Position numbers and translations under genes: made by a program. This document shows positions 1-64,000 of a stretch of 64,000 nucleotides of DNA, one piece after another. The notes under the pieces were generated by a model. That model was given only the letters and a program-made list of their open reading frames with translations, ran no database searches and was not told the DNA's origin. The stretch is from assembly GCF_040958095.1 (NCBI RefSeq), contig NC_091151.1:7198509-7262508 (forward strand). The letters are read 5' to 3'. Each line of letters starts with the position of its first letter. The stretch's first letter is position 1. Origin of the DNA: Procambarus clarkii (Eukaryota > Arthropoda > Malacostraca > Decapoda > Cambaridae).

Positions 1-285
1 GTAATAATTTTGCAAAAATAATGGCATTTACTATTTTTAAAAGATTATTAGCAAATTTACAGAAATGGTGCATTCGGAAGACAAAACCAATTTTTCACTT
101 TTGACAATTGAGCACCTGCTACATCCAGATTCTAGGGAGGAAAGGAAGGACGATCTTACTGGATCCCATAGCCTCTCCGAGGCACAAACCAGGCTTTTAC
201 ATAACCCCCCCCCCCTGCACCCGAGCTTTTTAAAATAGTAAATGCTACTATTTTTGCAAAATTATTACGAGATCTATTATTCTAA
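1..285. repeat. Fold-back (MITE-like) element, 5'-truncated copy
   Basis: Nearly identical to the complete copy at 649-962. The inverted terminal segment ending in the GAGATCTATTAT motif lies at about 230-285, and its partner runs off the left window edge. The middle shares the GGATCCCATAGCCTCTCCGA stretch and a poly-C run with the other copy. Confidence 0.75.
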
Positions 286-648
286 TAAGAGTTTGATAAA
301 ATACAAACCCTGGGGCCATAGAACGGCTATTTAATCCCCTTGAACGGACCTGTGCATGGGCCACTGAGGCATCGAAAAAAAACAGACCGGCTTGGGAAAA
401 AAGCAAAATTGCCGGTCTATGGCCCAGCTGATGGCTGTGCATGAATGGCTAATGGCTAATGGCTGTTAGTTATGGAGCTAGGTTAGACTATGTATGTTTA
501 AATCTCTGATTTAAACAGAGCCAGTGTTCAGTCAAATAACTGAATTTATCAAATCTTATCCTTGTATAATATACAAGCTGATGTGAGATCCCTGTCTACA
601 GGTGGACTGGAACTATTATCCAGTAGGCAGTCTACTGTATTTTATCAA

Positions 649-962
649 ACCGTTATTAGTATAATAGATCTCGTAATAATTTTGCAAAAATAATGGCATT
701 TACTATTTTTAAAAGATTATTAGCAAATTTACACAAATGGTGCATTCGGAAGACAAAACCAATTTTTCACTTTTGACAATTGAGCACCTGCTACATCCAG
801 ATTCTAGGGAGGAAAGGAAGGACGATCTTACTGGATCCCATAGCCTCTCCGAGGCACAAACCAGGCTTTTACATAACCCCCCCCCCTGCACCCGAGCTTT
901 TTAAAATAGTAAATGCCATTATTTTTGCAAAATTATTACGAGATCTATTATACTAATAACGG
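649..962. mobile_element. Complete fold-back (MITE-like) element with ~62-bp inverted ends
   Basis: The left end (about 650-712) is the reverse complement of the right end (about 900-962) over roughly 62 bases, including AATAGATCTCGTAATAATTT. About 190 bp lies between the ends and includes a C10-like run. There is no coding capacity. The length and long inverted ends fit a non-autonomous DNA transposon. A target-site duplication could not be defined by eye, so the superfamily is open. A third, partial copy of one end lies at 4,095-4,165. Confidence 0.8.
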
Positions 963-1088
963 TAAATAAATAATAAATAGTAAATAAATCAAAATCAGTT
1001 ACATTATTTTATCTTATTCATAGCATAAATGTTCTCGAAGATTACTAAAAAGAAATTGAATTAGACTACAGCAAATTGGCAAACTTTA

Positions 1089-1196
1089 CCTTGTATCTGT
1101 TTCCACCGAGTTTGTTTGGGGCGTTCTTCAACATATCAGCAATACTTGTCTCAACATCTCTTTCAGTTGCATTAGTGTGGGTGTTGATACAGGCTT
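1089..1196 (-). other. Candidate host exon (about 36 codons)
   Basis: On the minus strand an open segment is bounded by an acceptor (TTTCCAG) and a donor (GTAAAG). It encodes residues ending MLKNAPNKLGGNRYK. A similar, more degraded exon-like segment ending YRLGGSRCK, also followed by GTAAAA, lies at about 4,244-4,295. Either both are exons of one minus-strand host gene or they are copies of a repeat-borne exon. I do not recognise the protein. Confidence 0.4.
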
Positions 1197-1239
1197 CTGG
1201 AAATTTATAAGAATTAATTAATATATATAATTATAATTC

Positions 1240-1540
1240 ACTTTGCTATTCCCCATTCCACAGTCCTCTCGTCCTTCCCACTTCCCTGTCCCCACATCAT
1301 CCCCACTATTCCCACTTCCCTGTCCCATCGTCCTCCTTACCATTTTCCCCTCCCCTGTCCTTCTTCCTCCCCCACCATCTCCCATTCACCTGTCCCTTTG
1401 TCCTCCCCAGCATTCCCCTGTCCCCACCATCCCCAACTCCCCAGTCCCCTCGTCCTCCCCACCATTACCCTCTCCTCTGTCCCCTCGTCTTCCCCACCAT
1501 ACCCCCCTCTCGTCCTCCCCACCATTCCAAACTACCTCAT
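1240..1540. repeat. Pyrimidine-rich minisatellite
   Basis: Irregular tandem repeats on the plus strand of the type CCCCACCATTCCCCTGTCC, almost without purines. ORFs in both directions here are products of the composition and are not annotated as genes. Confidence 0.85.
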
Positions 1541-1667
1541 CCGATGCATTCTATAATGGTCTGATGCTTCCATCAGAAAATTGGGAACATCAAATGATCT
1601 GATATTCCCATCACTGAAAAATAAGAACAGCTAAAAAAATGAAATGAAAAAAATAAAAAAATAAACT

Positions 1668-1980
1668 ATACTCATGAAATGAACAGTATGGTAAACAACA
1701 CAGCTCAATTTCAATGCAATGTCACACAAAATTATTAAATCGAAATGAAAATAAATTGAAATCTATGAAAATTCAAATTATCAATACAATCGGAAATATT
1801 GAAATAATATCGCAACATAATATAGTGTGGGTTGCTCTTACGTGCAACAGACGGTGCTGTTTTTCAAAAAAGGCATGGTTTTACCTGTCACAAGTGTGGC
1901 ATCTATACTTATACTCACGAAATGAACGGTATGGTAAACAACATAGCTCAATTGCAATGCAATGTCACAATAACATTTAA
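1668..1980. repeat. Direct repeat of ~70 bp, two copies
   Basis: The segment at 1,671-1,735 (GAAATGAACAGTATGGTAAA...) recurs with a few changes at 1,911-1,978. Between and around them I see AT-rich DNA and no convincing gene. Confidence 0.6.
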
Positions 1981-2109
1981 TAACAATAATAACAATAACA
2001 TTTAAATATACTTTAAGATATAATCTAGAAGAAAATAAGAACATTGAAACGGTTCATGAACTCGATTTCAATAAAGGACACTATGGGGAACTTTGAAAAA
2101 CAGTTAATG

Positions 2110-2720
2110 AGTATAATTAGACAGACTTGTTGCTAGGCAAAGGAGTAAATAATGAGATATATGGCAAATTTTGCAAAATATACGGCACACAAACATTCAT
2201 ACCCAAACAAAGCAAAATGCTAGGTAAGAACAAAGCAGTTGGCCCGTAGGGGAAAGGAGATACCCACAAGACTGGAATACAAGTCATTAACAAGCACACA
2301 AGTACTACACTACACAACAACCGCACTACTACCAGAACTGGACGAATCACTACCAAAACAACACATTGCACATCACTACCAAAACAACACAACACAACAC
2401 AAGCATTGGCAAAGAATTATAGACCAGTTGCACTAACATCCCACATAATAAAATTATTTGAGAGTGATCAGGAGTCAGATTACTAGTTTTATAGAGACCA
2501 ATGACCTCCACAATCCAGGCCAACAAGGATTTAGAGCAGTTTCTATGATCGAGCCACTGAGATCTATAAAGAATTCTGATCAAGAAAGAGATCTAGGGGT
2601 GGTTTTAGATAGAAAACTATAACCTGAGGATCATATTAAGAACATTCTGCGAGGGGCCTATGCTACACTTTTTAACTTTAGAATTGCTTTTAAATACATA
2701 GGTCAAAAAGTTTTAAAAGT
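2110..2720 (+). pseudogene. Degraded non-LTR retrotransposon reverse transcriptase fragment
   Basis: Translations in shifting frames give RT-like pieces: KNYRPVALTSHIIKLFE (about 2,410-2,462), then a segment ending NPGQQGFRA near 2,530, then DLGVVLD and GAYATLFNFRIAFKY up to about 2,700. This order fits RT motifs and the post-RT region of decapod LINEs. Many stops and frame changes show that it is dead. Confidence 0.7.
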
Positions 2721-3279
2721 TTTAAAAGTTTTTTAAACCTCTCGTGTATCATGAGTGTGTTAAAGCATCAGATGGTGCATTCAGATGATGAATATTACCT
2801 AGTTCCTTCATCTGGGAAGAATGAACACATATTGGTGCATTCGGATGATAAAAACTAACTACTGTAGTTTAATTGATCAACAGACTGTATATCATATGCA
2901 GACTGTATGTGGATCTGCGGGCCACTCCAAACAACAGCCTGGTGGACCAAGCTCCACCAGGGCTAAAGCACAAAGTGATATAGATGTGATAGAGAAACTA
3001 GGTCAAATGGAGGAGTAGGTCTGTATATTAAACAGCACCTGACGTGCACAGAGCTACTAAACTCAATGTGGTGGTAGAGTGGTGGGGGGGGGGAAACATT
3101 GCAGAAAAAAACAAAAATACAATTTGGTCAACAAAACAGCATTGTTTAAAATAGAAGACATGGGTTGTCATTTTGGGGGTAAGGTAGGTTACATTGAGTT
3201 AATTAGTTAGTACTTAGTTTTTATCTTAAACTGGTTGGGAGAGGTACAGTGTTGCTGTGCTGGTGAAAGAACACCTAAA

Positions 3280-3640
3280 GGTAAATTAAATAATGATTGC
3301 GAATCCACAAGAAGTTGACATAATATCGCTAGAGATCTGCAATCAGGATGATAAACTTTCCTTAAAGAATTTGACAAACACTTGCTGATAGGACATGAAG
3401 TAAATGAAATGTATGTCAAGTTTTGTGAAATATATGATAAAAGCACAACAAAATTTGTACCAAAGGAGAGATGCAGAACTAGGAAAAGGGGTTTGTTCAA
3501 CAGAAATTGCGAGAGGGCCTGAGACCCAAACACACACAAATGGAATCAATATATAGCAAGAGGCCAAACCCCCAAACATACAAGCGATGCAAAGATGCGA
3601 GAAACAGCAGCAGCATTAAGGAGAGGGACTTAAGGACCAT
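3280..3640 (+). pseudogene. Second LINE fragment, related to the 2.1-kb one
   Basis: One plus-strand frame reads HLLIGHEVNEMYVKFCEIYD and, further on, KWNQYIARGQTPKHTSDAKM. The first part parallels the region at 2,125-2,215, so both are pieces of the same type of element, probably the segment upstream of the RT. It is broken. Confidence 0.55.
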
Positions 3641-3799
3641 AAATAAAGTGTGAAAATAAACTCGAGTAAATTTTTTTAACTACTCTCGACAGTGAAGAAA
3701 AACAAATATTCAGACGATTTGTGTTAGAATCATTAATCTTACACTTTCGGTCATATTCAACAACACAAATACATACACACACATTCCTGTTGCTGTAGC

Positions 3800-3955
3800 A
3801 AGTGAAGAATTACACACACAGATCACAATAACGTGATGCATCAAATGAACAAATCCACAAGGGCCGTGACGAGGATTCGAACCTGCGTCCGGGAGCATCC
3901 CAGACACTGCCTTAATCGACTGAGCTACAACAGGGTAAAAGGGTTGAAACCGAAG
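3800..3955 (-). mobile_element. tRNA-derived SINE
   Basis: The minus strand carries an A-box-like TAGCTCAGTCGATTAAGGCA and a B-box-like GGTTCGAATCC at normal tRNA spacing, followed by a non-tRNA tail (CACGGCCCTTGTGGATTTG). Sequences of this type are abundant in decapod genomes. It cannot fold as a complete functional tRNA because the 3' acceptor half is replaced by SINE tail. Confidence 0.75.
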
Positions 3956-4094
3956 TTCTACTGAACTTACTGGATCCCATAGCCTCTCCGAGGCACAAAC
4001 CAGGCTTTTACACAACCCCCCCCCCCCTGCACCCGAGCTATGTCAACAGGCCGTTCTCCCTCTTCGCCCTTCCGAATGCACCATATCAGTAAAT

Positions 4095-4165
4095 TTTTTA
4101 ATAATCTTTTAAAAATAGTAAATGCCACTATTTTTGCAAAATTATTACGAGATCTATTATTCTAT
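4095..4165. repeat. Solo end of the fold-back element
   Basis: Matches the right inverted end of the 649-962 element (AGTAAATGCCACTATTTTTG, then the GAGATCTATTAT motif). It is preceded by the same CCGAGGCACAAACCAGG core and poly-C run at 3,985-4,040, so part of the core is retained. Confidence 0.7.
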
Positions 4166-4299
4166 AGAATAATGCATATAAATGCATATATGCATATAAA
4201 TACAAAACATAAATACAAAAGTAAATGTAAATAATTTTACCTTGCACCTAGATCCACCAAGCCTGTATGGCGCGCGTTTCAGTACTTCGGAAATCTAGA

Positions 4300-5334
4300 A
4301 CTATCTTGAATCTCTAATCTGCAATGAAACAATACATATTATTGCACTTACCAAAACATGGATGAATGTAGAAAATACAGAACTATTAGCTGAATATCAA
4401 ATAAATGGATTTAATCTATTTCACACAGATAGATATATTACACCGTGTATATTAGGTAATACCTAACATACACGCCTCCACACACACTACATTTGAAATG
4501 TAGTCTCAAAAAGACTACATTTCAACAGCAAAGATTACTCCATAAAAAAATAATTAAATTATTGACCAACATGAGAGAGGGTTAGCCAACATGAGGGTTG
4601 TGTTGATTGCCTGAAAATATTTAAATTGTGTAATGTATTGAATGGCATTTTTCAAGTTACAACATTTTTTAAATTACTGAACTAGGTTCTAGGCTTTGCT
4701 AGGCTTAATTCAATTATTACAGATAAGCCTAACCTAGCCTAGAACCCAGTGGGTTCTCTTCCTATTGGGGAGTGTTGTACATGCCTCGCCTCCACATACA
4801 CACTAGCACAGCCAGGCCTCGCCTCCACATTTAAACCAACCAAGCCCACAAATACGTTAACATGGACCAGCATTACACCGTCTAACATACTCTGTCAGAT
4901 GTAACAACTAAATTTGTGAATTCAAGACCAAATCTATTGTATAACACAGTGTTAGTACGAGAAAAACATTACTTACATTCGAAGCCGTGTTTTAAAATGG
5001 CGGCGGTCTTGTACTGACGCTCCAAACTGTGTGTTCGTTTGCGTATGATGAACGTGTGACAATTTACTACAACAATTATTTAATTATTCTTATTCTTTAT
5101 TTTAATATTTTTAGGGTACATGAAATTTCAAACTTATTTGCACACAATAATATAATTGCATTGTCATAACCTTTATATATTACGGAAAATACGATGACAT
5201 GAACGAAGTCAAAGTGAAGTTGAAGTCAAAGTCATTCGCCGAACGTATTAGTCATTTTTTTTCATACATACATAGTTGATTTACAAACATAATGTTGGAT
5301 TTATAGATAGAGCTAGTGCATACAATACCTAAAT
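4300..5334. other. Non-coding host-like DNA
   Basis: No convincing gene. Near 4,995-5,010 there is a YY1-like AAAATGGCGGCGG. On the minus strand a GTAAGT donor lies just downstream at about 4,972-4,977. This looks like a host first exon or promoter on the minus strand and could belong to the same gene as the candidate exons at 4.2 and 1.1 kb. This is inference only. Confidence 0.3.
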
Positions 5335-8300
5335 GATGTGTCAATATTTCATTCAAAATGATCTGCTACCAGAAATTTTAGCCAAATATCCCCAGTTTGC
5401 TAACTGTAGATAACAACTAAGTGATTGTAACCTATCCACCGCTGCCCACTGGATGGGGGACGGTGTGCAGGACAAACATATAAATTTTGATACTAGCTCT
5501 CCACATATGTCAGTTGCTTAATTTAGAACCTGTACTTGAGGTCGATCTCGAACCCATTGTTGATGTGATGACTTATATTGAATTTTGTAACTATATCATC
5601 AAGATTGTAACAAGCTTAGCTAAATGTAGTGTGGGGTTCAGTCCCTAAGCCCATATATGTGCCTCTCTAACCATTTAGGTTACAGGGCAAAAACATAAAA
5701 ACAAAGGTAACTGCAGAAGGCCTATTGGCCCATACCAGGCAGCTCCTATCTATAACAGATAAACACTAAGTACTACCTAATTAACTCAATGTAACCTACC
5801 AACCTAACCCCCAAAATGTCAATCCATATCTTTTATTTTAAACAATGCTGTTTTGTTGACCAAATTGTATTTTTACTCTTTTTCTGTCATGTTTCTCCCA
5901 CCCCTGTTTTTTCCCTTTTTTCTTATTTTTTCTCAACATAATTCATACTTTAATTATGCGGATCAGGACATCACCTGATCAAACACATCAAACATCGTTT
6001 GACCACCATCAAACACACACATTTCGTGTGTGTTTGACGCTCACTGATATGTACCAGCGTTGTTTTATATATGGTGCTATTCTATCTTACGCTTTGTTGC
6101 TCTTTTTTACCTACGGGCTCATAGAACATTCTATTGCGAAAACATTGGCACAAAAATGAATGACGTACATACAATAATAATGTCAGGACAGTGATATAAT
6201 TATAAACTTTCAAAGCACTGTATCGCCCATGTGTCGTCTTGTCACCAATACTGGGTAACAGTTCCGCCACTTCCCACACTCTTGCGGGTGGGCAGCGACC
6301 ATTATTCTACGTTTATATTCATATCACCGTGTTGGGAATTTCATTGCGAGTACATTGATACCAAAATTAACGCTGTAGGACAAGTGTGGAAGTGATAACA
6401 ATCCCAAGAGTAAAAACATTTTGTTGCTCTTGGGCACTCACGGCGAGTCATCTACGTAGGTATTTATTGGGTGCTGGTATTCATATAACTTTTGGTGACC
6501 GTTTTTGCTGATTTTCTTCTAGAGAATGTTATTGCGAACACGTTGGTACCAAAATGAAATACATAGCTCGAGAACTAAGGTCAGGAGAGTAAAAAGAGTA
6601 TACACATTTTTGTTTTGACGCTTAATTAAGGTTATTGTGAGTACTCATCGCCTGCCTAGAAACTGGAACTAGTAATTCCATCTATCATACATATCATACA
6701 AGAGGAGCCACACATCTATGGATCATCCAATAAAATCAGCAGACTTCTAGATGTTACTACTGCTCGGCTTAGACTCGGTTACAAGTATCTCTGGGAATTC
6801 TCATTATCTGCTGATGTAGACCTGACCAAATGTAAACTGTGTCAACAAAATTATTCGCACACCCTCCGTCACTATGTGATGGAGTGCGAAAAGATACATG
6901 AATTTAGAGACAATTCTATAACCAATGTTCCAGCGATGTGTCAATATTTCATTCAAAATGATCTGCTACCAGAAATTTTAGCCAAATATCCCCAGTTTGC
7001 TAACTGTAGATAACAACTAAGTGATTGTAACCTATCCACCGCTGCCCACTGGATGGGGGACGGTGTGCAGGACAAACATATAAATTTTGATACTAGCTCT
7101 CCACATATGTCAGTTGCTTAATTTAGAACCTGTACTTGAGGTCGATCTCGAACCCATTGTTGATGTGATGACTTATATTGAATTTTGTAACTATATCATC
7201 AAGATTGTAACAAGCTTAGCTAAATGTAGTGTGGGGTTCAGTCCCTAAGCCCATATATGTGCCTCTCTAACCATTTAGGTTACAGGGCAAAAACATAAAA
7301 ACAAAGGTAACTGCAGAAGGCCTATTGGCCCATACCAGGCAGCTCCTATCTATAACAGATAAACACTAAGTACTACCTAATTAACTCAATGTAACCTACC
7401 AACCTAACCCCCAAAATGTCAATCCATATCTTTTATTTTAAACAATGCTGTTTTGTTGACCAAATTGTATTTTTACTCTTTTTCTGTCATGTTTCTCCCA
7501 CCCCTGTTTTTTCCCTTTTTTCTTATTTTTTCTCAACATAATTCATACTTTAATTATGCGGATCAGGACATCACCTGATCAAACACATCAAACATCGTTT
7601 GACCACCATCAAACACACACATTTCGTGTGTGTTTGACGCTCACTGATATGTACCAGCGTTGTTTTATATATGGTGCTATTCTATCTTACGCTTTGTTGC
7701 TCTTTTTTACCTACGGGCTCATAGAACATTCTATTGCGAAAACATTGGCACAAAAATGAATGACGTACATACAATAATAATGTCAGGACAGTGATATAAT
7801 TATAAACTTTCAAAGCACTGTATCGCCCATGTGTCGTCTTGTCACCAATACTGGGTAACAGTTCCGCCACTTCCCACACTCTTGCGGGTGGGCAGCGACC
7901 ATTATTCTACGTTTATATTCATATCACCGTGTTGGGAATTTCATTGCGAGTACATTGATACCAAAATTAACGCTGTAGGACAAGTGTGGAAGTGATAACA
8001 ATCCCAAGAGTAAAAACATTTTGTTGCTCTTGGGCACTCACGGCGAGTCATCTACGTAGGTATTTATTGGGTGCTGGTATTCATATAACTTTTGGTGACC
8101 GTTTTTGCTGATTTTCTTCTAGAGAATGTTATTGCGAACACGTTGGTACCAAAATGAAATACATAGCTCGAGAACTAAGGTCAGGAGAGTAAAAAGAGTA
8201 TACACATTTTTGTTTTGACGCTTAATTAAGGTTATTGTGAGTACTCATCGCCTGCCTAGAAACTGGAACTAGTAATTCCATCTATCATACATATCATACA

Positions 8301-8534
8301 AGAGGAGCCACACATCTATGGATCATCCAATAAAATCAGCAGACTTCTAGATGTTACTACTGCTCGGCTTAGACTCGGTTACAAGTATCTCTGGGAATTC
8401 TCATTATCTGCTGATGTAGACCTGACCAAATGTAAACTGTGTCAACAAAATTATTCGCACACCCTCCGTCACTATGTGATGGAGTGCGAAAAGATACATG
8501 AATTTAGAGACAATTCTATAACCAATGTTCCAGC
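5335..8534 (+). repeat. 1,600-bp unit, two tandem copies (third partial copy follows)
   Basis: The sequence at 5,335 (GATGTGTCAATATTTCATTC) recurs exactly 1,600 bp later at 6,935 and again at 8,535. The two full units look identical by eye, including the ORF at 5,956/7,556. The third copy diverges after about 8,790. The unit contains 3' LINE sequence, the motif AAGGCCTATTGGCCCATACC that is common in decapod repeats, and an AT-rich 3' tail. Confidence 0.9.
6675..7013 (+). pseudogene. LINE C-terminal domain, copy 1
   Basis: An open stretch of 112 codons ends at TAA 7,011. It encodes LLDVTTARLRLGYKYLWEF followed by CKLCQ...H...MEC, the zinc-binding C-terminal region found after RNase H in several non-LTR retrotransposons. 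There is no RT upstream, so this is a 5'-truncated insertion inside the 1,600-bp unit. Confidence 0.65.
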
Positions 8535-8613
8535 GATGTGTCAATATTTCATTCAAAATGATCTGCTACCAGAAATTTTAGCCAAATATCCCCAGTTTGC
8601 TAACTGTAGATAA
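8275..8613 (+). pseudogene. LINE C-terminal domain, copy 2
   Basis: Same sequence as 6,675-7,013, exactly 1,600 bp later, with the same stop. Confidence 0.65.
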
Positions 8614-8830
8614 CAACTAAGTGATTGTAACCTATCCACCGCTGCCCACTGGATGGGGGACGGTGTGCAGGACAAACATATAAATTTTGATACTAGCTCT
8701 CCACATATGTCAGTTGCTTAATTTAGAACCTGTACTTGAGGTCGATCTCGAACCCATTGTTGATGTGATGACTTATATTGAATTTTGTAACTAGCTCATC
8801 AAGATTGTAACTTGCTTAGCTAAATGAATT
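8535..8830 (+). repeat. Partial third copy of the 1,600-bp unit
   Basis: Matches the start of the unit and then diverges by scattered substitutions from about 8,790. It continues as related decapod repeat DNA (CCTCTGTAACCCTTTCCACA) to about 8,930. From there to 9,630 I see no gene. Confidence 0.8.
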
Positions 8831-9629
8831 GTGGGGTTCAGTCCCTGAGCCCATTATGTGCCTCTGTAACCCTTTCCACAACCGCCCACAAGATGGGTAT
8901 GGGGTGCATAATGGGGTGGGGTGTCTTGGCCAAACGTGCCACATCAAAACCACAAGTTGACATTGAATGTGAATTAACAATGAGACAAGTAAGATTTATA
9001 CTAATACATTTATACTAACTCTGTTGAGCGTTGACCATTTATACATCAAATCTGTTGATGTGAGCACTTTAGTTTAGTCTGCCGTTTAAAGAAAAAAAGA
9101 GCATATCAATGGTATATCACAGAAAACGAATTTATCATAAACTCATGTATTTGTCTTATCATATTGAACTGCATTCATATTTTTAATATATAACAATATG
9201 AATATACAAATTTCTGTAAATCCCCTACCTTGTTGGAATCTGTGGAAATGAATGAGCAAATGTGCTGGCTGAAGGCGCTGAAGGAAACCACATTGGTTTC
9301 ATTTTGGATACAAATATCCATGGAAATTCAAAATGGAAACTAATTATATAGTTGAACCTGCAGAGACGAGTTTAAGAATCTGTGTTGAGAGTGATGGACA
9401 CAGCCTTCACAATTATACTTCAGAGAATGTAAACATCTAAGAGTCATTAGAAATATGTGTAGAATAATAAACCCTACATTGTTTGAGTTAGGGAAAACAC
9501 CATTTGTGATATATAGATACTATAGCTGTTCCTAAAGATTCACCCTTTTTTGCACCAGCAAGATAACATATAAGATTTTAAGAGTTGACGAATGTTAATA
9601 TTCTTGTTTGATAAACTGTGAACTTGAGA

Positions 9630-10139
9630 CATAGTTAATAAGAACATATTAACACAACACAATGTTTTCAGAATCCTTAACACCACTTTCCAACAACTTA
9701 TATAATTTATATAAATTATTTTAGAGAATAATACATAAATTATATATTTAAACATGATATAGTGTTTAGTGGAATGTATAAGGAGTCAAATTGTGTTAAA
9801 AAGAGCAATTTTTAGAAAATTTGGAAAAATACTTTTTTCTGTTCAAATTATAACTAAATGGATTATAAAGGTTTCACTCAGCCAATATATATCATTCACA
9901 ATTTATTAATGAATTTTACAAAAAAACACCATAAATTTTATATTTAAACATGTAAAAACTATTTGTTTTACATTTGGAAGAAAATAATTGTAGAAAAACA
10001 ATTTATAATTAAACCTTTGTGTTTGGATTTTTTGAGTAAAAGTTTCTCAAAGGCTTTCCTGCACCATTCTCAATGCAAATCATTCCCACACCTATGGCAA
10101 GAGATAGGCGAACGTTGTGTAGATGATTTGTGTTTGCTG
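9630..10139 (+). repeat. Left copy of a ~510-bp inverted duplication
   Basis: Nearly the same sequence occurs in reverse orientation at 38,725-39,235, with about 95% identity by eye. It covers the AT-rich upstream DNA and the first ~59 codons of the mucin-like ORF. The pair brackets viral block 1 plus the SAM synthetase and LINE remnants. Confidence 0.8.
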
Positions 10140-13100
10140 GGAGGAACTACTCCTCCCTCGACAACAACAACAACAACAACAACAACAACCATAACCACAA
10201 CAACCAACGACACCCATGAGGAGACGACAGCATCTACCTCTCAAGAAAACCAGGACTACGAGGAAACAGGAACTATTCCTCCCTCGACAACAACAACAAC
10301 AACAACAACAACCATAACCACAACAACCAACGACACCCATGAGGAGACGACTGCATCTACCTCTCAAGAAAACCAGGACTACGAGGAAACAGGAACTAAT
10401 CCTCCCTCGACAACAACAACAACAACAACTATAACCACAACAACCAACGACACCCATGAGGAGACGACAGCATCTACCTCTCAAGAAAACCAGGACTACG
10501 AGGAAACAGGAACTACTCCTCCCTCGACAACAACAACAACAACAACCATAACCACAACAACCAACGACACCCATGAGGAGAAGACAGCATCTACCTCTCA
10601 AGAAAACCAGGACTACGAGGAAACAGGAACTATTCCTCCCTCGACAACAACAACAACAACAACAACAACCATAACCACAACAACCAACGACACCCATGAG
10701 GAGACGACTGCATCTACCTCTCAAGAAAACCAGGACTACGAGGAAACAGGAACTACTCCTCCCTCGACAACAACAACAACAACAACAACAACCATAACCA
10801 CAACAACCAACGACACCCATGAGGAGACGACAGCATCTACCTCTCAAGAAAACCAGGACTACGAGGAAACAGGAACTACTCCTCCCTCGACAACAACAAC
10901 AACAACAACAACAACCATAACCACAACAACCAACGACACCCATGAGGAGACGACAGCATCTACCTCTCAAGAAAACCAGGACTACGAGGAAACAGGAACT
11001 ACTCCTCCCTCGACAACAACAACAACAACAACAACAACCTTAACCACAACAACCAACGACACCCATGAGGAGACGACAGCATCTATCTCTCAAGAAAACC
11101 AGGACTACGAGGAAACAGGAACTACTCATCCCTCGACAACAACAACAACAACAACAACCATAACCACAACAACCAACGACACCCATGAGGAGATGACAGC
11201 ATCTACCTCTCAAGAAAACCAGGACTACGAGGAAACAGGAACTACTCCTCCCTCGACAACAACCACAACAACAACCATAACCACAACAACCAACGACACC
11301 CATGAGGAGACGACTGCATCTACCTCTCAAGAAAACTAGGACTACGAGGAAACAGGAACTACTCCTCACTCGACAACAACAACAACAACCATAACCACAA
11401 CAACCAACGACACCCATGAGGAGACGACAGCATCTACCTCTCAAGAAAACCAGGACTACGAGGAAACAGGAACTACTCCTCCCTCGACAACAACAACAAC
11501 AACAACAACAACCATAACCACAACAACCAACGACACCCATGAGGAGACGACAGCATCTACCTCTCAAGAAAACCAGGACTACGAGGAAACAGGAACTACT
11601 CCTCCCTCGACAACAACAACAACAACAACAACAACCATAACCACAACAACCAACGACACCCATGAGGAGACGACAGCATCTACCTCTCAAGAAAACCAGG
11701 ACTACGAGGAAACAGGAACTACTCCTCCCTCGACAACAACCACAACAACAACCATAACCACAACAACCAACGACACCCATGAGGAGACGACAGCATCTAC
11801 CTCTCAAGAAAACCAGGACTACGAGGAAACAGGAACTACTCCTCCCTCGACAACAACAACAACAACAACCATAACCACAACAACCAACGACACCCATGAG
11901 GAGACGACTGCATCTACCTCTCAAGAAAACCAGGACTACGAGGAAACAGGAACTACTCCTCCCTCGACAACAACAACAACAACAACCATAACCACAACAA
12001 CCAACGACACCCATGAGGAGACGACAGCATCTACCTCTCAAGAAAACCAGGACTACGAGGAAACAGGAACTACTCCTCCCTCGACAACAACAACAACAAC
12101 AACAACAACCATAACCACAACAACCAACGACACCCATGAGGAGACGACAGCATCTACCTCTCAAGAAAACCAGGACTACGAGGAAACAGGAACTACTCCT
12201 TCCTCGACAACAACAACAACAACAACAACAACCATAACCACAACAACCAACGACACCCATGAGGAGACGACAGCATCTACCTCTCAAGAAAACCAGGACT
12301 ACGAGGAAACAGGAACTACTCCTCCCTCGACAACAACAACAACAACAACCATAACCACAACAACCAACGACACCCATGAGGAGACGACAGCATCTACCTC
12401 TCAAGAAAACCAGGACTACGAGGAAACAGGAACTACTCCTCCCTCGACAACAACAACAACAACAACAACAACCATAACCACAACAACCAACGACACCCAT
12501 GAGGAGACGACAGCATCTACCTCTCAAGAAAACCAGGACTACGAGGAAACAGGAACTACTCCTCCCTCGACAACAACAACAACAACAACCATAACCACAA
12601 CAACCAACGACACCCATGAGGAGACGACTGCATCTACCTCTCAAGAAAACCAGGACTACGAGGAAACAGGAACTACTCCTCCCTCGACAACAACAACAAC
12701 AACAACCATAACCACAACAACCAACGACACCCATGAGGAGACGACAGCATCTACCTCTCAAGAAAACCAGGACTACGAGGAAACAGGAACTACTCCTCCC
12801 TCGACAACAACAACAACAACAACCATAACCACAACAACCAACGACACCCATGAGGAGACGACAGCATCTACCTCTCAAGAAAACCAGGACTACGAGGAAA
12901 CAGGAACTACTCCTTCCTCGACAACAACAACAACAACAACAACAACCATAACCACAACAACCAACGACACCCATGAGGAGACGACAGCATCTACCTCTCA
13001 AGAAAACCAGGACTACGAGGAAACAGGAACTACTCCTCCCTCGACAACAACAACAACAACAACAACCATAACCACAACAACCAACGACACCCATGAGGAG

Positions 13101-13541
13101 ACGACAGCATCTACCTCTCAAGAAAGCCAGGCAACAACATCACCAGAAAGACCGGCCATGGCCACAACACCACCACCATGGGAAAATGATACAGTGACGA
13201 AAACATATACAGTTGTCTCAACAGAAGAAATAATAATTATTAAGGCAACCACCCCACCAACAACCGAAGAAAGCCAGTCAACTTTAGAAACAACAGAAGA
13301 AACTCCCAAAGAAGAAACCACCAACTCAACTACACCAAATGACACACAAGAAACAATCAATATCAATTCGACTGTTCTTATTATTATTATTATTATAATT
13401 CCTATTTTTTTGATAAGTTTAGTACTTTTCATTTGGATTTATAATAACTTCTCATCTTATACATTAAATGAAGATATAGAATTAAACGACTCTAATCAGG
13501 TTAAAACGAAATATGATTTAATAAAAACTAAATTTTTCTAA
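9963..13541 (+). pseudogene. Mucin-like Thr-rich membrane glycoprotein with one nonsense codon
   Basis: One frame of 1,193 codons is interrupted only by TAG at 11,337-11,339, where a CAG is expected from the repeat consensus. After a basic N-terminal segment of about 59 residues without a clear signal peptide come about 25 repeats. Each has PPSTTTTTT...ITTTTNDTHEE followed by TASTSQENQDYEETG, an ideal O-glycosylation substrate. A unique Ser/Thr/Pro-rich stalk, a hydrophobic segment (STVLIIIIIIIPIFLISLVL, about 13,369-13,428) and a short acidic tail follow. This is the layout of a type I surface glycoprotein. The first 59 codons belong to the inverted duplication, so the original signal peptide may have been lost and the true start is uncertain. 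Virus or host origin is not shown by sequence. Location beside viral block 1 and the AT-rich 3' part suggest viral. Confidence 0.6.
10140..13118 (+). repeat. ~120-bp tandem repeat coding for the mucin domain
   Basis: About 25 units of 117-123 bp. They differ mainly in the number of ACA triplets, so every unit keeps the reading frame. Unit-to-unit substitutions are few, which implies recent amplification by unequal exchange. The minus strand is also largely open (Cys-rich product), a by-product of the repeat. Confidence 0.95.
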
Positions 13542-13636
13542 TCAATTTCTTGCTCAATAATTTCTGTCTTAATGCATTTATTGAATAATTAAAAGCAATA
13601 TAAATATTTGATCATTTATTATTCCATTTTTTTTTT

Positions 13637-13665
13637 GCACACACACACACACACACACACACACC
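13637..13665. repeat. (CA)n microsatellite
   Basis: About 14 CA dinucleotides between the mucin-like gene and the RPB3-like gene. Confidence 0.95.
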
Positions 13666-13690
13666 CCGGTCTGGTATTCTATTTACAGTA

Positions 13691-14362
13691 TTAACATTTA
13701 AATTTATCCAATAAGAAGGTTAATTTGTTTTTTAAAGTTTCCTGGCCTATTAGCATAATATTTTCAGGCTTTAATGCACCTGAACTTTCAATATTGAAAT
13801 AAAATTGTTTTCGTTTATTACAATCTTCCAGAAAATAAGAAGAAGTGTTGTTACAGCAATCAAAATCTATATTAATTGTCGGATTCCATTTGGCGTGGTT
13901 TTTGCCAATCCCCTTGATAGCATATGCTTTTAAGCATAATTTTTGTCCATTATTAAGTTTAACCAAAGGAATTGGGATTTCTTTGTGAAAAGATGGTATT
14001 ATATCAGATGTTGTTATGAGGTATTGTTTGTCTTCACGACATTTAACATCCAAAATAAATTCTACTGCACATTTCGTACAAAAGATAATACATTGACATT
14101 TCCATGGAATTTTTAATTTATTAATGAATTCATCTGAAGGTATTGGGATTAGACCTAGACGATGAATAATGAACTCATCACTTAATATAGTTGTATTTTT
14201 TTTAATTTGAACCCAATCAATGGCTATAGTAGGAGTCTCAGCTATAAAAATCCGCCGCAATCCATTTACTAGAGCTAAATTTATATTTTCTATTTTAAAT
14301 TGTATCATGTCAGGTGATAAATCTAAAATTTTAATTGTTATCTGATCTGTATTGATAGCCAT
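13691..14362 (-). CDS. RPB3-like RNA polymerase subunit, divergent, probably viral
   Basis: An intact 223-aa ORF with an ATG start. It shows the assembly-domain hallmarks of the RPB3/AC40/alpha family: ALVNGLRRIFIAETPTIAID (residues 30-49) followed by LSDEFIIHRLGLIPIP (60-75). It also has the RPB3 zinc-site pattern CxCxxxCxxC at residues 89-98. The C-terminal half has the second dimerisation segment (LKPENIMLIG). It is shorter than cellular RPB3 (usually about 270 aa or more) and very divergent, AT-rich and intronless. In the family this subunit nucleates polymerase assembly with an RPB11-like partner and binds RPB2, and a decayed RPB2 lies at 48-50.5 kb. A host origin is unlikely given divergence, compactness and neighbours. 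Confidence 0.85.
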   Translation of the reverse strand: MAINTDQITIKILDLSPDMIQFKIENINLALVNGLRRIFIAETPTIAIDWVQIKKNTTILSDEFIIHRLGLIPIPSDEFINKLKIPWKCQCIIFCTKCAVEFILDVKCREDKQYLITTSDIIPSFHKEIPIPLVKLNNGQKLCLKAYAIKGIGKNHAKWNPTINIDFDCCNNTSSYFLEDCNKRKQFYFNIESSGALKPENIMLIGQETLKNKLTFLLDKFKC

Positions 14363-14630
14363 GTCTTGAAATAATATTGTTTTGAATAAACCGTTTACTT
14401 AATATATAGTATGTAAGGTTACAATATATATTCATTTTAGGAATAAAAAAAAAACTTAAATTATCATGGAATACCGGAAAACCATACCCAGGTCATACAT
14501 ACAATTATCACTCTTTACCCATCATCAGTCATCCATCCCTCACCCATCTGCCCCTGGCACTGGCACTGGTACTGGTTCAAGAGCAAGGGTCACTAATTCT
14601 CTTCAACTTTGAGGAAATAATAAGTAAAGT

Positions 14631-14807
14631 TTATTTATCTTTCCTTCTAATTTTTCGACATTTTAAAATTACTAAAGGACCTTGGGTATCCCCACTACCA
14701 TCAACATCAACATTATTATCAGAATCTTCATCATCATCATCACCCATATTTCTATGGATATCAGTGTCATTAATTTCACAAGTCTCTCTATTGATCTGAA
14801 ATTTCAT
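14631..14807 (-). CDS. Small acidic ORF (58 aa), overlapping upstream gene
   Basis: ATG at 14,807 lies inside the last codons of the 388-aa gene, a 20-nt overlap in another frame. The product has an acidic run (GDDDDEDSDNN, about residues 22-32) and a basic end (CRKIRRKDK). The same strand and the overlapping start suit compact viral gene packing. Function is unknown. The low-complexity centre means it could be chance. Confidence 0.4.
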   Translation of the reverse strand: MKFQINRETCEINDTDIHRNMGDDDDEDSDNNVDVDGSGDTQGPLVILKCRKIRRKDK

Positions 14808-15954
14808 ATCTGAAATTATACTTAATATTATTAGTATTCATTTTTTGGGAAGATGCATTATCATAGTCTAATGCACTGTACAAAATATATTTCTGTAAAC
14901 CTACTACTGCCTGTTGATGTGTAGCAGCAGTTAGTGAATCAAACACAGTAAGTAATTTGAAGTGTAATTTAGTGGCATCTCTAGAATTGATCTCTTTGAT
15001 ATCATGATCACAAATTACAGTGTCCGTCAATTTTCTAACAAATTTGTAAAATAATTCACTACTATACATGTTTGCTTTTTCAATAAAATTTACCATGTAT
15101 AAGCTATTATTATCTATATACTTTTTATTGTTAAATTGAATATGTTTTCTTAACTTACCAATTTCATTAATAAGATATTTATAAATTAACTTCTGATCCT
15201 TCCGGTCTTGTTTTACCATTAAAAATGTCCATAAATTTGTTAACATTCTAATATATAATATTATGTATTTATATTCTAACGAAAAACCTTCATTTTTAGG
15301 TATTTGTTCAATGTATTTAGACAAATATTGTTTTAAAGTTTTCATGTCAAAGAAACGAGTATTAAATTTCAGTTTGAATCCTGAAAAGCCCAATCCAGCG
15401 ATTTGATATATTTTTCTAACTATAAAGTTATTTTTATTGGATTCCGATTGAGGGAAAATATAAGTACCATTGTTTTGAATACCCCTTGGACGAGAAGAAG
15501 AATTGAGATTTCTATGAGAGGGGGCATTTATTCCATACTTCTGGAGTAGACCATAAGAAGATTTATTTCCATTAGTTGGACCAGGATCACTGATCTCGTC
15601 TACTTCATCTTCAATATTATCTTGTATGACATTTCTATGAATTTCATCATCTTCTGTTGGATTGTTTCTATCTTCTCTTACTTTGGCTCTTTCGAATCTC
15701 CTAATTAATCCATAATTCATTCCCCCTTTTTTTACTGATCCTAATCCCTCTCCTGTAAATATATTAAGTGAAATATAGTAATGAATTAACAATCTTAGTG
15801 GTATTTCTTGTTTTACTGTTAACAGTGGGAAAAACTTTTTATTAAAATTACCAGTTGAATATGTTTTTGAAATTCTTATTTGGAAATATTTTTCTTTTCC
15901 ATTACGATTTTGGAAATTAAAAACAATTAATTGACTCCTAGTTGAACTGGACAT
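14788..15954 (-). CDS. Unknown 388-aa protein of the viral block
   Basis: An intact ATG-started ORF. The N-terminal ~75 residues look globular (YFQIRISKTY, LRLLIHYYISLNIF), followed by an acidic and Asn/Ser-rich linker (about 90-170) and a mainly helical C-terminal half. There is no membrane segment, no signal peptide and no motif I recognise. It lies between the RPB3-like gene and a 72-aa ORF, all on the minus strand with short AT-rich gaps, so it is probably part of the same viral gene array. Confidence 0.7.
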   Translation of the reverse strand: MSSSTRSQLIVFNFQNRNGKEKYFQIRISKTYSTGNFNKKFFPLLTVKQEIPLRLLIHYYISLNIFTGEGLGSVKKGGMNYGLIRRFERAKVREDRNNPTEDDEIHRNVIQDNIEDEVDEISDPGPTNGNKSSYGLLQKYGINAPSHRNLNSSSRPRGIQNNGTYIFPQSESNKNNFIVRKIYQIAGLGFSGFKLKFNTRFFDMKTLKQYLSKYIEQIPKNEGFSLEYKYIILYIRMLTNLWTFLMVKQDRKDQKLIYKYLINEIGKLRKHIQFNNKKYIDNNSLYMVNFIEKANMYSSELFYKFVRKLTDTVICDHDIKEINSRDATKLHFKLLTVFDSLTAATHQQAVVGLQKYILYSALDYDNASSQKMNTNNIKYNFRYEISDQ

Positions 15955-15996
15955 TTATTTTATACTATTTATTTTTATATATTTTATAAAAAAAAA

Positions 15997-16215
15997 TTAT
16001 TTTTTAATAATTTTACATACACTTTCTAAATTTAATAAAGTCGAATCATCCAAATTAAAAAAAATTAAATCTTCTGTTTTTATTTGTTTTTTAATATCAT
16101 TGAAAAGGTTTTCTAATTTGTTATGTTTGTTATTATTGTTTTCTCCATTTTTTGGAGATTCTGTTTCAATTTGTTGTTTAGGGGACGATTTATTATTTCC
16201 AGGTGAAGAAAACAT
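15997..16215 (-). CDS. Small hypothetical protein (72 aa)
   Basis: ATG-started ORF. The N-terminal half is polar (Asn/Ser/Lys/Gln-rich), and the C-terminal half is predicted helical (LENLFNDIKKQIKTED...). It lies 42 bp upstream of the 388-aa gene on the same strand. No recognisable domain. Confidence 0.45.
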   Translation of the reverse strand: MFSSPGNNKSSPKQQIETESPKNGENNNNKHNKLENLFNDIKKQIKTEDLIFFNLDDSTLLNLESVCKIIKK

Positions 16216-16442
16216 TATATGTTTTTCAGTATATTTTCATTTCACACACACATATAAATATAGAGTATATATACTTTTTTTTTTAATACCTGTTTAATTT
16301 AATTTTGAGTTAATCTGGCAAGATTTCTATCATTTATTTCACAATTTTGTTCACAAATTCCCTCTATGATACTAATAGTTGGTTCATTAATTGGTAAATG
16401 GGATTGTGGAATATTTGCAAAACGATTGCTGTTTATTGGTAG

Positions 16443-18069
16443 CTATGATACCTGGTATACGTTTTCAAAAAAAAGATGAGCATCTGCCAATGAAATATTT
16501 TTAAGGGCCTTGGGGAAACTACGCAAAAGAACTGATAGACGATGTAGGGTAATAAACCCACTATATGGTTTCTCTACCGAATGGCACTCTTCCATTATTT
16601 GGGCTACAATTCCACGTTCTGGTGAATATAACTCAGTTGCCTCCATAATGTTAATTGGGAGTGTGAGAAAGTTAACAGTCTGGTTCATTGATACAAACCA
16701 GGGCGAATTGAGTTTATCATGACAGTTAGCATGAATAAAGAGTGCCATCATTCCTTCAGTCAGACGCTTTTTCTTTCGATCATCAGTCATGAGATGAAAT
16801 TGGGGAAAAATTGAATATTGAAATGACGTAGGCACTTCAGAATCAAACCGCGCACGGAATGAAATGAAACGAAGTCGTTGCATCAAGGCTGAGTCATATT
16901 CGCTGAAAGTTGGGCAATTGTTGCCAAACAAAAAAATAGGTGTTGCTAAATCATATGTATCCCCATCCATATAGTTTTGACGAATCCACATTGGGGCATG
17001 ACCGCTCAATTGCTTTAAAAACAGAGAATTAAGGGTTTTAGTCGTACTCAGTTCATCCATGTACCACATTCTAACCATTTTTCCACCTCTTCCTAAATCA
17101 TGGGTCCGTTCTTGGAGACCCTTATGAGCTGTATGTACTGAGAGAATACCTGTTAAATCACCAAGAGTTAGAGTAAGAGTATTTAATAAAGCAGTTTTTC
17201 CTGAATTTGAATCTCCAATACCCAAAGTCATCTTCTTGTCATTTTGTCGATGGCATGCTTTTAATATTAGTGAAAAAAAATAAATCATAGTAGTTGAATC
17301 ATAGCAAAAGATCTGTGCTAGTGTTAACAAAATATCAACTAATTGACAATTACAATTAGGTTTCACTGGTTCACCAACATCATCTTTTCGTATAAACCGT
17401 CCATTTACCTTTAGATTTTCTTTTAAAATAGCATCTAGATGGTAAATACTTTCTTTGATTGGAATTTTACGATTTTTTATCCCATGACGGCATTCTTCAA
17501 TGAGTCTATTAAGAAGATCTTGATATTTATTTTCTATATTAATATTTTCTGAAACTCGGTTTAGTGATTCTAAAGAAGTAACCATATGTTTTAGCACATA
17601 ATATTTGACAAGTTGAGCTAATCTATTCATACCATCATTCCAAAATCGATCTATAAAGTTTATATGATATTGTTCACGACTAAGTAAGAGAATTTTATGT
17701 TTCTCTTCAACTGTCAACTTCTTATAATATTTCTTTTTTTCGCTTTCGTAATGTAGAATATCTTTTAATATTGGATTACATTGCTGCATAAAAAAGGTAC
17801 ATTTTGGTATGTGATCTAATAGTTTCAATACTTCACTCCAATCATAAATAGTTGGTCTTGTATCAGAATTTGTATTATTTGATGATTTGTACAGGGGAAG
17901 TGGTAGGATATAAAAAATTTGGTTCATCTCACTACTGCTACTGCCGCTGATGATATAACATTGAGAAGAAGCAATAAAATATCGAGGTATATCCAAGATT
18001 TTCATGTTTGCCATAAAAACTCTTTATAGAATTTAGAAGACTATTCTGAATAAGACTTCGTTTCTTGTA

Positions 18070-18105
<36 letters not shown>

Positions 18106-20485
18106 TGTAGAATCAGTAGTTTTTTTTTTTACTCTACCTTTGGCTGAAGGAGAAGGAAGGTTTGAGTTTGAATTCGATGAAGAAATTGATGAGGTTATTG
18201 ATGGAGAAGGTGACAACGGAGGAGGTGGTAATAAGTTGCTGTTGGATTGTAGCGGTGTTGGTGGTAAGGTAAGTGAAAGAAACATTTCATTTTCCAGTAA
18301 TTGTGGTTGTTGTTGTTGTTGTAGTATGCTATCAATTAAAATAATTTGACGTGCAATGTAAGCTAGGTCTGGTGCTAGTAAAGAAAAATTTATGTGATTA
18401 TTAGCTACGGACCACTTCTTAGTAGTATTATCCCAAACATTAATCTGGCGCGAATTCTTATCACATATAATAGGTTTATATATAGCTAAAAAATTGTTAT
18501 ATTCCGTTATATCAAAATTCTGTAGGAAAGAAAAAGCTATTATAATCCGAGGAATTTTAGTAGGACGTGAATTACTATTAGCTGATGGTACTACCCGATA
18601 AGTGTCACTGTCAAACTCTTCCTACATTTATATTCATGACAAAATCCAATCTTTGAGAATCAATTTTTTCTACTAGATCAAAAGCTTCTTTCATTGATAC
18701 CACATCACTAACAATTAGAAGATTTAGAAGACACAAAATTATCCAATCTTCTAATTCTTCTTTTACTTGCTGGTGTTCCTGATATCGGTTAAGAAGATAG
18801 ATGATTTCATAAAGTGGTCCAGTATCTAAGTGATTAAAATTTAAATCTCTAATTATTTGGGCTATAAAATAATTGTAGTCAGGAAATGTCATTCCCAGGG
18901 ACTTTTGACGGATCTTTTTAACATATAACAATGCTAAAAGATACAAGACAGTGTGAAGATGTTGTTTACTCTGCAAACATAAACGGGTTATATGTTCAAT
19001 GGTAAATGGCTGAATTCGTTTCAAGAAAGAATTGGTATCTCGACTGATATTGCTACTGGCAACTGTTCCGCGAATAGATGTTTGCCTTAAAGGTTGAACT
19101 GTAAACACTTTTTCAATACGATTTGCTGTCATTTGTATTTTATCGTAGTCAAAGTTTGCCTCAGCGTCATTGTCATTTGTATGAAGAATCAGGTAATGCG
19201 GAATTTCGTTAATATGTATAAAACTATTTGGATATTTTTCAAGTATAATTAAGAGTTGGTTATTCTCTTCGTGTTGTTCCTCTTGAAAATGAAGAGATTT
19301 ATATATAGAAAGTTTATATTCCTTACTAAGTGTAACAAAAAATAAACCCACTATAATTTTATTGATAATATTGTTAACATTGGAAAACATGAAAAAATCT
19401 TCTTCTGTTATATCTGGTATTTTTTCTTCATCTCTCTCCCTAGAATTATCATAATTTTCATATATAGTAAAATAATTTTCGGCGTCATCAATATTTTCTT
19501 TGTTTTGCATAAATGTTTGAACATTTTTCTGAAAAACATCCAGAGCATATGTATCATCATCCAATCCGATAATAGTTGGGAATCCTCTAATGGATGAAGG
19601 TTCATGATATTTACAGATATTAAATAAGTCAAAAACTTCACCCATACTTGATAAAATATATGAGGGTGGTGAGTTTGACATATCGTAAATATTATTTTTG
19701 TGGAAAACCGCATATGGTAAATAAGTGCAGTCCATTTCGTTTAAAGGTGTTTGCAGTTGAATTTTTTGAGAGCCAAAAATACTATAATTGGTAGTAATAT
19801 CTACGAGGGTAGGTAAGAGTTCTTTACATGAATTGGACATTAGGGCAAAATCATAATAGGAAAGAGTTAGGTGGGGTATTTCAAGATGAAATCCTTGAGT
19901 AAACGTTTGTGATTTACCTAAAATATAAATTGGTAGCCAGTCTAGACCTAAATAATAAACAATATGAGAAAGAAGTTCATATATGACATAATTTGTATTA
20001 TAATAGATCTGTCCATTAACAATGGATGTTGTTAATTGTAAGGATGACCCTGATTGTTTAAGTGTTAGATATTCTAGGTACTCAGCTGTCGATAAACGAA
20101 ATGATTCAAGAGTACACATTTTTTTTAAATCAACATCCAAGATAAAATGTATATAATCTAAACTAGGTAGACGTATGACATGGGAACCACTTATAGTGTT
20201 TGTCTCCCAAAATCTACGATATAAATGATGAACTGTTCCATTTGTTAATAAAATAAAATCAATTTCTCTTTTCCCACACATATCTGTTAGTGATCCAAAA
20301 CCATATAAACTCGTCTTATTTTTTCTTGATGAAGTACAACTTATAGTTTGAAGATCACGAGTTATTTTATTAAAAGTCCCAGTATTGGGATTGATATGTG
20401 AGTCTTGATAAGTTCGTTTTAACGGATCATAATTTTGAATAAGTGGATAAGTATAATATCGATCATTCATTTTAAAGAGCAACAT
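16443..20485 (-). pseudogene. D5-type primase-helicase (AEP + SF3), split by two frameshifts
   Basis: Three consecutive minus-strand frames make up one protein. Frame 1 (20,485-18,611, 624 aa, ATG) carries archaeo-eukaryotic primase motifs: FILDVDLK at residues 114-121 (catalytic Asp pair), GFHLEIP at 198-204 (SxH-like His) and an Asp in NEMDCTYLPY near 252. Frame 2 (about 18,620-18,000) continues with a D5-like linker (INVWDNTTKKW), then Pro/Ser-rich and Asn-repeat sequence. Frame 3 (18,014-16,443) is the superfamily 3 helicase: Walker A GIGDSNSGKT (residues 265-274), Walker B MWYMDE (316-321), motif C FLFGNNCPTF (361-370) and Arg-finger region ALMQRLRF (376-383). After TAG 16,443 the frame stays open for 48 more codons to 16,299, so that TAG may also be a mutation. 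In large DNA viruses this protein primes and unwinds DNA at the fork. The breaks lie near A/T homopolymers and an ATT repeat, so sequencing error is possible for either. Confidence 0.85.
18065..18130. repeat. (ATT)n microsatellite and T-run inside the primase-helicase linker
   Basis: TTA/ATT triplets at about 18,068-18,103 code for poly-Asn on the minus strand. An 11-12 T run follows at about 18,119-18,130. Either could cause the frame change between the linker and the helicase. Confidence 0.85.
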
Positions 20486-20561
20486 AGTGAAATTGTAGTA
20501 TACTTATAGATGGGAAAATCTTTTTTTTTTTTTTTTACTTTAAAATAATATACATCCGTCT

Positions 20562-20984
20562 TTAGCTAATAGGGAAGCTTTTGTGAGACGTTGGTCGAAA
20601 GGAATTTTGGTATTGACATTGCTCACCGATATAGTGTCCATTATCCATACAAGCACATATGGTGGTTATTAAATTAGTTTCCCCAACATAATTAATAGGA
20701 AATCCTCCATTTAAACATTTATGATCAGTGTCATAATTACAAACACTATTAATGCAAGTAACTCCTAAAGAAGAAGAGCAAAATGTTTGACAGTCTTCAT
20801 TTTTCTGGCATGCTATATTGTTAATAGTACAATCCATCTTTCTTGTAATCTTTTCATATGGAGGGTGTGACATTAATATTAAATTAGAGTCTATATTTGG
20901 ATTATTACTCATATTTTTCTTATAAATGTAATTTAATATTATTGAATAAAGAATTAAACATATAAATGTAATATAAAGTTTCAT
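20562..20984 (-). CDS. Cys-rich signal-anchored protein, possible PIF-3-like
   Basis: I choose ATG 20,984, which overlaps the TAA of the Fic gene by one base, giving 140 aa. An upstream TTG start would place the Fic C-terminal region in another frame and is less likely. Residues 2-20 are hydrophobic (KLYITFICLILYSIILNYIY), a typical N-terminal anchor. The outer part has about 12 Cys in a DCT...C...DCQTFC...CINSVC...C...CAC...C pattern. An N-terminal anchor plus a small Cys-rich ectodomain resembles per os infectivity factor 3 of arthropod nuclear DNA viruses. EGF-like domains share the feature, so the assignment is tentative. Confidence 0.55.
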   Translation of the reverse strand: MKLYITFICLILYSIILNYIYKKNMSNNPNIDSNLILMSHPPYEKITRKMDCTINNIACQKNEDCQTFCSSSLGVTCINSVCNYDTDHKCLNGGFPINYVGETNLITTICACMDNGHYIGEQCQYQNSFRPTSHKSFPIS

Positions 20985-21865
20985 TATTTTTTTCTGACCA
21001 CAGATAACAGATAAAAATACATTCGCCAATTGAACAAGACACTTTCAATTACTAATTTGAGTATGTTAAGAGGTGGGCGTTGTTTTTTTGTATTTAGTTT
21101 TCGATCATGGATAATAGCCCATTCTAAATTCCCCATGATAGATGTTGGAAATGGCATTATTGTTGACAATATATAATTGACTAAAAGACGTGTCAAACGA
21201 CCATTCCCATCTGAAAAAGGATGGAGAGTAAGCATTTCTAGGATAAACCATGAAATTAATTTAAAAATCCATTCAAATTCTTCCTCTGGCCCTAAAAATG
21301 TGAATATTTTTTGGGTCAATGTAGAATTGTAATTGTCCAAAATAGCCAAAATACGATTTTCTCCATCCTGAATTGAATGGATATGTGGATATACATACAA
21401 ACCCTTGACACTTGTGTTATTACTAATCTTTGTACAGCGTATATTGGTACTTACATAACCACATTTTTCGGGTGATAACAATCCTCTCATTAATATTTTG
21501 TGTAAATTTAAAACACAAGTTTCAAGATCAATTAAACCTAATAAAGTGTACATATCCTTATCTCCTACTATCTCTTCCTTAATCTTTTTATGACCTCTAA
21601 TGAAATTTAAATATTCTATTGCTCTTAGTAAATTTCTAACCTCTCTAACTTTCCAATTAGTGATTAGAGTTTTCTTCTGGTTGTGTGGCCAAATCCCAAT
21701 ATTTTCATGTGTCATTAAATTAGTTAAAAAACCATATTCCATGGTTTTTACAACTAACCCTTGAACTTTTTTATTATTATCTAGACCTAAATATATTTGT
21801 TTAAATTTATTATTTTCAGATACTTTATTTTTTAAGTTTAGGCTTAATTCATATGAAAAAAACAT
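20984..21865 (-). CDS. Fic-domain protein (putative AMP transferase)
   Basis: An intact 293-aa ORF with an ATG start. The Fic signature HPFSDGNGRLTR is complete at residues 215-226, with catalytic His, Asp and Arg present. The preceding segment YPHIHSIQDGENR fits the flap region that positions the target, and the helical bundle around it is typical. Family members usually transfer AMP or another phosphate-containing group to Tyr/Thr/Ser of a target protein. I do not see a convincing inhibitory (S/T)xxxE(G/N) helix, so it may be constitutively active. No signal or membrane segment. The stop overlaps the start of the Cys-rich gene (TAATG), so the two may be co-transcribed. Confidence 0.9.
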   Translation of the reverse strand: MFFSYELSLNLKNKVSENNKFKQIYLGLDNNKKVQGLVVKTMEYGFLTNLMTHENIGIWPHNQKKTLITNWKVREVRNLLRAIEYLNFIRGHKKIKEEIVGDKDMYTLLGLIDLETCVLNLHKILMRGLLSPEKCGYVSTNIRCTKISNNTSVKGLYVYPHIHSIQDGENRILAILDNYNSTLTQKIFTFLGPEEEFEWIFKLISWFILEMLTLHPFSDGNGRLTRLLVNYILSTIMPFPTSIMGNLEWAIIHDRKLNTKKQRPPLNILKLVIESVLFNWRMYFYLLSVVRKK

Positions 21866-22101
21866 CGTTTATATATTTTTAAAAAAAGTTAAACAAGCAT
21901 AATATACTATTATTTTATCTTTATGTTAAACGAATAAAATAAAAAGTGACACTTTTTTCTTTGTTTTAGGATTCGGATTTACTCTGTGAGCACACTGCAC
22001 AACCTAAAAACTACAAGATGTATCTAACCAGCTACAGCTTGTCTCAATGCCAGTTGTATACGCATGCATGATTCTCCAGCCTGTGGGATTCTTCTGCTTT
22101 A
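21866..22101. promoter_or_regulatory. Divergent intergenic region
   Basis: Separates the minus-strand Fic/primase array from a plus-strand gene. It is AT-rich near the Fic start (TATATA within 15 bases upstream of ATG) and more GC-balanced near 22,000. No defined promoter motif can be assigned. Confidence 0.3.
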
Positions 22102-23376
22102 TTGTTTTCAATTGCTCCAATTAAGAACAACGTGAATCGTCGAGATCCACTCCCCAGTGTGCCACCAACCACATTTACATCAGAAGAACAACTCTATGAT
22201 GGTCTCCCTAAATATTTTATATTAAAGGGGACTCATCTGTACTCTAGTATAAGAACACTGACTTATGTTCAAGAATACCATAAGAGAATAAAAAAATTTA
22301 TCTCCCCATCCTATCCAGAATTAGAAGATAAACAAAAATATAAAATATGGATAATTAATGATCAGTTGGAAAAATTATCCACATTTTCCTACGTGGATAA
22401 TAACAATGGTTGGTACATTTGCATAAAATGTAATGGCATATTTATATCATTCCAGAAAATAATAGATCATGAGTGTAAGAGAGCACCATTTGTAGTATAT
22501 ACAACTACATTAGATAAAATTAATGAAATATTATATATAATAAAGGCAATGAAAAAAAAGGATAAGCATGATGATGATGATGATGATGATGATATCGATG
22601 CTGATGATAAATCTTTTGAAGAGTCAGCCTTTTTATTTAAAACCAAGTATGAAAATTTAAAGACTCAAATATCAAGAAATAAACAAACTTTCATACATGA
22701 AGGGTTTAGATTGAAGAATGAAATCATTCCAATTATGGAATGTAACCTGCTGCTGAAGTAAAATTCCCACTTCCAAAGTATAGAAATAATATACTGAAGA
22801 TAATCGACTTACATAAGAATGAAGTGAAACCCAAATGTTCTGCAAAGAATATGAATTTGACAGAATCTTTTAAAATAATACTGGAAAGTTTACATTACAT
22901 AATTAAGAACCAATTTCAGTATAAGAATTGTGATATAGATAAGAATAGATTATCTAGAATTATCCTACAAAAAATAATTTCATCTGGTTTTATACATCAA
23001 GATAAACGGGAAGTTTTAGAAGACTACTTTTTAGGTATACAAATCAGGAATTTATTAAAAAACGAAGGAAATGGAAATATTCTTCCCTCAGTCACTAAAA
23101 CTACAACTAACATTACTGAATCAGCAACTACATCATTATTATTACAGGAGATAAATAATGATAATGATGATAAGGATAATGAAGATGATAGAAAAAGAAG
23201 AAACAGCAGAAGTAGAAGTGGCAACAGAAAAGACATCAGCATCATAAGATGCAGCAGCAGCAGCAGAAGAATCAGCATCAGAAGAGGCAGCAGCAGCATA
23301 AGAATAGTCAGCAGCAGCAGCAGTAGAGGCAGCAGTAACAGTAACAGTAACAGTAGTAGTGATGATGGTGGCAGTG

Positions 23377-23438
<62 letters not shown>

Positions 23439-23452
23439 GGTGGCAGTGGTAA

Positions 23453-23505
<53 letters not shown>

Positions 23506-23631
23506 ATAGTAATAATAATGATGATGATGGTGGTAGTGATAACAGTAAAGAAGATAATAATGAGCATGATACAGGCAATAAGGAAGAATTAGGGTCATTG
23601 ACAAACAAAGATTTAGATAAATCTGCTACTT

Positions 23632-23683
<52 letters not shown>

Positions 23684-23892
23684 CACCACTAGTGCCACCA
23701 CCACCACTAGTGCCACCACCACCACCACCACTACCCTGACCACCATCGTTGCCACTGCTGTTGCTGTTGCTGCTCCTGCTGCTTTGGAATCTGATGATGA
23801 AGAATCAGTTTTGGAAAATAAGGTGAAGAAAAATATAACAACATTTAAAAGAATTGCAAACAATACTCAGGAAAATGGAGTTCATCATGTTC

Positions 23893-23923
<31 letters not shown>

Positions 23924-25011
23924 GCAACAACAACAACAGCAACAACATAGAGAAGAAGAAGATTTTTTTGGATCAAATTCCTGATTTCATTGATGCCCTC
24001 TTTCCCTCAGAAACTAACACCACAAGAGGAGGAGAAAAAAATAACAACATTTATTTGCCATCTACTTCAAGCTCAAATTATCAACTAATATCAGAAACCA
24101 CCAATTTACCAGCAGCCAATTTGAAGTGTAATTATCATCAACCTAACATACAAATTGAAGAAGAAGAAGAAGAGGAAAAAGAAACAGATCTGACTTATAT
24201 AATTGATAAATATTGTAGTAAAACAGGTGAATCAATTAATAATGATTATCAACAACTAATGGTGCCGTTTCCTGAAAATACAATATTAAGTTCAGGTTTG
24301 AATGAAGATGCATATGTTAATCAACAACAACAACAACAATAAGATCAACAGTTTTCAAATACCTATTACAATGCACCTCCAAATTTATATCATGAACATT
24401 CATTGACATTCCTTGATCCAACAGTGTCACCATCTACCTCAGGAGCAGGAAATCCATTACCCACTTTGGGTTTATCTCTAAATACAATTTCAAGTTCAGA
24501 TTGGAATGAAGATGTATATGTTAATCAACCACAACAACAACAATTATTAGTATCTAAAGATCAACAGCTTTCAAATACAAATACAAGCTACAATGTACCT
24601 CAGATACATGCTGATGGAAATTTAAAGCATGTACATTCATTGCCACCAACAGTGTCACCATCTATCTCAGAAGCAGGATCCACATCTGGAAATTCATCAT
24701 CCACTTTGGGTTTATTATCTCTTTCAAACCAAGATGAGAAAATAACAAGGGAAGTGAGTTTATTATCTCTTTCAAACCAAGATGAGAAAATAACAAGGAA
24801 GCGGCAAAAGGAAGAAAGAAAAAAGAAAAAGAAGGAAGAAAAGAAAAAAAAGAAGGAAGAAAAGAAGAAGAAGGAAGAGAAAAAGAAAAAGGAGGAAGAA
24901 CTTTCTGCAAAGCGAATAAAATATTTGGTTATACAAACTATAAAACAATCATTCCCAATATTATCTGAAGAACCTCCAACCCCATTGACTTTGTCAGTCT
25001 CCTCCTCATTA

Positions 25012-25044
<33 letters not shown>

Positions 25045-25045
25045 T

Positions 25046-25080
<35 letters not shown>

Positions 25081-25107
25081 AAAAAAGAAAAAAAAAAAGA
25101 AAAATAG
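22102..25107 (+). pseudogene. Large low-complexity protein gene, broken
   Basis: The reading continues in pieces. Piece 1 (22,102-22,761) begins at a non-ATG codon, so its start is unclear. It has a zinc-finger-like WYICIKCNGIF...DHEC (C-x2-C...H-x-C) and an Asp run. A frame change at about 22,746 leads to piece 2 (open from 22,746 to 23,984), with a helical part and then Ser, Thr, Ala and Gln homorepeats. Another shift in the CAA repeat leads to piece 3 (23,854-25,107), interrupted by TAA 24,340. Piece 3 contains a repeated module (DxNEDxYVNQ..., PTVSPSxSxAGxxS), an LLSLSNQDEKITR duplication, a Lys/Glu-rich region and a His run. The unique parts look protein-coding. The function is unknown. 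Microsatellite expansion in phase with codons dominates the middle. Confidence 0.5.
23215..23985 (+). repeat. Cluster of trinucleotide microsatellites
   Basis: AGC, AGT, ACT/ACC and CAA triplet runs, mostly perfect. All six frames are open over long stretches, so homopolymer ORFs in both directions are artefacts of the repeat. Confidence 0.95.
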
Positions 25108-25529
25108 TTGTTAAAATTTAGTTGGTTTTGATTGTTAAGGTTTATAGACATGGAAAGTAAAATTTTCTTCATTGTCAGTAGGATTTGTAAATAAATAAAA
25201 GAATAATTTGAATTAGTTAAACCATGTACTGCATATATTTTTTAGTACAAATTATCAAATTTATAGATCTACTAAAGAATTGGAATCTGCTAAAGCTCAA
25301 GTGCAACTATAATAGTATGAAATATTTTTACCAAATGCAGCAAAAATAGAGCTGTATAGTCCTTCGAATGTAGAAGCTGGGTGTAGTGGAGTTTCGAGAA
25401 TATAATAAGTTTTTTTGTTACAAAAGAATAAAATGAAACCTTTTTTTCGAGGAACATTTTACTTTCATCCTAGACTGAGAGAGTGTGCTAGCCAAAGCTC
25501 CTCCGTTTTAAAGCTATTTATTATACATT

Positions 25530-25709
25530 ATGGATGTTTTAATGATTGAACTATTGGTTTTAGTTGAAGCTCTGAGGACAGAATTAAATTACCTACGGGA
25601 CGAAGTACAGCAGTTGAAAGAGCATCAGGCGAAAAGAAATGAGGAGACCAGCTTTAAAAAAACACTTGGAAAGTTGTTAAGGATAGAGGTCTTAAGAAAA
25701 CTTTGGTAA
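25530..25709 (+). CDS. Small coiled-coil ORF (59 aa)
   Basis: ATG-started. The product has leucine heptads (LVEALRTELNYLRDEVQQLK) followed by a basic end. It lies in otherwise empty DNA between the low-complexity gene and a minisatellite. It could be a viral gene or a fragment of a transposon protein. No closer identity. Confidence 0.3.
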   Translation: MDVLMIELLVLVEALRTELNYLRDEVQQLKEHQAKRNEETSFKKTLGKLLRIEVLRKLW

Positions 25710-25904
25710 TAAATTATCTATCAGCTCACCCACAAGATGAACTTCATTCAGATTACAGGGCTTAAAGTAACAGTTACCTAATTTTTAATTAAAGCTCTTC
25801 TAACCTTTGATATATATTGATGAAAATATCCTTGAAAAAACAACTCTTCTAATAAAATTTTAATCATCACAAAAACTTTATGACCTCTTGTTCTTTTAAG
25901 CTTT

Positions 25905-26255
25905 GTATAACAGCAATTATAAAAACTTAGCCCAGACTTGTCACTGGCTGTGCTTGTTCTGCCTGACTTGTCATTGGGTGTGCTTGTTCTGCCTGACTGA
26001 CTTGTCACTGGCTGTGCTTGTTCTGCCTGACTGACTTGTCACTGGCTGTGCTTGTTCTGCCTGACTTGTCATTGGGTGTGCTTGTTCTGCCTGACTGACT
26101 TGTCACTGGCTGTGCTTGTTCTGCCTGACTTACTTGTCACTGGCTGTACTTGTTCTGCCTGACTGACTTGTCACTGGCTGTGCTTGTTCTTCCTGACTTA
26201 CTTGTCACTGGCTGTACTTGTTCTGCCTGACTGTGACTTGTCACTGGCTTTATTT
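25905..26255. repeat. ~35-bp minisatellite
   Basis: About ten units of GACTTGTCACTGGCTGTGCT plus TGTTCTGCCTGACT, with small length variants. On the minus strand they read SGRTSTxxDK repeats, without a gene context. Confidence 0.9.
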
Positions 26256-26469
26256 ACTTAAATCATTATTACCATTGAGATGTTGAGGGTAATTATAACT
26301 GTATATAATTAAAGTCAGAATCATCCTTTATTAACTTATTTACCTTAAATTAAACCTCACATTAGTACAAGCCAGGAATTTTTTGGGGGTGCCTAATTTT
26401 AAAAATCAAAACTATTAATAATGTCATCAATTCTCATTATATATTTCCACACAATAACAACTCCAATAA

Positions 26470-27669
26470 TCATATGTCTATTCTCATATAAAAATGAACA
26501 GTAGACCTAATAAAAATGGGCACACTAGATGTTTGTACATGAATGTATTTTTCATTTAAAACACTTTTAATAACCATAGGAAAGTTGGAACCAAACATTA
26601 TCACTAGTCGTCCTTTGAAATTTTTAAGTATACTAACGATAGTCATATAAAAATTCCCAATTGGTTCATTGATTATAAGTATATTGGCATTTGAATATTC
26701 TTTATTAATACAAGTTTCTTTAACTATATGCCTAATATACCCGTTTGGTAACCATTTAACTGCAGTTATATACTCTAATCTTACTGTGTTTTCTGTTGGA
26801 ATAATGCTCACACCTCGATTCAGCAAAAAACTCTCAACCCACCCACCACGAGCATAAATAGACACCACATTGTCCTTTGGGTTTATAAAACTCATTATTT
26901 CATCAAGTTCCTTCTTGGTAAGTATATGCTTTCCAAAAATAAAAATGTGCTCTTGCCAATAACAGTCGTTAGCATAATTACAAATATTTTGAAGATGTTC
27001 TAATCTTATTTTTGATGCACAATTTAAGACAGTAGATTTCGGCTGGAAATAAGCAATCTCACCTTGCCAAGATAATCGTTCATCTTCAGAAAAGAAAGAT
27101 GAACGTGGATAACCATCTATTGGTAGTTCAGGGTGGAATTGAGGTGAAAATTTATTATTTATATGATGTCCCCAGAATGGAATATGTGCAACTGAAAGAT
27201 CTTGCAACAGAATGTGATCTAAATCAACTTCAATATTTACTAACTTAGGTAGAGGGGATTTCTTTTTCTTTGGGTGTATCATTAACATTATTAAATGTAA
27301 AAATGCACCATGAAATAAATCTGTTTGGTTGCCGTCAGGAAATTCTTTGATTATTATGATATATGTACTGTAAAATAGAATAATTAAATAAAATAAAGTT
27401 AATATAACCTGATAACAGTTCATATAAAAAAAAAGGAGTAACATTAATCCCATACTTAAAACCATATAATAACCATGTACTCCATAGATTAATTTCCACA
27501 TAAAATAAGTAATCATTAAACATGCTACTAGAAATAAGACATTTGTGACATCTATAGTACATATACCAATTCCTAAGCAGAAATATATAACCATATATTG
27601 AACTTGCTTCCTGCAAACTTCTCTGTTTCTTTCACATATTAGGCAAAAAAGAAGTGCAACAAAATTCAC
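26470..27669 (-). CDS. Membrane protein with methyltransferase-like C-terminus
   Basis: The frame is open from about 27,770 without an ATG. The first in-frame codon that could start is GTG 27,669, and the first ATG lies about 26 codons further in, so the 5' end may be damaged. The N-terminal ~120 residues hold four or five hydrophobic segments (e.g. VIYFCLGIGICTIDVTNVLF, YMVLSMGLMLLLFFYMNCY). The soluble C-terminal ~260 residues include VVSIYARGGWVESFLLNRG, which resembles SAM-binding motif I, then ANILIINEPIG and FKGRLVIMFGSNF, which fit later Rossmann strands. The methyltransferase fold is inference. Substrate unknown. Confidence 0.5.
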   Translation of the reverse strand: MNFVALLFCLICERNREVCRKQVQYMVIYFCLGIGICTIDVTNVLFLVACLMITYFMWKLIYGVHGYYMVLSMGLMLLLFFYMNCYQVILTLFYLIILFYSTYIIIIKEFPDGNQTDLFHGAFLHLIMLMIHPKKKKSPLPKLVNIEVDLDHILLQDLSVAHIPFWGHHINNKFSPQFHPELPIDGYPRSSFFSEDERLSWQGEIAYFQPKSTVLNCASKIRLEHLQNICNYANDCYWQEHIFIFGKHILTKKELDEIMSFINPKDNVVSIYARGGWVESFLLNRGVSIIPTENTVRLEYITAVKWLPNGYIRHIVKETCINKEYSNANILIINEPIGNFYMTIVSILKNFKGRLVIMFGSNFPMVIKSVLNEKYIHVQTSSVPIFIRSTVHFYMRIDI

Positions 27670-27812
27670 TTCTCTAAGCCCTGAATAATACCAAAAAAGA
27701 CCACAAAGAACTGTCCACAGGTTAAATATGTGTGTACTATAAACATCATCTAAATACAGTTGAATTTCATATGAAAGTGGTTGTCAAATGAAATCTTCTA
27801 ACAGCAACATCA

Positions 27813-27842
27813 TGATGATAATGATGATGATGATGATGATGG
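27813..27842. repeat. (GAT)n microsatellite
   Basis: Imperfect GAT/AAT triplets ahead of the membrane protein gene. Confidence 0.85.
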
Positions 27843-27943
27843 AAGCCAATCAATAAGTCTATTCTTACTTAAACATCCTGTAGACAAAAGAAAAAAATAT
27901 GATTTAGATTATTTCCACACCATACAACACACACATACATAAA

Positions 27944-28606
27944 TCAGTGATGTTTCTTATATTTATAGACTTCCCCATCTTTATATATATGAAGATCAAT
28001 AGTTCGAAGAATATCCCCTAAACATTCTAAATTGTTTTCAGATTTTGTTTTAGGAAGGCAGTTTAATCTTTTAAGATTTTGTTTGGGGAGAGAACAGAGA
28101 AGAATAGTCTCTAACCAATTTACACATTTAAATTTTTTCATAAGTAAATTATACAAATTATATATAACAATTCTTGTTACTTCATTTACATATTTTACAG
28201 TAGGTGATCGATTATATACATTACTTAAATTATCTTTTAGGTCATATATATCGGTATGGGACAGAAGAATGGGTTTAATACATCTTTCATTCAATATAGG
28301 TTTTCTAATTAGAGAATAAGGTATTTTTCCTTGTATAGTCCAAATAGATTCCATAAGAGACCATCCTTGATATCGTAACGTATTTTCTAAGAGAATAATG
28401 TATAGTTTGATAATATGAATTCTTTTTAGGAGTTTGTATAAATAATAACTGAATTGTCTTCGAATAAAATCAAGAATAAATTCACATCGGTAATGATCCC
28501 ATTTTCCATTTATTATTAAAAACCCAATATTTTGACATATATCTATATATGTGTCAAACATAACTGATATAATATTATTAAATTCACTATCTAACATATC
28601 AAACAT
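27944..28606 (-). CDS. Unknown 220-aa protein
   Basis: I choose ATG 28,606 rather than the TTG two codons upstream. The product is hydrophobic-helical but without a clear membrane span, Ile/Leu/Tyr-rich, with a Cys-containing C-terminal third (LLCSLPKQNLKRLNCLPKT). AT-rich, intronless and same strand as neighbours. No family recognised. Confidence 0.55.
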   Translation of the reverse strand: MFDMLDSEFNNIISVMFDTYIDICQNIGFLIINGKWDHYRCEFILDFIRRQFSYYLYKLLKRIHIIKLYIILLENTLRYQGWSLMESIWTIQGKIPYSLIRKPILNERCIKPILLSHTDIYDLKDNLSNVYNRSPTVKYVNEVTRIVIYNLYNLLMKKFKCVNWLETILLCSLPKQNLKRLNCLPKTKSENNLECLGDILRTIDLHIYKDGEVYKYKKHH

Positions 28607-28612
28607 TGGCAA

Positions 28613-29109
28613 ATAAATATGCTTTATATTATAATTATAAAGATTAATTGAATAATTTTATATATCAATAAAATATTTACCAACTAAAATTTTAACTTGT
28701 GAATCAGTAATAACATCTCCCATTATTTTTTTATTTAATAAAAAATCAAATGGTATGGTAAATAAATTTGTTTTTGGTATACGACTACACTCAGGAACAG
28801 TACTTACTGTGATTACAGGAACAGATGAACTGGTCTATAAACCCTCATAATTTGCCTGTTTATATACCTTCCATCCCAGGTATACAATAATTACTATCTC
28901 TATTATAATCTCATTTGTGTTATTATTATCTTTCCATAAAATATAGTGAGACTAAGACGTGGAGGTAGGGGAAGGGGGATGGGGGTGCATCCAAGAATCT
29001 CTCTATCAAGTCGATAATATGGCCAGATTGTCGACGTCCTTATTTTTGCAAGCGTCCATGAACACATCATCTTCTTCATCAGTGAAGTGTCACTACTGCC
29101 ATCCTTGAC
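28613..29109. other. Intergenic DNA, nothing recognised
   Basis: AT-rich up to about 28,930, then a short G-rich segment (GGAGGTAGGGGAAGGGGGAT) and mixed DNA. No ORF with coding character. Confidence 0.5.
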
Positions 29110-29325
29110 CCCGACTCAAAACTTAATTTAACCCCCAAAAAATATAAAAATTGGTGTTCTATGATAATGTATAAACACTATAAACCTCATTGAGATGGTA
29201 ACTAAAATACAAAGTTAGTTGGTATAGTTTGACAACCTGTTGTAACATATCTATATTTATAATATAATAATTAATATACGGTCAGTTTAAATGTGCATTT
29301 TTTATATAAAATAGGATGAAATAAA
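29110..29325 (-). pseudogene. Decayed partial duplicate of the F-box gene 3' region
   Basis: Blocks such as TTGGTGTTCTATGATAATGT and GTGCATTTT...TATA parallel 29,690-29,880 of the neighbouring gene in the same order, with many changes. It is a degenerated local duplication. Confidence 0.55.
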
Positions 29326-29339
29326 ATATTAATATACAG

Positions 29340-31285
29340 TTATTCCTCATCATTGATATTTGCACATTGAGCACATATTAAATCAAAACTATTAAAACGT
29401 GTAAATCTTACCGCTACCATATCACACCAATTGATTTTTTGTTTTAGAGCAAAATATTCATCCTTTAGAGATTTAGAACAATGAAGACAGTAGTGGCGTT
29501 CACTTATATTAATTTCATTAAATGTCGCCAATTGTTGTCCAAGAATTGTATTAATATCTTTTTCAAATGAATTATTCAATTCAATTTCCAATACATCAAA
29601 TTTAAAATTGTTAGTGATTGTTGCAATCATATGATGTTCACAAATTACATCTTTTCCTTTAAATAATCGAACTAATGAAAATGTTGGCATAGTTTGAAAT
29701 GTTATTAACATATCTGTATAAATGATATAATAATTATAACTTGGATGATATTCACCATTAAAGGTGCATTTTGTTTTTAACCAAAATATAAAATCTGGTG
29801 TTCTATGATAAGATAATGCATAGGCACTATAAATCTCACTGTAAGTTAACGGAGGTGGTAACCAACAATTGCATTCACCATCATATTCATGTCGGTCATA
29901 TAAATTATATATAGAGAGAACATCATCTAGAAATCTTTGAAAACTCCCATCTATTGTAATAACACAAAATTTTTCCATATTAGAATTACAATAATGGTCA
30001 TAACAGTACATATATATACTTGAAATAGATGAACAAATAACTAAAACATTGTCTTCACAACTCCTTTCTTGCACCTGACACATTTCAGTACTTACAGGAA
30101 TTATAAAGTTACGTAGTCCCAAAATACAATACATAATCCAACATAAATCCTGATTCCTCTTACTTACCATTAGTAGATATACATTAATATTTAAATTATA
30201 ACAGGGTTTATTTTGTTCAGATAAAATGTTTCTAAATTTGATTACTGAAATTTCTTTCACTTTTTTCTCCAGTCTTTCTCCCTATTAATATCAGAAGAAT
30301 CTGGCATAAGCACCAATACATCAAAAGAAAAAGAAAAAGAATTAAACATAGAAAATGAACAAATAGCATTTTGCGGTAACTGTTGTACAAGTGGTGATTG
30401 TGGCTGCGATTCGATAATTAAAAATTGCAAAGATGAATGCCGCTTTACTATCTTCAAAACTATACTGACTATATCCACTCCAGGAACATAATCAACACGT
30501 GTAATTTCACCTTTACTTGGAACATGATTGATTAGAAGGGCCTGTTCACAATAATATGTTTGTTCTGACGATTGAAGAATTATATTTTCTGTCAGATAGA
30601 GTGCAGAATGTACCTTATAATGATTAATATTAGATTGCTGTAAGTTTTGAAAAGAAAAAAGAAAAATAACTGTATATCCATAAAAAATATCCAGAACAGT
30701 TGACGTGGGATACATTCGAAGACAAATATTTAACAATTGTAAAATTTCATCTGTATCCCGAGAGAACATTGTCATAGCTGTCACTAAAGACCACACTTTG
30801 TTTTTGTTTATCATACCTTTTAAAGGATGATTAACACTCGTCATTGTTTTTAATGTTGATGTAAACATAGGATGATCATTCAATAACTCAAATAGTTCAG
30901 AGTCTTTTTTTTCTTGACCCATTTTCGACCAGTTATTCATTTTAGTCTCGATCATCTTTAGAAGGCCTCTCATACAGTATCTTCCATCGGTTATGTTGTA
31001 TTTGATGTAACATAATTGTTCCACAATATAGGATGCATTGTAAAGAGACAAATTACCATCTTCATTGCTATGTAGAAGTGGACTAGGGAAAAGAGTATAC
31101 GAATCCCATATTAATCGATGATAAAGAGTGCGGAATGGCATGTATGACGAGTCAAGAATAACATGGCTCCAAATTTTACAAACTCTGGAACAAATAATTA
31201 AAAGATGACGATATGGAACAAGTGCAAATATGTTTTCTAATAACACCTGTGGTAGGGACGACATTTTTTGGATTAGAGTTTGCAT
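29340..31285 (-). pseudogene. F-box protein gene, split by a frameshift in an A-run
   Basis: The upstream part (31,285-30,257) starts at ATG 31,285 or ATG 31,264. Its N-terminus is an F-box: SLPQVLLENIFALVPYRHLL followed by CSRVCKIWSHVIL. F-boxes recruit Skp1-Cullin ubiquitin ligases. The rest is a helical substrate-binding region without a known repeat. It ends at TGA 30,257. The downstream part (30,260-29,340) is open from within the previous ORF in a -1 frame, has no ATG near its start and overlaps it by 4 bases at an AAAAAA run. The simplest reading is one gene of about 650 codons with a 1-nt indel. The downstream part carries CxxC pairs (YCLHCSKS, LICAQCAN) and no known domain. A paralogous fragment of the F-box ORF lies at 57,978-58,361. 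Confidence 0.65.
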
Positions 31286-31439
31286 CAACACCTGTTGTAT
31301 TACAGTGTTCAGTAAGCAAAACAGTAAGTAATTTAAGTAGGGTAGTAGTAGTAGTCTTTTTTTTTTTTTAATCAGGGACTCAAATCTCTTTTTTTTTCAA
31401 CTATCCATCAGGGTGTTTGTGACTGCTGTCACATCTGCA

Positions 31440-31640
31440 CACGTTCAATGTTGAATATACTATCCAATATCATTGGATACTAACCAGAAAACTAATCAAT
31501 ATCGACATAGTATAGAGTATATAGTATAGTGCTGGATACTGGAAAACAATCCAACATTGAATGACTCATTCAACATTGAATTACTCATTCAATATTGAAT
31601 GGTATTCCAATATTTAATATAATATCCAATATCACTTAAT
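31440..31640. repeat. Cluster of short AT palindromes
   Basis: Contains the perfect palindrome ATTCAATATTGAAT (31,587-31,600), the near-copy ATTCAACATTGAAT (31,568-31,581), TTCAATGTTGAA near 31,444 and TATCCAATATCATTGGATA near 31,460. It lies between two divergent viral genes. Such clusters can serve as origins or enhancers in arthropod viruses, but the role is not shown. Confidence 0.55.
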
Positions 31641-31934
31641 ACTGGAAAACTACTCAACAGGATAAAAACAATAACATATTTGACTTTAGTTGCATAATTA
31701 CTTTATTTTTTAAAAATATCTGAATTAAAAATCATATAATTAAAAAAAGAGAAAATTAAGAATGAATAATCTGCTGTCAACAATTATTATGTTAATAATA
31801 TTAATTATTTTCCTAACAGTTATAGTAGTCATTAATTCACGGAAAAAATCTAAAAATACTAAAATATTATATAAAAAGGAAAACAATTACAATTCCATCA
31901 GCCATGACACAACACCAGAGTCCATTGAGCTAAT

Positions 31935-32290
31935 ACAAGATGTAGGAGGAGGAGTGGGAGGGGAATTACACAACGCAGGAGTAGTGGGAGGGGAATTACA
32001 CAACACAAGAGTAGTGGGAGGGGAATTACACAACGCAGGAGAAGGAGTAGAGTTACATGATGCAGGGGAAGGAGGAGCAGAAGAATTACAAGACGATGGA
32101 GTGGGAGGAGGAGGAAGAGGAAGAGAATTACAAGACACTGGAGAAGGAGGAGGAGGAGGAGAATTACATGATGCCGGAGGAGGAAGAGGAGGAGGAGGAG
32201 GAGGAGGAGGAGGAAGAGGAGGAGGAGGAGGAGTAGGAGAATTACAAGATGCCGGATAAGGAGGAGGAGGAGAAGAAGGCGGAGGAGAAT
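31935..32290 (+). repeat. GGA-rich coding minisatellite, first region
   Basis: Units of about 33-45 bp built on GAATTACACAACGCAGGAG plus GGAGGA runs, kept in frame with the flanking gene. Confidence 0.9.
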
Positions 32291-33104
32291 TACAAACAAG
32301 TGAAAATGAGACCTCTGGCGTTCCTCACGTCATCAGTCAAATGGAATCCGTCGAACAACCTCATGAATTACTTCAAGAATTATTACAATCCTCCACAGAT
32401 TCGTCTGAACTTCGAAAATCCCAAATGAAATCCAAACTTAGAGAATCATGGCGAGAATCATTATTCTCGCCATTTATCGAAGACATAAAAACTTATAAAG
32501 GTCTCTTTATTGTTCCCAAACCACCAATTTCGTATAATCCTAAAACTATTACTGAAACTGATAAGACACTAATTCAACCCTTTAATAAATTCCTTAGTTA
32601 TTATGATGAAATCCACAACTTTACCAATGGTTATTCTGCATATTACATAAATAAACTATATACAAATTCTAATATTGATAGGGGATATTATACAAAAAAT
32701 CCAATTATATTAATATTTCCATGGAATTTCCATAATTTCACACCTGATATTTATACAGATCGACGTGAAATAAAAGACGTCAAATTAAAGAACAATTTAG
32801 ATGCATCACATAAAAAATGTCGAAAGGAAGGAAAACTATTTTACATGAACAAATTGTTGATATCATGTACCCATGCTGCAAGTCAAGATATATTTAATTG
32901 TGGATTTTATTCGGACAGTTTCCCAATGAAAGAAAATTCACTACCCCCATTCGTGGTTATGAAACTTGAACTCGAAGACGGTCATAATGAGGTGGAATGT
33001 AAAATGTTAGCTAAGAATATTAATTCCTCAGACACATTTGCTAGCATTAAATTTAACATTTATGTGGAAGTCGAGAAAGAAGAACAAACAAAAGAATCAC
33101 ATGG

Positions 33105-33780
33105 AGGAGGAGAATTACAAAATGCAGGAGAAGGAGTAGGAAAGGTAAAAACTTCACAAACAGTAGAAGGAGGAGGAGAAGGAGCAGGAGGAGGAGGAGG
33201 AGAACCACAAACAGTTGGAAGAGAAGGAGGAGAATCACAAACAGTAGAAGGAGGAGGAGGAGAACCACAAACAGTTGGATGAGAAGGAGGAGGAGGAGGA
33301 GACCCACAAACAGTTGGAGGAGAAGGAGGAGGAGGAGGAGGAGGAGGAGAACCACAAACAGTTGGAGGAGGAGGAGGAGGAGGAGACCCACAAACAGTTG
33401 GAGGAGGAGGAGGAGGAGACCCACAAACAGTTGGAGGAGAAGGAGGAGGAGGAGAACCACAAACAGTTGGAGGAGGAGGAGAACCACAAACAGTAGAAGG
33501 AGGAGGAGGAGGAGAATCACAAACAGTAGAAGAAGGAAAATCACAAACAGTTGGAGGAGGAGGACAAACAGTAAAAGGAGGAGGAGGAGGAGGAGAAGAA
33601 TCACAAACAGTTGGAAGAGAAGGAGGAGGACAAACAGTAGAAGGAGGAGGAGGAGAAGAATCACAAACAGTTGGAGGAGAAGGAGGAGAACCACAAACAG
33701 TTGGAGGAGAAGGAGGAGGAGGAGGAGAATCACAAACAGTAGAAGGAGGAGGAGGAGGAGGAGGAGGAGGAGGAGGATCA
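33105..33780 (+). repeat. GGA-rich coding minisatellite, second region
   Basis: About 15 units of GAACCACAAACAGTTGGAGG with variable GGA counts. Length changes are multiples of three, so the frame survives to the end of the gene. Confidence 0.9.
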
Positions 33781-33984
33781 CATAGAACCTCCCACCGAAA
33801 AAAAGATAAAAAAAACTGGATTCAGTTTAGTGGAAGAAAACGTATTTATCTTGACCCAGACGCTGGTCTTATAGAGTCATTTTAATTTTATTTACTCTGA
33901 TATATAAAAGGCCCGGAGATTTTATATACTCTGGTATATAAAACGTCAAAAAAGTATATAAAACTATCAATTGAATATAAAATT

Positions 33985-34060
33985 AAAGGTTCCCACCAGG
34001 CTTCTGTGCTGGCTAGGGTTCAAGTCTCCTGGTGGGAAAGTGTTCTCAAGTTGTATAACT
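33985..34060 (+). mobile_element. SINE-like fragment
   Basis: Contains a B-box-like GGTTCAAGTCTCC flanked by a short inverted match (CCACCAGG / CCTGGTGGG). No A box is seen, so this is probably a partial tRNA-derived element. Confidence 0.35.
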
Positions 34061-34175
34061 TCACTCTCGTGTTTAGGAGAGTTGTGAATCAAGCATAGAC
34101 ATAGTGTTCTCCCATATTAACAGGGACTTGATGAAAAACGTAAAAATGATAGTCATCCTTAAGAATTATTTGACT

Positions 34176-35342
34176 CTAAAATTCAGGGATGGTCAACTTC
34201 TTGGGCTGCTCCCAAAAGATCTGTTGCCGTCCAAAATGTCCATAACACGACGTATCACTGTAAATTGGTCTCTTTAAGCCCAGCTCCTTGACAATATGTC
34301 CTAGTCGTAGATCAAAGTTGTGGTTAACAATCTTCAGAAGCTGTTTTGATGTGTACTGTGAGGTGCCATAGTGGAAGATGCTGATGCTTATGGGGTGCAC
34401 AACACTAATGGCGTAAGATACCTGAACCAAACAGCGTCTACATAATTTGTTTTTCTCCAGTGACTTGGCAACCCATCGGGCGGCATAGGCCGCTGAGCGG
34501 TCAATCTTTGTGTAATCTTTGCCAGAGAATGCTCCCCCGCCGTGAGCGCCCCACCCACCGTAAGTGTCAACGATGATTTTCCTACCAGTTAGCCCAACGT
34601 TACCTTGAGGTCCACCCATGATTAATTCTCCGCAAGGGTTGATGTGGTATTTCGTTTGAGTATCTATATATTTTTCAGGAATAATGACCTTGATGACCTT
34701 CTCTATAACCTCGTCACGCAAAGCTTCGACAGTAATTTGTTCCGAGTGCTGTACAGAAGCGACAACAGTGTTCACTCTTTTGGGAATAACAGCTCCTTGA
34801 TCGAAGGCATACTGGCATGTGACTTGAGTCTTACAGTCAGGTCGCGCCCACCAGAACGTCCCATCTCTTCGCAGCTCTGCAATCTTCTGATTGAGACGGT
34901 GTGCCAGCATAATAGTTAAGGGCATGCACTCATCGGTCTCATCAGTGGCATAACCAAACATCAGTCCCTGGTCCCCTGAACCAGTGTTGTCATCACTGCG
35001 CCCGATGTGTACACCATTAGCAATCTCCGCACACTTTTGCTCCAGGGCCAGAAGAATATTACAGGTCTTGTAGTCAAAGCCCTTTCGTTAATCATCAAAA
35101 CCAATTTTCTTAACAATATCACGCACAATTTGTTGATAATTAACTTAGGCCTTGGACGTAATCTCCCCACAGATCAGGATCATACCAGTTTTGGTACACG
35201 TTTCACAAGCAACTTTGGCGTCAGGGTCCTGGCTAAGATGGGCATCAAGCACTGCGTCGCTGATCTGATCGCAAATTTTGTCGGGGTGGCCTTCGCCTAC
35301 GCTCTCACTGGTGAAGAGGAACGTCTCATGATCTCCATCCAT
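34176..35342 (-). pseudogene. S-adenosylmethionine synthetase pseudogene
   Basis: A single frame of 389 codons covers the full enzyme, close to the usual ~395 aa, but has in-frame TAA at 35,145 and a second TAA about 20 codons downstream near 35,090. Recognisable motifs include [20 protein letters not shown] near the start, the family hexapeptide-like [19 protein letters not shown] and a conserved C-terminal region (YGHFG). No introns interrupt the frame, so it is probably a retrocopy. No poly-A tail is visible. Base composition is more GC-rich than the viral ORFs, and it is clearly of host origin. It makes no full-length enzyme. Confidence 0.92.
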
Positions 35343-35910
35343 GCTCTCAGCGCACTATCCTGGGGAACGAAAATGTTACTTCTAAGTACTCTTGAATTTG
35401 GGACCAGGTTTCCTTGGCTAGATTTTAACTAAATAAAAATCCGTTATGTAAAGGAATATTATTAAAAACATTGACCTAATTGTGTGAAGAGAGAAAGAGA
35501 GAGAGAACGCTAACCTGGTCACGTGGAGAGAGAGCAACTGTAAAGCAAGTGTGCAGCTGCTCTGTCTTATAACAAAACTGTGAGTCAAAAAAGAATATGG
35601 ATCATTTATTTTATTTTGAAATGATTATAAACCATTAAAAAAAACCATTATTACTCATTCTAATTGGAAGAGTGAATGTATAATTTGGTAACCTGTAATC
35701 CTTAACTCTTTATGAACATAATAATTCCATCTGGTGAAAGGGATAATAATAATATTGTGTCAATAATTATAGAAGTATTTATTAGTCATATATAAAAATG
35801 TAATAGAAGGAACAATAAGATTTGAAATTCAATTCATATATTTCCAACCAGTCTCCAAGGTAAACAGCCTCTGTCAAATGGTAGATAAGATACATTATAA
35901 ATCATCTTTA

Positions 35911-38465
35911 TTATATGTTGTTAACAAAAAGCTGCTGTACGTGTGGACATTTGTATCCAAGATGTTTTTTCTCTATTATTAATTCTCTCCCGCAACCACC
36001 ACATTCACTTCTTTTGGGGGGTTCATAATGATTGAGATGACGATGATGTTCCCTAATAATACTTCTAATTTCTAGAAGAGTCTTGGGTATGAAGTATTCA
36101 ATATGGTCTCCCTCAGCGCCTTCAGCTGCCAACACATCTGCGCGTTCATTTCCATAGATTCCAACATGGGAGGGAATCCACAGGAACTTGACAACTCTTC
36201 CCTGGTTGGTTAGTATCTTCACAACTCTCTTAATTTCAGCGACTATTGAAAGATTCTCGTCCCGATCTTTATTTAGGCTTTGCAGTGCTGCTCTCGAATC
36301 GGTGCAAATCACTGCACCAGTAGTATTCTGTTCAATAATATACCTTAACGCCATAGCAATGGCAGTTAACTCTGCTTGTGTTGAAGAGGTATAGTTCTCA
36401 ATGCGCGCTTTTTCCTCATTTTTTGGTGGAAAAAATACATCATCCTTCTTAATTACCGTGTATGCTGCACCCGCCCGGCCATTAATAGGATTAGATGACC
36501 CATCAGTGAAGATTTGATCTAGTTCATCTCCAGCTTCATTATAAATTTCCTTAAGATACTTGTGGCTTATTTCTTGGGGTACCATGTTGGTTTTTTTCTT
36601 TACCATATCATTGATGATAATCCTGCACGAGTCATTCAGGGGATCCACCCAGGGAGGTAATCTTTCTACAGGCATGAGCTCACGAGCTTGTTGAAGTAGG
36701 TGAAGATCTTCAAGGTAGCCGACTGCTCTGTGATGCCATTTTTTGCTTCTCTTGTTTCCCCCTGAAAGTAGCACAGAGCTCAATTTTTTTTTAGCCATGT
36801 CATTATAATGGGGATCTCTGGCAATCCTAATTGCAAGCTTAGCATTCAGTTCCACAATTCTTTCTTTAATACTGGGAAGGGATAATAACTCTTTTTGTAG
36901 ATTGGACATTTCAGCAGTTTTTTTCTTTGGAACTCCAAGAATGATTGAAATGGCTTCATCCTGTATGCTTTCTAGCCTATTCATATCACTTTGTGAATAA
37001 GTACATAAAACAGGTGCTGCATTGTCAATGACGGAGCGTATATAGTTTGTGTACATCATTTTAAGTACAGCAATAGAGGCTCCATGGCCATCATTCCAAG
37101 TCATAGCTTTCAGTTTCAGTTCCCTGAGTCGACTTTTGCATGTTCCTATGATTTGATTGAGCTCCTCTTTCTTTCCCTTGTTTGAGCCGACGGTGACGCC
37201 AAGGTACCGATAGTGGTCAACCTATTCAAGTGTTACACCATTAATTTGCAGTTCTTCATTTTCTCTCCGCTTGCGATGGGAGTATGCTTTTGTCTTGTTT
37301 GTGGAGAGAGTGAAACCGAGCTCAATACATTTCCTTCCAAGGAGTTCAATGGCCTGTTTTATTTTATCAAAGGTGGGAGCTTGTATTAGGACATCATCTG
37401 CATATCCCACTAGTTGTGTTCCTTCAGGAAAATCAATATTGGCAATTGCATTCATAAGTACATTGAATAGTGTAGGGCTTAAGACTCCTCCTTGGGGGGT
37501 CCCGAGTTCCATATTCATTGTTCTTGAGATTGCTCCATTGAAGTAGACCTTAGCTTTCCTCCCTGTGAGGTAGTCTTCAATCCATTTCATGAGTCTCCCC
37601 TTGACACCCATACATGCAAGCTCGTCCAGGATCGCAATTCCCTGGGCTTTGTCGAAGGCTCCTTTTATGTCAACAAATACAGAGTACCTAGCCGTGTCAT
37701 TAACCAGGTAATTAATTATACAATTGGCTGTGCTCCGTCCTTTGACATATCCATTGACTCCTTCCCCAAACCTACCTATTTTGTGTAACAGTCGTTTTAG
37801 GATGATCTTTTCCAGCATCTTGCAAGTACATGACACGAGACTGATAGGTCTGTAATTGTCTGGGTCATTCGTTTTGGTATGGGAACAATTTTGGCGTGTT
37901 TCCATTGTGTGGGCAGAACTCCATTTAGGAATGATTTGTTAAACAATAGGAGTAGTGGACTCCCAGGCACTTCACACAGTGCATTAAGTATGTCGTAGGT
38001 AATGCCATCCTCACCAGGTGCTGTAATTTTACCTCTCTTAACAGCCGCCCTTACTTCCTGGGCTGTGATAGGTTCTCCATATTCGTCCTCACTAGACTGT
38101 GCTCTCGCTATTCTAGTTCTTCTGTCATTCTGTAGCAGGAGCTGTTCCATGACGATTTCCGTTGAGAGGGTGGAGGAGGATGCTGCCTTACTCCACATGT
38201 GAATTAATTCTTCAGCTTTACTCTGTGGATCTTTGCCTCGAGGCATTTTCTTCCGAGGGGGTCTTCGCCGAGGCGTACGGCGCTGAATTCTAAGACAACT
38301 TTCAATTTGGTGATTAAGGTCATCAACAAATGTATCATTATCTTCTGGGATTTGGTATTCCCTGAACCAGTCATTCATCCTGTCTATGAAGATTGGCTTC
38401 ATATCTCGTCTGAGTGATAACCACCTTCTTCTTTTATTTGACTCATTCTTTCTCAAATTGTTCAT
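35911..38465 (-). mobile_element. Non-LTR retrotransposon ORF2 (RT + RNase H), dead
   Basis: The region upstream of RT (38,465-37,797) reads into the RT domain after a frameshift near 37,880. The RT has FVDIKGAFDKA, GTPQGGVLSPTLFNVLM and the catalytic VGYADDVLI. After TAG 37,222 the same frame continues to an RNase H domain with IFTDGSS, QAELTAIAMAL, CTDSRAAL and PSHVGIYGNERAD. It ends with a Cys/His segment (CGGCGRE). No AP endonuclease is left, so it is 5'-truncated. The RT plus RNase H order fits I/Jockey-group LINEs. At least one frameshift and one stop. Confidence 0.9.
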
Positions 38466-38716
38466 GTCGACAAAGGTAATCAGTGTGCCCGGTGGTCACA
38501 ACATAAACTTTTGCCCAAGGTATATAATATGCTACTGACATCTGTGTCAAGTGAATTGAACAGGAGAACATCCACTTTTATATCCCTCTATAAATCAAAT
38601 ATATATAAAAAAAATATTTATTTTAATTTGTTTTCTTTTATTAATCCAATTATCCTTCTTTAATTATCGAACATTGTAATTTGTTAATTATATATTGTTT
38701 TGAATGGGAAAGATGC

Positions 38717-39235
38717 TTACATACCCAGCAAACACAAATCATCTACACAACGTTCGCCTATCTCTTCCCATAGGTGTGGGAATGATTTGCATTGAGAATG
38801 GTGCAGGAGAGCCTTTGAGAAACTTTTACTCAAAAAATCCAAACACAAAGGTTTAATTATAAATTGTTTTTCTACAATTATTTTCTTCCAAATGTAAAAC
38901 AAATAGTTTTTACATGTTTAAATATAAAATTTATGGTGTTTTTTTTGTAAAATTCATTAATAAATTGTGAATGATATATATTGGCTGAGTGAAACCTTTA
39001 AAATCCATTTAGTTATAATATGAACAGAAAAAAGTAGTTTTCCAAATTTTCTAAAAATCGCTCTTTTTAACACAATTTGACTCCTTATGCATTCCACTAA
39101 ACACTAATATCATGTTTAAATATATAATTTATGTATTATTCCCTAAGATAATTTATATAAATTATAAAAGTTGCTGGAAAGTGGTGAGAAAGAATCTGAA
39201 AACGTTTTGTTGTCTTATATTGGTGTGTTCTTATT
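38717..39235 (-). repeat. Right copy of the ~510-bp inverted duplication
   Basis: Reverse-complement match to 9,630-10,139, including the first ~59 codons of the mucin-like ORF. It ends at GTTTGCTGGG, where the left copy enters the mucin repeats. The outer edge joins a different minisatellite directly. Confidence 0.8.
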
Positions 39236-41265
39236 AACTAGAGTGAGTAAGAGTGAGCGAGAGTGGGTAAGAGTGAGTAAGAGTGACTGAAGGTGAGTGA
39301 GAGTGCCAGAGAGTGTGTAAGTGTGAGTAAGAGTGAGTATAAGTAAGAGTGAGTAAGAGTGACAGAGTGAGTAAGAGTGACAGAGTGAGTAAGAGTGAGA
39401 GTAAGGGTGACAGAATGAGTAAGAGTGAGAGTAAAGTGATTGAGAGTAAGGGTGAGTATGAGAGTAAGAGTGATTGAGAGTTAGAGTGAGAGTAAGAGTG
39501 ATTGAGAGTTAGTGAGAGTAAGAGTGATTGAGAGTAAGAGTGATTGAGAGTAAAAGTGATTGAGAGTAAGAGTGATTGAGAGTAAGAGTGATTGGGAGTA
39601 AGAGTGATTGAGAGTAAGAGTGATTGGGAGTAAGAGTGATTGGGAGTAGGAGTAAGAATGAGAATAAGAGTGATTGAGAGTAAGAGTGAGTAAGAGTAAG
39701 AATGAGAGTAAGAGTGATTGAGAGTAAGAGTGATTGAGAGTAAGAGTGATTGGGAGTAAGAGTAAGAGTAAGAATGAGAGTAGGAGTGATTGAGAGTAGG
39801 AGTGATTGGGAGTAGGAGTGATTGGGAGTAAGAGTGATTGAGAGTAAGAGTAATTGAGAGTAAGAGTATGAGAGTAAGAGTGAGAGAGTGAGTATGAATG
39901 GGTAAGGGTGACTGAGAGTGAGTAAGAGTGACAGAGTAAGAATGACAGAGTAAGAGTGATAGAGAGTAAGAGTGACAGAGAGTAAGAGTGACAGAGAGTA
40001 AGAGTGACAGAGTAAGAGTGACAGAGAGTAAGAGTGACAGAGAGTAAGAGTGACAGAGAGTAAGAGTGACAGAGAGTAAGAGTGACAGAGTAAGAGTGAG
40101 TATGAGAGTGAGTAAGGATGACTGAGAGAAAGAGTGAGTAATAGTGCGTAAGAGTGATTGAGAGTTAGAGTGAGAGTAAGAGTGATTGAGAGTTAGTGAG
40201 AGTAGGAGTGATTGAGAGTAAGAGTGATTGAGAGTAAAAGTGATTGAGAGTAAGAGTGATTGAGAGTAAGAGTGATTGGGAGTAAGAGTGATTGAGAGTA
40301 AGAGTGATTGGGAGTAAGAGTGATTGGGAGTAGGAGTAAAAATGAGAATAAGAGTGATTGAGAGTAAGAGTGAGTAAGAGTAAGAATGAGAGTAAGAGTG
40401 ATTGAGAGTAAGAGTGATTGAGAGTAAGAGTGATTGAGAGTAAGAGTGATTGGGAGTAAGAGTGATTGGGAGTAAGAGTGATTGAGAGTAAGAGTGATTG
40501 GGAGTAAGAGTGATTGGGAGTAGGAGTAAGAATGAAAATAAGAGTGATTGAGAGTAAGAGTGAGTAAGAGTAAGAATGAGAGTAAGAGTGATTGAGAGTA
40601 AGAGTGATTGAGAGTAAGAGTGTTTGAGAGTAAGAGTGATTGGGAGTAAGAGTGATTGGGAGTAAGAGTAAGAGTGAGAGTAAGAGTAAGAATGAGAATA
40701 AGAGTGATTGAGAGTAAGAGTGATTGGGAGTAAGAGTAAGAGTAAGAATGAGAGTAGGAGTGATTGAGAGTAGGAGTGATTGGGAGTAGGAGTGATTGGG
40801 AGTAAGAGTGATTGAGAGTAAGAGTAATTGAGAGTAAGAGTATGAGAGTAAGAGTGAGAGAGTGAGTATGAATGGGTAAGGGTGACTGAGAGTGAGTAAG
40901 AATGACAGAGTAAGAGTGACAGAGAGTAAGAGTGACAGAGAGTAAGAGTGACAGAGAGTAAGAGTGACAGAGAGTAAGAGTGACAGAGTAAGAGTGACAG
41001 AGAGTAAGAGTGACAGAGAGTAAGAGTGACAGAGTAAGAGTGACAGAGAGTAAGAGTGACAGAGAGTAAGAGTGACAGAGTAAGAGTGACAGAGAGTAAG
41101 AGTGACAGAGAGTAAGAGTGACAGAGTGTAAGAGTGACAGAGTAAGAGTGACAGAGTAAGAGTGACAGAGAGTAAGAGTGACAGAGAGTAAGAGTGAGAG
41201 AGAGTAACAGTGACAGAGAGTAAGAGTGACAGAGTAAGAGAGTGAGAGTGATTATGAGAGAGTTA
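39236..41265. repeat. ~16-bp minisatellite (GAGTAAGAGTGATTGG type)
   Basis: About 2 kb of GAGTAAGAGTGATTGAGA and GAGTAAGAGTGACAGA variants in two large alternating blocks, so there is a higher-order repeat of about 900 bp. The long minus-strand Leu/Ser/Thr ORF is composition-driven. Confidence 0.95.
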
Positions 41266-41604
41266 AGAGTGTGAGGTGTGAGAGAGTAGCAGGCCAGGGA
41301 GGCAGGATGTGTGGTCACAGGCGAGGCCTAGGCCTCGTGATCTCTAATGTTGGTTTTTATATATATGTTGGATTTTTTGTCCTGTTTCAAATTATAATTA
41401 TTTAGCAGGAATTTAATAAGATATTGCACAGTATTAATGTGACAATAATATATGCATTATTTCCTTGATAATCAAACTTGTTGTTCAAAGATAATATACA
41501 ATCTTTGAAGGAAACATTTTGAGAGCGCGAGCTGGCAACACTGGGCTGGTGGGTGAGAGAGACATATGGTTAGTTGTGCTCAGACCTTCAGTGGTGAAGG
41601 GTGT

Positions 41605-42545
41605 GTCCCACCTGGCCGCCACCAGCCGCCACCCGCCGCCACCCGCCGCCCACCATCAGCCGCCACCCGCCACCACCTACCACCCACCACCCACCACCAG
41701 CCGCCACCCACCACCAGCCGCCACCCGCCACCACCCACCACCAGCCGCCACCTGCCACCACCCACCACCAGCCGCCACCCGCCGCCACCCGCCACCCACC
41801 ACCAGCCGCCACCCGCCGCCACCCGCCACCCACCACCAGCCGCCACCCGCCGCCACCCACCACCAGCCGCCACCCACCACCCGCCACCACCCACCACCAG
41901 CCGCCAGCCGCTACCAGCCACCGCCACCCACCACCGCCACTCACCACCCGCCGCCACCACCCACCACCCGCCGCCACCCGCCACCCAACACCAGCCGCCA
42001 CCCGCCACCACCCACCACCAGCCGCCACCCGCCACCACCCGCCACCAGCCGCCACCCGCCACCAGCCACCGCCACCCACCACCGCCACTCACCACCCGCC
42101 GCCACCACCCACCACCAGCCGCCACCCGCCACCAGCCACCACCAGCTGCCACCTGCCACCACCCACCACCAGCCGCCACCCGCCGCCACCCACCACCCAC
42201 CACCAGCCGCCACCCGCCGCCACCCGCCACTCACCACCAGCCGCCACCCGCCGCCACCCGCCACCCACCACCAGCCGCCACCCACCACCAGCTGGCACCC
42301 GCCACCACCCACCACCACCCACCACCAGCCGCCACCCGCCACCAGCCACCGCCACCCACCACCGCCACTCACCACCCGCCGCCACCCGCCACCCACCACC
42401 AGCCGCCACCCACCACCACCCACCACCAGCCGCCACCCGCCACCACCCACCACCAGCCGCCACCCGCCACCACCCACCACCAGCCGCCACCCGCCACCAG
42501 CCGCCACCCGCCACCAGCCACCGCCACCCACCACCGCCACTCACC
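41605..42545. repeat. C-rich minisatellite 1 (CCACCAGCCGCCACCCGCC type)
   Basis: Strongly strand-asymmetric: the plus strand has almost no T and the minus strand is G-rich. All Pro/His/Arg ORFs here are repeat products. Confidence 0.95.
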
Positions 42546-42925
42546 ACCCGCAGCCCAACCTGTCCTCTTAAAAAGAACGTCGCTTTTGGCCGTTTGCCCG
42601 TATGGCCGAATTTGGACGTAATTTGAAATTGAAAAAAAAATTAAAATAAATGTGGGATTTTTTTTTTCACCAACAGTAAGTTAAGGGTCCTCTGATAGGT
42701 TAGGTGGGCAGGAAATTCTCATAAAGTTTCAAAACGTTATGAAAAACGTTAATGTAAAGTGTCCTCTCATAACGTCTGCGCGTAGGCGGGACGACTCAAA
42801 TAGAAAACGGAACAGAACGTCACTTTTGTGAGTCGATTTCATTTCAAATTACGTCCAAATTTGGCCATATCGCGCATACGAGCCAAAAGTGACGTTCTTT
42901 TTAGGAGGACGGGTTGCGCAGCCAC
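42546..42925. mobile_element. Fold-back element between the C-rich minisatellites
   Basis: The segment at 42,553-42,630 (AAAGAACGTCGCTTTTGGC, TTTGGACGTAATTTGAAAT) is inverted at 42,838-42,915 (ATTTCAAATTACGTCCAAAT, AAAAGTGACGTTCTTTTT). The ~200-bp centre has no ORF. It fits a non-autonomous transposon whose two ends adjoin related C-rich repeats. Confidence 0.6.
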
Positions 42926-45415
42926 CACCCACCACCAGCCGCCACCCGCCACCAGCCACTGCCACCCGCCGCCACCACCCACCACCACCACCCACCACCA
43001 CCAGCCGCCGCCGCCACCACCACCCACCACCACCGCCGCCACCACCCATCACCGCCGCCGCCACCACCACCCACCACCACCGCCGCCGCCACCTCCCATC
43101 ACCGCCGCCGCCGCCACCACCCACCACAGCCGCCGCCGACACCACCGCCACCACCCACCACAGCCGCCACCACCACCCACCACCACCACCACCACCACCC
43201 ACCATCGCCACCACCACCAGCCGCCACAAGCCGCCACCGACCGCCACCGCCCGCCACCAGCCGCCATCACAACCACCACCACCACCAGCCGCCATCACCG
43301 CCACCAGCCGCCACCAGCTGCCACCACCACCAGCCGCCACCACCACCACTACCAGCCGCCATCACCGCCACCAGCTGCCACCACCACCAGCCGCCACCAC
43401 CGCCACCAGCTGCCACCACCACCAGCCGCCATCACCGCCACCAGCTGCCACCACCACCAGCAGCCACCACCACCACCACCAGCCGCCATCACCGCCACCA
43501 GCTGCCACCACCACCAGCCGCCATCACCGCCACCAGCTGCCACCACCACCAGCCGCCATCACCGCCACCAGCTGCCACCACCACCAGCCGCCACCACCAC
43601 CAACACCAGCCGCCATCACCGCCACCAGCTGCCACCACCACCAGCCGCCATCACCGCCACCAGCTGCCACCACCACCAGCCGCCACCACCAGCCGCCACC
43701 ACCGCCACCACCACCTGCCACCAGCCGCCACCACCGCCCGCTATCAGCCGTCACCGCCCGTTGCCACAGTCGCCACCACAAGCCGCCACCACCAGCCGCC
43801 ACCAGCCCCCCCCCACCGCCGATCGTCACCACCCACCACAGCCGCCGCCGCCTGCCACCGCCCGCCACCGCCCGCCACCGCCCGCCACCACCCACCACAG
43901 CTGCCACCACCCACCACCCGCCGCCATCACCCACCACCACCAGCCGCCGCCGCCACCCACCACCCGCCGCCACCACCCACCACCACCAGCCGCCGCCACC
44001 ACCACCACCCACCACCACCGCCGCCACCACCCACCACCACCAGCCGCCGCCGCCGCCACCACCACCCACCAGCCGCCGCCGCCACCACCACCCACCACCA
44101 CCGCCGCCACCACCCACCACCACCAGCCGCCGCCGCCACCACCACCCACCACCACCGCCGCCACCACCCACCACCGCCAGCCGCCACCACTCATCACAGA
44201 CGCCGCCACCCGCCACCGCCCGCCACCACCGCCAGACACAGCCGCCAGTGTCCGCAACCGCCGCCACTGTCCGCCACCGCCGCCACTGTCCGCCACCGCC
44301 GTCACTGGCCGCCACTGTCCGCCACTGTCCGCCACCGCCACCACTGTCTGCCACCGCCACCACTGTTCGCCCACCGCCACCACTGTCCGCCCGCCGCCAC
44401 CACTGGCCGCCCGCCGCCACCACTGTCCGCCCGCCGCCTCCACTGTCCGCCCGCCGCCTCCACTGTCCGCCCGCCGCCTCCACTGTCCGCCCGCCGCCTC
44501 CACTGTCCGCCAGCCGCCGCCACTGTCCGCCCGCCACCACTGTCCGCCCGCCGCCACTATCCGCCACCGCCGCCACTGTCCTCCCGCCGCCACTGTCCGC
44601 CCGCCGCCACTGTCCGCCCACCGCCACTATCCGCCACCGCCGCCACTGTCTGCCCGCCGCCACTGTCCGCCCGCCGCCAATATCCGCCACCGCCGCCACT
44701 GTCCGCCCGACGCCACTGTCCGCCCGCCGCCACTATCCGCCACCACCGCCACTGTCCGCCCGCCGCCACTGTCCGCCCGCTGCCACTATCCACCACCGCC
44801 ACCACTGTCCGCCACCGCCACCACTGTCTGCCACCGCCACCACTGTCTGCCACCGCCACCACTGTCCGCCCGCCGCCACCACTGTCCGCCCGCCGCCACC
44901 ACTGTCCGCCCGCCGCCGCCACTGTCCGCCCGCCGCCTCCACTGTCCGCCCGCCGCCACCACTGTCCGCCCGCCGCCACCACTGTCCGCCCGCCGCCGCC
45001 ACTGTCCGCCCGCCGCCGCCACTGTCCGCCCGCCGCCGCCACTGTCCGCCCGCCGCCGCCACTGTCCGCCCGCCGCCGCCACTGTCCGCCCGCCGCCGCC
45101 ACTGTCCGCCCGCCGCCACTGTCCACCACCGCCGCCAAAGCCGCCACGGTCCGCCCGCCGCCACTATCCGCCACAGCCGCCACTGTCCGCCCGCCGCCAC
45201 TGTCCGCCCGCCGCCACTGTCCACCCACCGCCACTATCGGCCACCGCCGCCACTGTCCGCCCGCCGCCACTATCTGCCACCGCCGCCACTGTCCGCCCGC
45301 CGCCACTGTCCGCCCGCCGCCGCCACTGTCCGCCCGCCGCCACTGTCCGCCCGCCGCCACTATCCGCCACCGCCGCCACTGTCCGCCACAGCCGCCACTC
45401 TCCGCCGTACAGCCT
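42926..45415. repeat. C-rich minisatellite 2 (CCACCACCAGCCGCC and ACTGTCCGCCCGCCGCC types)
   Basis: 2.5 kb. The first ~1.3 kb is CACCACCAGCCGCCATCACC-like, the rest is CCACTGTCCGCCCGCCGC-like with 15-, 18- and 24-bp variants. Very long open frames on both strands are explained by the lack of A/T and are not genes. Confidence 0.95.
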
Positions 45416-45439
45416 CCCCTCTCTCCGTTAGTAAATAAT

Positions 45440-45600
45440 TATAATTGTTAGTAAATAATAAAAGAAATATAAATTATTAGATTTTTTTTACCCTTAAATT
45501 GGTTTTAATATTTAAATTGAAAATAATAATATAATATAAAATATAATAAAAATAATATAATATAAAATATAATAAAAATAATATAATATAAAATATAATT
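45440..45600. repeat. AT-rich tandem repeat
   Basis: Repeats of AATAATATAATATAAAATAT directly after the C-rich block. Confidence 0.8.
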
Positions 45601-45729
45601 TAATTTCAAGAAATTTAACTTTAAACACAAAGATGTGAAAAGGGTTCAGATTATTGGCTCAAACCTTTCATAAGAGATTCATATTGGTATATGAATGGAT
45701 TATGAATGACTCATGTTAGGAGTGTAAAG

Positions 45730-45880
45730 TTGCCACAACATCTCAAATTAGTGTTAGATACATATGTCTTGGTTATAAGTTTTGGAAACCTATTTAAGTC
45801 CACACACAATATCGTATCTGATACGATAAAACAAACGTTTCCAATACTTTCAAATACTTTCCAGATATGTTGTGGCAACC
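45730..45880. mobile_element. Short palindromic (fold-back) element
   Basis: GTTGCCACAACAT at about 45,730 is inverted as ATGTTGTGGCAAC at about 45,866. GGAAAC/GTTTCC and the centre ATCGTATCTGATACGAT are also palindromic. Open frames on both strands result from this symmetry. Probably a MITE. Confidence 0.55.
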
Positions 45881-46042
45881 TAAAATTGTTTGCTGGGTAC
45901 ATACATATATATCTCAAAGGCATAGATTAGTTTAGTAAAGTTACTACAAAAAATTCAATATTATAGTAGTAATTAGGTTACATTTGTATACTACAGGACT
46001 TTAGGACTTTCAGTTGTGTGGGCCTAGCTAGTTTGTTTCCCC

Positions 46043-46747
46043 TTAGCTGGCAGAATACCACCCCCCTGCAACAGCATTTGTAGGATTCATGGGGCATAGA
46101 TAAGACCAAGGAGTATGCTTACCTCTACAATTACAACAAAATGGAAATTTTTGTTTCTTTGTACACTCTTTAGAGTCATGTTTATTACCACAGTACTTAC
46201 ACCTGGGGTCGTACTGACATTTCAAAACCAAATGTCCCCAATAATAACACTTCAGGCATAATTTTGGCTTCTCTTGGTATTTTGAAACTTTTTTATAGCC
46301 TAGTCCTTGTACAAAAATTTTTTTAGGAGCCTCACCGTTTATTAAAGCTATAACCTGACTTTGTTTTTTATAATTAACAATGTTTCTCTTTACCCAAACA
46401 ACACTGTCATTGTAAAAGAAATGATCGGGATCCAAGTAAGTTGGATATTTGAAAAGTATGACCTTTGTGAAAATACCTTCTTCTGGAACAACCATCAAAA
46501 TATTCTGAAAGCCATCTGTAGTTAAATGTTTAACTGCCTCTTCTGTTCCAACTGTGATATATGGCTGATGAAGACCCTGACCCTCCTTGAACACTGGTTT
46601 AAAATCTGGATACTCCATAGCTAAACGTACAGTCCACTCCATCTTTTCATTGAAGTTCAGTAGGCATGTTTTAGGAAATAACAACCGCCTCCTTAGGCAG
46701 ACCGCCTCAGTCATTTCATTAACACATAAGTTACTCACTCTTATCAC
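46043..46747 (-). mobile_element. Retroelement gag-like ORF with zinc knuckles
   Basis: About 234 codons from a GTG, with no ATG at the start, so it is 5'-truncated or begins elsewhere. The C-terminus has three Cys/His knuckles: CLKCYYWGHLVLKC, CKYCGNKHDSKEC and CCNCRGKHTPWSYLC. This is the pattern of ORF1 (gag) proteins of I/Jockey-type LINEs. The N-terminal part is RRM-like in composition. It could partner the ORF2 type at 35.9-38.5 kb, but they are 7.6 kb apart and separated by satellites. Confidence 0.7.
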
Positions 46748-46854
46748 TGTAATCGTTGAGAATCACTAATTCACACTGTATATTTAGCTAGTTGTTTGAT
46801 TACTACTACTACTACTAATTTCTGTTGATTCAAAAAAAAAAAAAAAAAAGTTTA

Positions 46855-47395
46855 CGGCACAGGGGCATTTGGTATGCTCAATGTCCTAAACTTCCTCTAA
46901 CAAATTAGGAATAAATATTCGTTCACAAATTAGTTGTGAAATTCGATCTCTCTTTTTCACAATAAAATATACTTTAGAATAATTGAAGAGAACCACAGAA
47001 ACATTTCACTATCAATGACACCACCCCTAACATCAATGTGATTAAAAAAAAAAAAAAAAGTAAGACCAGATCTTGGACCTATTCTTCATAACAACCTTCT
47101 GGTACTTTTACTTGAATATCTATCTTGATTACACCTTTTCCTTGTGCTGGCACAGTAACATCGTAGGCAGCACTGAAGCAAAAGGTAGATTGTTAATTAA
47201 AATATATTAAAATATATATGGTAATTAAAATATATTTAAATATAAATAAGTCATAAATTAAAAAAAAAAGTAAATTCCAACTATACCTGTACAAGTCATA
47301 TCCAGCAGCTAGTGTAGATCCAAAATGAACATGATATATGCCAAGAAAATGTGGTGGTAATAGAAAAGAAGTTCCGGTAGGAGAGATATATATCT
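46855..47395 (-). pseudogene. dUTPase pseudogene with an intron-like gap
   Basis: Going down the minus strand, a first part ends AAGYDLY before a GT donor near 47,285. After about 100 AT-rich bases and a GCTTCAG acceptor near 47,175, the reading resumes with AAYDVTVPAQGKGVIKID (dUTPase motif 1). A one-base loss near 47,090 leads to PRSG (motif 2). After a 16-T run comes GGVIDS near 47,020 (motif 3). Another frame change leads to [11 protein letters not shown] near 46,920 (motif 4 region). Order and spacing match trimeric dUTPases. The retained intron favours a decayed host gene copy over a viral gene. At least two frame breaks. Confidence 0.7.
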
Positions 47396-47562
47396 GTGTT
47401 TACTCTCACTCCGACAGAATTAATAATCTCATTAATATTTCTACTCGTTTTATATGTTCCTTGAGGTGCCAGTTACCACCAGAAACAAGTAAAAAAGTTG
47501 TTTAAAGATTTGGTCAATGTTCCAATACACTTATTAGTTTTCAAAAAACGTCTGAAAATGAA

Positions 47563-48062
47563 NNNNNNNNNNNNNNNNNNNNNNNNNNNNNNNNNNNNNN
47601 NNNNNNNNNNNNNNNNNNNNNNNNNNNNNNNNNNNNNNNNNNNNNNNNNNNNNNNNNNNNNNNNNNNNNNNNNNNNNNNNNNNNNNNNNNNNNNNNNNNN
47701 NNNNNNNNNNNNNNNNNNNNNNNNNNNNNNNNNNNNNNNNNNNNNNNNNNNNNNNNNNNNNNNNNNNNNNNNNNNNNNNNNNNNNNNNNNNNNNNNNNNN
47801 NNNNNNNNNNNNNNNNNNNNNNNNNNNNNNNNNNNNNNNNNNNNNNNNNNNNNNNNNNNNNNNNNNNNNNNNNNNNNNNNNNNNNNNNNNNNNNNNNNNN
47901 NNNNNNNNNNNNNNNNNNNNNNNNNNNNNNNNNNNNNNNNNNNNNNNNNNNNNNNNNNNNNNNNNNNNNNNNNNNNNNNNNNNNNNNNNNNNNNNNNNNN
48001 NNNNNNNNNNNNNNNNNNNNNNNNNNNNNNNNNNNNNNNNNNNNNNNNNNNNNNNNNNNNNN
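47563..48062. other. Assembly gap (500 N)
   Basis: Exactly 500 unknown bases, a conventional placeholder, so the true distance is unknown. It hides the 5' part of the RPB2-like gene. Confidence 0.99.
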
Positions 48063-50551
48063 CGAGTAGCTATGATTGCAATTAATCCTTTGAAAGTTAA
48101 AGCCACTGCTATTCGGTGTGGTCATATTGATGAGAGTATTACGCAAACAAAAATATTAAGCAATTCTGCAAGTATAAATACTTTAAATTAAAATAATGGT
48201 GGTAATTCATTTAACAATAGCGGGAATAATGAATGGAATAAAATTGGTCGGTTTAGTCGGAATTATTCATCTAATTCATATGCCAATATATGTCTGGTGG
48301 CATGTGGATTACAAAAATTATTGCCTAAAGATTCCAAAGCCAAAGAGCCTAAATCTATAACGGTAAGTGAGGTCGGTTTCATTGATTTACTCAATACACC
48401 TGATACTCCTCAACGATGTGGTATCATATTAGAAATGATACCTGATGTGATAATCGCCTCTACCAGCATGTGTAATTCACAACCTGATAAATTCTTATTT
48501 ACATATCTCCCTCAACTAAGACAAGTGGGAAATCCTTCACAACTTGATCAGTTAGAATCTAAATATGTCTATATAATTATTCATAATAAACTGTTTAATT
48601 TCCCATTAGATTCGATCAAGAATGGTTCTGCAGCTCAACATTTTTTTCCTCATTTGCCTCTAGTTCAATGGGAATATGTTTGTTTATTTGGAGTAGACAA
48701 TTTATACCGATTTGTTCAATATATTTTGAAATTAAATATCGCCTGTATAGAATTATTAGAATACAAAAAAATCAACTGTGGATATGCACCAGTCTGCCAC
48801 GTATGTCTTATAAAATTTTACCCAATGGCCAACTCTATACGTCTAAGGAAATAGACACTTTTCAAATGGAGGCTAATCCAGTTTTTTATTTACCACCTCA
48901 AATGCAACCTCAGATTTTTCTCAGAAAAGAAAATAGTGATCTCAAAGAGGATTTTGAATTACTCTATATTGGTTATGACCGGGAAAAAATACCTAATATT
49001 ATGGGGCCAAATGCTTGAGCGATTAGCCGTCCTAATGCTGCCCATCCCCCTCGAATTAGTAACAGTCTGCAATCGTATCGTCATTATGCTGGTATTTCTG
49101 TCAATACTCATTCTGTAGGTGAAATTCATGAAAAGACAGTTATTCATACATTATACACAACATCTCGAATGAGTAAACTTTTACCCATTCCTTGTCAAAA
49201 TCCTATGGTGGCAGTAGTAAACTGGCACAATCCCGAAGACAGTATTACAGTAAAACAAGATAGTATAGACCGTGGGTTATTTTCAGGTGTTTCTTATGAA
49301 ACATCAATTGTTCGATATAATTATGGATCAGGACAGAATGCACTACCAACTTTTTGTCAGACCTATTTTGATCAGCATACCCCACTTCAACATGGTGTTC
49401 AGTTGGGAATTTTAAAAGGGGTTAATCCCAAGTGTCAAGAAGATAATAGTTTGCTTAATTTTACAAATGGAGAAATATAATTCGTTCACATAGATGCCAA
49501 TACTCTTGCTCTTATTTGGAATGGTAAAATTGGGGATTTAAAAGAGCCTATATATGACGATTCTGTTCCAGTATCCACAGGGACGAAGAATGGAAAAGGG
49601 AGTCGAAATGACTACCGAGTTACAGTAAATGATCCACACCACCCTTCCCTTGAACGGCAACAACGGTTGAAGAAATCTCAATATTCTTTAGCTTTTAAAG
49701 AACATCATCCTAATTACATTACATTTAGGTACTTTAAAATAGATAGTGTAGATTTACCAGTACTACAAAGTTGGCGTTTTTCTCTGATAACAGTGTCAAT
49801 ATATATACCATCTTTAGGTGATAAGTTACAAACACCCACTTCACAAAAAGGTGTAATTGGGCGATTAGTTAGTGAACAGGATATGCCTTACATTAAATTA
49901 ATGAGTCAGGGTGATATGTTTTCATCAAATGTACCCATTGATGTTTTAGTTAAACCTCATTCACTTAAAAGACAAGCTCCAGATTTATATTGCAATACCT
50001 TTGATAATTTGAATTACATGGATGCAGCTTTTACTCTCACTTTTGAAAATGTTATTGAACATCTACAGTGGGGTCGAAAAACTTGTACTGGAATCCTTAT
50101 GAATCCCTATACGGGTGAACCATATTTAAATAGAGATAATGAGCCAGTTTTAGCTAGTTTATATGAAGGTTCTTATATGTGTGTTACCAATCATCGCGCA
50201 AATGCTACGATGCACACTTCACGAGCAGATGAAGTTGTATTTTCTGAACTGACCGGAGCACCAGTTCGAGGACGACGTGGTGGTCTTTCCACAGGACCCA
50301 TGGAACTTGTATCATTCCGTAGTATAGGAGCTGCTCGAATTCATACAGAATTGACTCAAATACGCTCAGACATGAAACACATTGAATTGGAAACTATTCA
50401 AAATAATGAAACAGAAACAGAAAAAAATGAAAATGAAAGTGGAGTTATCTGTGGATCAAAATACCTTCAACGTTATCATGACGATTTAATGTTAACAAAT
50501 ATTAACTTAGCATACAAATGTACATCCATGGTAAATATTGAAGAAATTTAA
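48063..50551 (+). pseudogene. RPB2-like RNA polymerase second-largest subunit, decayed
   Basis: Reads through with breaks: TAA 48,189, a frameshift between about 48,700 and 48,850, TGA 49,016 and TAA 49,478. Segments match RPB2 in order: GFIDLLNTPDTPQRCGII (fork region, ~48,375), PIPCQNPMVAVVNWHNPEDS with QDSIDRGLF (~49,190-49,285; hybrid-binding signature), QKGVIGRLVSEQDMPYI (~49,840), DVLVKPHSLK (~49,950) and GAPVRGRRGGLSTGPMELVS (~50,250, near the family's C-terminal GGLRFGEME-like region). After this a cellular RPB2 has a zinc-binding clamp. Here the C-terminal ~75 residues lack the CxxC pairs. Highly divergent and intronless, so probably viral and paired with the RPB3-like gene. The 5' part lies in the N gap. 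Confidence 0.8.
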
Positions 50552-50639
50552 AAAAAAAAAATATTGTTATTGTTAAATATGCTTGTTTAATAATATACAT
50601 TCACCTAAGCCTTATTATTTATTAAACTGACTCTTTGCC

Positions 50640-51050
50640 ACAGGGAAATAATTGTTGTGACACTAGTAAACTAGCTCTCTATAACTGCAGTGATTGGAAA
50701 TCACCTCAGCCATAAAAAACTGGCTCTTTGCCACAAGGAAAAATAACTGCAGTGACTGGAAATCACCTCAGCCATAAAAAAACTGGCTCTTTGCCACAAG
50801 GAAAAATAACTGCAGTGACTGGAAATCACCTCAGCCATAAAAAAACTGGCTCTTTGCCACAAGGAAAAATAACTGCAGTGACTGAAAATCACCTCAGCCA
50901 TAAAAAACTGGCTCTTTGCCACAAGGAAAAATAACTGCAGTGACTGGAAATCCCCTCAGCTATAAAAACTGGCTCTTTGCCACAAGGAAAAATAACTGCA
51001 GTGACTGGAAATCATCTCAGCTATAAAAACTGGCTCTTTGCCACAAGGAC
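50640..51050. repeat. ~63-bp tandem repeat
   Basis: About six units of CTGGCTCTTTGCCACAAGGA followed by AAAATAACTGCAGTGACTGG. It lies between the RPB2 remnant and a host gene. Confidence 0.9.
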
Positions 51051-51060
51051 ATAACCTGTG

Positions 51061-51597
51061 TTAGAATTGGAGTAAGTGAAGAATGTGTGTTATGCAATCG
51101 GTAAATAACTTTATTCTTCCTTCTTCTTCTTCTTCTTCTTCTTCTTCTTCTTCTTCTTCTTCTTCTTCTTCTTCTTTTGCACTGGGGAAGCCGGCAGAGT
51201 GACTGGCCAGAGAGATAGAATCATACGTTGCTGATAGAAACAGTCCTGTAAAACAGATAATAAGGCGTAAGTAAGGTTAATATTTTGTGTCTCTTATATA
51301 GAAATTACTACTTGATTTGTGTTATCTTACTTAATGTGTCTAAGAATCTGGTCATAACTATTGACTTTAAATAAACTTTCAATTGGAGTATGTGTGTATA
51401 TATGGATGACTGATCTTACCTGCAGCTGATTGTTGGTTCTGATGTCCAACAATGAGGTTATTATTAGCAGACATCTGGATGTAATCGGCAGTGTCTCCCT
51501 TGACGTTGATCTTCTCGGGACCGACCATTGTGTCAGCCTCAACTCTCGTGGAAACTAGTAGACACAAGACTATTATCTTGAATACTTCCCCTTCCAT
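51061..51597 (-). CDS. Two-exon gene for a predicted secreted peptide
   Basis: Exon 1 (51,597-51,420) starts at ATG with a signal peptide-like VFKIIVLCLLVSTRVEA, followed by a polar mature part (INVKGDTADYIQMSANNN). It ends at a GTAAGATC donor. Exon 2 begins at 51,245 after a TTTTACAG acceptor and keeps the phase. It reads through a (GAA)n run as poly-Glu and stops at TAA 51,061. The poly-Glu tract may be a repeat expansion that altered the C-terminus. A TATA box sits upstream. The splice signals and promoter mark it as a host gene. It is not recognised. Confidence 0.5.
51117..51177. repeat. (TTC)n microsatellite
   Basis: About 20 TTC triplets, coding for poly-Glu on the minus strand in exon 2 of the secreted peptide gene. 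Confidence 0.95.
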
Positions 51598-51823
51598 GCT
51601 CTTCTGTACACATACAAAACCCAGCACGAGATGCTGTCAGAGTAGCAGGCGCCGGCCCTGTCAAACGTGTATGAGCAGTATATTCTTATTATTCTACTGC
51701 AGATAATTAATTCTCTCAAATAGCGGGTGCTGTAGCTGTAGGAGAATGAGTTTTCCTGTAGGATGTTGGTTAGACTGCTGTGGTTTTGAACACTGTGGTG
51801 GCGACGACGGCGACACGCGCCAT

Positions 51824-51834
51824 CTTATATACAG
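51824..51834 (-). promoter_or_regulatory. TATA box of the secreted peptide gene
   Basis: CTGTATATAAG on the minus strand, about 230 bp upstream of the ATG, in a locally GC-richer context. Confidence 0.45.
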
Positions 51835-51899
51835 CGAGGTTACCTCAGCCAGACTCCAGGGCGTCCGGTTGTGAAGAACACTTTCCACTATCTTTTTGG

Positions 51900-52598
51900 T
51901 CGAGTTTTATATTAAACTAAGCTTAGGTTGACTTATTTAGCTTGTCTTATCAGCCATAATATTTATTATTTTTTTTAGATCAGGTGACCCAGAGTACATC
52001 ATCAACATTAAGAAAGAAGTACCCCCTAATAAACTTCGGTCACACTTACTTCACACTACCATCCATGTTCACTGGTCCAGATCCTAAAAATCGTGTATAT
52101 TATTACTCTTGTTAACTACTGATTTTAAATCTTCCACAGCTCTTAGATTTTCAGGACCTTCAGTGAGTGTGAGTATATCAATCTCTTTATACAGTCTATT
52201 TCAGCATCACTACAAAAATTATACAATTACAGAATGCAAACTATAACTAATCCTCTGAGATGATAATATACCTTTATCTTATAAGATAAAACTATAAATT
52301 ATATCCTTTTCCCCAATTTGAATTATATCATAATGAGTTGGGGATTACAGATTACTTTTCTCCCTGAACACCAATTATTCATCTACTAACTAGGATATAA
52401 TTCAAAATTTAAAATAATATACAAACTATATTATAATGTTATTGATGAAAAGATTTTTATCACATCAGTTGCTAAAAGAAGATAATTAAATTTTATTTTC
52501 ACCACACATATATATATTTAAGGAATCTGATATAGATTTATGTTAATTATACTTTTGTATAAGAGGAGGCAGGAAGTTCCAAGGCAATCATAATAGTC
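51900..52598. other. Intergenic DNA, nothing recognised
   Basis: AT-rich with no convincing ORF or repeat. It separates the host gene from the next AT-rich viral-type ORF. Confidence 0.5.
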
Positions 52599-53141
52599 AT
52601 GGTATCATCCAAAAAAAAACAACAACAAAAAATTGTCAAGAAAAAATGTATCCATAATGAGAAATTCTTCAGAGAAATAATTACAGACAAAGTGAAGAAA
52701 ATAGTGGACATGCTTATTAATGTCCATGGTAAAGGAGATAAAATGATTTATAACCTCTTCAATTTAGATAGGTATTGGGAAAAAGTATCCACGGTTCCTT
52801 TAACCAAAAATACTTATGTAAACGCCTGTTTGTCTTACTTGAGAGATCCAGTGCACACATATGACGCTCTCATCAGAATGAATGTTTTATCTCATAATGA
52901 AAAAGGTGATTACATGTTTGGTCATCCAGTAATATTACATGATAATCATCTTGCTGGACGACAGCTTCTAATTAAACGTTCTCATGTGGATGTGATTATT
53001 GGGACTGTGACAACTGAACAAGGATTGCTAAATGGTATCTATAATACTGGTCCGATTACTTGCCAATCAGTCACATGTAGCTTCCGTGAATATCTGATAG
53101 CTAAAAAATTTTATAATAAATTTGTACAAAATTGTATTTAA
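52599..53141 (+). CDS. Unknown 180-aa protein
   Basis: An intact ATG-started ORF. The basic N-terminus (SSKKKQQQKIVKKK) is followed by a globular domain with helices and a C-terminal part rich in beta-type residues (HVDVIIGTVTTEQGLLNG). No signal or membrane segment. AT-rich and intronless like the viral ORFs. I do not recognise it. Confidence 0.55.
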   Translation: MVSSKKKQQQKIVKKKCIHNEKFFREIITDKVKKIVDMLINVHGKGDKMIYNLFNLDRYWEKVSTVPLTKNTYVNACLSYLRDPVHTYDALIRMNVLSHNEKGDYMFGHPVILHDNHLAGRQLLIKRSHVDVIIGTVTTEQGLLNGIYNTGPITCQSVTCSFREYLIAKKFYNKFVQNCI

Positions 53142-53545
53142 TAAATCAAATTATAAAAACTGAAATGTATTTTTGTTATGAAGGTATCCATCTCTTTATA
53201 CAAAGTAGCTACATTCCAACATTCGGTTTCAGTATCCCCAAAATTTTATCCTTTTCCCCAGTTTGAAATATTTTCATAAACAGTTGAAGATTTCAGGTCA
53301 AAAAAAAAAAAATAATAATACATTCGCTATTATTCCAAGAAAAAAAATGCTTTATAATCATTTCTAAATAAATGGATCCATATTTTTGGCTGTGTTTGGC
53401 ACAAGCCAGCCATTGTTCGTAAATTTCATATTCTCTTGTTCAGCTGACACAGTGCTGCATCTGCTCTAGGCAACCAGCTAGCTATGTCGCAACCTTATTA
53501 TTTAGAACGGGAACTTTAGTTTAGGTGGACGTCACCATGAATTTA

Positions 53546-54435
53546 ACACTTTCGCTCACCCCGCACGCCACCCCTCAATAGTGCGATATGGGACCCAGGG
53601 TGTCACAGGAGCGCGCGTAAATTGTGAAAAGTGTATACTCTCTTCAACTTTGTCACCTTAATTCTCGTCCTACGAGATTAAATTTGGCATCATTGTGTTC
53701 GCAATAGAATTCTCTACAGCACTAAATGCATATAAACTCCAATAGCCCGGCTAATTACCCGCAGCAAACAGAGAAAGTGCGAACGAGTTTCCCAGGAGCG
53801 CGCAAACGCGATAAAATGTTTTCACTATTTTCACTCTGGTCACCTTAATTTTTGTCCTAGGTCTTTCATTTTGGTCTCAATGGGTTCGCAATAGAATTCT
53901 CTAGAGGACCATTAGCATATAAAATATAAAACCTGGTCACGCTCCAACCGCCGACGAGTTGAAGACGGGCCATGCGTTAGGCGGGAGTGAGCGCTCAGAT
54001 GCCTTCCAGCTCACTCCCAATTCCCTTCCTTTTCAAGCCTTTCTTTCGCAGTTTTCTTCCTGGAAGGGCCTTGTTCATGATCACTATCCATCGTCGAGTA
54101 AGGGTAGACAGTTTCTAAAGCCGCAGTAAGAAATATTGCCACGGAAAATAGCCGAAATGTTCACACGTTTGAGATGCGAGGGGAGGCGACATTGGTCACA
54201 ACAGTGGAGCGAAAACAATGGGCCCACGGCATGTGCCAAGCCACCTGAGGGCCACGAGGCTCAACAAAGAAAATGGAAAGACATCGGCGCACATTTTAAA
54301 ACCAGTCCCAAAAAAATCGGATAAAAACCTGATTTTTGGCGATTATTTAAAGTGGATGACGCAATGCTGTGTCATCCCCGGTATTACAGACAGTAAACCG
54401 ATGACGCAATGCTGTGTCATGCCCGGGCGAAAGTG
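53546..54435. mobile_element. TTAA-type (piggyBac-like) non-autonomous element
   Basis: TTAA at 53,542-53,545 and at 54,436-54,439 frame inverted ends CACTTTCGC / GCGAAAGTG. The interior (~890 bp) is GC-richer than its surroundings, has no transposase, and holds an internal 25-bp direct repeat (GATGACGCAATGCTGTGTCA, near 54,357 and 54,401). TTAA duplication is characteristic of piggyBac elements. Confidence 0.75.
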
Positions 54436-54635
54436 TTAATGAATAGTTCAGATTGGAGAATTATCAATTACCACAATACCATCATTACAGCATGAGGCGA
54501 TTTTTTTTCTTAAGTAAAACGAAAGATATAATTAGTTAAACCAAAAAATATATTTCATTTGTTGTTTTATAAATCAAAGAGATATATATTTTTAATTTCA
54601 TTTTTAATAACTGCTTTACTCTAAATTATTTCAGA

Positions 54636-55964
54636 TTAAGAAAAATATACTTTACTTACGTGACTAATTAAATTGCGACATATTGGACAGTTACTAAGTT
54701 GTAAAAGACACAATTCACAGACACAAAAATGTTGACAGGGTAAAATGAGAACACAACGTTCTTTATCTTGGCAGATATTACAGCGTGTATTCATTAAATT
54801 CTTATCATGTTGACAATCGGATGAAACTGTGAGTTGTTGACGTCCTAAATTCTTTATAGTAAAGCTCAATATCTGATCACATTTGGGATCAGATATACAA
54901 TAAGTAGTTGTATTAGGCTCATTATAAGTCCTGGTTAATGTTACTGTGTCATTATTCATTGAGGTTAAACATATATTTCCAACTTCATCTTTTTCGTTTT
55001 GATTATTTTCTTCTATGATTTTAACCCTTTTAAATTTTCTTTGGTTAAAATATAAATATCTTGTTATAATAGCTATAGCTTGATCATATGATTTAAATGA
55101 TCGTCCATAGAGTATTACTACATCTTTAAGTACTCTTTTAACAATATCGCGTTTGTAACTTTTAGATAAAGTTACTAAAATATCTAATTTGTTCATCATT
55201 TGCATAATTATATCATTAGAAAATATTTTGGGGGGATATTTAGTGATTGTAGATGAACGTATATTTTTAATAAAATCAGGCCCTTTCATGATCAATATAT
55301 AATAACATTGTGTTGACCAACGCCCATGTTCTATCCATGGATCATGACCTTCTTTCCAATTTCGAAAATGCATATTGCAATAGAAACAGATTACTTCATC
55401 TACACGAGGTGGTTTTTTATAAAAAAAAAACCCAGCTTGGGTGAACTCTTTTGGGCTGGGATGTTTTATTGAAAGTGGCCACGAGTCTTTGAAACTAGAC
55501 AAGCGAACTCTAACCTCACTATATTTTTCATGATGTGGAGTTTTATGCGAGAGTATCCCCTTGGGTAATTAGTTTTTTTGATCTAATTCAAATTCCAAAT
55601 CTTTATTATAATTAATATACTTGGGTTCTATGAGATAAGATGAAAATTCAATAGGAATATTACCTACTGGTTCGCCCTTCAAAAATGGACATTTAGGGCT
55701 TATTCTCCTATGAAATTCAATAAGTTTAATAGTGTTGTTATTTAAAATGAGTATTATATCTTCATTGAAATAATCGTCATCATTTAAAATATCATCCCAA
55801 GAATTTACATAGACATAACAAAATGCACAAGCGCATTCTATTCCTTTTTTCAGATAGAAGAAGCCATTAGTTACCAACTCTTTGGGCTTTGGGTTTACAG
55901 GCCAATTAATAAATGTTTCTAATCGCTCTTGCTCGTATTTTAAATCATTGTCTATACACAGCAT
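54636..55964 (-). pseudogene. Inhibitor of apoptosis (BIR-BIR-RING) with one nonsense codon
   Basis: One frame of 443 codons from ATG 55,964, interrupted by TAA 55,569. BIR1: RLETFINWP, then GFFYLKK, CAFC and HRRISPKC, with an insertion between the last Cys pair and the His. BIR2: WPLS...GFFFYKK, CFYC, DPWIEH and an H-x6-C ending, complete zinc ligands. The C-terminus is a C3HC4 RING (CNICQDKERCVLILPC, HFCVCELC, CPICR). Two BIRs and a RING is the layout of baculovirus-type and insect IAPs, which block caspases and act as ubiquitin ligases. The intronless AT-rich frame favours viral origin. The stop separates BIR1 from the rest. Confidence 0.88.
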
Positions 55965-56032
55965 CTTTTATACTGATTAATCCTTGTGTCTTTTCTTCTA
56001 TATATCAACATAAAAGAAATATTTTTTTTTTT

Positions 56033-56176
56033 TTACTGAATAGTTAAAATAGCATTTATTTCATCACTAGTAGTTAAAAAATGTATTTTTAATTTGGTTG
56101 ATTCTTTATTTTTTCTTAGTAAACCTACCTCCACATATGAATTTATATTAAATATATTTATTGGCAGAGGTTTATA

Positions 56177-56247
<71 letters not shown>

Positions 56248-56449
56248 CATTATTATCTATTACATATATATTTGCTTGATTTACATTAGCTTCACTAAAT
56301 AATTTTTGAACTAAAATACTCACACAAGCCATAATATTTTTCATATCTTGATTAAAAGGTGAGGAATATGATGATGGGGGAAAAATATAAAAAAATTTAT
56401 TGCTTATATCGATTAAATCTGGAATAGTTTGCCCAGATATATACTGCAT
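56033..56449 (-). CDS. Hypothetical 138-aa protein with a poly-Asn tract
   Basis: ATG-started. A globular N-terminus (QTIPDLIDISNKFFYIFPPS) and C-terminus flank about 25 Asn encoded by an (ATT)n microsatellite at 56,177-56,247. The unique flanks suggest a real small gene enlarged by the repeat. Function unknown. Confidence 0.4.
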
Positions 56450-56651
56450 ATTAATATTTTTTTATATACTATTAATGAAACTTGGTTCAACTAGAACCAT
56501 ACACACAAATCCACATTCACATTACAAAGTAATATATATGACACAGCATAAAGTATTCTGCGATAACATATGCTATTGACCTCAGAAACATTGACAGAGT
56601 TTATCATGTTATGAATTCAACAAAAATCATCTAAAATAATCATATAATTAT

Positions 56652-57446
56652 TTATGCAACCTTTATTCCCATTTTCTTAATAATAGAAATTAATTTCTCC
56701 TTGTTTCTAAAGATTTCCTGATAAAGTGACACTTTATGTTTAAGAACTTTTTTTTCTTGGATCAGATTATTCATATCCAGCACAAGTTTTTCTGTGGTCA
56801 ACGTATTGGCAAGTAATTGATGAACCTGTTGGTGGGTCAAGATTAAAATACGGGACCCTTTACTTGCAAGAAGAATTTCCTTCATTGTTGTTATGGGTTG
56901 ATTTTCTTCACTTGGGTCTTGGGGACAAGGACGCTTTTGGGAAGTTGAAACAGTCTTTACTCCAATCTCGTTTCCTTGGGAAATTCTGGTACGTCCATAG
57001 GTTCTGGGTCTGGTGGGTCTGGTACTACTTCCAGCATTTTCTTGACCTATTGCTCCAGTTGAATTTACTCCAATGTCGCTTCCTTGGGAAATACTGATAG
57101 GTCCATGTGTTCTGAGTCTGGCGGGTCTTACACTTCTACTGGCATTTTCTGCACTGAGTTCATGGGAAGTTGTTGCAACAACAGTCTGACCTACTATGGA
57201 AGATGATGGAGTTGCCGCTCCAGTTGAATTTACTCCAATGTTGCTTCTTTTAGATAATTGCTGTTGTGTTCTGGGTCCTGCTAATTTCGGAGACAATGGG
57301 TCCACTCTAACTCTAGCAGCGAAAGTAGATGTTCTGCCTAAGTCTAAACAAACCGAACCATCAGTTATTCTGTTATAGCCACTGCCTCGGACACGTACTA
57401 AAGACCTTATTAGCAATTTCATGTCAAATTCATATGGTGCAACCAT
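56652..57446 (-). CDS. Unknown protein, paralogue A
   Basis: ATG 57,446 is preferred because the paralogue starts at the same point (MVAPYEFD). Ser/Thr/Pro-rich middle with three imperfect copies of a segment containing IGVNSTGA and RPxRxRTxGxxxISQG, followed by a Leu/Lys-rich coiled coil of about 70 residues. The first ~55 residues match paralogue B at 61,659-62,051. No known domain. Confidence 0.5.
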   Translation of the reverse strand: MVAPYEFDMKLLIRSLVRVRGSGYNRITDGSVCLDLGRTSTFAARVRVDPLSPKLAGPRTQQQLSKRSNIGVNSTGAATPSSSIVGQTVVATTSHELSAENASRSVRPARLRTHGPISISQGSDIGVNSTGAIGQENAGSSTRPTRPRTYGRTRISQGNEIGVKTVSTSQKRPCPQDPSEENQPITTMKEILLASKGSRILILTHQQVHQLLANTLTTEKLVLDMNNLIQEKKVLKHKVSLYQEIFRNKEKLISIIKKMGIKVA

Positions 57447-57539
57447 TATGAAAAACACTGTGCGCTCTCTTATTTTATATGATCAATTGTTATCCACTTC
57501 CCTAGAAAGAAACTTCCAACAGACAAAGGGTGGTTGTAG

Positions 57540-57700
57540 ACCAGTTGATGGATAGGTTGGTTGGGTGGCTGTTGACCAGTTGATGGACAGGTTGGTTGGG
57601 TGGCTGTTGACCAGTTGATGGACAGGTTGGTTGGGTGGCTGTTGACCAGTTGATGGACAGGTTGGTTGGGTGGTGGTTGAGCAATTGATGGACAGGTTAC
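57540..57700. repeat. ~36-bp minisatellite
   Basis: Four to five units of GGTTGGGTGGCTGTTGACCA plus GTTGATGGACAG. Related units recur at 62,130-62,215 beside paralogue B, so the duplication included the upstream DNA. Confidence 0.9.
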
Positions 57701-57977
57701 TACCGTGAAAGAAAAAAAAAAAATATTTGAAAAAGAATAAGACACATACACACATACATTAGTATATTAAATATCTCTGTAGCTGAGAGAGCCATCTATA
57801 ATAACCTTTCAATATGATGCGGAGCCTGGCCCGAAGGTGTGGACCTCTTAGCAGGAGTTGAATAAGACTAACTGCAGTGTTTCCGTCGCCACCTACCATA
57901 ACTCGCTTATCTTTTGCCCTTCTAGCCCCCCCCCCATCATCCCCCAACTCAGCATTGTTGTATATTGCAGTTGTGAC

Positions 57978-58361
57978 TCAATAATTAGAGAGTCGCTTAG
58001 TTGAATGCCGCCATACCATCTTCAAAACTACACTGGCTATAACTTCATTAAAGTAATCGACATATATAAGCTCACCTTTACGATGGATGTGATTGATCAG
58101 AAGCTCATGTTCATTTTCATAATAAATATATTTTTGTGATAACTGAAGAATCATCATTTTATACAATTGCCATTTTGATATAGGATATGACATAAAATAA
58201 AGCTTGAAAATATCAACAATGTTTTCGTTATTTTTGGGGAATTGCCTGCTGATCTTCCTTAGACTAGTACCACGTAAAGTCCCAGTTCTGACTAAGCACT
58301 GTGTCAGCTGAGCCATATATAAGTATTCGTGGCCGCCGGCCATCCACTGACGGCCAGTCAC
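57978..58361 (-). pseudogene. Fragment of an F-box gene paralogue
   Basis: The C-terminal ~70 residues (LLINHIHRKGELIYVDYF, SVVLKMVWRHS) parallel the F-box gene region LLINHVPSKGEITRVDYV and SIVLKIVKRHS at about 30,420-30,560. No F-box is present. A partial duplicate. Confidence 0.6.
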
Positions 58362-58823
58362 ACACTCTTCGCTGCTCTTCCAAAGAAAAAAAAAGTGGTA
58401 CGAAAAGCTCTCTTCAGAAAGAACTCACGCTGTTTCCTCAGATGGAATTAGAATGTAAGCTTATTCCTCATACAAATATAATATGTGATATTATTTTTTC
58501 TCAAAAGTATCAGACACCTGATCTAGATGAAATCCAAAACAATTAAAATATACCTTGTCATTTGAAATCTCGGTTAATTACAAGGTTAGTAATGCCTGTG
58601 TGAAAATTGGCCATAACACCAAAGATCCTCATCGAGTTGATTTGGCTTATTACACACTGGAGAATGGTGGCAAATCTTTACAAACTCACACTTACTATGA
58701 ACTTGAACCCCTTTTCCAATCTCTGATGTCTCTTATTTTTTATATTTTTTTTTTGAGGGGGGGGGGGAGGTATTTACAAAATTCCTTTCTCTAATGAGTT
58801 GACTGCTTACCATCGACATCCTC
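58362..58823. other. Region with ORF remnants, nothing identified
   Basis: A plus-strand stretch (about 58,562-58,740) reads SNACVKIGHNTKDPHRVDLA with coding-like composition but no start or domain. It ends in a T/G run. It may be the remains of a gene. Confidence 0.25.
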
Positions 58824-61493
58824 TTATTTATTTTCAACTATTCCTCCCCTTATAGTGTTTATATGTCTATCCTTTAGATTCTTTTTCTCTGTTAATGCCT
58901 CGACTTGTCGCCTGCCTTGAGTCTTATCTTTTGTCCTTTGTTTTGCGTCTTTTAAGTTCGTTTTATCTCTTTTTGATTTTGTTGTTTTCTCAACAGTTTC
59001 AGGCGAAGAAACTTTCTGGGAGGCGATTGCTTTTAAAATGCTGTCATCACCCAATACACTTTCGTACTTAACTTTTAGGTTTTTAAGGAACCACGATTTT
59101 TCTGCTTCCATATTAGCCTCGTGTAATAACGCAATCGATTTTAAATTCTTCTTTTCGTTATCGATAGACACTATTTGATTATTATCCTCATAGTTGCTTA
59201 TAGAATACGTACCATTTATCAGTGTTAATTTACTAATATTGTATAGAATTGGGAAAACGGGTGCTATTTCTATAGCTTCATTTATCATCGGTATGTTCAA
59301 TATTTCAGATAGCATATCTTTGTGGTTATACATTTCTCTTGAAAAATAAAGGTTTAATTGAATGGAACGCCGAAGAATATTATCGTTTATTACCGTGACA
59401 AGATTCTTATAGAACTGGGCGCAGAATATAAATTTGAAGATATGATTTGAAAGTGAAATAAATAATTGCATCATTTCAGATTTCGCCATTTCATTCTTGC
59501 AAAACATTTTTCTCATTGAGAGTTTTTCGAATGCTGATCTTAAATACTTATTGTTGCATGTCCCGGCCAAGTAAGCATCGAGCTGAGTAGTGACAGCTTG
59601 GATGATTAATGTGAATTTATTCATTTGAGTTTCTTCATATTCTATGGGGTCCACCGAAGTCTCATCATGGTTAATCATCGACAAATGCATTCTTGTCTCA
59701 CTTAATTCTGAAAGCATTTGTTTGTTGGAATCCTGGAGACTAGCATTTGTCTGTTGAATGGTCAACAGGTTAGAAGTTATTGTTTCATTTTCTTCTTGTA
59801 AGGTCTTAACATGTAAATCAATTTGTTGTTGTAAAGCCAGTATTTCATAAATATTATCAGAAGGGGACTTACGAATCACGTTCAAGATAATGTAATAAAA
59901 GCGTTGTACATTATTTGCATTCAAATCTTGCCTTATTTCCTTCTGGAATAATGTATATAGAATAGTAACGAAAGCATAAACTTTTATAACTTCCTCATTC
60001 GTTCCTTTATGATCTTTTTCCAGGTCAACAATTCGTTTGGTTATAATTTCTTTAACTAAAACTATTGATGCCACCGCGTCTATTAACAATTTAGCAACAT
60101 AATTAGGTTCGTCTAATTGACGTTTTAAATGATCATTTTCATTTACATAAGGTATTATTTGACGTTCGTGTTCATATACTGTTTCATCGATAATATTAGT
60201 TTTAAATTTGTCTAATATTTGATTAAATAAATTTCTTTCTTCCTCGTTAGTAAAAATATTAAGAATATTATTATTTTGGTGTAGATCATTATTATTAATA
60301 TAATTTAAACGGGAAATCCTATCTCTAATGTCCTTTTCACGTTCTTCGTGAATGTAGTTATCACGTTCGGTATTTAACTGATGAATGAACTTATTTATTA
60401 TTGCTTCAATTTGTGATTTTCCTGTTGCTTTCGATTCATTATCATTATTTAAAGGAAATATGCTTGAAAAACAATGAATTATATCGCTATTCGATAATGT
60501 AGGTTTTGTATAAAGTCGCTCTAATGTTTCAATATTATATTTATTTGCTTCATTTATATTCTTTACTAATGTATTATATTCGTCATACTTTATTTTTTTA
60601 GAATTTTCACAATCTAGTAGTTTTTGTTGGCATTCTTGAACATAATGGTTTTGGGATACTAATAAATTATTATATTCTTCTTTTTCTGATAGTTTATCAT
60701 CTTTGCATTTTTGTAGGGCTTGTTGGCATTCCAGAAATTGCATTTTCTGGATCCTTATATCGTTTTCACATGCAGCTAATTTTAGTTGGTATTCCTTAAG
60801 AGACATTAAATTTATATTTATTTTCATATATAATTCTTCTTGTTGTTGACGACTTATACTAGTATTATTTGAATTTATTAAATCGGTTAGTTTTTCTTTT
60901 TCATCAGCTAAGTCTTTTATTTGTTTGTCTTTGTCTTCGAAGATATGTTGAAATTGTCTGTCTTTCTCATCTAACATAAATGCATATTCTGTTTCATACT
61001 GTTTCTTTTCATCATCGTATTGGATTATAAGCTTCATTTGATTATCTTGAAGAGTTGAATTTTCCTTCTTTAAATTCTCTATTTCATTTTCTTGGTCTCC
61101 TAATTTCTTTGTAAGCTGCACAATAGTAAGTTCTAAATCTCTCACATTTGTATTTAAATCTGTTATTGTGGCATCTTGATATCCACATTTATTTTCTAAT
61201 TCACTTTTTTCATTCTCGCATTCATTACATTTTTTATTCAAATGAGCTATTGTTTGTTTTTGTTGATTCTGACTCTTAAGAGGATATGTTTCAGTTATTA
61301 ATTTAATATATCGATCAGAGATAGTAAACAAATGAAGCATTTTATTCAATAATAAAATTATTCTTTTATCATCATCATTCACAACAACAAAATTGTTAAT
61401 AAGAGTTTTTATGAATATACGTTCTCTCAAACCCGAGGAACCATTGTCTGGGAATGTTATAGTATTCAAGATTATTTTAACAATTTCACTCAT
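58824..61493 (-). CDS. Large coiled-coil protein (889 aa), intact
   Basis: An uninterrupted ATG-started ORF, the longest intact gene in the window. Residues ~1-75 are globular-helical. About 75-340 is a long coiled coil (e.g. LENKCGYQDATITDLNTNVR). A second coil lies near 560-640. The region around 650-810 is more hydrophobic and globular (SLSNHIFKFIFCAQFYKNLV). The last ~60 residues are very basic (Lys/Arg/Thr). No membrane segment or catalytic motif. A structural or scaffold role is inference. Its integrity contrasts with nearby broken genes. Confidence 0.7.
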   Translation of the reverse strand: MSEIVKIILNTITFPDNGSSGLRERIFIKTLINNFVVVNDDDKRIILLLNKMLHLFTISDRYIKLITETYPLKSQNQQKQTIAHLNKKCNECENEKSELENKCGYQDATITDLNTNVRDLELTIVQLTKKLGDQENEIENLKKENSTLQDNQMKLIIQYDDEKKQYETEYAFMLDEKDRQFQHIFEDKDKQIKDLADEKEKLTDLINSNNTSISRQQQEELYMKININLMSLKEYQLKLAACENDIRIQKMQFLECQQALQKCKDDKLSEKEEYNNLLVSQNHYVQECQQKLLDCENSKKIKYDEYNTLVKNINEANKYNIETLERLYTKPTLSNSDIIHCFSSIFPLNNDNESKATGKSQIEAIINKFIHQLNTERDNYIHEEREKDIRDRISRLNYINNNDLHQNNNILNIFTNEEERNLFNQILDKFKTNIIDETVYEHERQIIPYVNENDHLKRQLDEPNYVAKLLIDAVASIVLVKEIITKRIVDLEKDHKGTNEEVIKVYAFVTILYTLFQKEIRQDLNANNVQRFYYIILNVIRKSPSDNIYEILALQQQIDLHVKTLQEENETITSNLLTIQQTNASLQDSNKQMLSELSETRMHLSMINHDETSVDPIEYEETQMNKFTLIIQAVTTQLDAYLAGTCNNKYLRSAFEKLSMRKMFCKNEMAKSEMMQLFISLSNHIFKFIFCAQFYKNLVTVINDNILRRSIQLNLYFSREMYNHKDMLSEILNIPMINEAIEIAPVFPILYNISKLTLINGTYSISNYEDNNQIVSIDNEKKNLKSIALLHEANMEAEKSWFLKNLKVKYESVLGDDSILKAIASQKVSSPETVEKTTKSKRDKTNLKDAKQRTKDKTQGRRQVEALTEKKNLKDRHINTIRGGIVENK

Positions 61494-61658
61494 TTTTTTT
61501 AAATTATTGATTTAATATAATTCTACGATCAGGTGACAAAAATTAAGCAAGAAAAAGAAGGATGAGTGGGGCTTCATTTTCAAACAGGTAAAAGAAATTA
61601 TTTATTTATTTACCTGATTCTCATAGAAATTGTAGGGGACGATGATGGATTGAGAGAA

Positions 61659-62051
61659 TTAATTGGAGGAGGAGGAGGAGATGGTGGGTGTGTTGAGTAA
61701 GTAGGAGGAGATAGTGGTTTCGGAAAAGGAACTTTTTTGGATGCTCCATTCCCTTATACCCCTTCTCAACATAGAAATTTGTTTCTCCTGTTCTTTAAAC
61801 ATTTTATACAAAACTGACAAATTTTGTTGAATAATATGGTTTTCATGTTTCAGCTTATTAATATTCAGCAATAGTTGCTGTTGTGTTCTGGGTCCTGCTA
61901 ATTTCGGAGGCAATGGGTCCACTGGAACTGTAGCAGCGAAAGTGGATGTTCTGCTTAAGTCTAAAATGACTCCTGTGTTATAGGCACTGCCTGAGACACG
62001 TACTAAAGACCTTGACAATTGCATGTCATCAAATTCATATGGTGCAACCAT
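61659..62051 (-). CDS. Unknown protein, paralogue B
   Basis: ATG-started, 130 aa. The first ~55 residues (MVAPYEFDDMQLSRSLVRVS, VDPLPPKLAGPRTQQQ) match paralogue A at 57,446-56,652. The middle repeats of A are missing and a short coiled coil follows. The upstream DNA is also shared with A. The pair flanks the 889-aa gene and the F-box fragment. Confidence 0.5.
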   Translation of the reverse strand: MVAPYEFDDMQLSRSLVRVSGSAYNTGVILDLSRTSTFAATVPVDPLPPKLAGPRTQQQLLLNINKLKHENHIIQQNLSVLYKMFKEQEKQISMLRRGIREWSIQKSSFSETTISSYLLNTPTISSSSSN

Positions 62052-62499
62052 TATGAAAAACAGTATGTGCTCTCTTATTTTATATGATCAATTGTTATCC
62101 ACTTCCCTAGAAAGAAACTTCCAACAGAAAAAGGGTGGTTGTAGACCAGTTGATGGACAGATTGGTTGGGTGGTTGTAGATCAGTTGACAGACAAGTTGG
62201 TTGATTGGCTTGACTAGTTTGTGGAATGGTTGTTTGCTTCTTCAGTTCCGCCAGAGATTGAATAGTACTGCTTGTTTGTTCACTTTCACTGTCTAGAAAG
62301 TTATATCAAGAGGTAGTATGTAGTGTAGTGTGCTTGGATTGCGACTCTACCACTAATTAATCCATAAACTGTGTTCTGCTGCAGGCTACCTTAGTGACAC
62401 TTTTATACTACCTTAAAGACAAAAAAAATAAATAGAAATATCTATTTTGAAAGGATACACACACACACATTGGTATAACTAAACTACAACTTTTCCTCA

Positions 62500-62870
62500 T
62501 CTGAGATTATATCTGGGGAGAGGAATAATATTTCGTCAATAATAATTATAAGGTATTTATTATAGGAATAATAGGATTTGAAATTCATATATTTCCAGCC
62601 GGGTTGATAGATAGGATACATTATGTTATGTAAATGGTCTAAAATCATCCTTATTACTGTAGGTGTGGACATATTTTTGTATCCAACACAACTTTCTTGA
62701 CAATGATGTTTTCTAATTTCTTAGAAGAGTCTTGGGTATGAAGTATTTTCAATATGGTCTCCCTCAGCACCTTCAGCCACCAGCACATCTGTACGTTCAT
62801 TTCCATAAATTCAAACATGTTAGGCTTTGCAGTATTGCTCTCGAATCGTACATATCATATCATTATCACA
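62500..62870 (-). pseudogene. Second LINE 3' fragment, related to 35.8-36.3 kb
   Basis: Blocks GAAGAGTCTTGGGTATGAAG, ATATGGTCTCCCTCAGC and TCATTTCCATA parallel 36,075-36,170 of the large LINE, followed by TTAGGCTTTGCAGT...CTGCTCTCGAATCG-like sequence. The 3' tail (62,500-62,640) matches 35,757-35,890. A decayed, internally deleted copy. Confidence 0.75.
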
Positions 62871-62888
62871 CATCTAAAATATTCTTTA

Positions 62889-64000
62889 CTATGGTATAAT
62901 TGCTTTAATAGTATATTTTATCTCAGCTCTGCAAATTGGACATGTGGATATGTTTGATGCACATTTGAAACAAGTGCATATGTGATTACAAGATAAAAAC
63001 GTTAACTCACTCTCCTTCTCCATACAAATCTTACACTCAATCACTCTGTGTCTAATTGTACCTTCTGACTTTGGGAGAGCGGCAACTTGATCAGTTATTC
63101 TACCAAATAATGGTTGTGGGTTAGAATCACCAGACATTGGTGGGCTTGGGACAACATCAACTTCAGTCAATGTCAATTCATCAACTATTGTAGATTCTAC
63201 TTGCTGATTGGGGTAAGAAGCCAACTCAGTTCCATCAGACATTGGTTGGCTTGGGACAACATCAACTTCAGCCAATGCCAATTCCATTAAAGTTGTAGAT
63301 GATTCTACTTGTTGGTTTTGGTCAGAGGCCAACTCAGTTCCATCAGACATTGGTTGGCTTGGGACAACATCAACTTCAGCCAATGCCAATTCCATTAAAG
63401 TTGTAGATGATTCTACTTGTTGGTTTTGGTCAGAAGCCAACTCAGTTCCATCAGACATTGGTTGGCTTGGGACAACATCAACTTCAGCTAATGCCAATTC
63501 CATTAAAGTTGTAGATGATTCTACTTGTTGGTTTGTGTCAGAAGCCAACTCATTTCTATCAGTCATGGGTGGGCTTGGGACAACATCAACTTCAGCCAAT
63601 GCCAATTTATTTACTAGAAGTTTTCTAACTTCGTCTTCTATGTACTGTAAGACTGCTTCAATAAATGACGCAATGTCAAAGAAAGGTAACCCCTTCTCTT
63701 TGAGTTGATTATGATACGTTGTCATCACATGATCTTCCTGGAAACCCATTGAAATAAGGTGCTTAGTTATGTCTAGTTCCTTAATAAGTTTGTGTTGATC
63801 TTCATTGATATGGGTTATTGAAGGGTTTGTCTCATAAGATGGCCTTTCCCCTTGAACCTGAAAAAAAAAGTTAATGTTACAAATGGCTTTTATAAAGATT
63901 ACAATAATAATAGTCAACCTTCATTTCAAGTTACTTAGCTGACATACCTGATCAATGAATTCTTTTCCTTTCATCAAGAAGAGGAAGGTACACTCTGGGT
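62889..64000 (-). CDS. IAP-like gene, 3' exons (UBA-like, repeats, RING), runs off the window
   Basis: The last exon (63,857-62,889) is joined in phase to an exon reaching the window edge (64,000-63,948). Donor GTATGT and acceptor TTTTTTTTTCAG are perfect. The upstream exon ends CTFLFLMKGKEFIDQ, the typical end of a BIR domain. After a short linker comes a UBA-like segment (HLISMGFQEDHVMTTYHNQL), about four copies of a 36-residue unit with ALAEVDVVPSQPMSDGTELA, then a C-terminal RING (CKICMEKESELTFLSC, HICTCFKC, CPICR). BIR-UBA-RING with introns is host-type. The repeats are unusual for the family. It is a separate gene from the intronless IAP at 54.6-56 kb. Confidence 0.8.

What the first reader, a model, noticed from the sequence alone, without database searches (positions are those of the whole stretch)
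13691..62051. Endogenous large DNA virus with its own cellular-type RNA polymerase in a decapod-like genome
The window holds divergent RPB3-like and RPB2-like genes, a D5 primase-helicase, an intronless IAP, a Fic gene, an F-box gene and several unknown ORFs, all AT-rich and without introns, split by host retroelements and satellites. Known crustacean endogenous viruses are mostly relatives of white spot virus, for which cellular-type RPB2 and RPB3 are not usual. The set would fit an undescribed lineage near nucleocytoplasmic large DNA viruses.
Basis: partly seen in the sequence, partly recalled or inferred. Interest (0 to 1): 0.92.

Follow-up and report, generated by a model that had tools for sequence, protein, structure and literature searches.

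The report
Fossil naldavirus with stolen polymerase subunit
This stretch of an animal genome, likely a crayfish or another decapod, holds scattered and partly broken genes of a predicted relative of baculoviruses, among them an intact gene for RPB3, a part of the cell's RNA-copying enzyme, which the virus likely took from an animal host and would have used in an RNA polymerase of its own.

Summary
RPB2 and IAP are broken, the helicase block spans three frames, and a 500-N gap (47563-48062) separates the two blocks.

An overlooked ORF beside the helicase (20562-20984) resembles PIF3, a signature of Naldaviricetes: one relative passes Pfam's cut-off (23.1 vs 22.2 bits); the window copy (19.5) and a 99% copy (20.0) do not. 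A crustacean nudivirus also has PIF-3 beside its helicase, and baculovirus relatives have D5-like helicases.

RPB3 is animal-type. With three relatives it forms a clade apart from the 117 other listed homologs (SH-aLRT 100), shortened but keeping four cysteines. One relative is filed under a microsporidian sequenced from crayfish muscle.

Best reading: fragments of an endogenous naldavirus of an undescribed lineage, whose polymerase likely used a captured RPB3. Kinship of RPB2 to LEF-8 is open, and the host species is not established.

The parts
13691..14362 (-). RPB3-like gene, 223 aa, intact ORF, animal Pol II type, shortened
   Evidence: Pfam PF01193/PF01000; PDB RPB3 1.5e-59; relatives 99, 80, 62%; tree
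14788..15954 (-). ORF of 388 aa, no family match
   Evidence: GC3 0.21
16443..18014 (-). D5-like (P4-family primase C-terminal) helicase ORF, 523 aa
   Evidence: TIGR01613 6e-10, PHROG_6088 4.2e-10; no Pfam match above cut-off, no PDB match, no protein homolog in the length range searched
17938..18621 (-). ORF in another frame between the helicase ORF and the upstream ORF, low-complexity; likely middle of the same gene
   Evidence: inference from position and overlap
18611..20485 (-). ORF of 624 aa upstream of the helicase; likely N-terminal part of a primase-helicase (primase-like motifs recognised from memory only)
   Evidence: position; no reliable match in Pfam, NCBIfam, PHROGs, PDB
20562..20984 (-). 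PIF3-like Cys-rich protein with hydrophobic N-terminus, 140 aa
   Evidence: Pfam PF05006 19.5 bits here, 23.1 bits in relative P0122, cut-off 22.2; 10 Cys invariant in 3 of 3 rows
20984..21865 (-). Fic-domain protein, 293 aa; its stop codon overlaps the PIF3-like start codon by one base
   Evidence: PF02661 1e-9
26470..27594 (-). ORF of 374 aa with hydrophobic N-terminus, no reliable match
27944..28606 (-). ORF of 220 aa, no match
29340..30170 (-). ORF of 276 aa, no match
30257..31285 (-). F-box protein, 342 aa; paralog of the fragment at 57978-58343
   Evidence: PF00646 3e-6; blastp 49% over 57 aa, 4e-8; DNA 71% over 201 columns
48192..50551 (+). RPB2-like gene, broken by a frame change and at least two in-frame stops; N-terminal part not seen (N gap upstream)
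   Evidence: PF00562 8e-5 and 1.3e-6, PF04560 0.011; NCBIfam archaeal subunit B 5e-7; ORFs
52599..53141 (+). ORF of 180 aa, no reliable match
54636..55964 (-). IAP-type gene: BIR / in-frame stop / BIR + RING
   Evidence: PF00653 3e-18 and 4e-11, PF13920 4e-11
56652..57446 (-). ORF of 264 aa, paralog of 61659-62051, with a 35-bp tandem repeat upstream
   Evidence: blastp 72%, 8e-30
57978..58343 (-). fragment paralogous to the F-box protein of block 1
58824..61493 (-). ORF of 889 aa, no reliable family match
61659..62051 (-). ORF of 130 aa, paralog of 56652-57446
62889..63749 (-). RING protein with 108-bp coding repeats; viral or host not settled
   Evidence: PF13920 1e-12

Best explanation
The window holds separate, partly broken blocks of genes that likely come from an integrated large DNA virus of the class Naldaviricetes (the pif-gene viruses, baculovirus relatives), including an intact RPB3-like gene that was likely captured from an animal. 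Shown: RPB3, Fic, F-box, BIR/RING, RPB2-like and D5-like helicase sequences; a PIF3-like ORF beside the helicase; one repeat shared by both sides of block 1 and retroelement ORFs to its right. Inferred: the blocks belong to one virus lineage (shared F-box paralogs), and the repeats are host DNA. Predicted mechanism: the virus used its own multi-subunit polymerase, in which the captured RPB3 served as the assembly platform (the role of RPB3/RPB11 in cells, established knowledge) for the virus's RPB2-like catalytic subunit, while the PIF3-like protein belonged to an entry complex and the helicase to DNA replication. The copies were later broken up by stops, frame changes, repeats and satellites.
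For: PIF3: Pfam PF05006 in 3 of 3 rows (19.5, 20.0, 23.1 bits; cut-off 22.2), 10 Cys invariant; pif genes are called signature genes of Naldaviricetes (PMC10271883, passages). Neighbourhood: PIF-3 beside a 1269-aa helicase on the same strand in crustacean nudivirus PvNV (PMC12282328, passages), here beside a helicase block spanning about 1347 codons; the order along the strand is reversed. D5-like primase-helicases occur in baculovirus relatives (PMC4981718, passages). RPB3: nearest named homologs are animals and PDB gives 1.5e-59 for the best RPB3 against about 6e-34 for the yeast-type entries (organism labels recalled); window + P0001-P0003 form a clade, SH-aLRT 100, apart from 117 other rows; Cys 89/91/95/98 (zinc ligands in RPB3, recalled) invariant in 8 of 8 rows; both RPB3 domains match above cut-off. 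Lineage: RPB3 and PIF3-like relatives at matching steps, 99/80% and 99/79%, not shown to be from the same sample. Blocks linked by F-box paralogs. Repeats: 9632-10141 / 38724-39240 on both sides of block 1 (94.8%) and 36063-36168 / 62711-62819 on both sides of the gap; reverse transcriptase and RNase H ORFs at 35911-37938.
Against: The window's own PIF3 score is below Pfam's cut-off, only about 41 of 149 profile positions align, and another Cys-rich family (late nodulin) scores weakly too. The two PIF3-like relatives lack the hydrophobic N-terminus as predicted. AlphaFold of the PIF3-like protein was poor (pLDDT 47.6) and Foldseek gave 0 matches at E <= 0.001 in either library (114 and 20 at E <= 10). 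No other naldaviral core gene (PIF-0/1/2/5, DNA polymerase, LEF-4/5/9) was matched in the 30 ORFs. The RPB2 pieces matched general and archaeal RPB2 models, not Pfam's LEF-8 family. A 500-N gap separates RPB2 from RPB3, so that they come from one virus is inferred. Seven IMG/VR scans found no relative. RPB3's nearest animal group is unresolved, with sister position to malacostracans at 76.6, and the program warned of long branches and odd composition. No expression data.
Confidence: 0.6

Rival explanations
1. Endogenous nucleocytoplasmic large DNA virus, near Mininucleoviridae or Iridoviridae.
For: D5-like primase-helicase and a very divergent RPB2 fit; mininucleoviruses infect crustaceans, keep a D5-like helicase and three divergent polymerase subunits and have many low-complexity tracts (PMC6960288, passages).
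Against: PIF3-like gene; no MCP, A32 ATPase or Erv1 match in 30 ORFs; the three subunits in that paper's table are RNAPA, RNAPB and RNAP5, with RPB3 at 0 occurrences in the main text.
Confidence: 0.15
2. Same virus, other mechanism: the RPB3-like protein entered host Pol II in place of host RPB3 and redirected it to viral promoters, instead of serving a viral polymerase.
For: RPB3 is strongly animal-like and keeps its domains and four cysteines; nimavirids lack viral polymerase genes (PMC10271883, passages).
Against: An RPB2-like gene of probably the same virus argues for a viral enzyme.
Confidence: 0.25
3. The RPB3-like gene is a fast-evolving host paralog or retrocopy, next to unrelated viral fragments.
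For: Sister to the malacostracan rows in the best tree (support 76.6); the window is host DNA with retroelements.
Against: Clade of four with a long stem; three relatives with open reading frames of 219-224 aa, all shorter than the 273-275 aa of the four other rows aligned; GC3 0.21 against 0.34-0.49 in the three host-type ORFs measured; same divergence steps as the PIF3-like neighbour gene.
Confidence: 0.12
4. Mis-joined or contaminated scaffold: microsporidian or viral contigs joined to decapod DNA.
For: 500-N gap at 47563-48062; nearest named relative P0003 is filed under the microsporidian Astathelohania contejeani; near-exact duplication at offset 1600 in 5335-8875.
Against: Block 1 lies wholly left of the gap between two copies of one repeat; P0003 is nearer to the metazoan-type RPB3 entries (about 8e-58, best 2.8e-61) than to yeast-type ones (8e-38) (organism labels recalled) and groups with the window.
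Confidence: 0.08

Closest known systems
Nudiviridae of crustaceans (e.g. Penaeus vannamei nudivirus, PMC12282328)
   Same: PIF-3 gene beside a long helicase on one strand; a viral polymerase with LEF-8 (RPB2-type, recalled); IAP genes (passages).
   Different: PIF3-like protein shorter (140 vs 198 aa); gene order reversed; the PIF3 search gave only 2 unnamed hits; RPB3, Fic domain and F-box have 0 occurrences in that paper's main text.
Nimaviridae, endogenous nimaviruses of decapods (PMC10871703, PMC7016691)
   Same: Integrated in decapod genomes, pif genes, BIR/RING genes, eukaryotic-like genes (passages).
   Different: Nimavirids lack lef-4/8/9 polymerase genes (PMC10271883, passages); RNA polymerase, RPB, Fic and F-box have 0 occurrences in both main texts; three telomere-repeat patterns were not found in the window.
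Mininucleoviridae (PMC6960288)
   Same: Crustacean hosts, D5-like helicase, divergent RPB2, low-complexity tracts.
   Different: NCLDV core genes; polymerase subunits RNAPA, RNAPB, RNAP5; RPB3 and pif gene 0 occurrences in the main text.
Animal Pol II subunit RPB3
   Same: PF01193 and PF01000 domains, four cysteines, conserved core.
   Different: 37-44% identity to the 117 other listed homologs, 223 vs 273-275 aa in the rows aligned, own clade.

Membership tests
Naldaviricetes | pif gene homologs (signature) | tested here: inconclusive
   PIF3 23.1 bits in relative P0122 (passes 22.2), 19.5 in the window and 20.0 in P0121 (below); partial profile coverage.
Naldaviricetes | PIF-0, PIF-1, PIF-2, PIF-5, DNA polymerase, P33 | tested here: inconclusive
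   None matched in 30 ORFs, but only partial blocks are in the window.
Lefavirales | LEF-4, LEF-8, LEF-9 polymerase components | tested here: inconclusive
   RPB2-like pieces found, matching RPB2 models and not Pfam LEF-8; no LEF-4/LEF-9 match in 30 ORFs.
Nudiviridae | Sequence kinship of core proteins to known nudiviruses | tested here: inconclusive
   PIF3 search found only 2 unnamed close relatives; the helicase-piece search could not see proteins over about 915 aa.
Nimaviridae | Nimaviral core genes (wsv026, wsv360, wsv447, wsv514 etc.) | not tested
   Their sequences were not at hand.
Nucleocytoviricota | Major capsid protein and A32-type packaging ATPase | tested here: inconclusive
   No match in 30 ORFs; partial blocks only.
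Nucleocytoviricota | D5-like primase-helicase | tested here: met
   (TIGR01613 below its curated cut-off); shared with baculovirus relatives, so not diagnostic.
RPB3 / RNA polymerase alpha-like family | RNA_pol_L and insert domains | tested here: met
   53.6 and 52.2 bits, cut-offs 24 and 33.9; Cys 89/91/95/98 invariant in 8 of 8 rows.
Endogenous viral element | Viral genes continuous with host DNA | tested here: inconclusive

The most novel reading that the evidence does not exclude
An undescribed naldavirus lineage of crayfish and kin built its own RNA polymerase around a stolen animal Pol II subunit: a captured RPB3 became the assembly platform of a viral enzyme, supplying an alpha-type subunit that is not among the four baculovirus polymerase subunits (LEF-4, LEF-8, LEF-9, P47).
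Probability: 0.35. Interest if true: 0.82.

Novelty: new variant of a known kind. Interest (0 to 1): 0.6.

Why it matters
Baculovirus polymerase has four subunits (LEF-4, LEF-8, LEF-9, P47), and P47 is absent from filamentoviruses, hytrosaviruses and the filamentous viruses of bees and ants (PMC12548425, passages). A lineage that captured an animal RPB3 would show how such an enzyme can gain a cellular assembly subunit, and would widen the known endogenous viruses of decapods beyond Nimaviridae. The RPB3 relatives in other datasets make this testable by sequence alone.

Tried and rejected
NCLDV membership was considered and lowered after the PIF3 result. Microsporidian origin (because of the name on P0003) was rejected: metazoan-type RPB3 and grouping with the window. 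An ordinary host RPB3 copy was rejected, but sister position to malacostracans (76.6) and grouping with 17 cnidarian/sponge/placozoan-side rows (p-AU 0.616) could not be told apart; both groups were picked after seeing the tree, 8 of the 14 malacostracan rows and 8 of the 17 others by a name given, the rest by their place in the tree. AlphaFold of the helicase ORF failed (pLDDT 35.0) and of the PIF3-like protein was poor; Foldseek gave nothing significant. Protein search with the helicase ORF found none of 5854 candidates at E <= 0.01, limited to proteins of about 288-915 aa. Seven IMG/VR scans were empty. PDB searches with five other ORFs gave nothing useful. Upstream and downstream sequences of ORFs were printed but no promoter or terminator motif was tested. 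Three telomere-repeat patterns were sought and not found. The host species could not be identified.

Full report
What is there. The window (64,000 bases, 500 N at 47563-48062) has two groups of compact, mostly AT-rich open frames. Block 1 (13691-31285, the listed ORFs all on the minus strand) carries RPB3-like, a 388-aa ORF, a D5-like helicase region, a PIF3-like ORF, Fic, three ORFs without matches and an F-box gene. Block 2 (48192-63749, right of the gap) carries RPB2-like pieces and a 180-aa ORF on the plus strand and, on the minus strand, an IAP-type gene, two paralogous ORFs, an F-box-related fragment, an 889-aa ORF and a RING gene. Pfam matches passed the cut-off in 10 of 30 ORFs, three of them host-type. 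ORFs are longer than in 200 Markov shuffles of each of three segments. Third-position GC is 0.17-0.28 in 14 of 17 virus-like ORFs measured; 56652-57446, 61659-62051 and 62889-63749 have 0.29-0.41, and the three host-type ORFs 0.34-0.49.

State of the genes. RPB3-like, PIF3-like and Fic are open. RPB2-like pieces lie in two frames, with in-frame stops between abutting ORFs, after the N gap. The IAP-type gene is interrupted by one in-frame stop (55569-55964 abuts 54636-55568). The helicase region 16443-20485 is three ORFs in three frames overlapping by 11 and 86 bases; that they are one gene is inferred.

Host context. Sequence 9632-10141 recurs inverted at 38724-39240 (94.8%), on both sides of block 1, and 36063-36168 recurs at 62711-62819 (89.9%), on both sides of the gap. 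Reverse transcriptase and RNase H ORFs lie at 35911-37938 and an S-AdoMet synthetase frame (two domains matched, uninterrupted) at 34176-35087. That these repeats are host DNA is inferred. Block 1 joins them without a gap; for block 2 the evidence is the shared repeats.

RPB3. Of 199 proteins at E <= 1e-5 the best 120 were listed: P0001 99%, P0002 80%, P0003 62%, then 117 rows at 37-44%; those of the 117 that carry an organism name are animals. In PDB the best RPB3 scores 1.5e-59 and the yeast-type entries about 6e-34 (organism labels recalled). In a tree of these 120 and the window, window + P0001-P0003 form a clade (SH-aLRT 100) on a long stem. Its sister group is unresolved: malacostracans at 76.6 in the best tree, an early-animal grouping not rejected. 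The program flagged long branches and odd composition. Cys 89, 91, 95 and 98 are invariant in 8 of 8 aligned rows. The clade's proteins have 219-224 aa against 273-275 in the four other rows aligned: 20-28 against 38-39 residues in a middle loop, 9-17 against 42-51 in a stretch nearer the C-terminus, and a shorter tail. P0003 is filed under Astathelohania contejeani, whose draft genome was made from spores collected from muscle of the crayfish Austropotamobius pallipes (PMC7849709, first of two parts read); that P0003 is crayfish or virus DNA in that assembly is my inference.

PIF3-like gene. The ORF 20562-20984 has a hydrophobic N-terminus and ten invariant cysteines. Its protein search gave 2 hits among 4 candidates: P0121 99% and P0122 79%, like the RPB3 steps of 99 and 80%; whether the pairs come from the same samples is not shown. 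P0122 passes the Pfam PIF3 cut-off (23.1 vs 22.2 bits, 9e-5); P0121 (20.0) and the window (19.5) do not. Only profile positions 2-42 of 149 align. The structure model was too poor to help.

Helicase and neighbourhood. The helicase ORF matches TIGR01613 (6e-10, below that family's curated cut-off) and five PHROG primase families (4e-10 to 2e-7). A network study of dsDNA viruses states that baculoviruses and their relatives also harbour a D5-like primase-helicase (PMC4981718, passages). In PvNV PIF-3 lies beside the 1269-aa helicase on the minus strand (PMC12282328, passages). In the window the PIF3-like ORF lies 76 bases from the helicase block, on the same strand, in the opposite order.

RPB2. 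Pieces match PF00562 (8e-5, 1.3e-6), PF04560 weakly and an archaeal subunit B model (5e-7); the best PDB match is 7.9e-5, a subunit RPO2. Pfam's LEF-8 family was not matched. Whether it is a LEF-8 is open.

Links between blocks. The F-box protein has a paralogous fragment in block 2 (49% over 57 aa, 4e-8; DNA 71% over 201 columns). This supports one lineage in both blocks, not one insertion event.

Novelty. A search for RPB3 with naldaviral family names listed 40 of 72 papers, RPB3 count 0 in those 40; a search for RPB3 with large DNA virus, crustacean and related terms listed 20 of 146, RPB3 count 0 in those 20. RPB has 0 occurrences in the main texts of PMC7016691, PMC10871703, PMC12282328 and PMC12548425. 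The library is open-access only, and two papers that I tried, PMC6340018 and PMC11013392, were not held. The claim of novelty is limited to these searches.

Verdict. Best reading: fragments of an endogenous naldavirus of an undescribed lineage with a captured animal RPB3, confidence 0.6; the polymerase mechanism is predicted.

Noticed in passing
5335-8875: Near-exact duplication at an offset of 1600 bases: identity is exact for 1859 bases (5335-7193) and 99.5% over 1942 columns in BLAST: very recent duplication or assembly artefact.
   Followed up: partly
10142-13541: A 123-bp minisatellite (about 25 copies) is open in frames of both strands; the plus-strand frame reads as a threonine-rich, mucin-like repeat protein with one stop, close to RPB3.
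   Followed up: no
9632-10141 and 38724-39240: A 517-bp repeat in inverted orientation; each copy directly adjoins a tandem-repeat array (10142-13131 and from about 39240).
   Followed up: partly
34176-35087: Uninterrupted S-AdoMet synthetase frame (central and C-terminal domains) beside a retroelement, probably a retrocopy; GC 0.46.
   Followed up: no
57528-57698 and 62133-62203: 35-bp tandem repeats upstream of both copies of a paralogous ORF pair; could be a viral repeat region.
   Followed up: no
41616-45406: Very GC-rich CCGCCACC-type satellite arrays about 2 kb before the N gap.
   Followed up: no
22072-25107: Plus-strand ORFs with long acidic and trinucleotide repeats in the middle of block 1; two of them were scanned without a reliable family match.
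   Followed up: no
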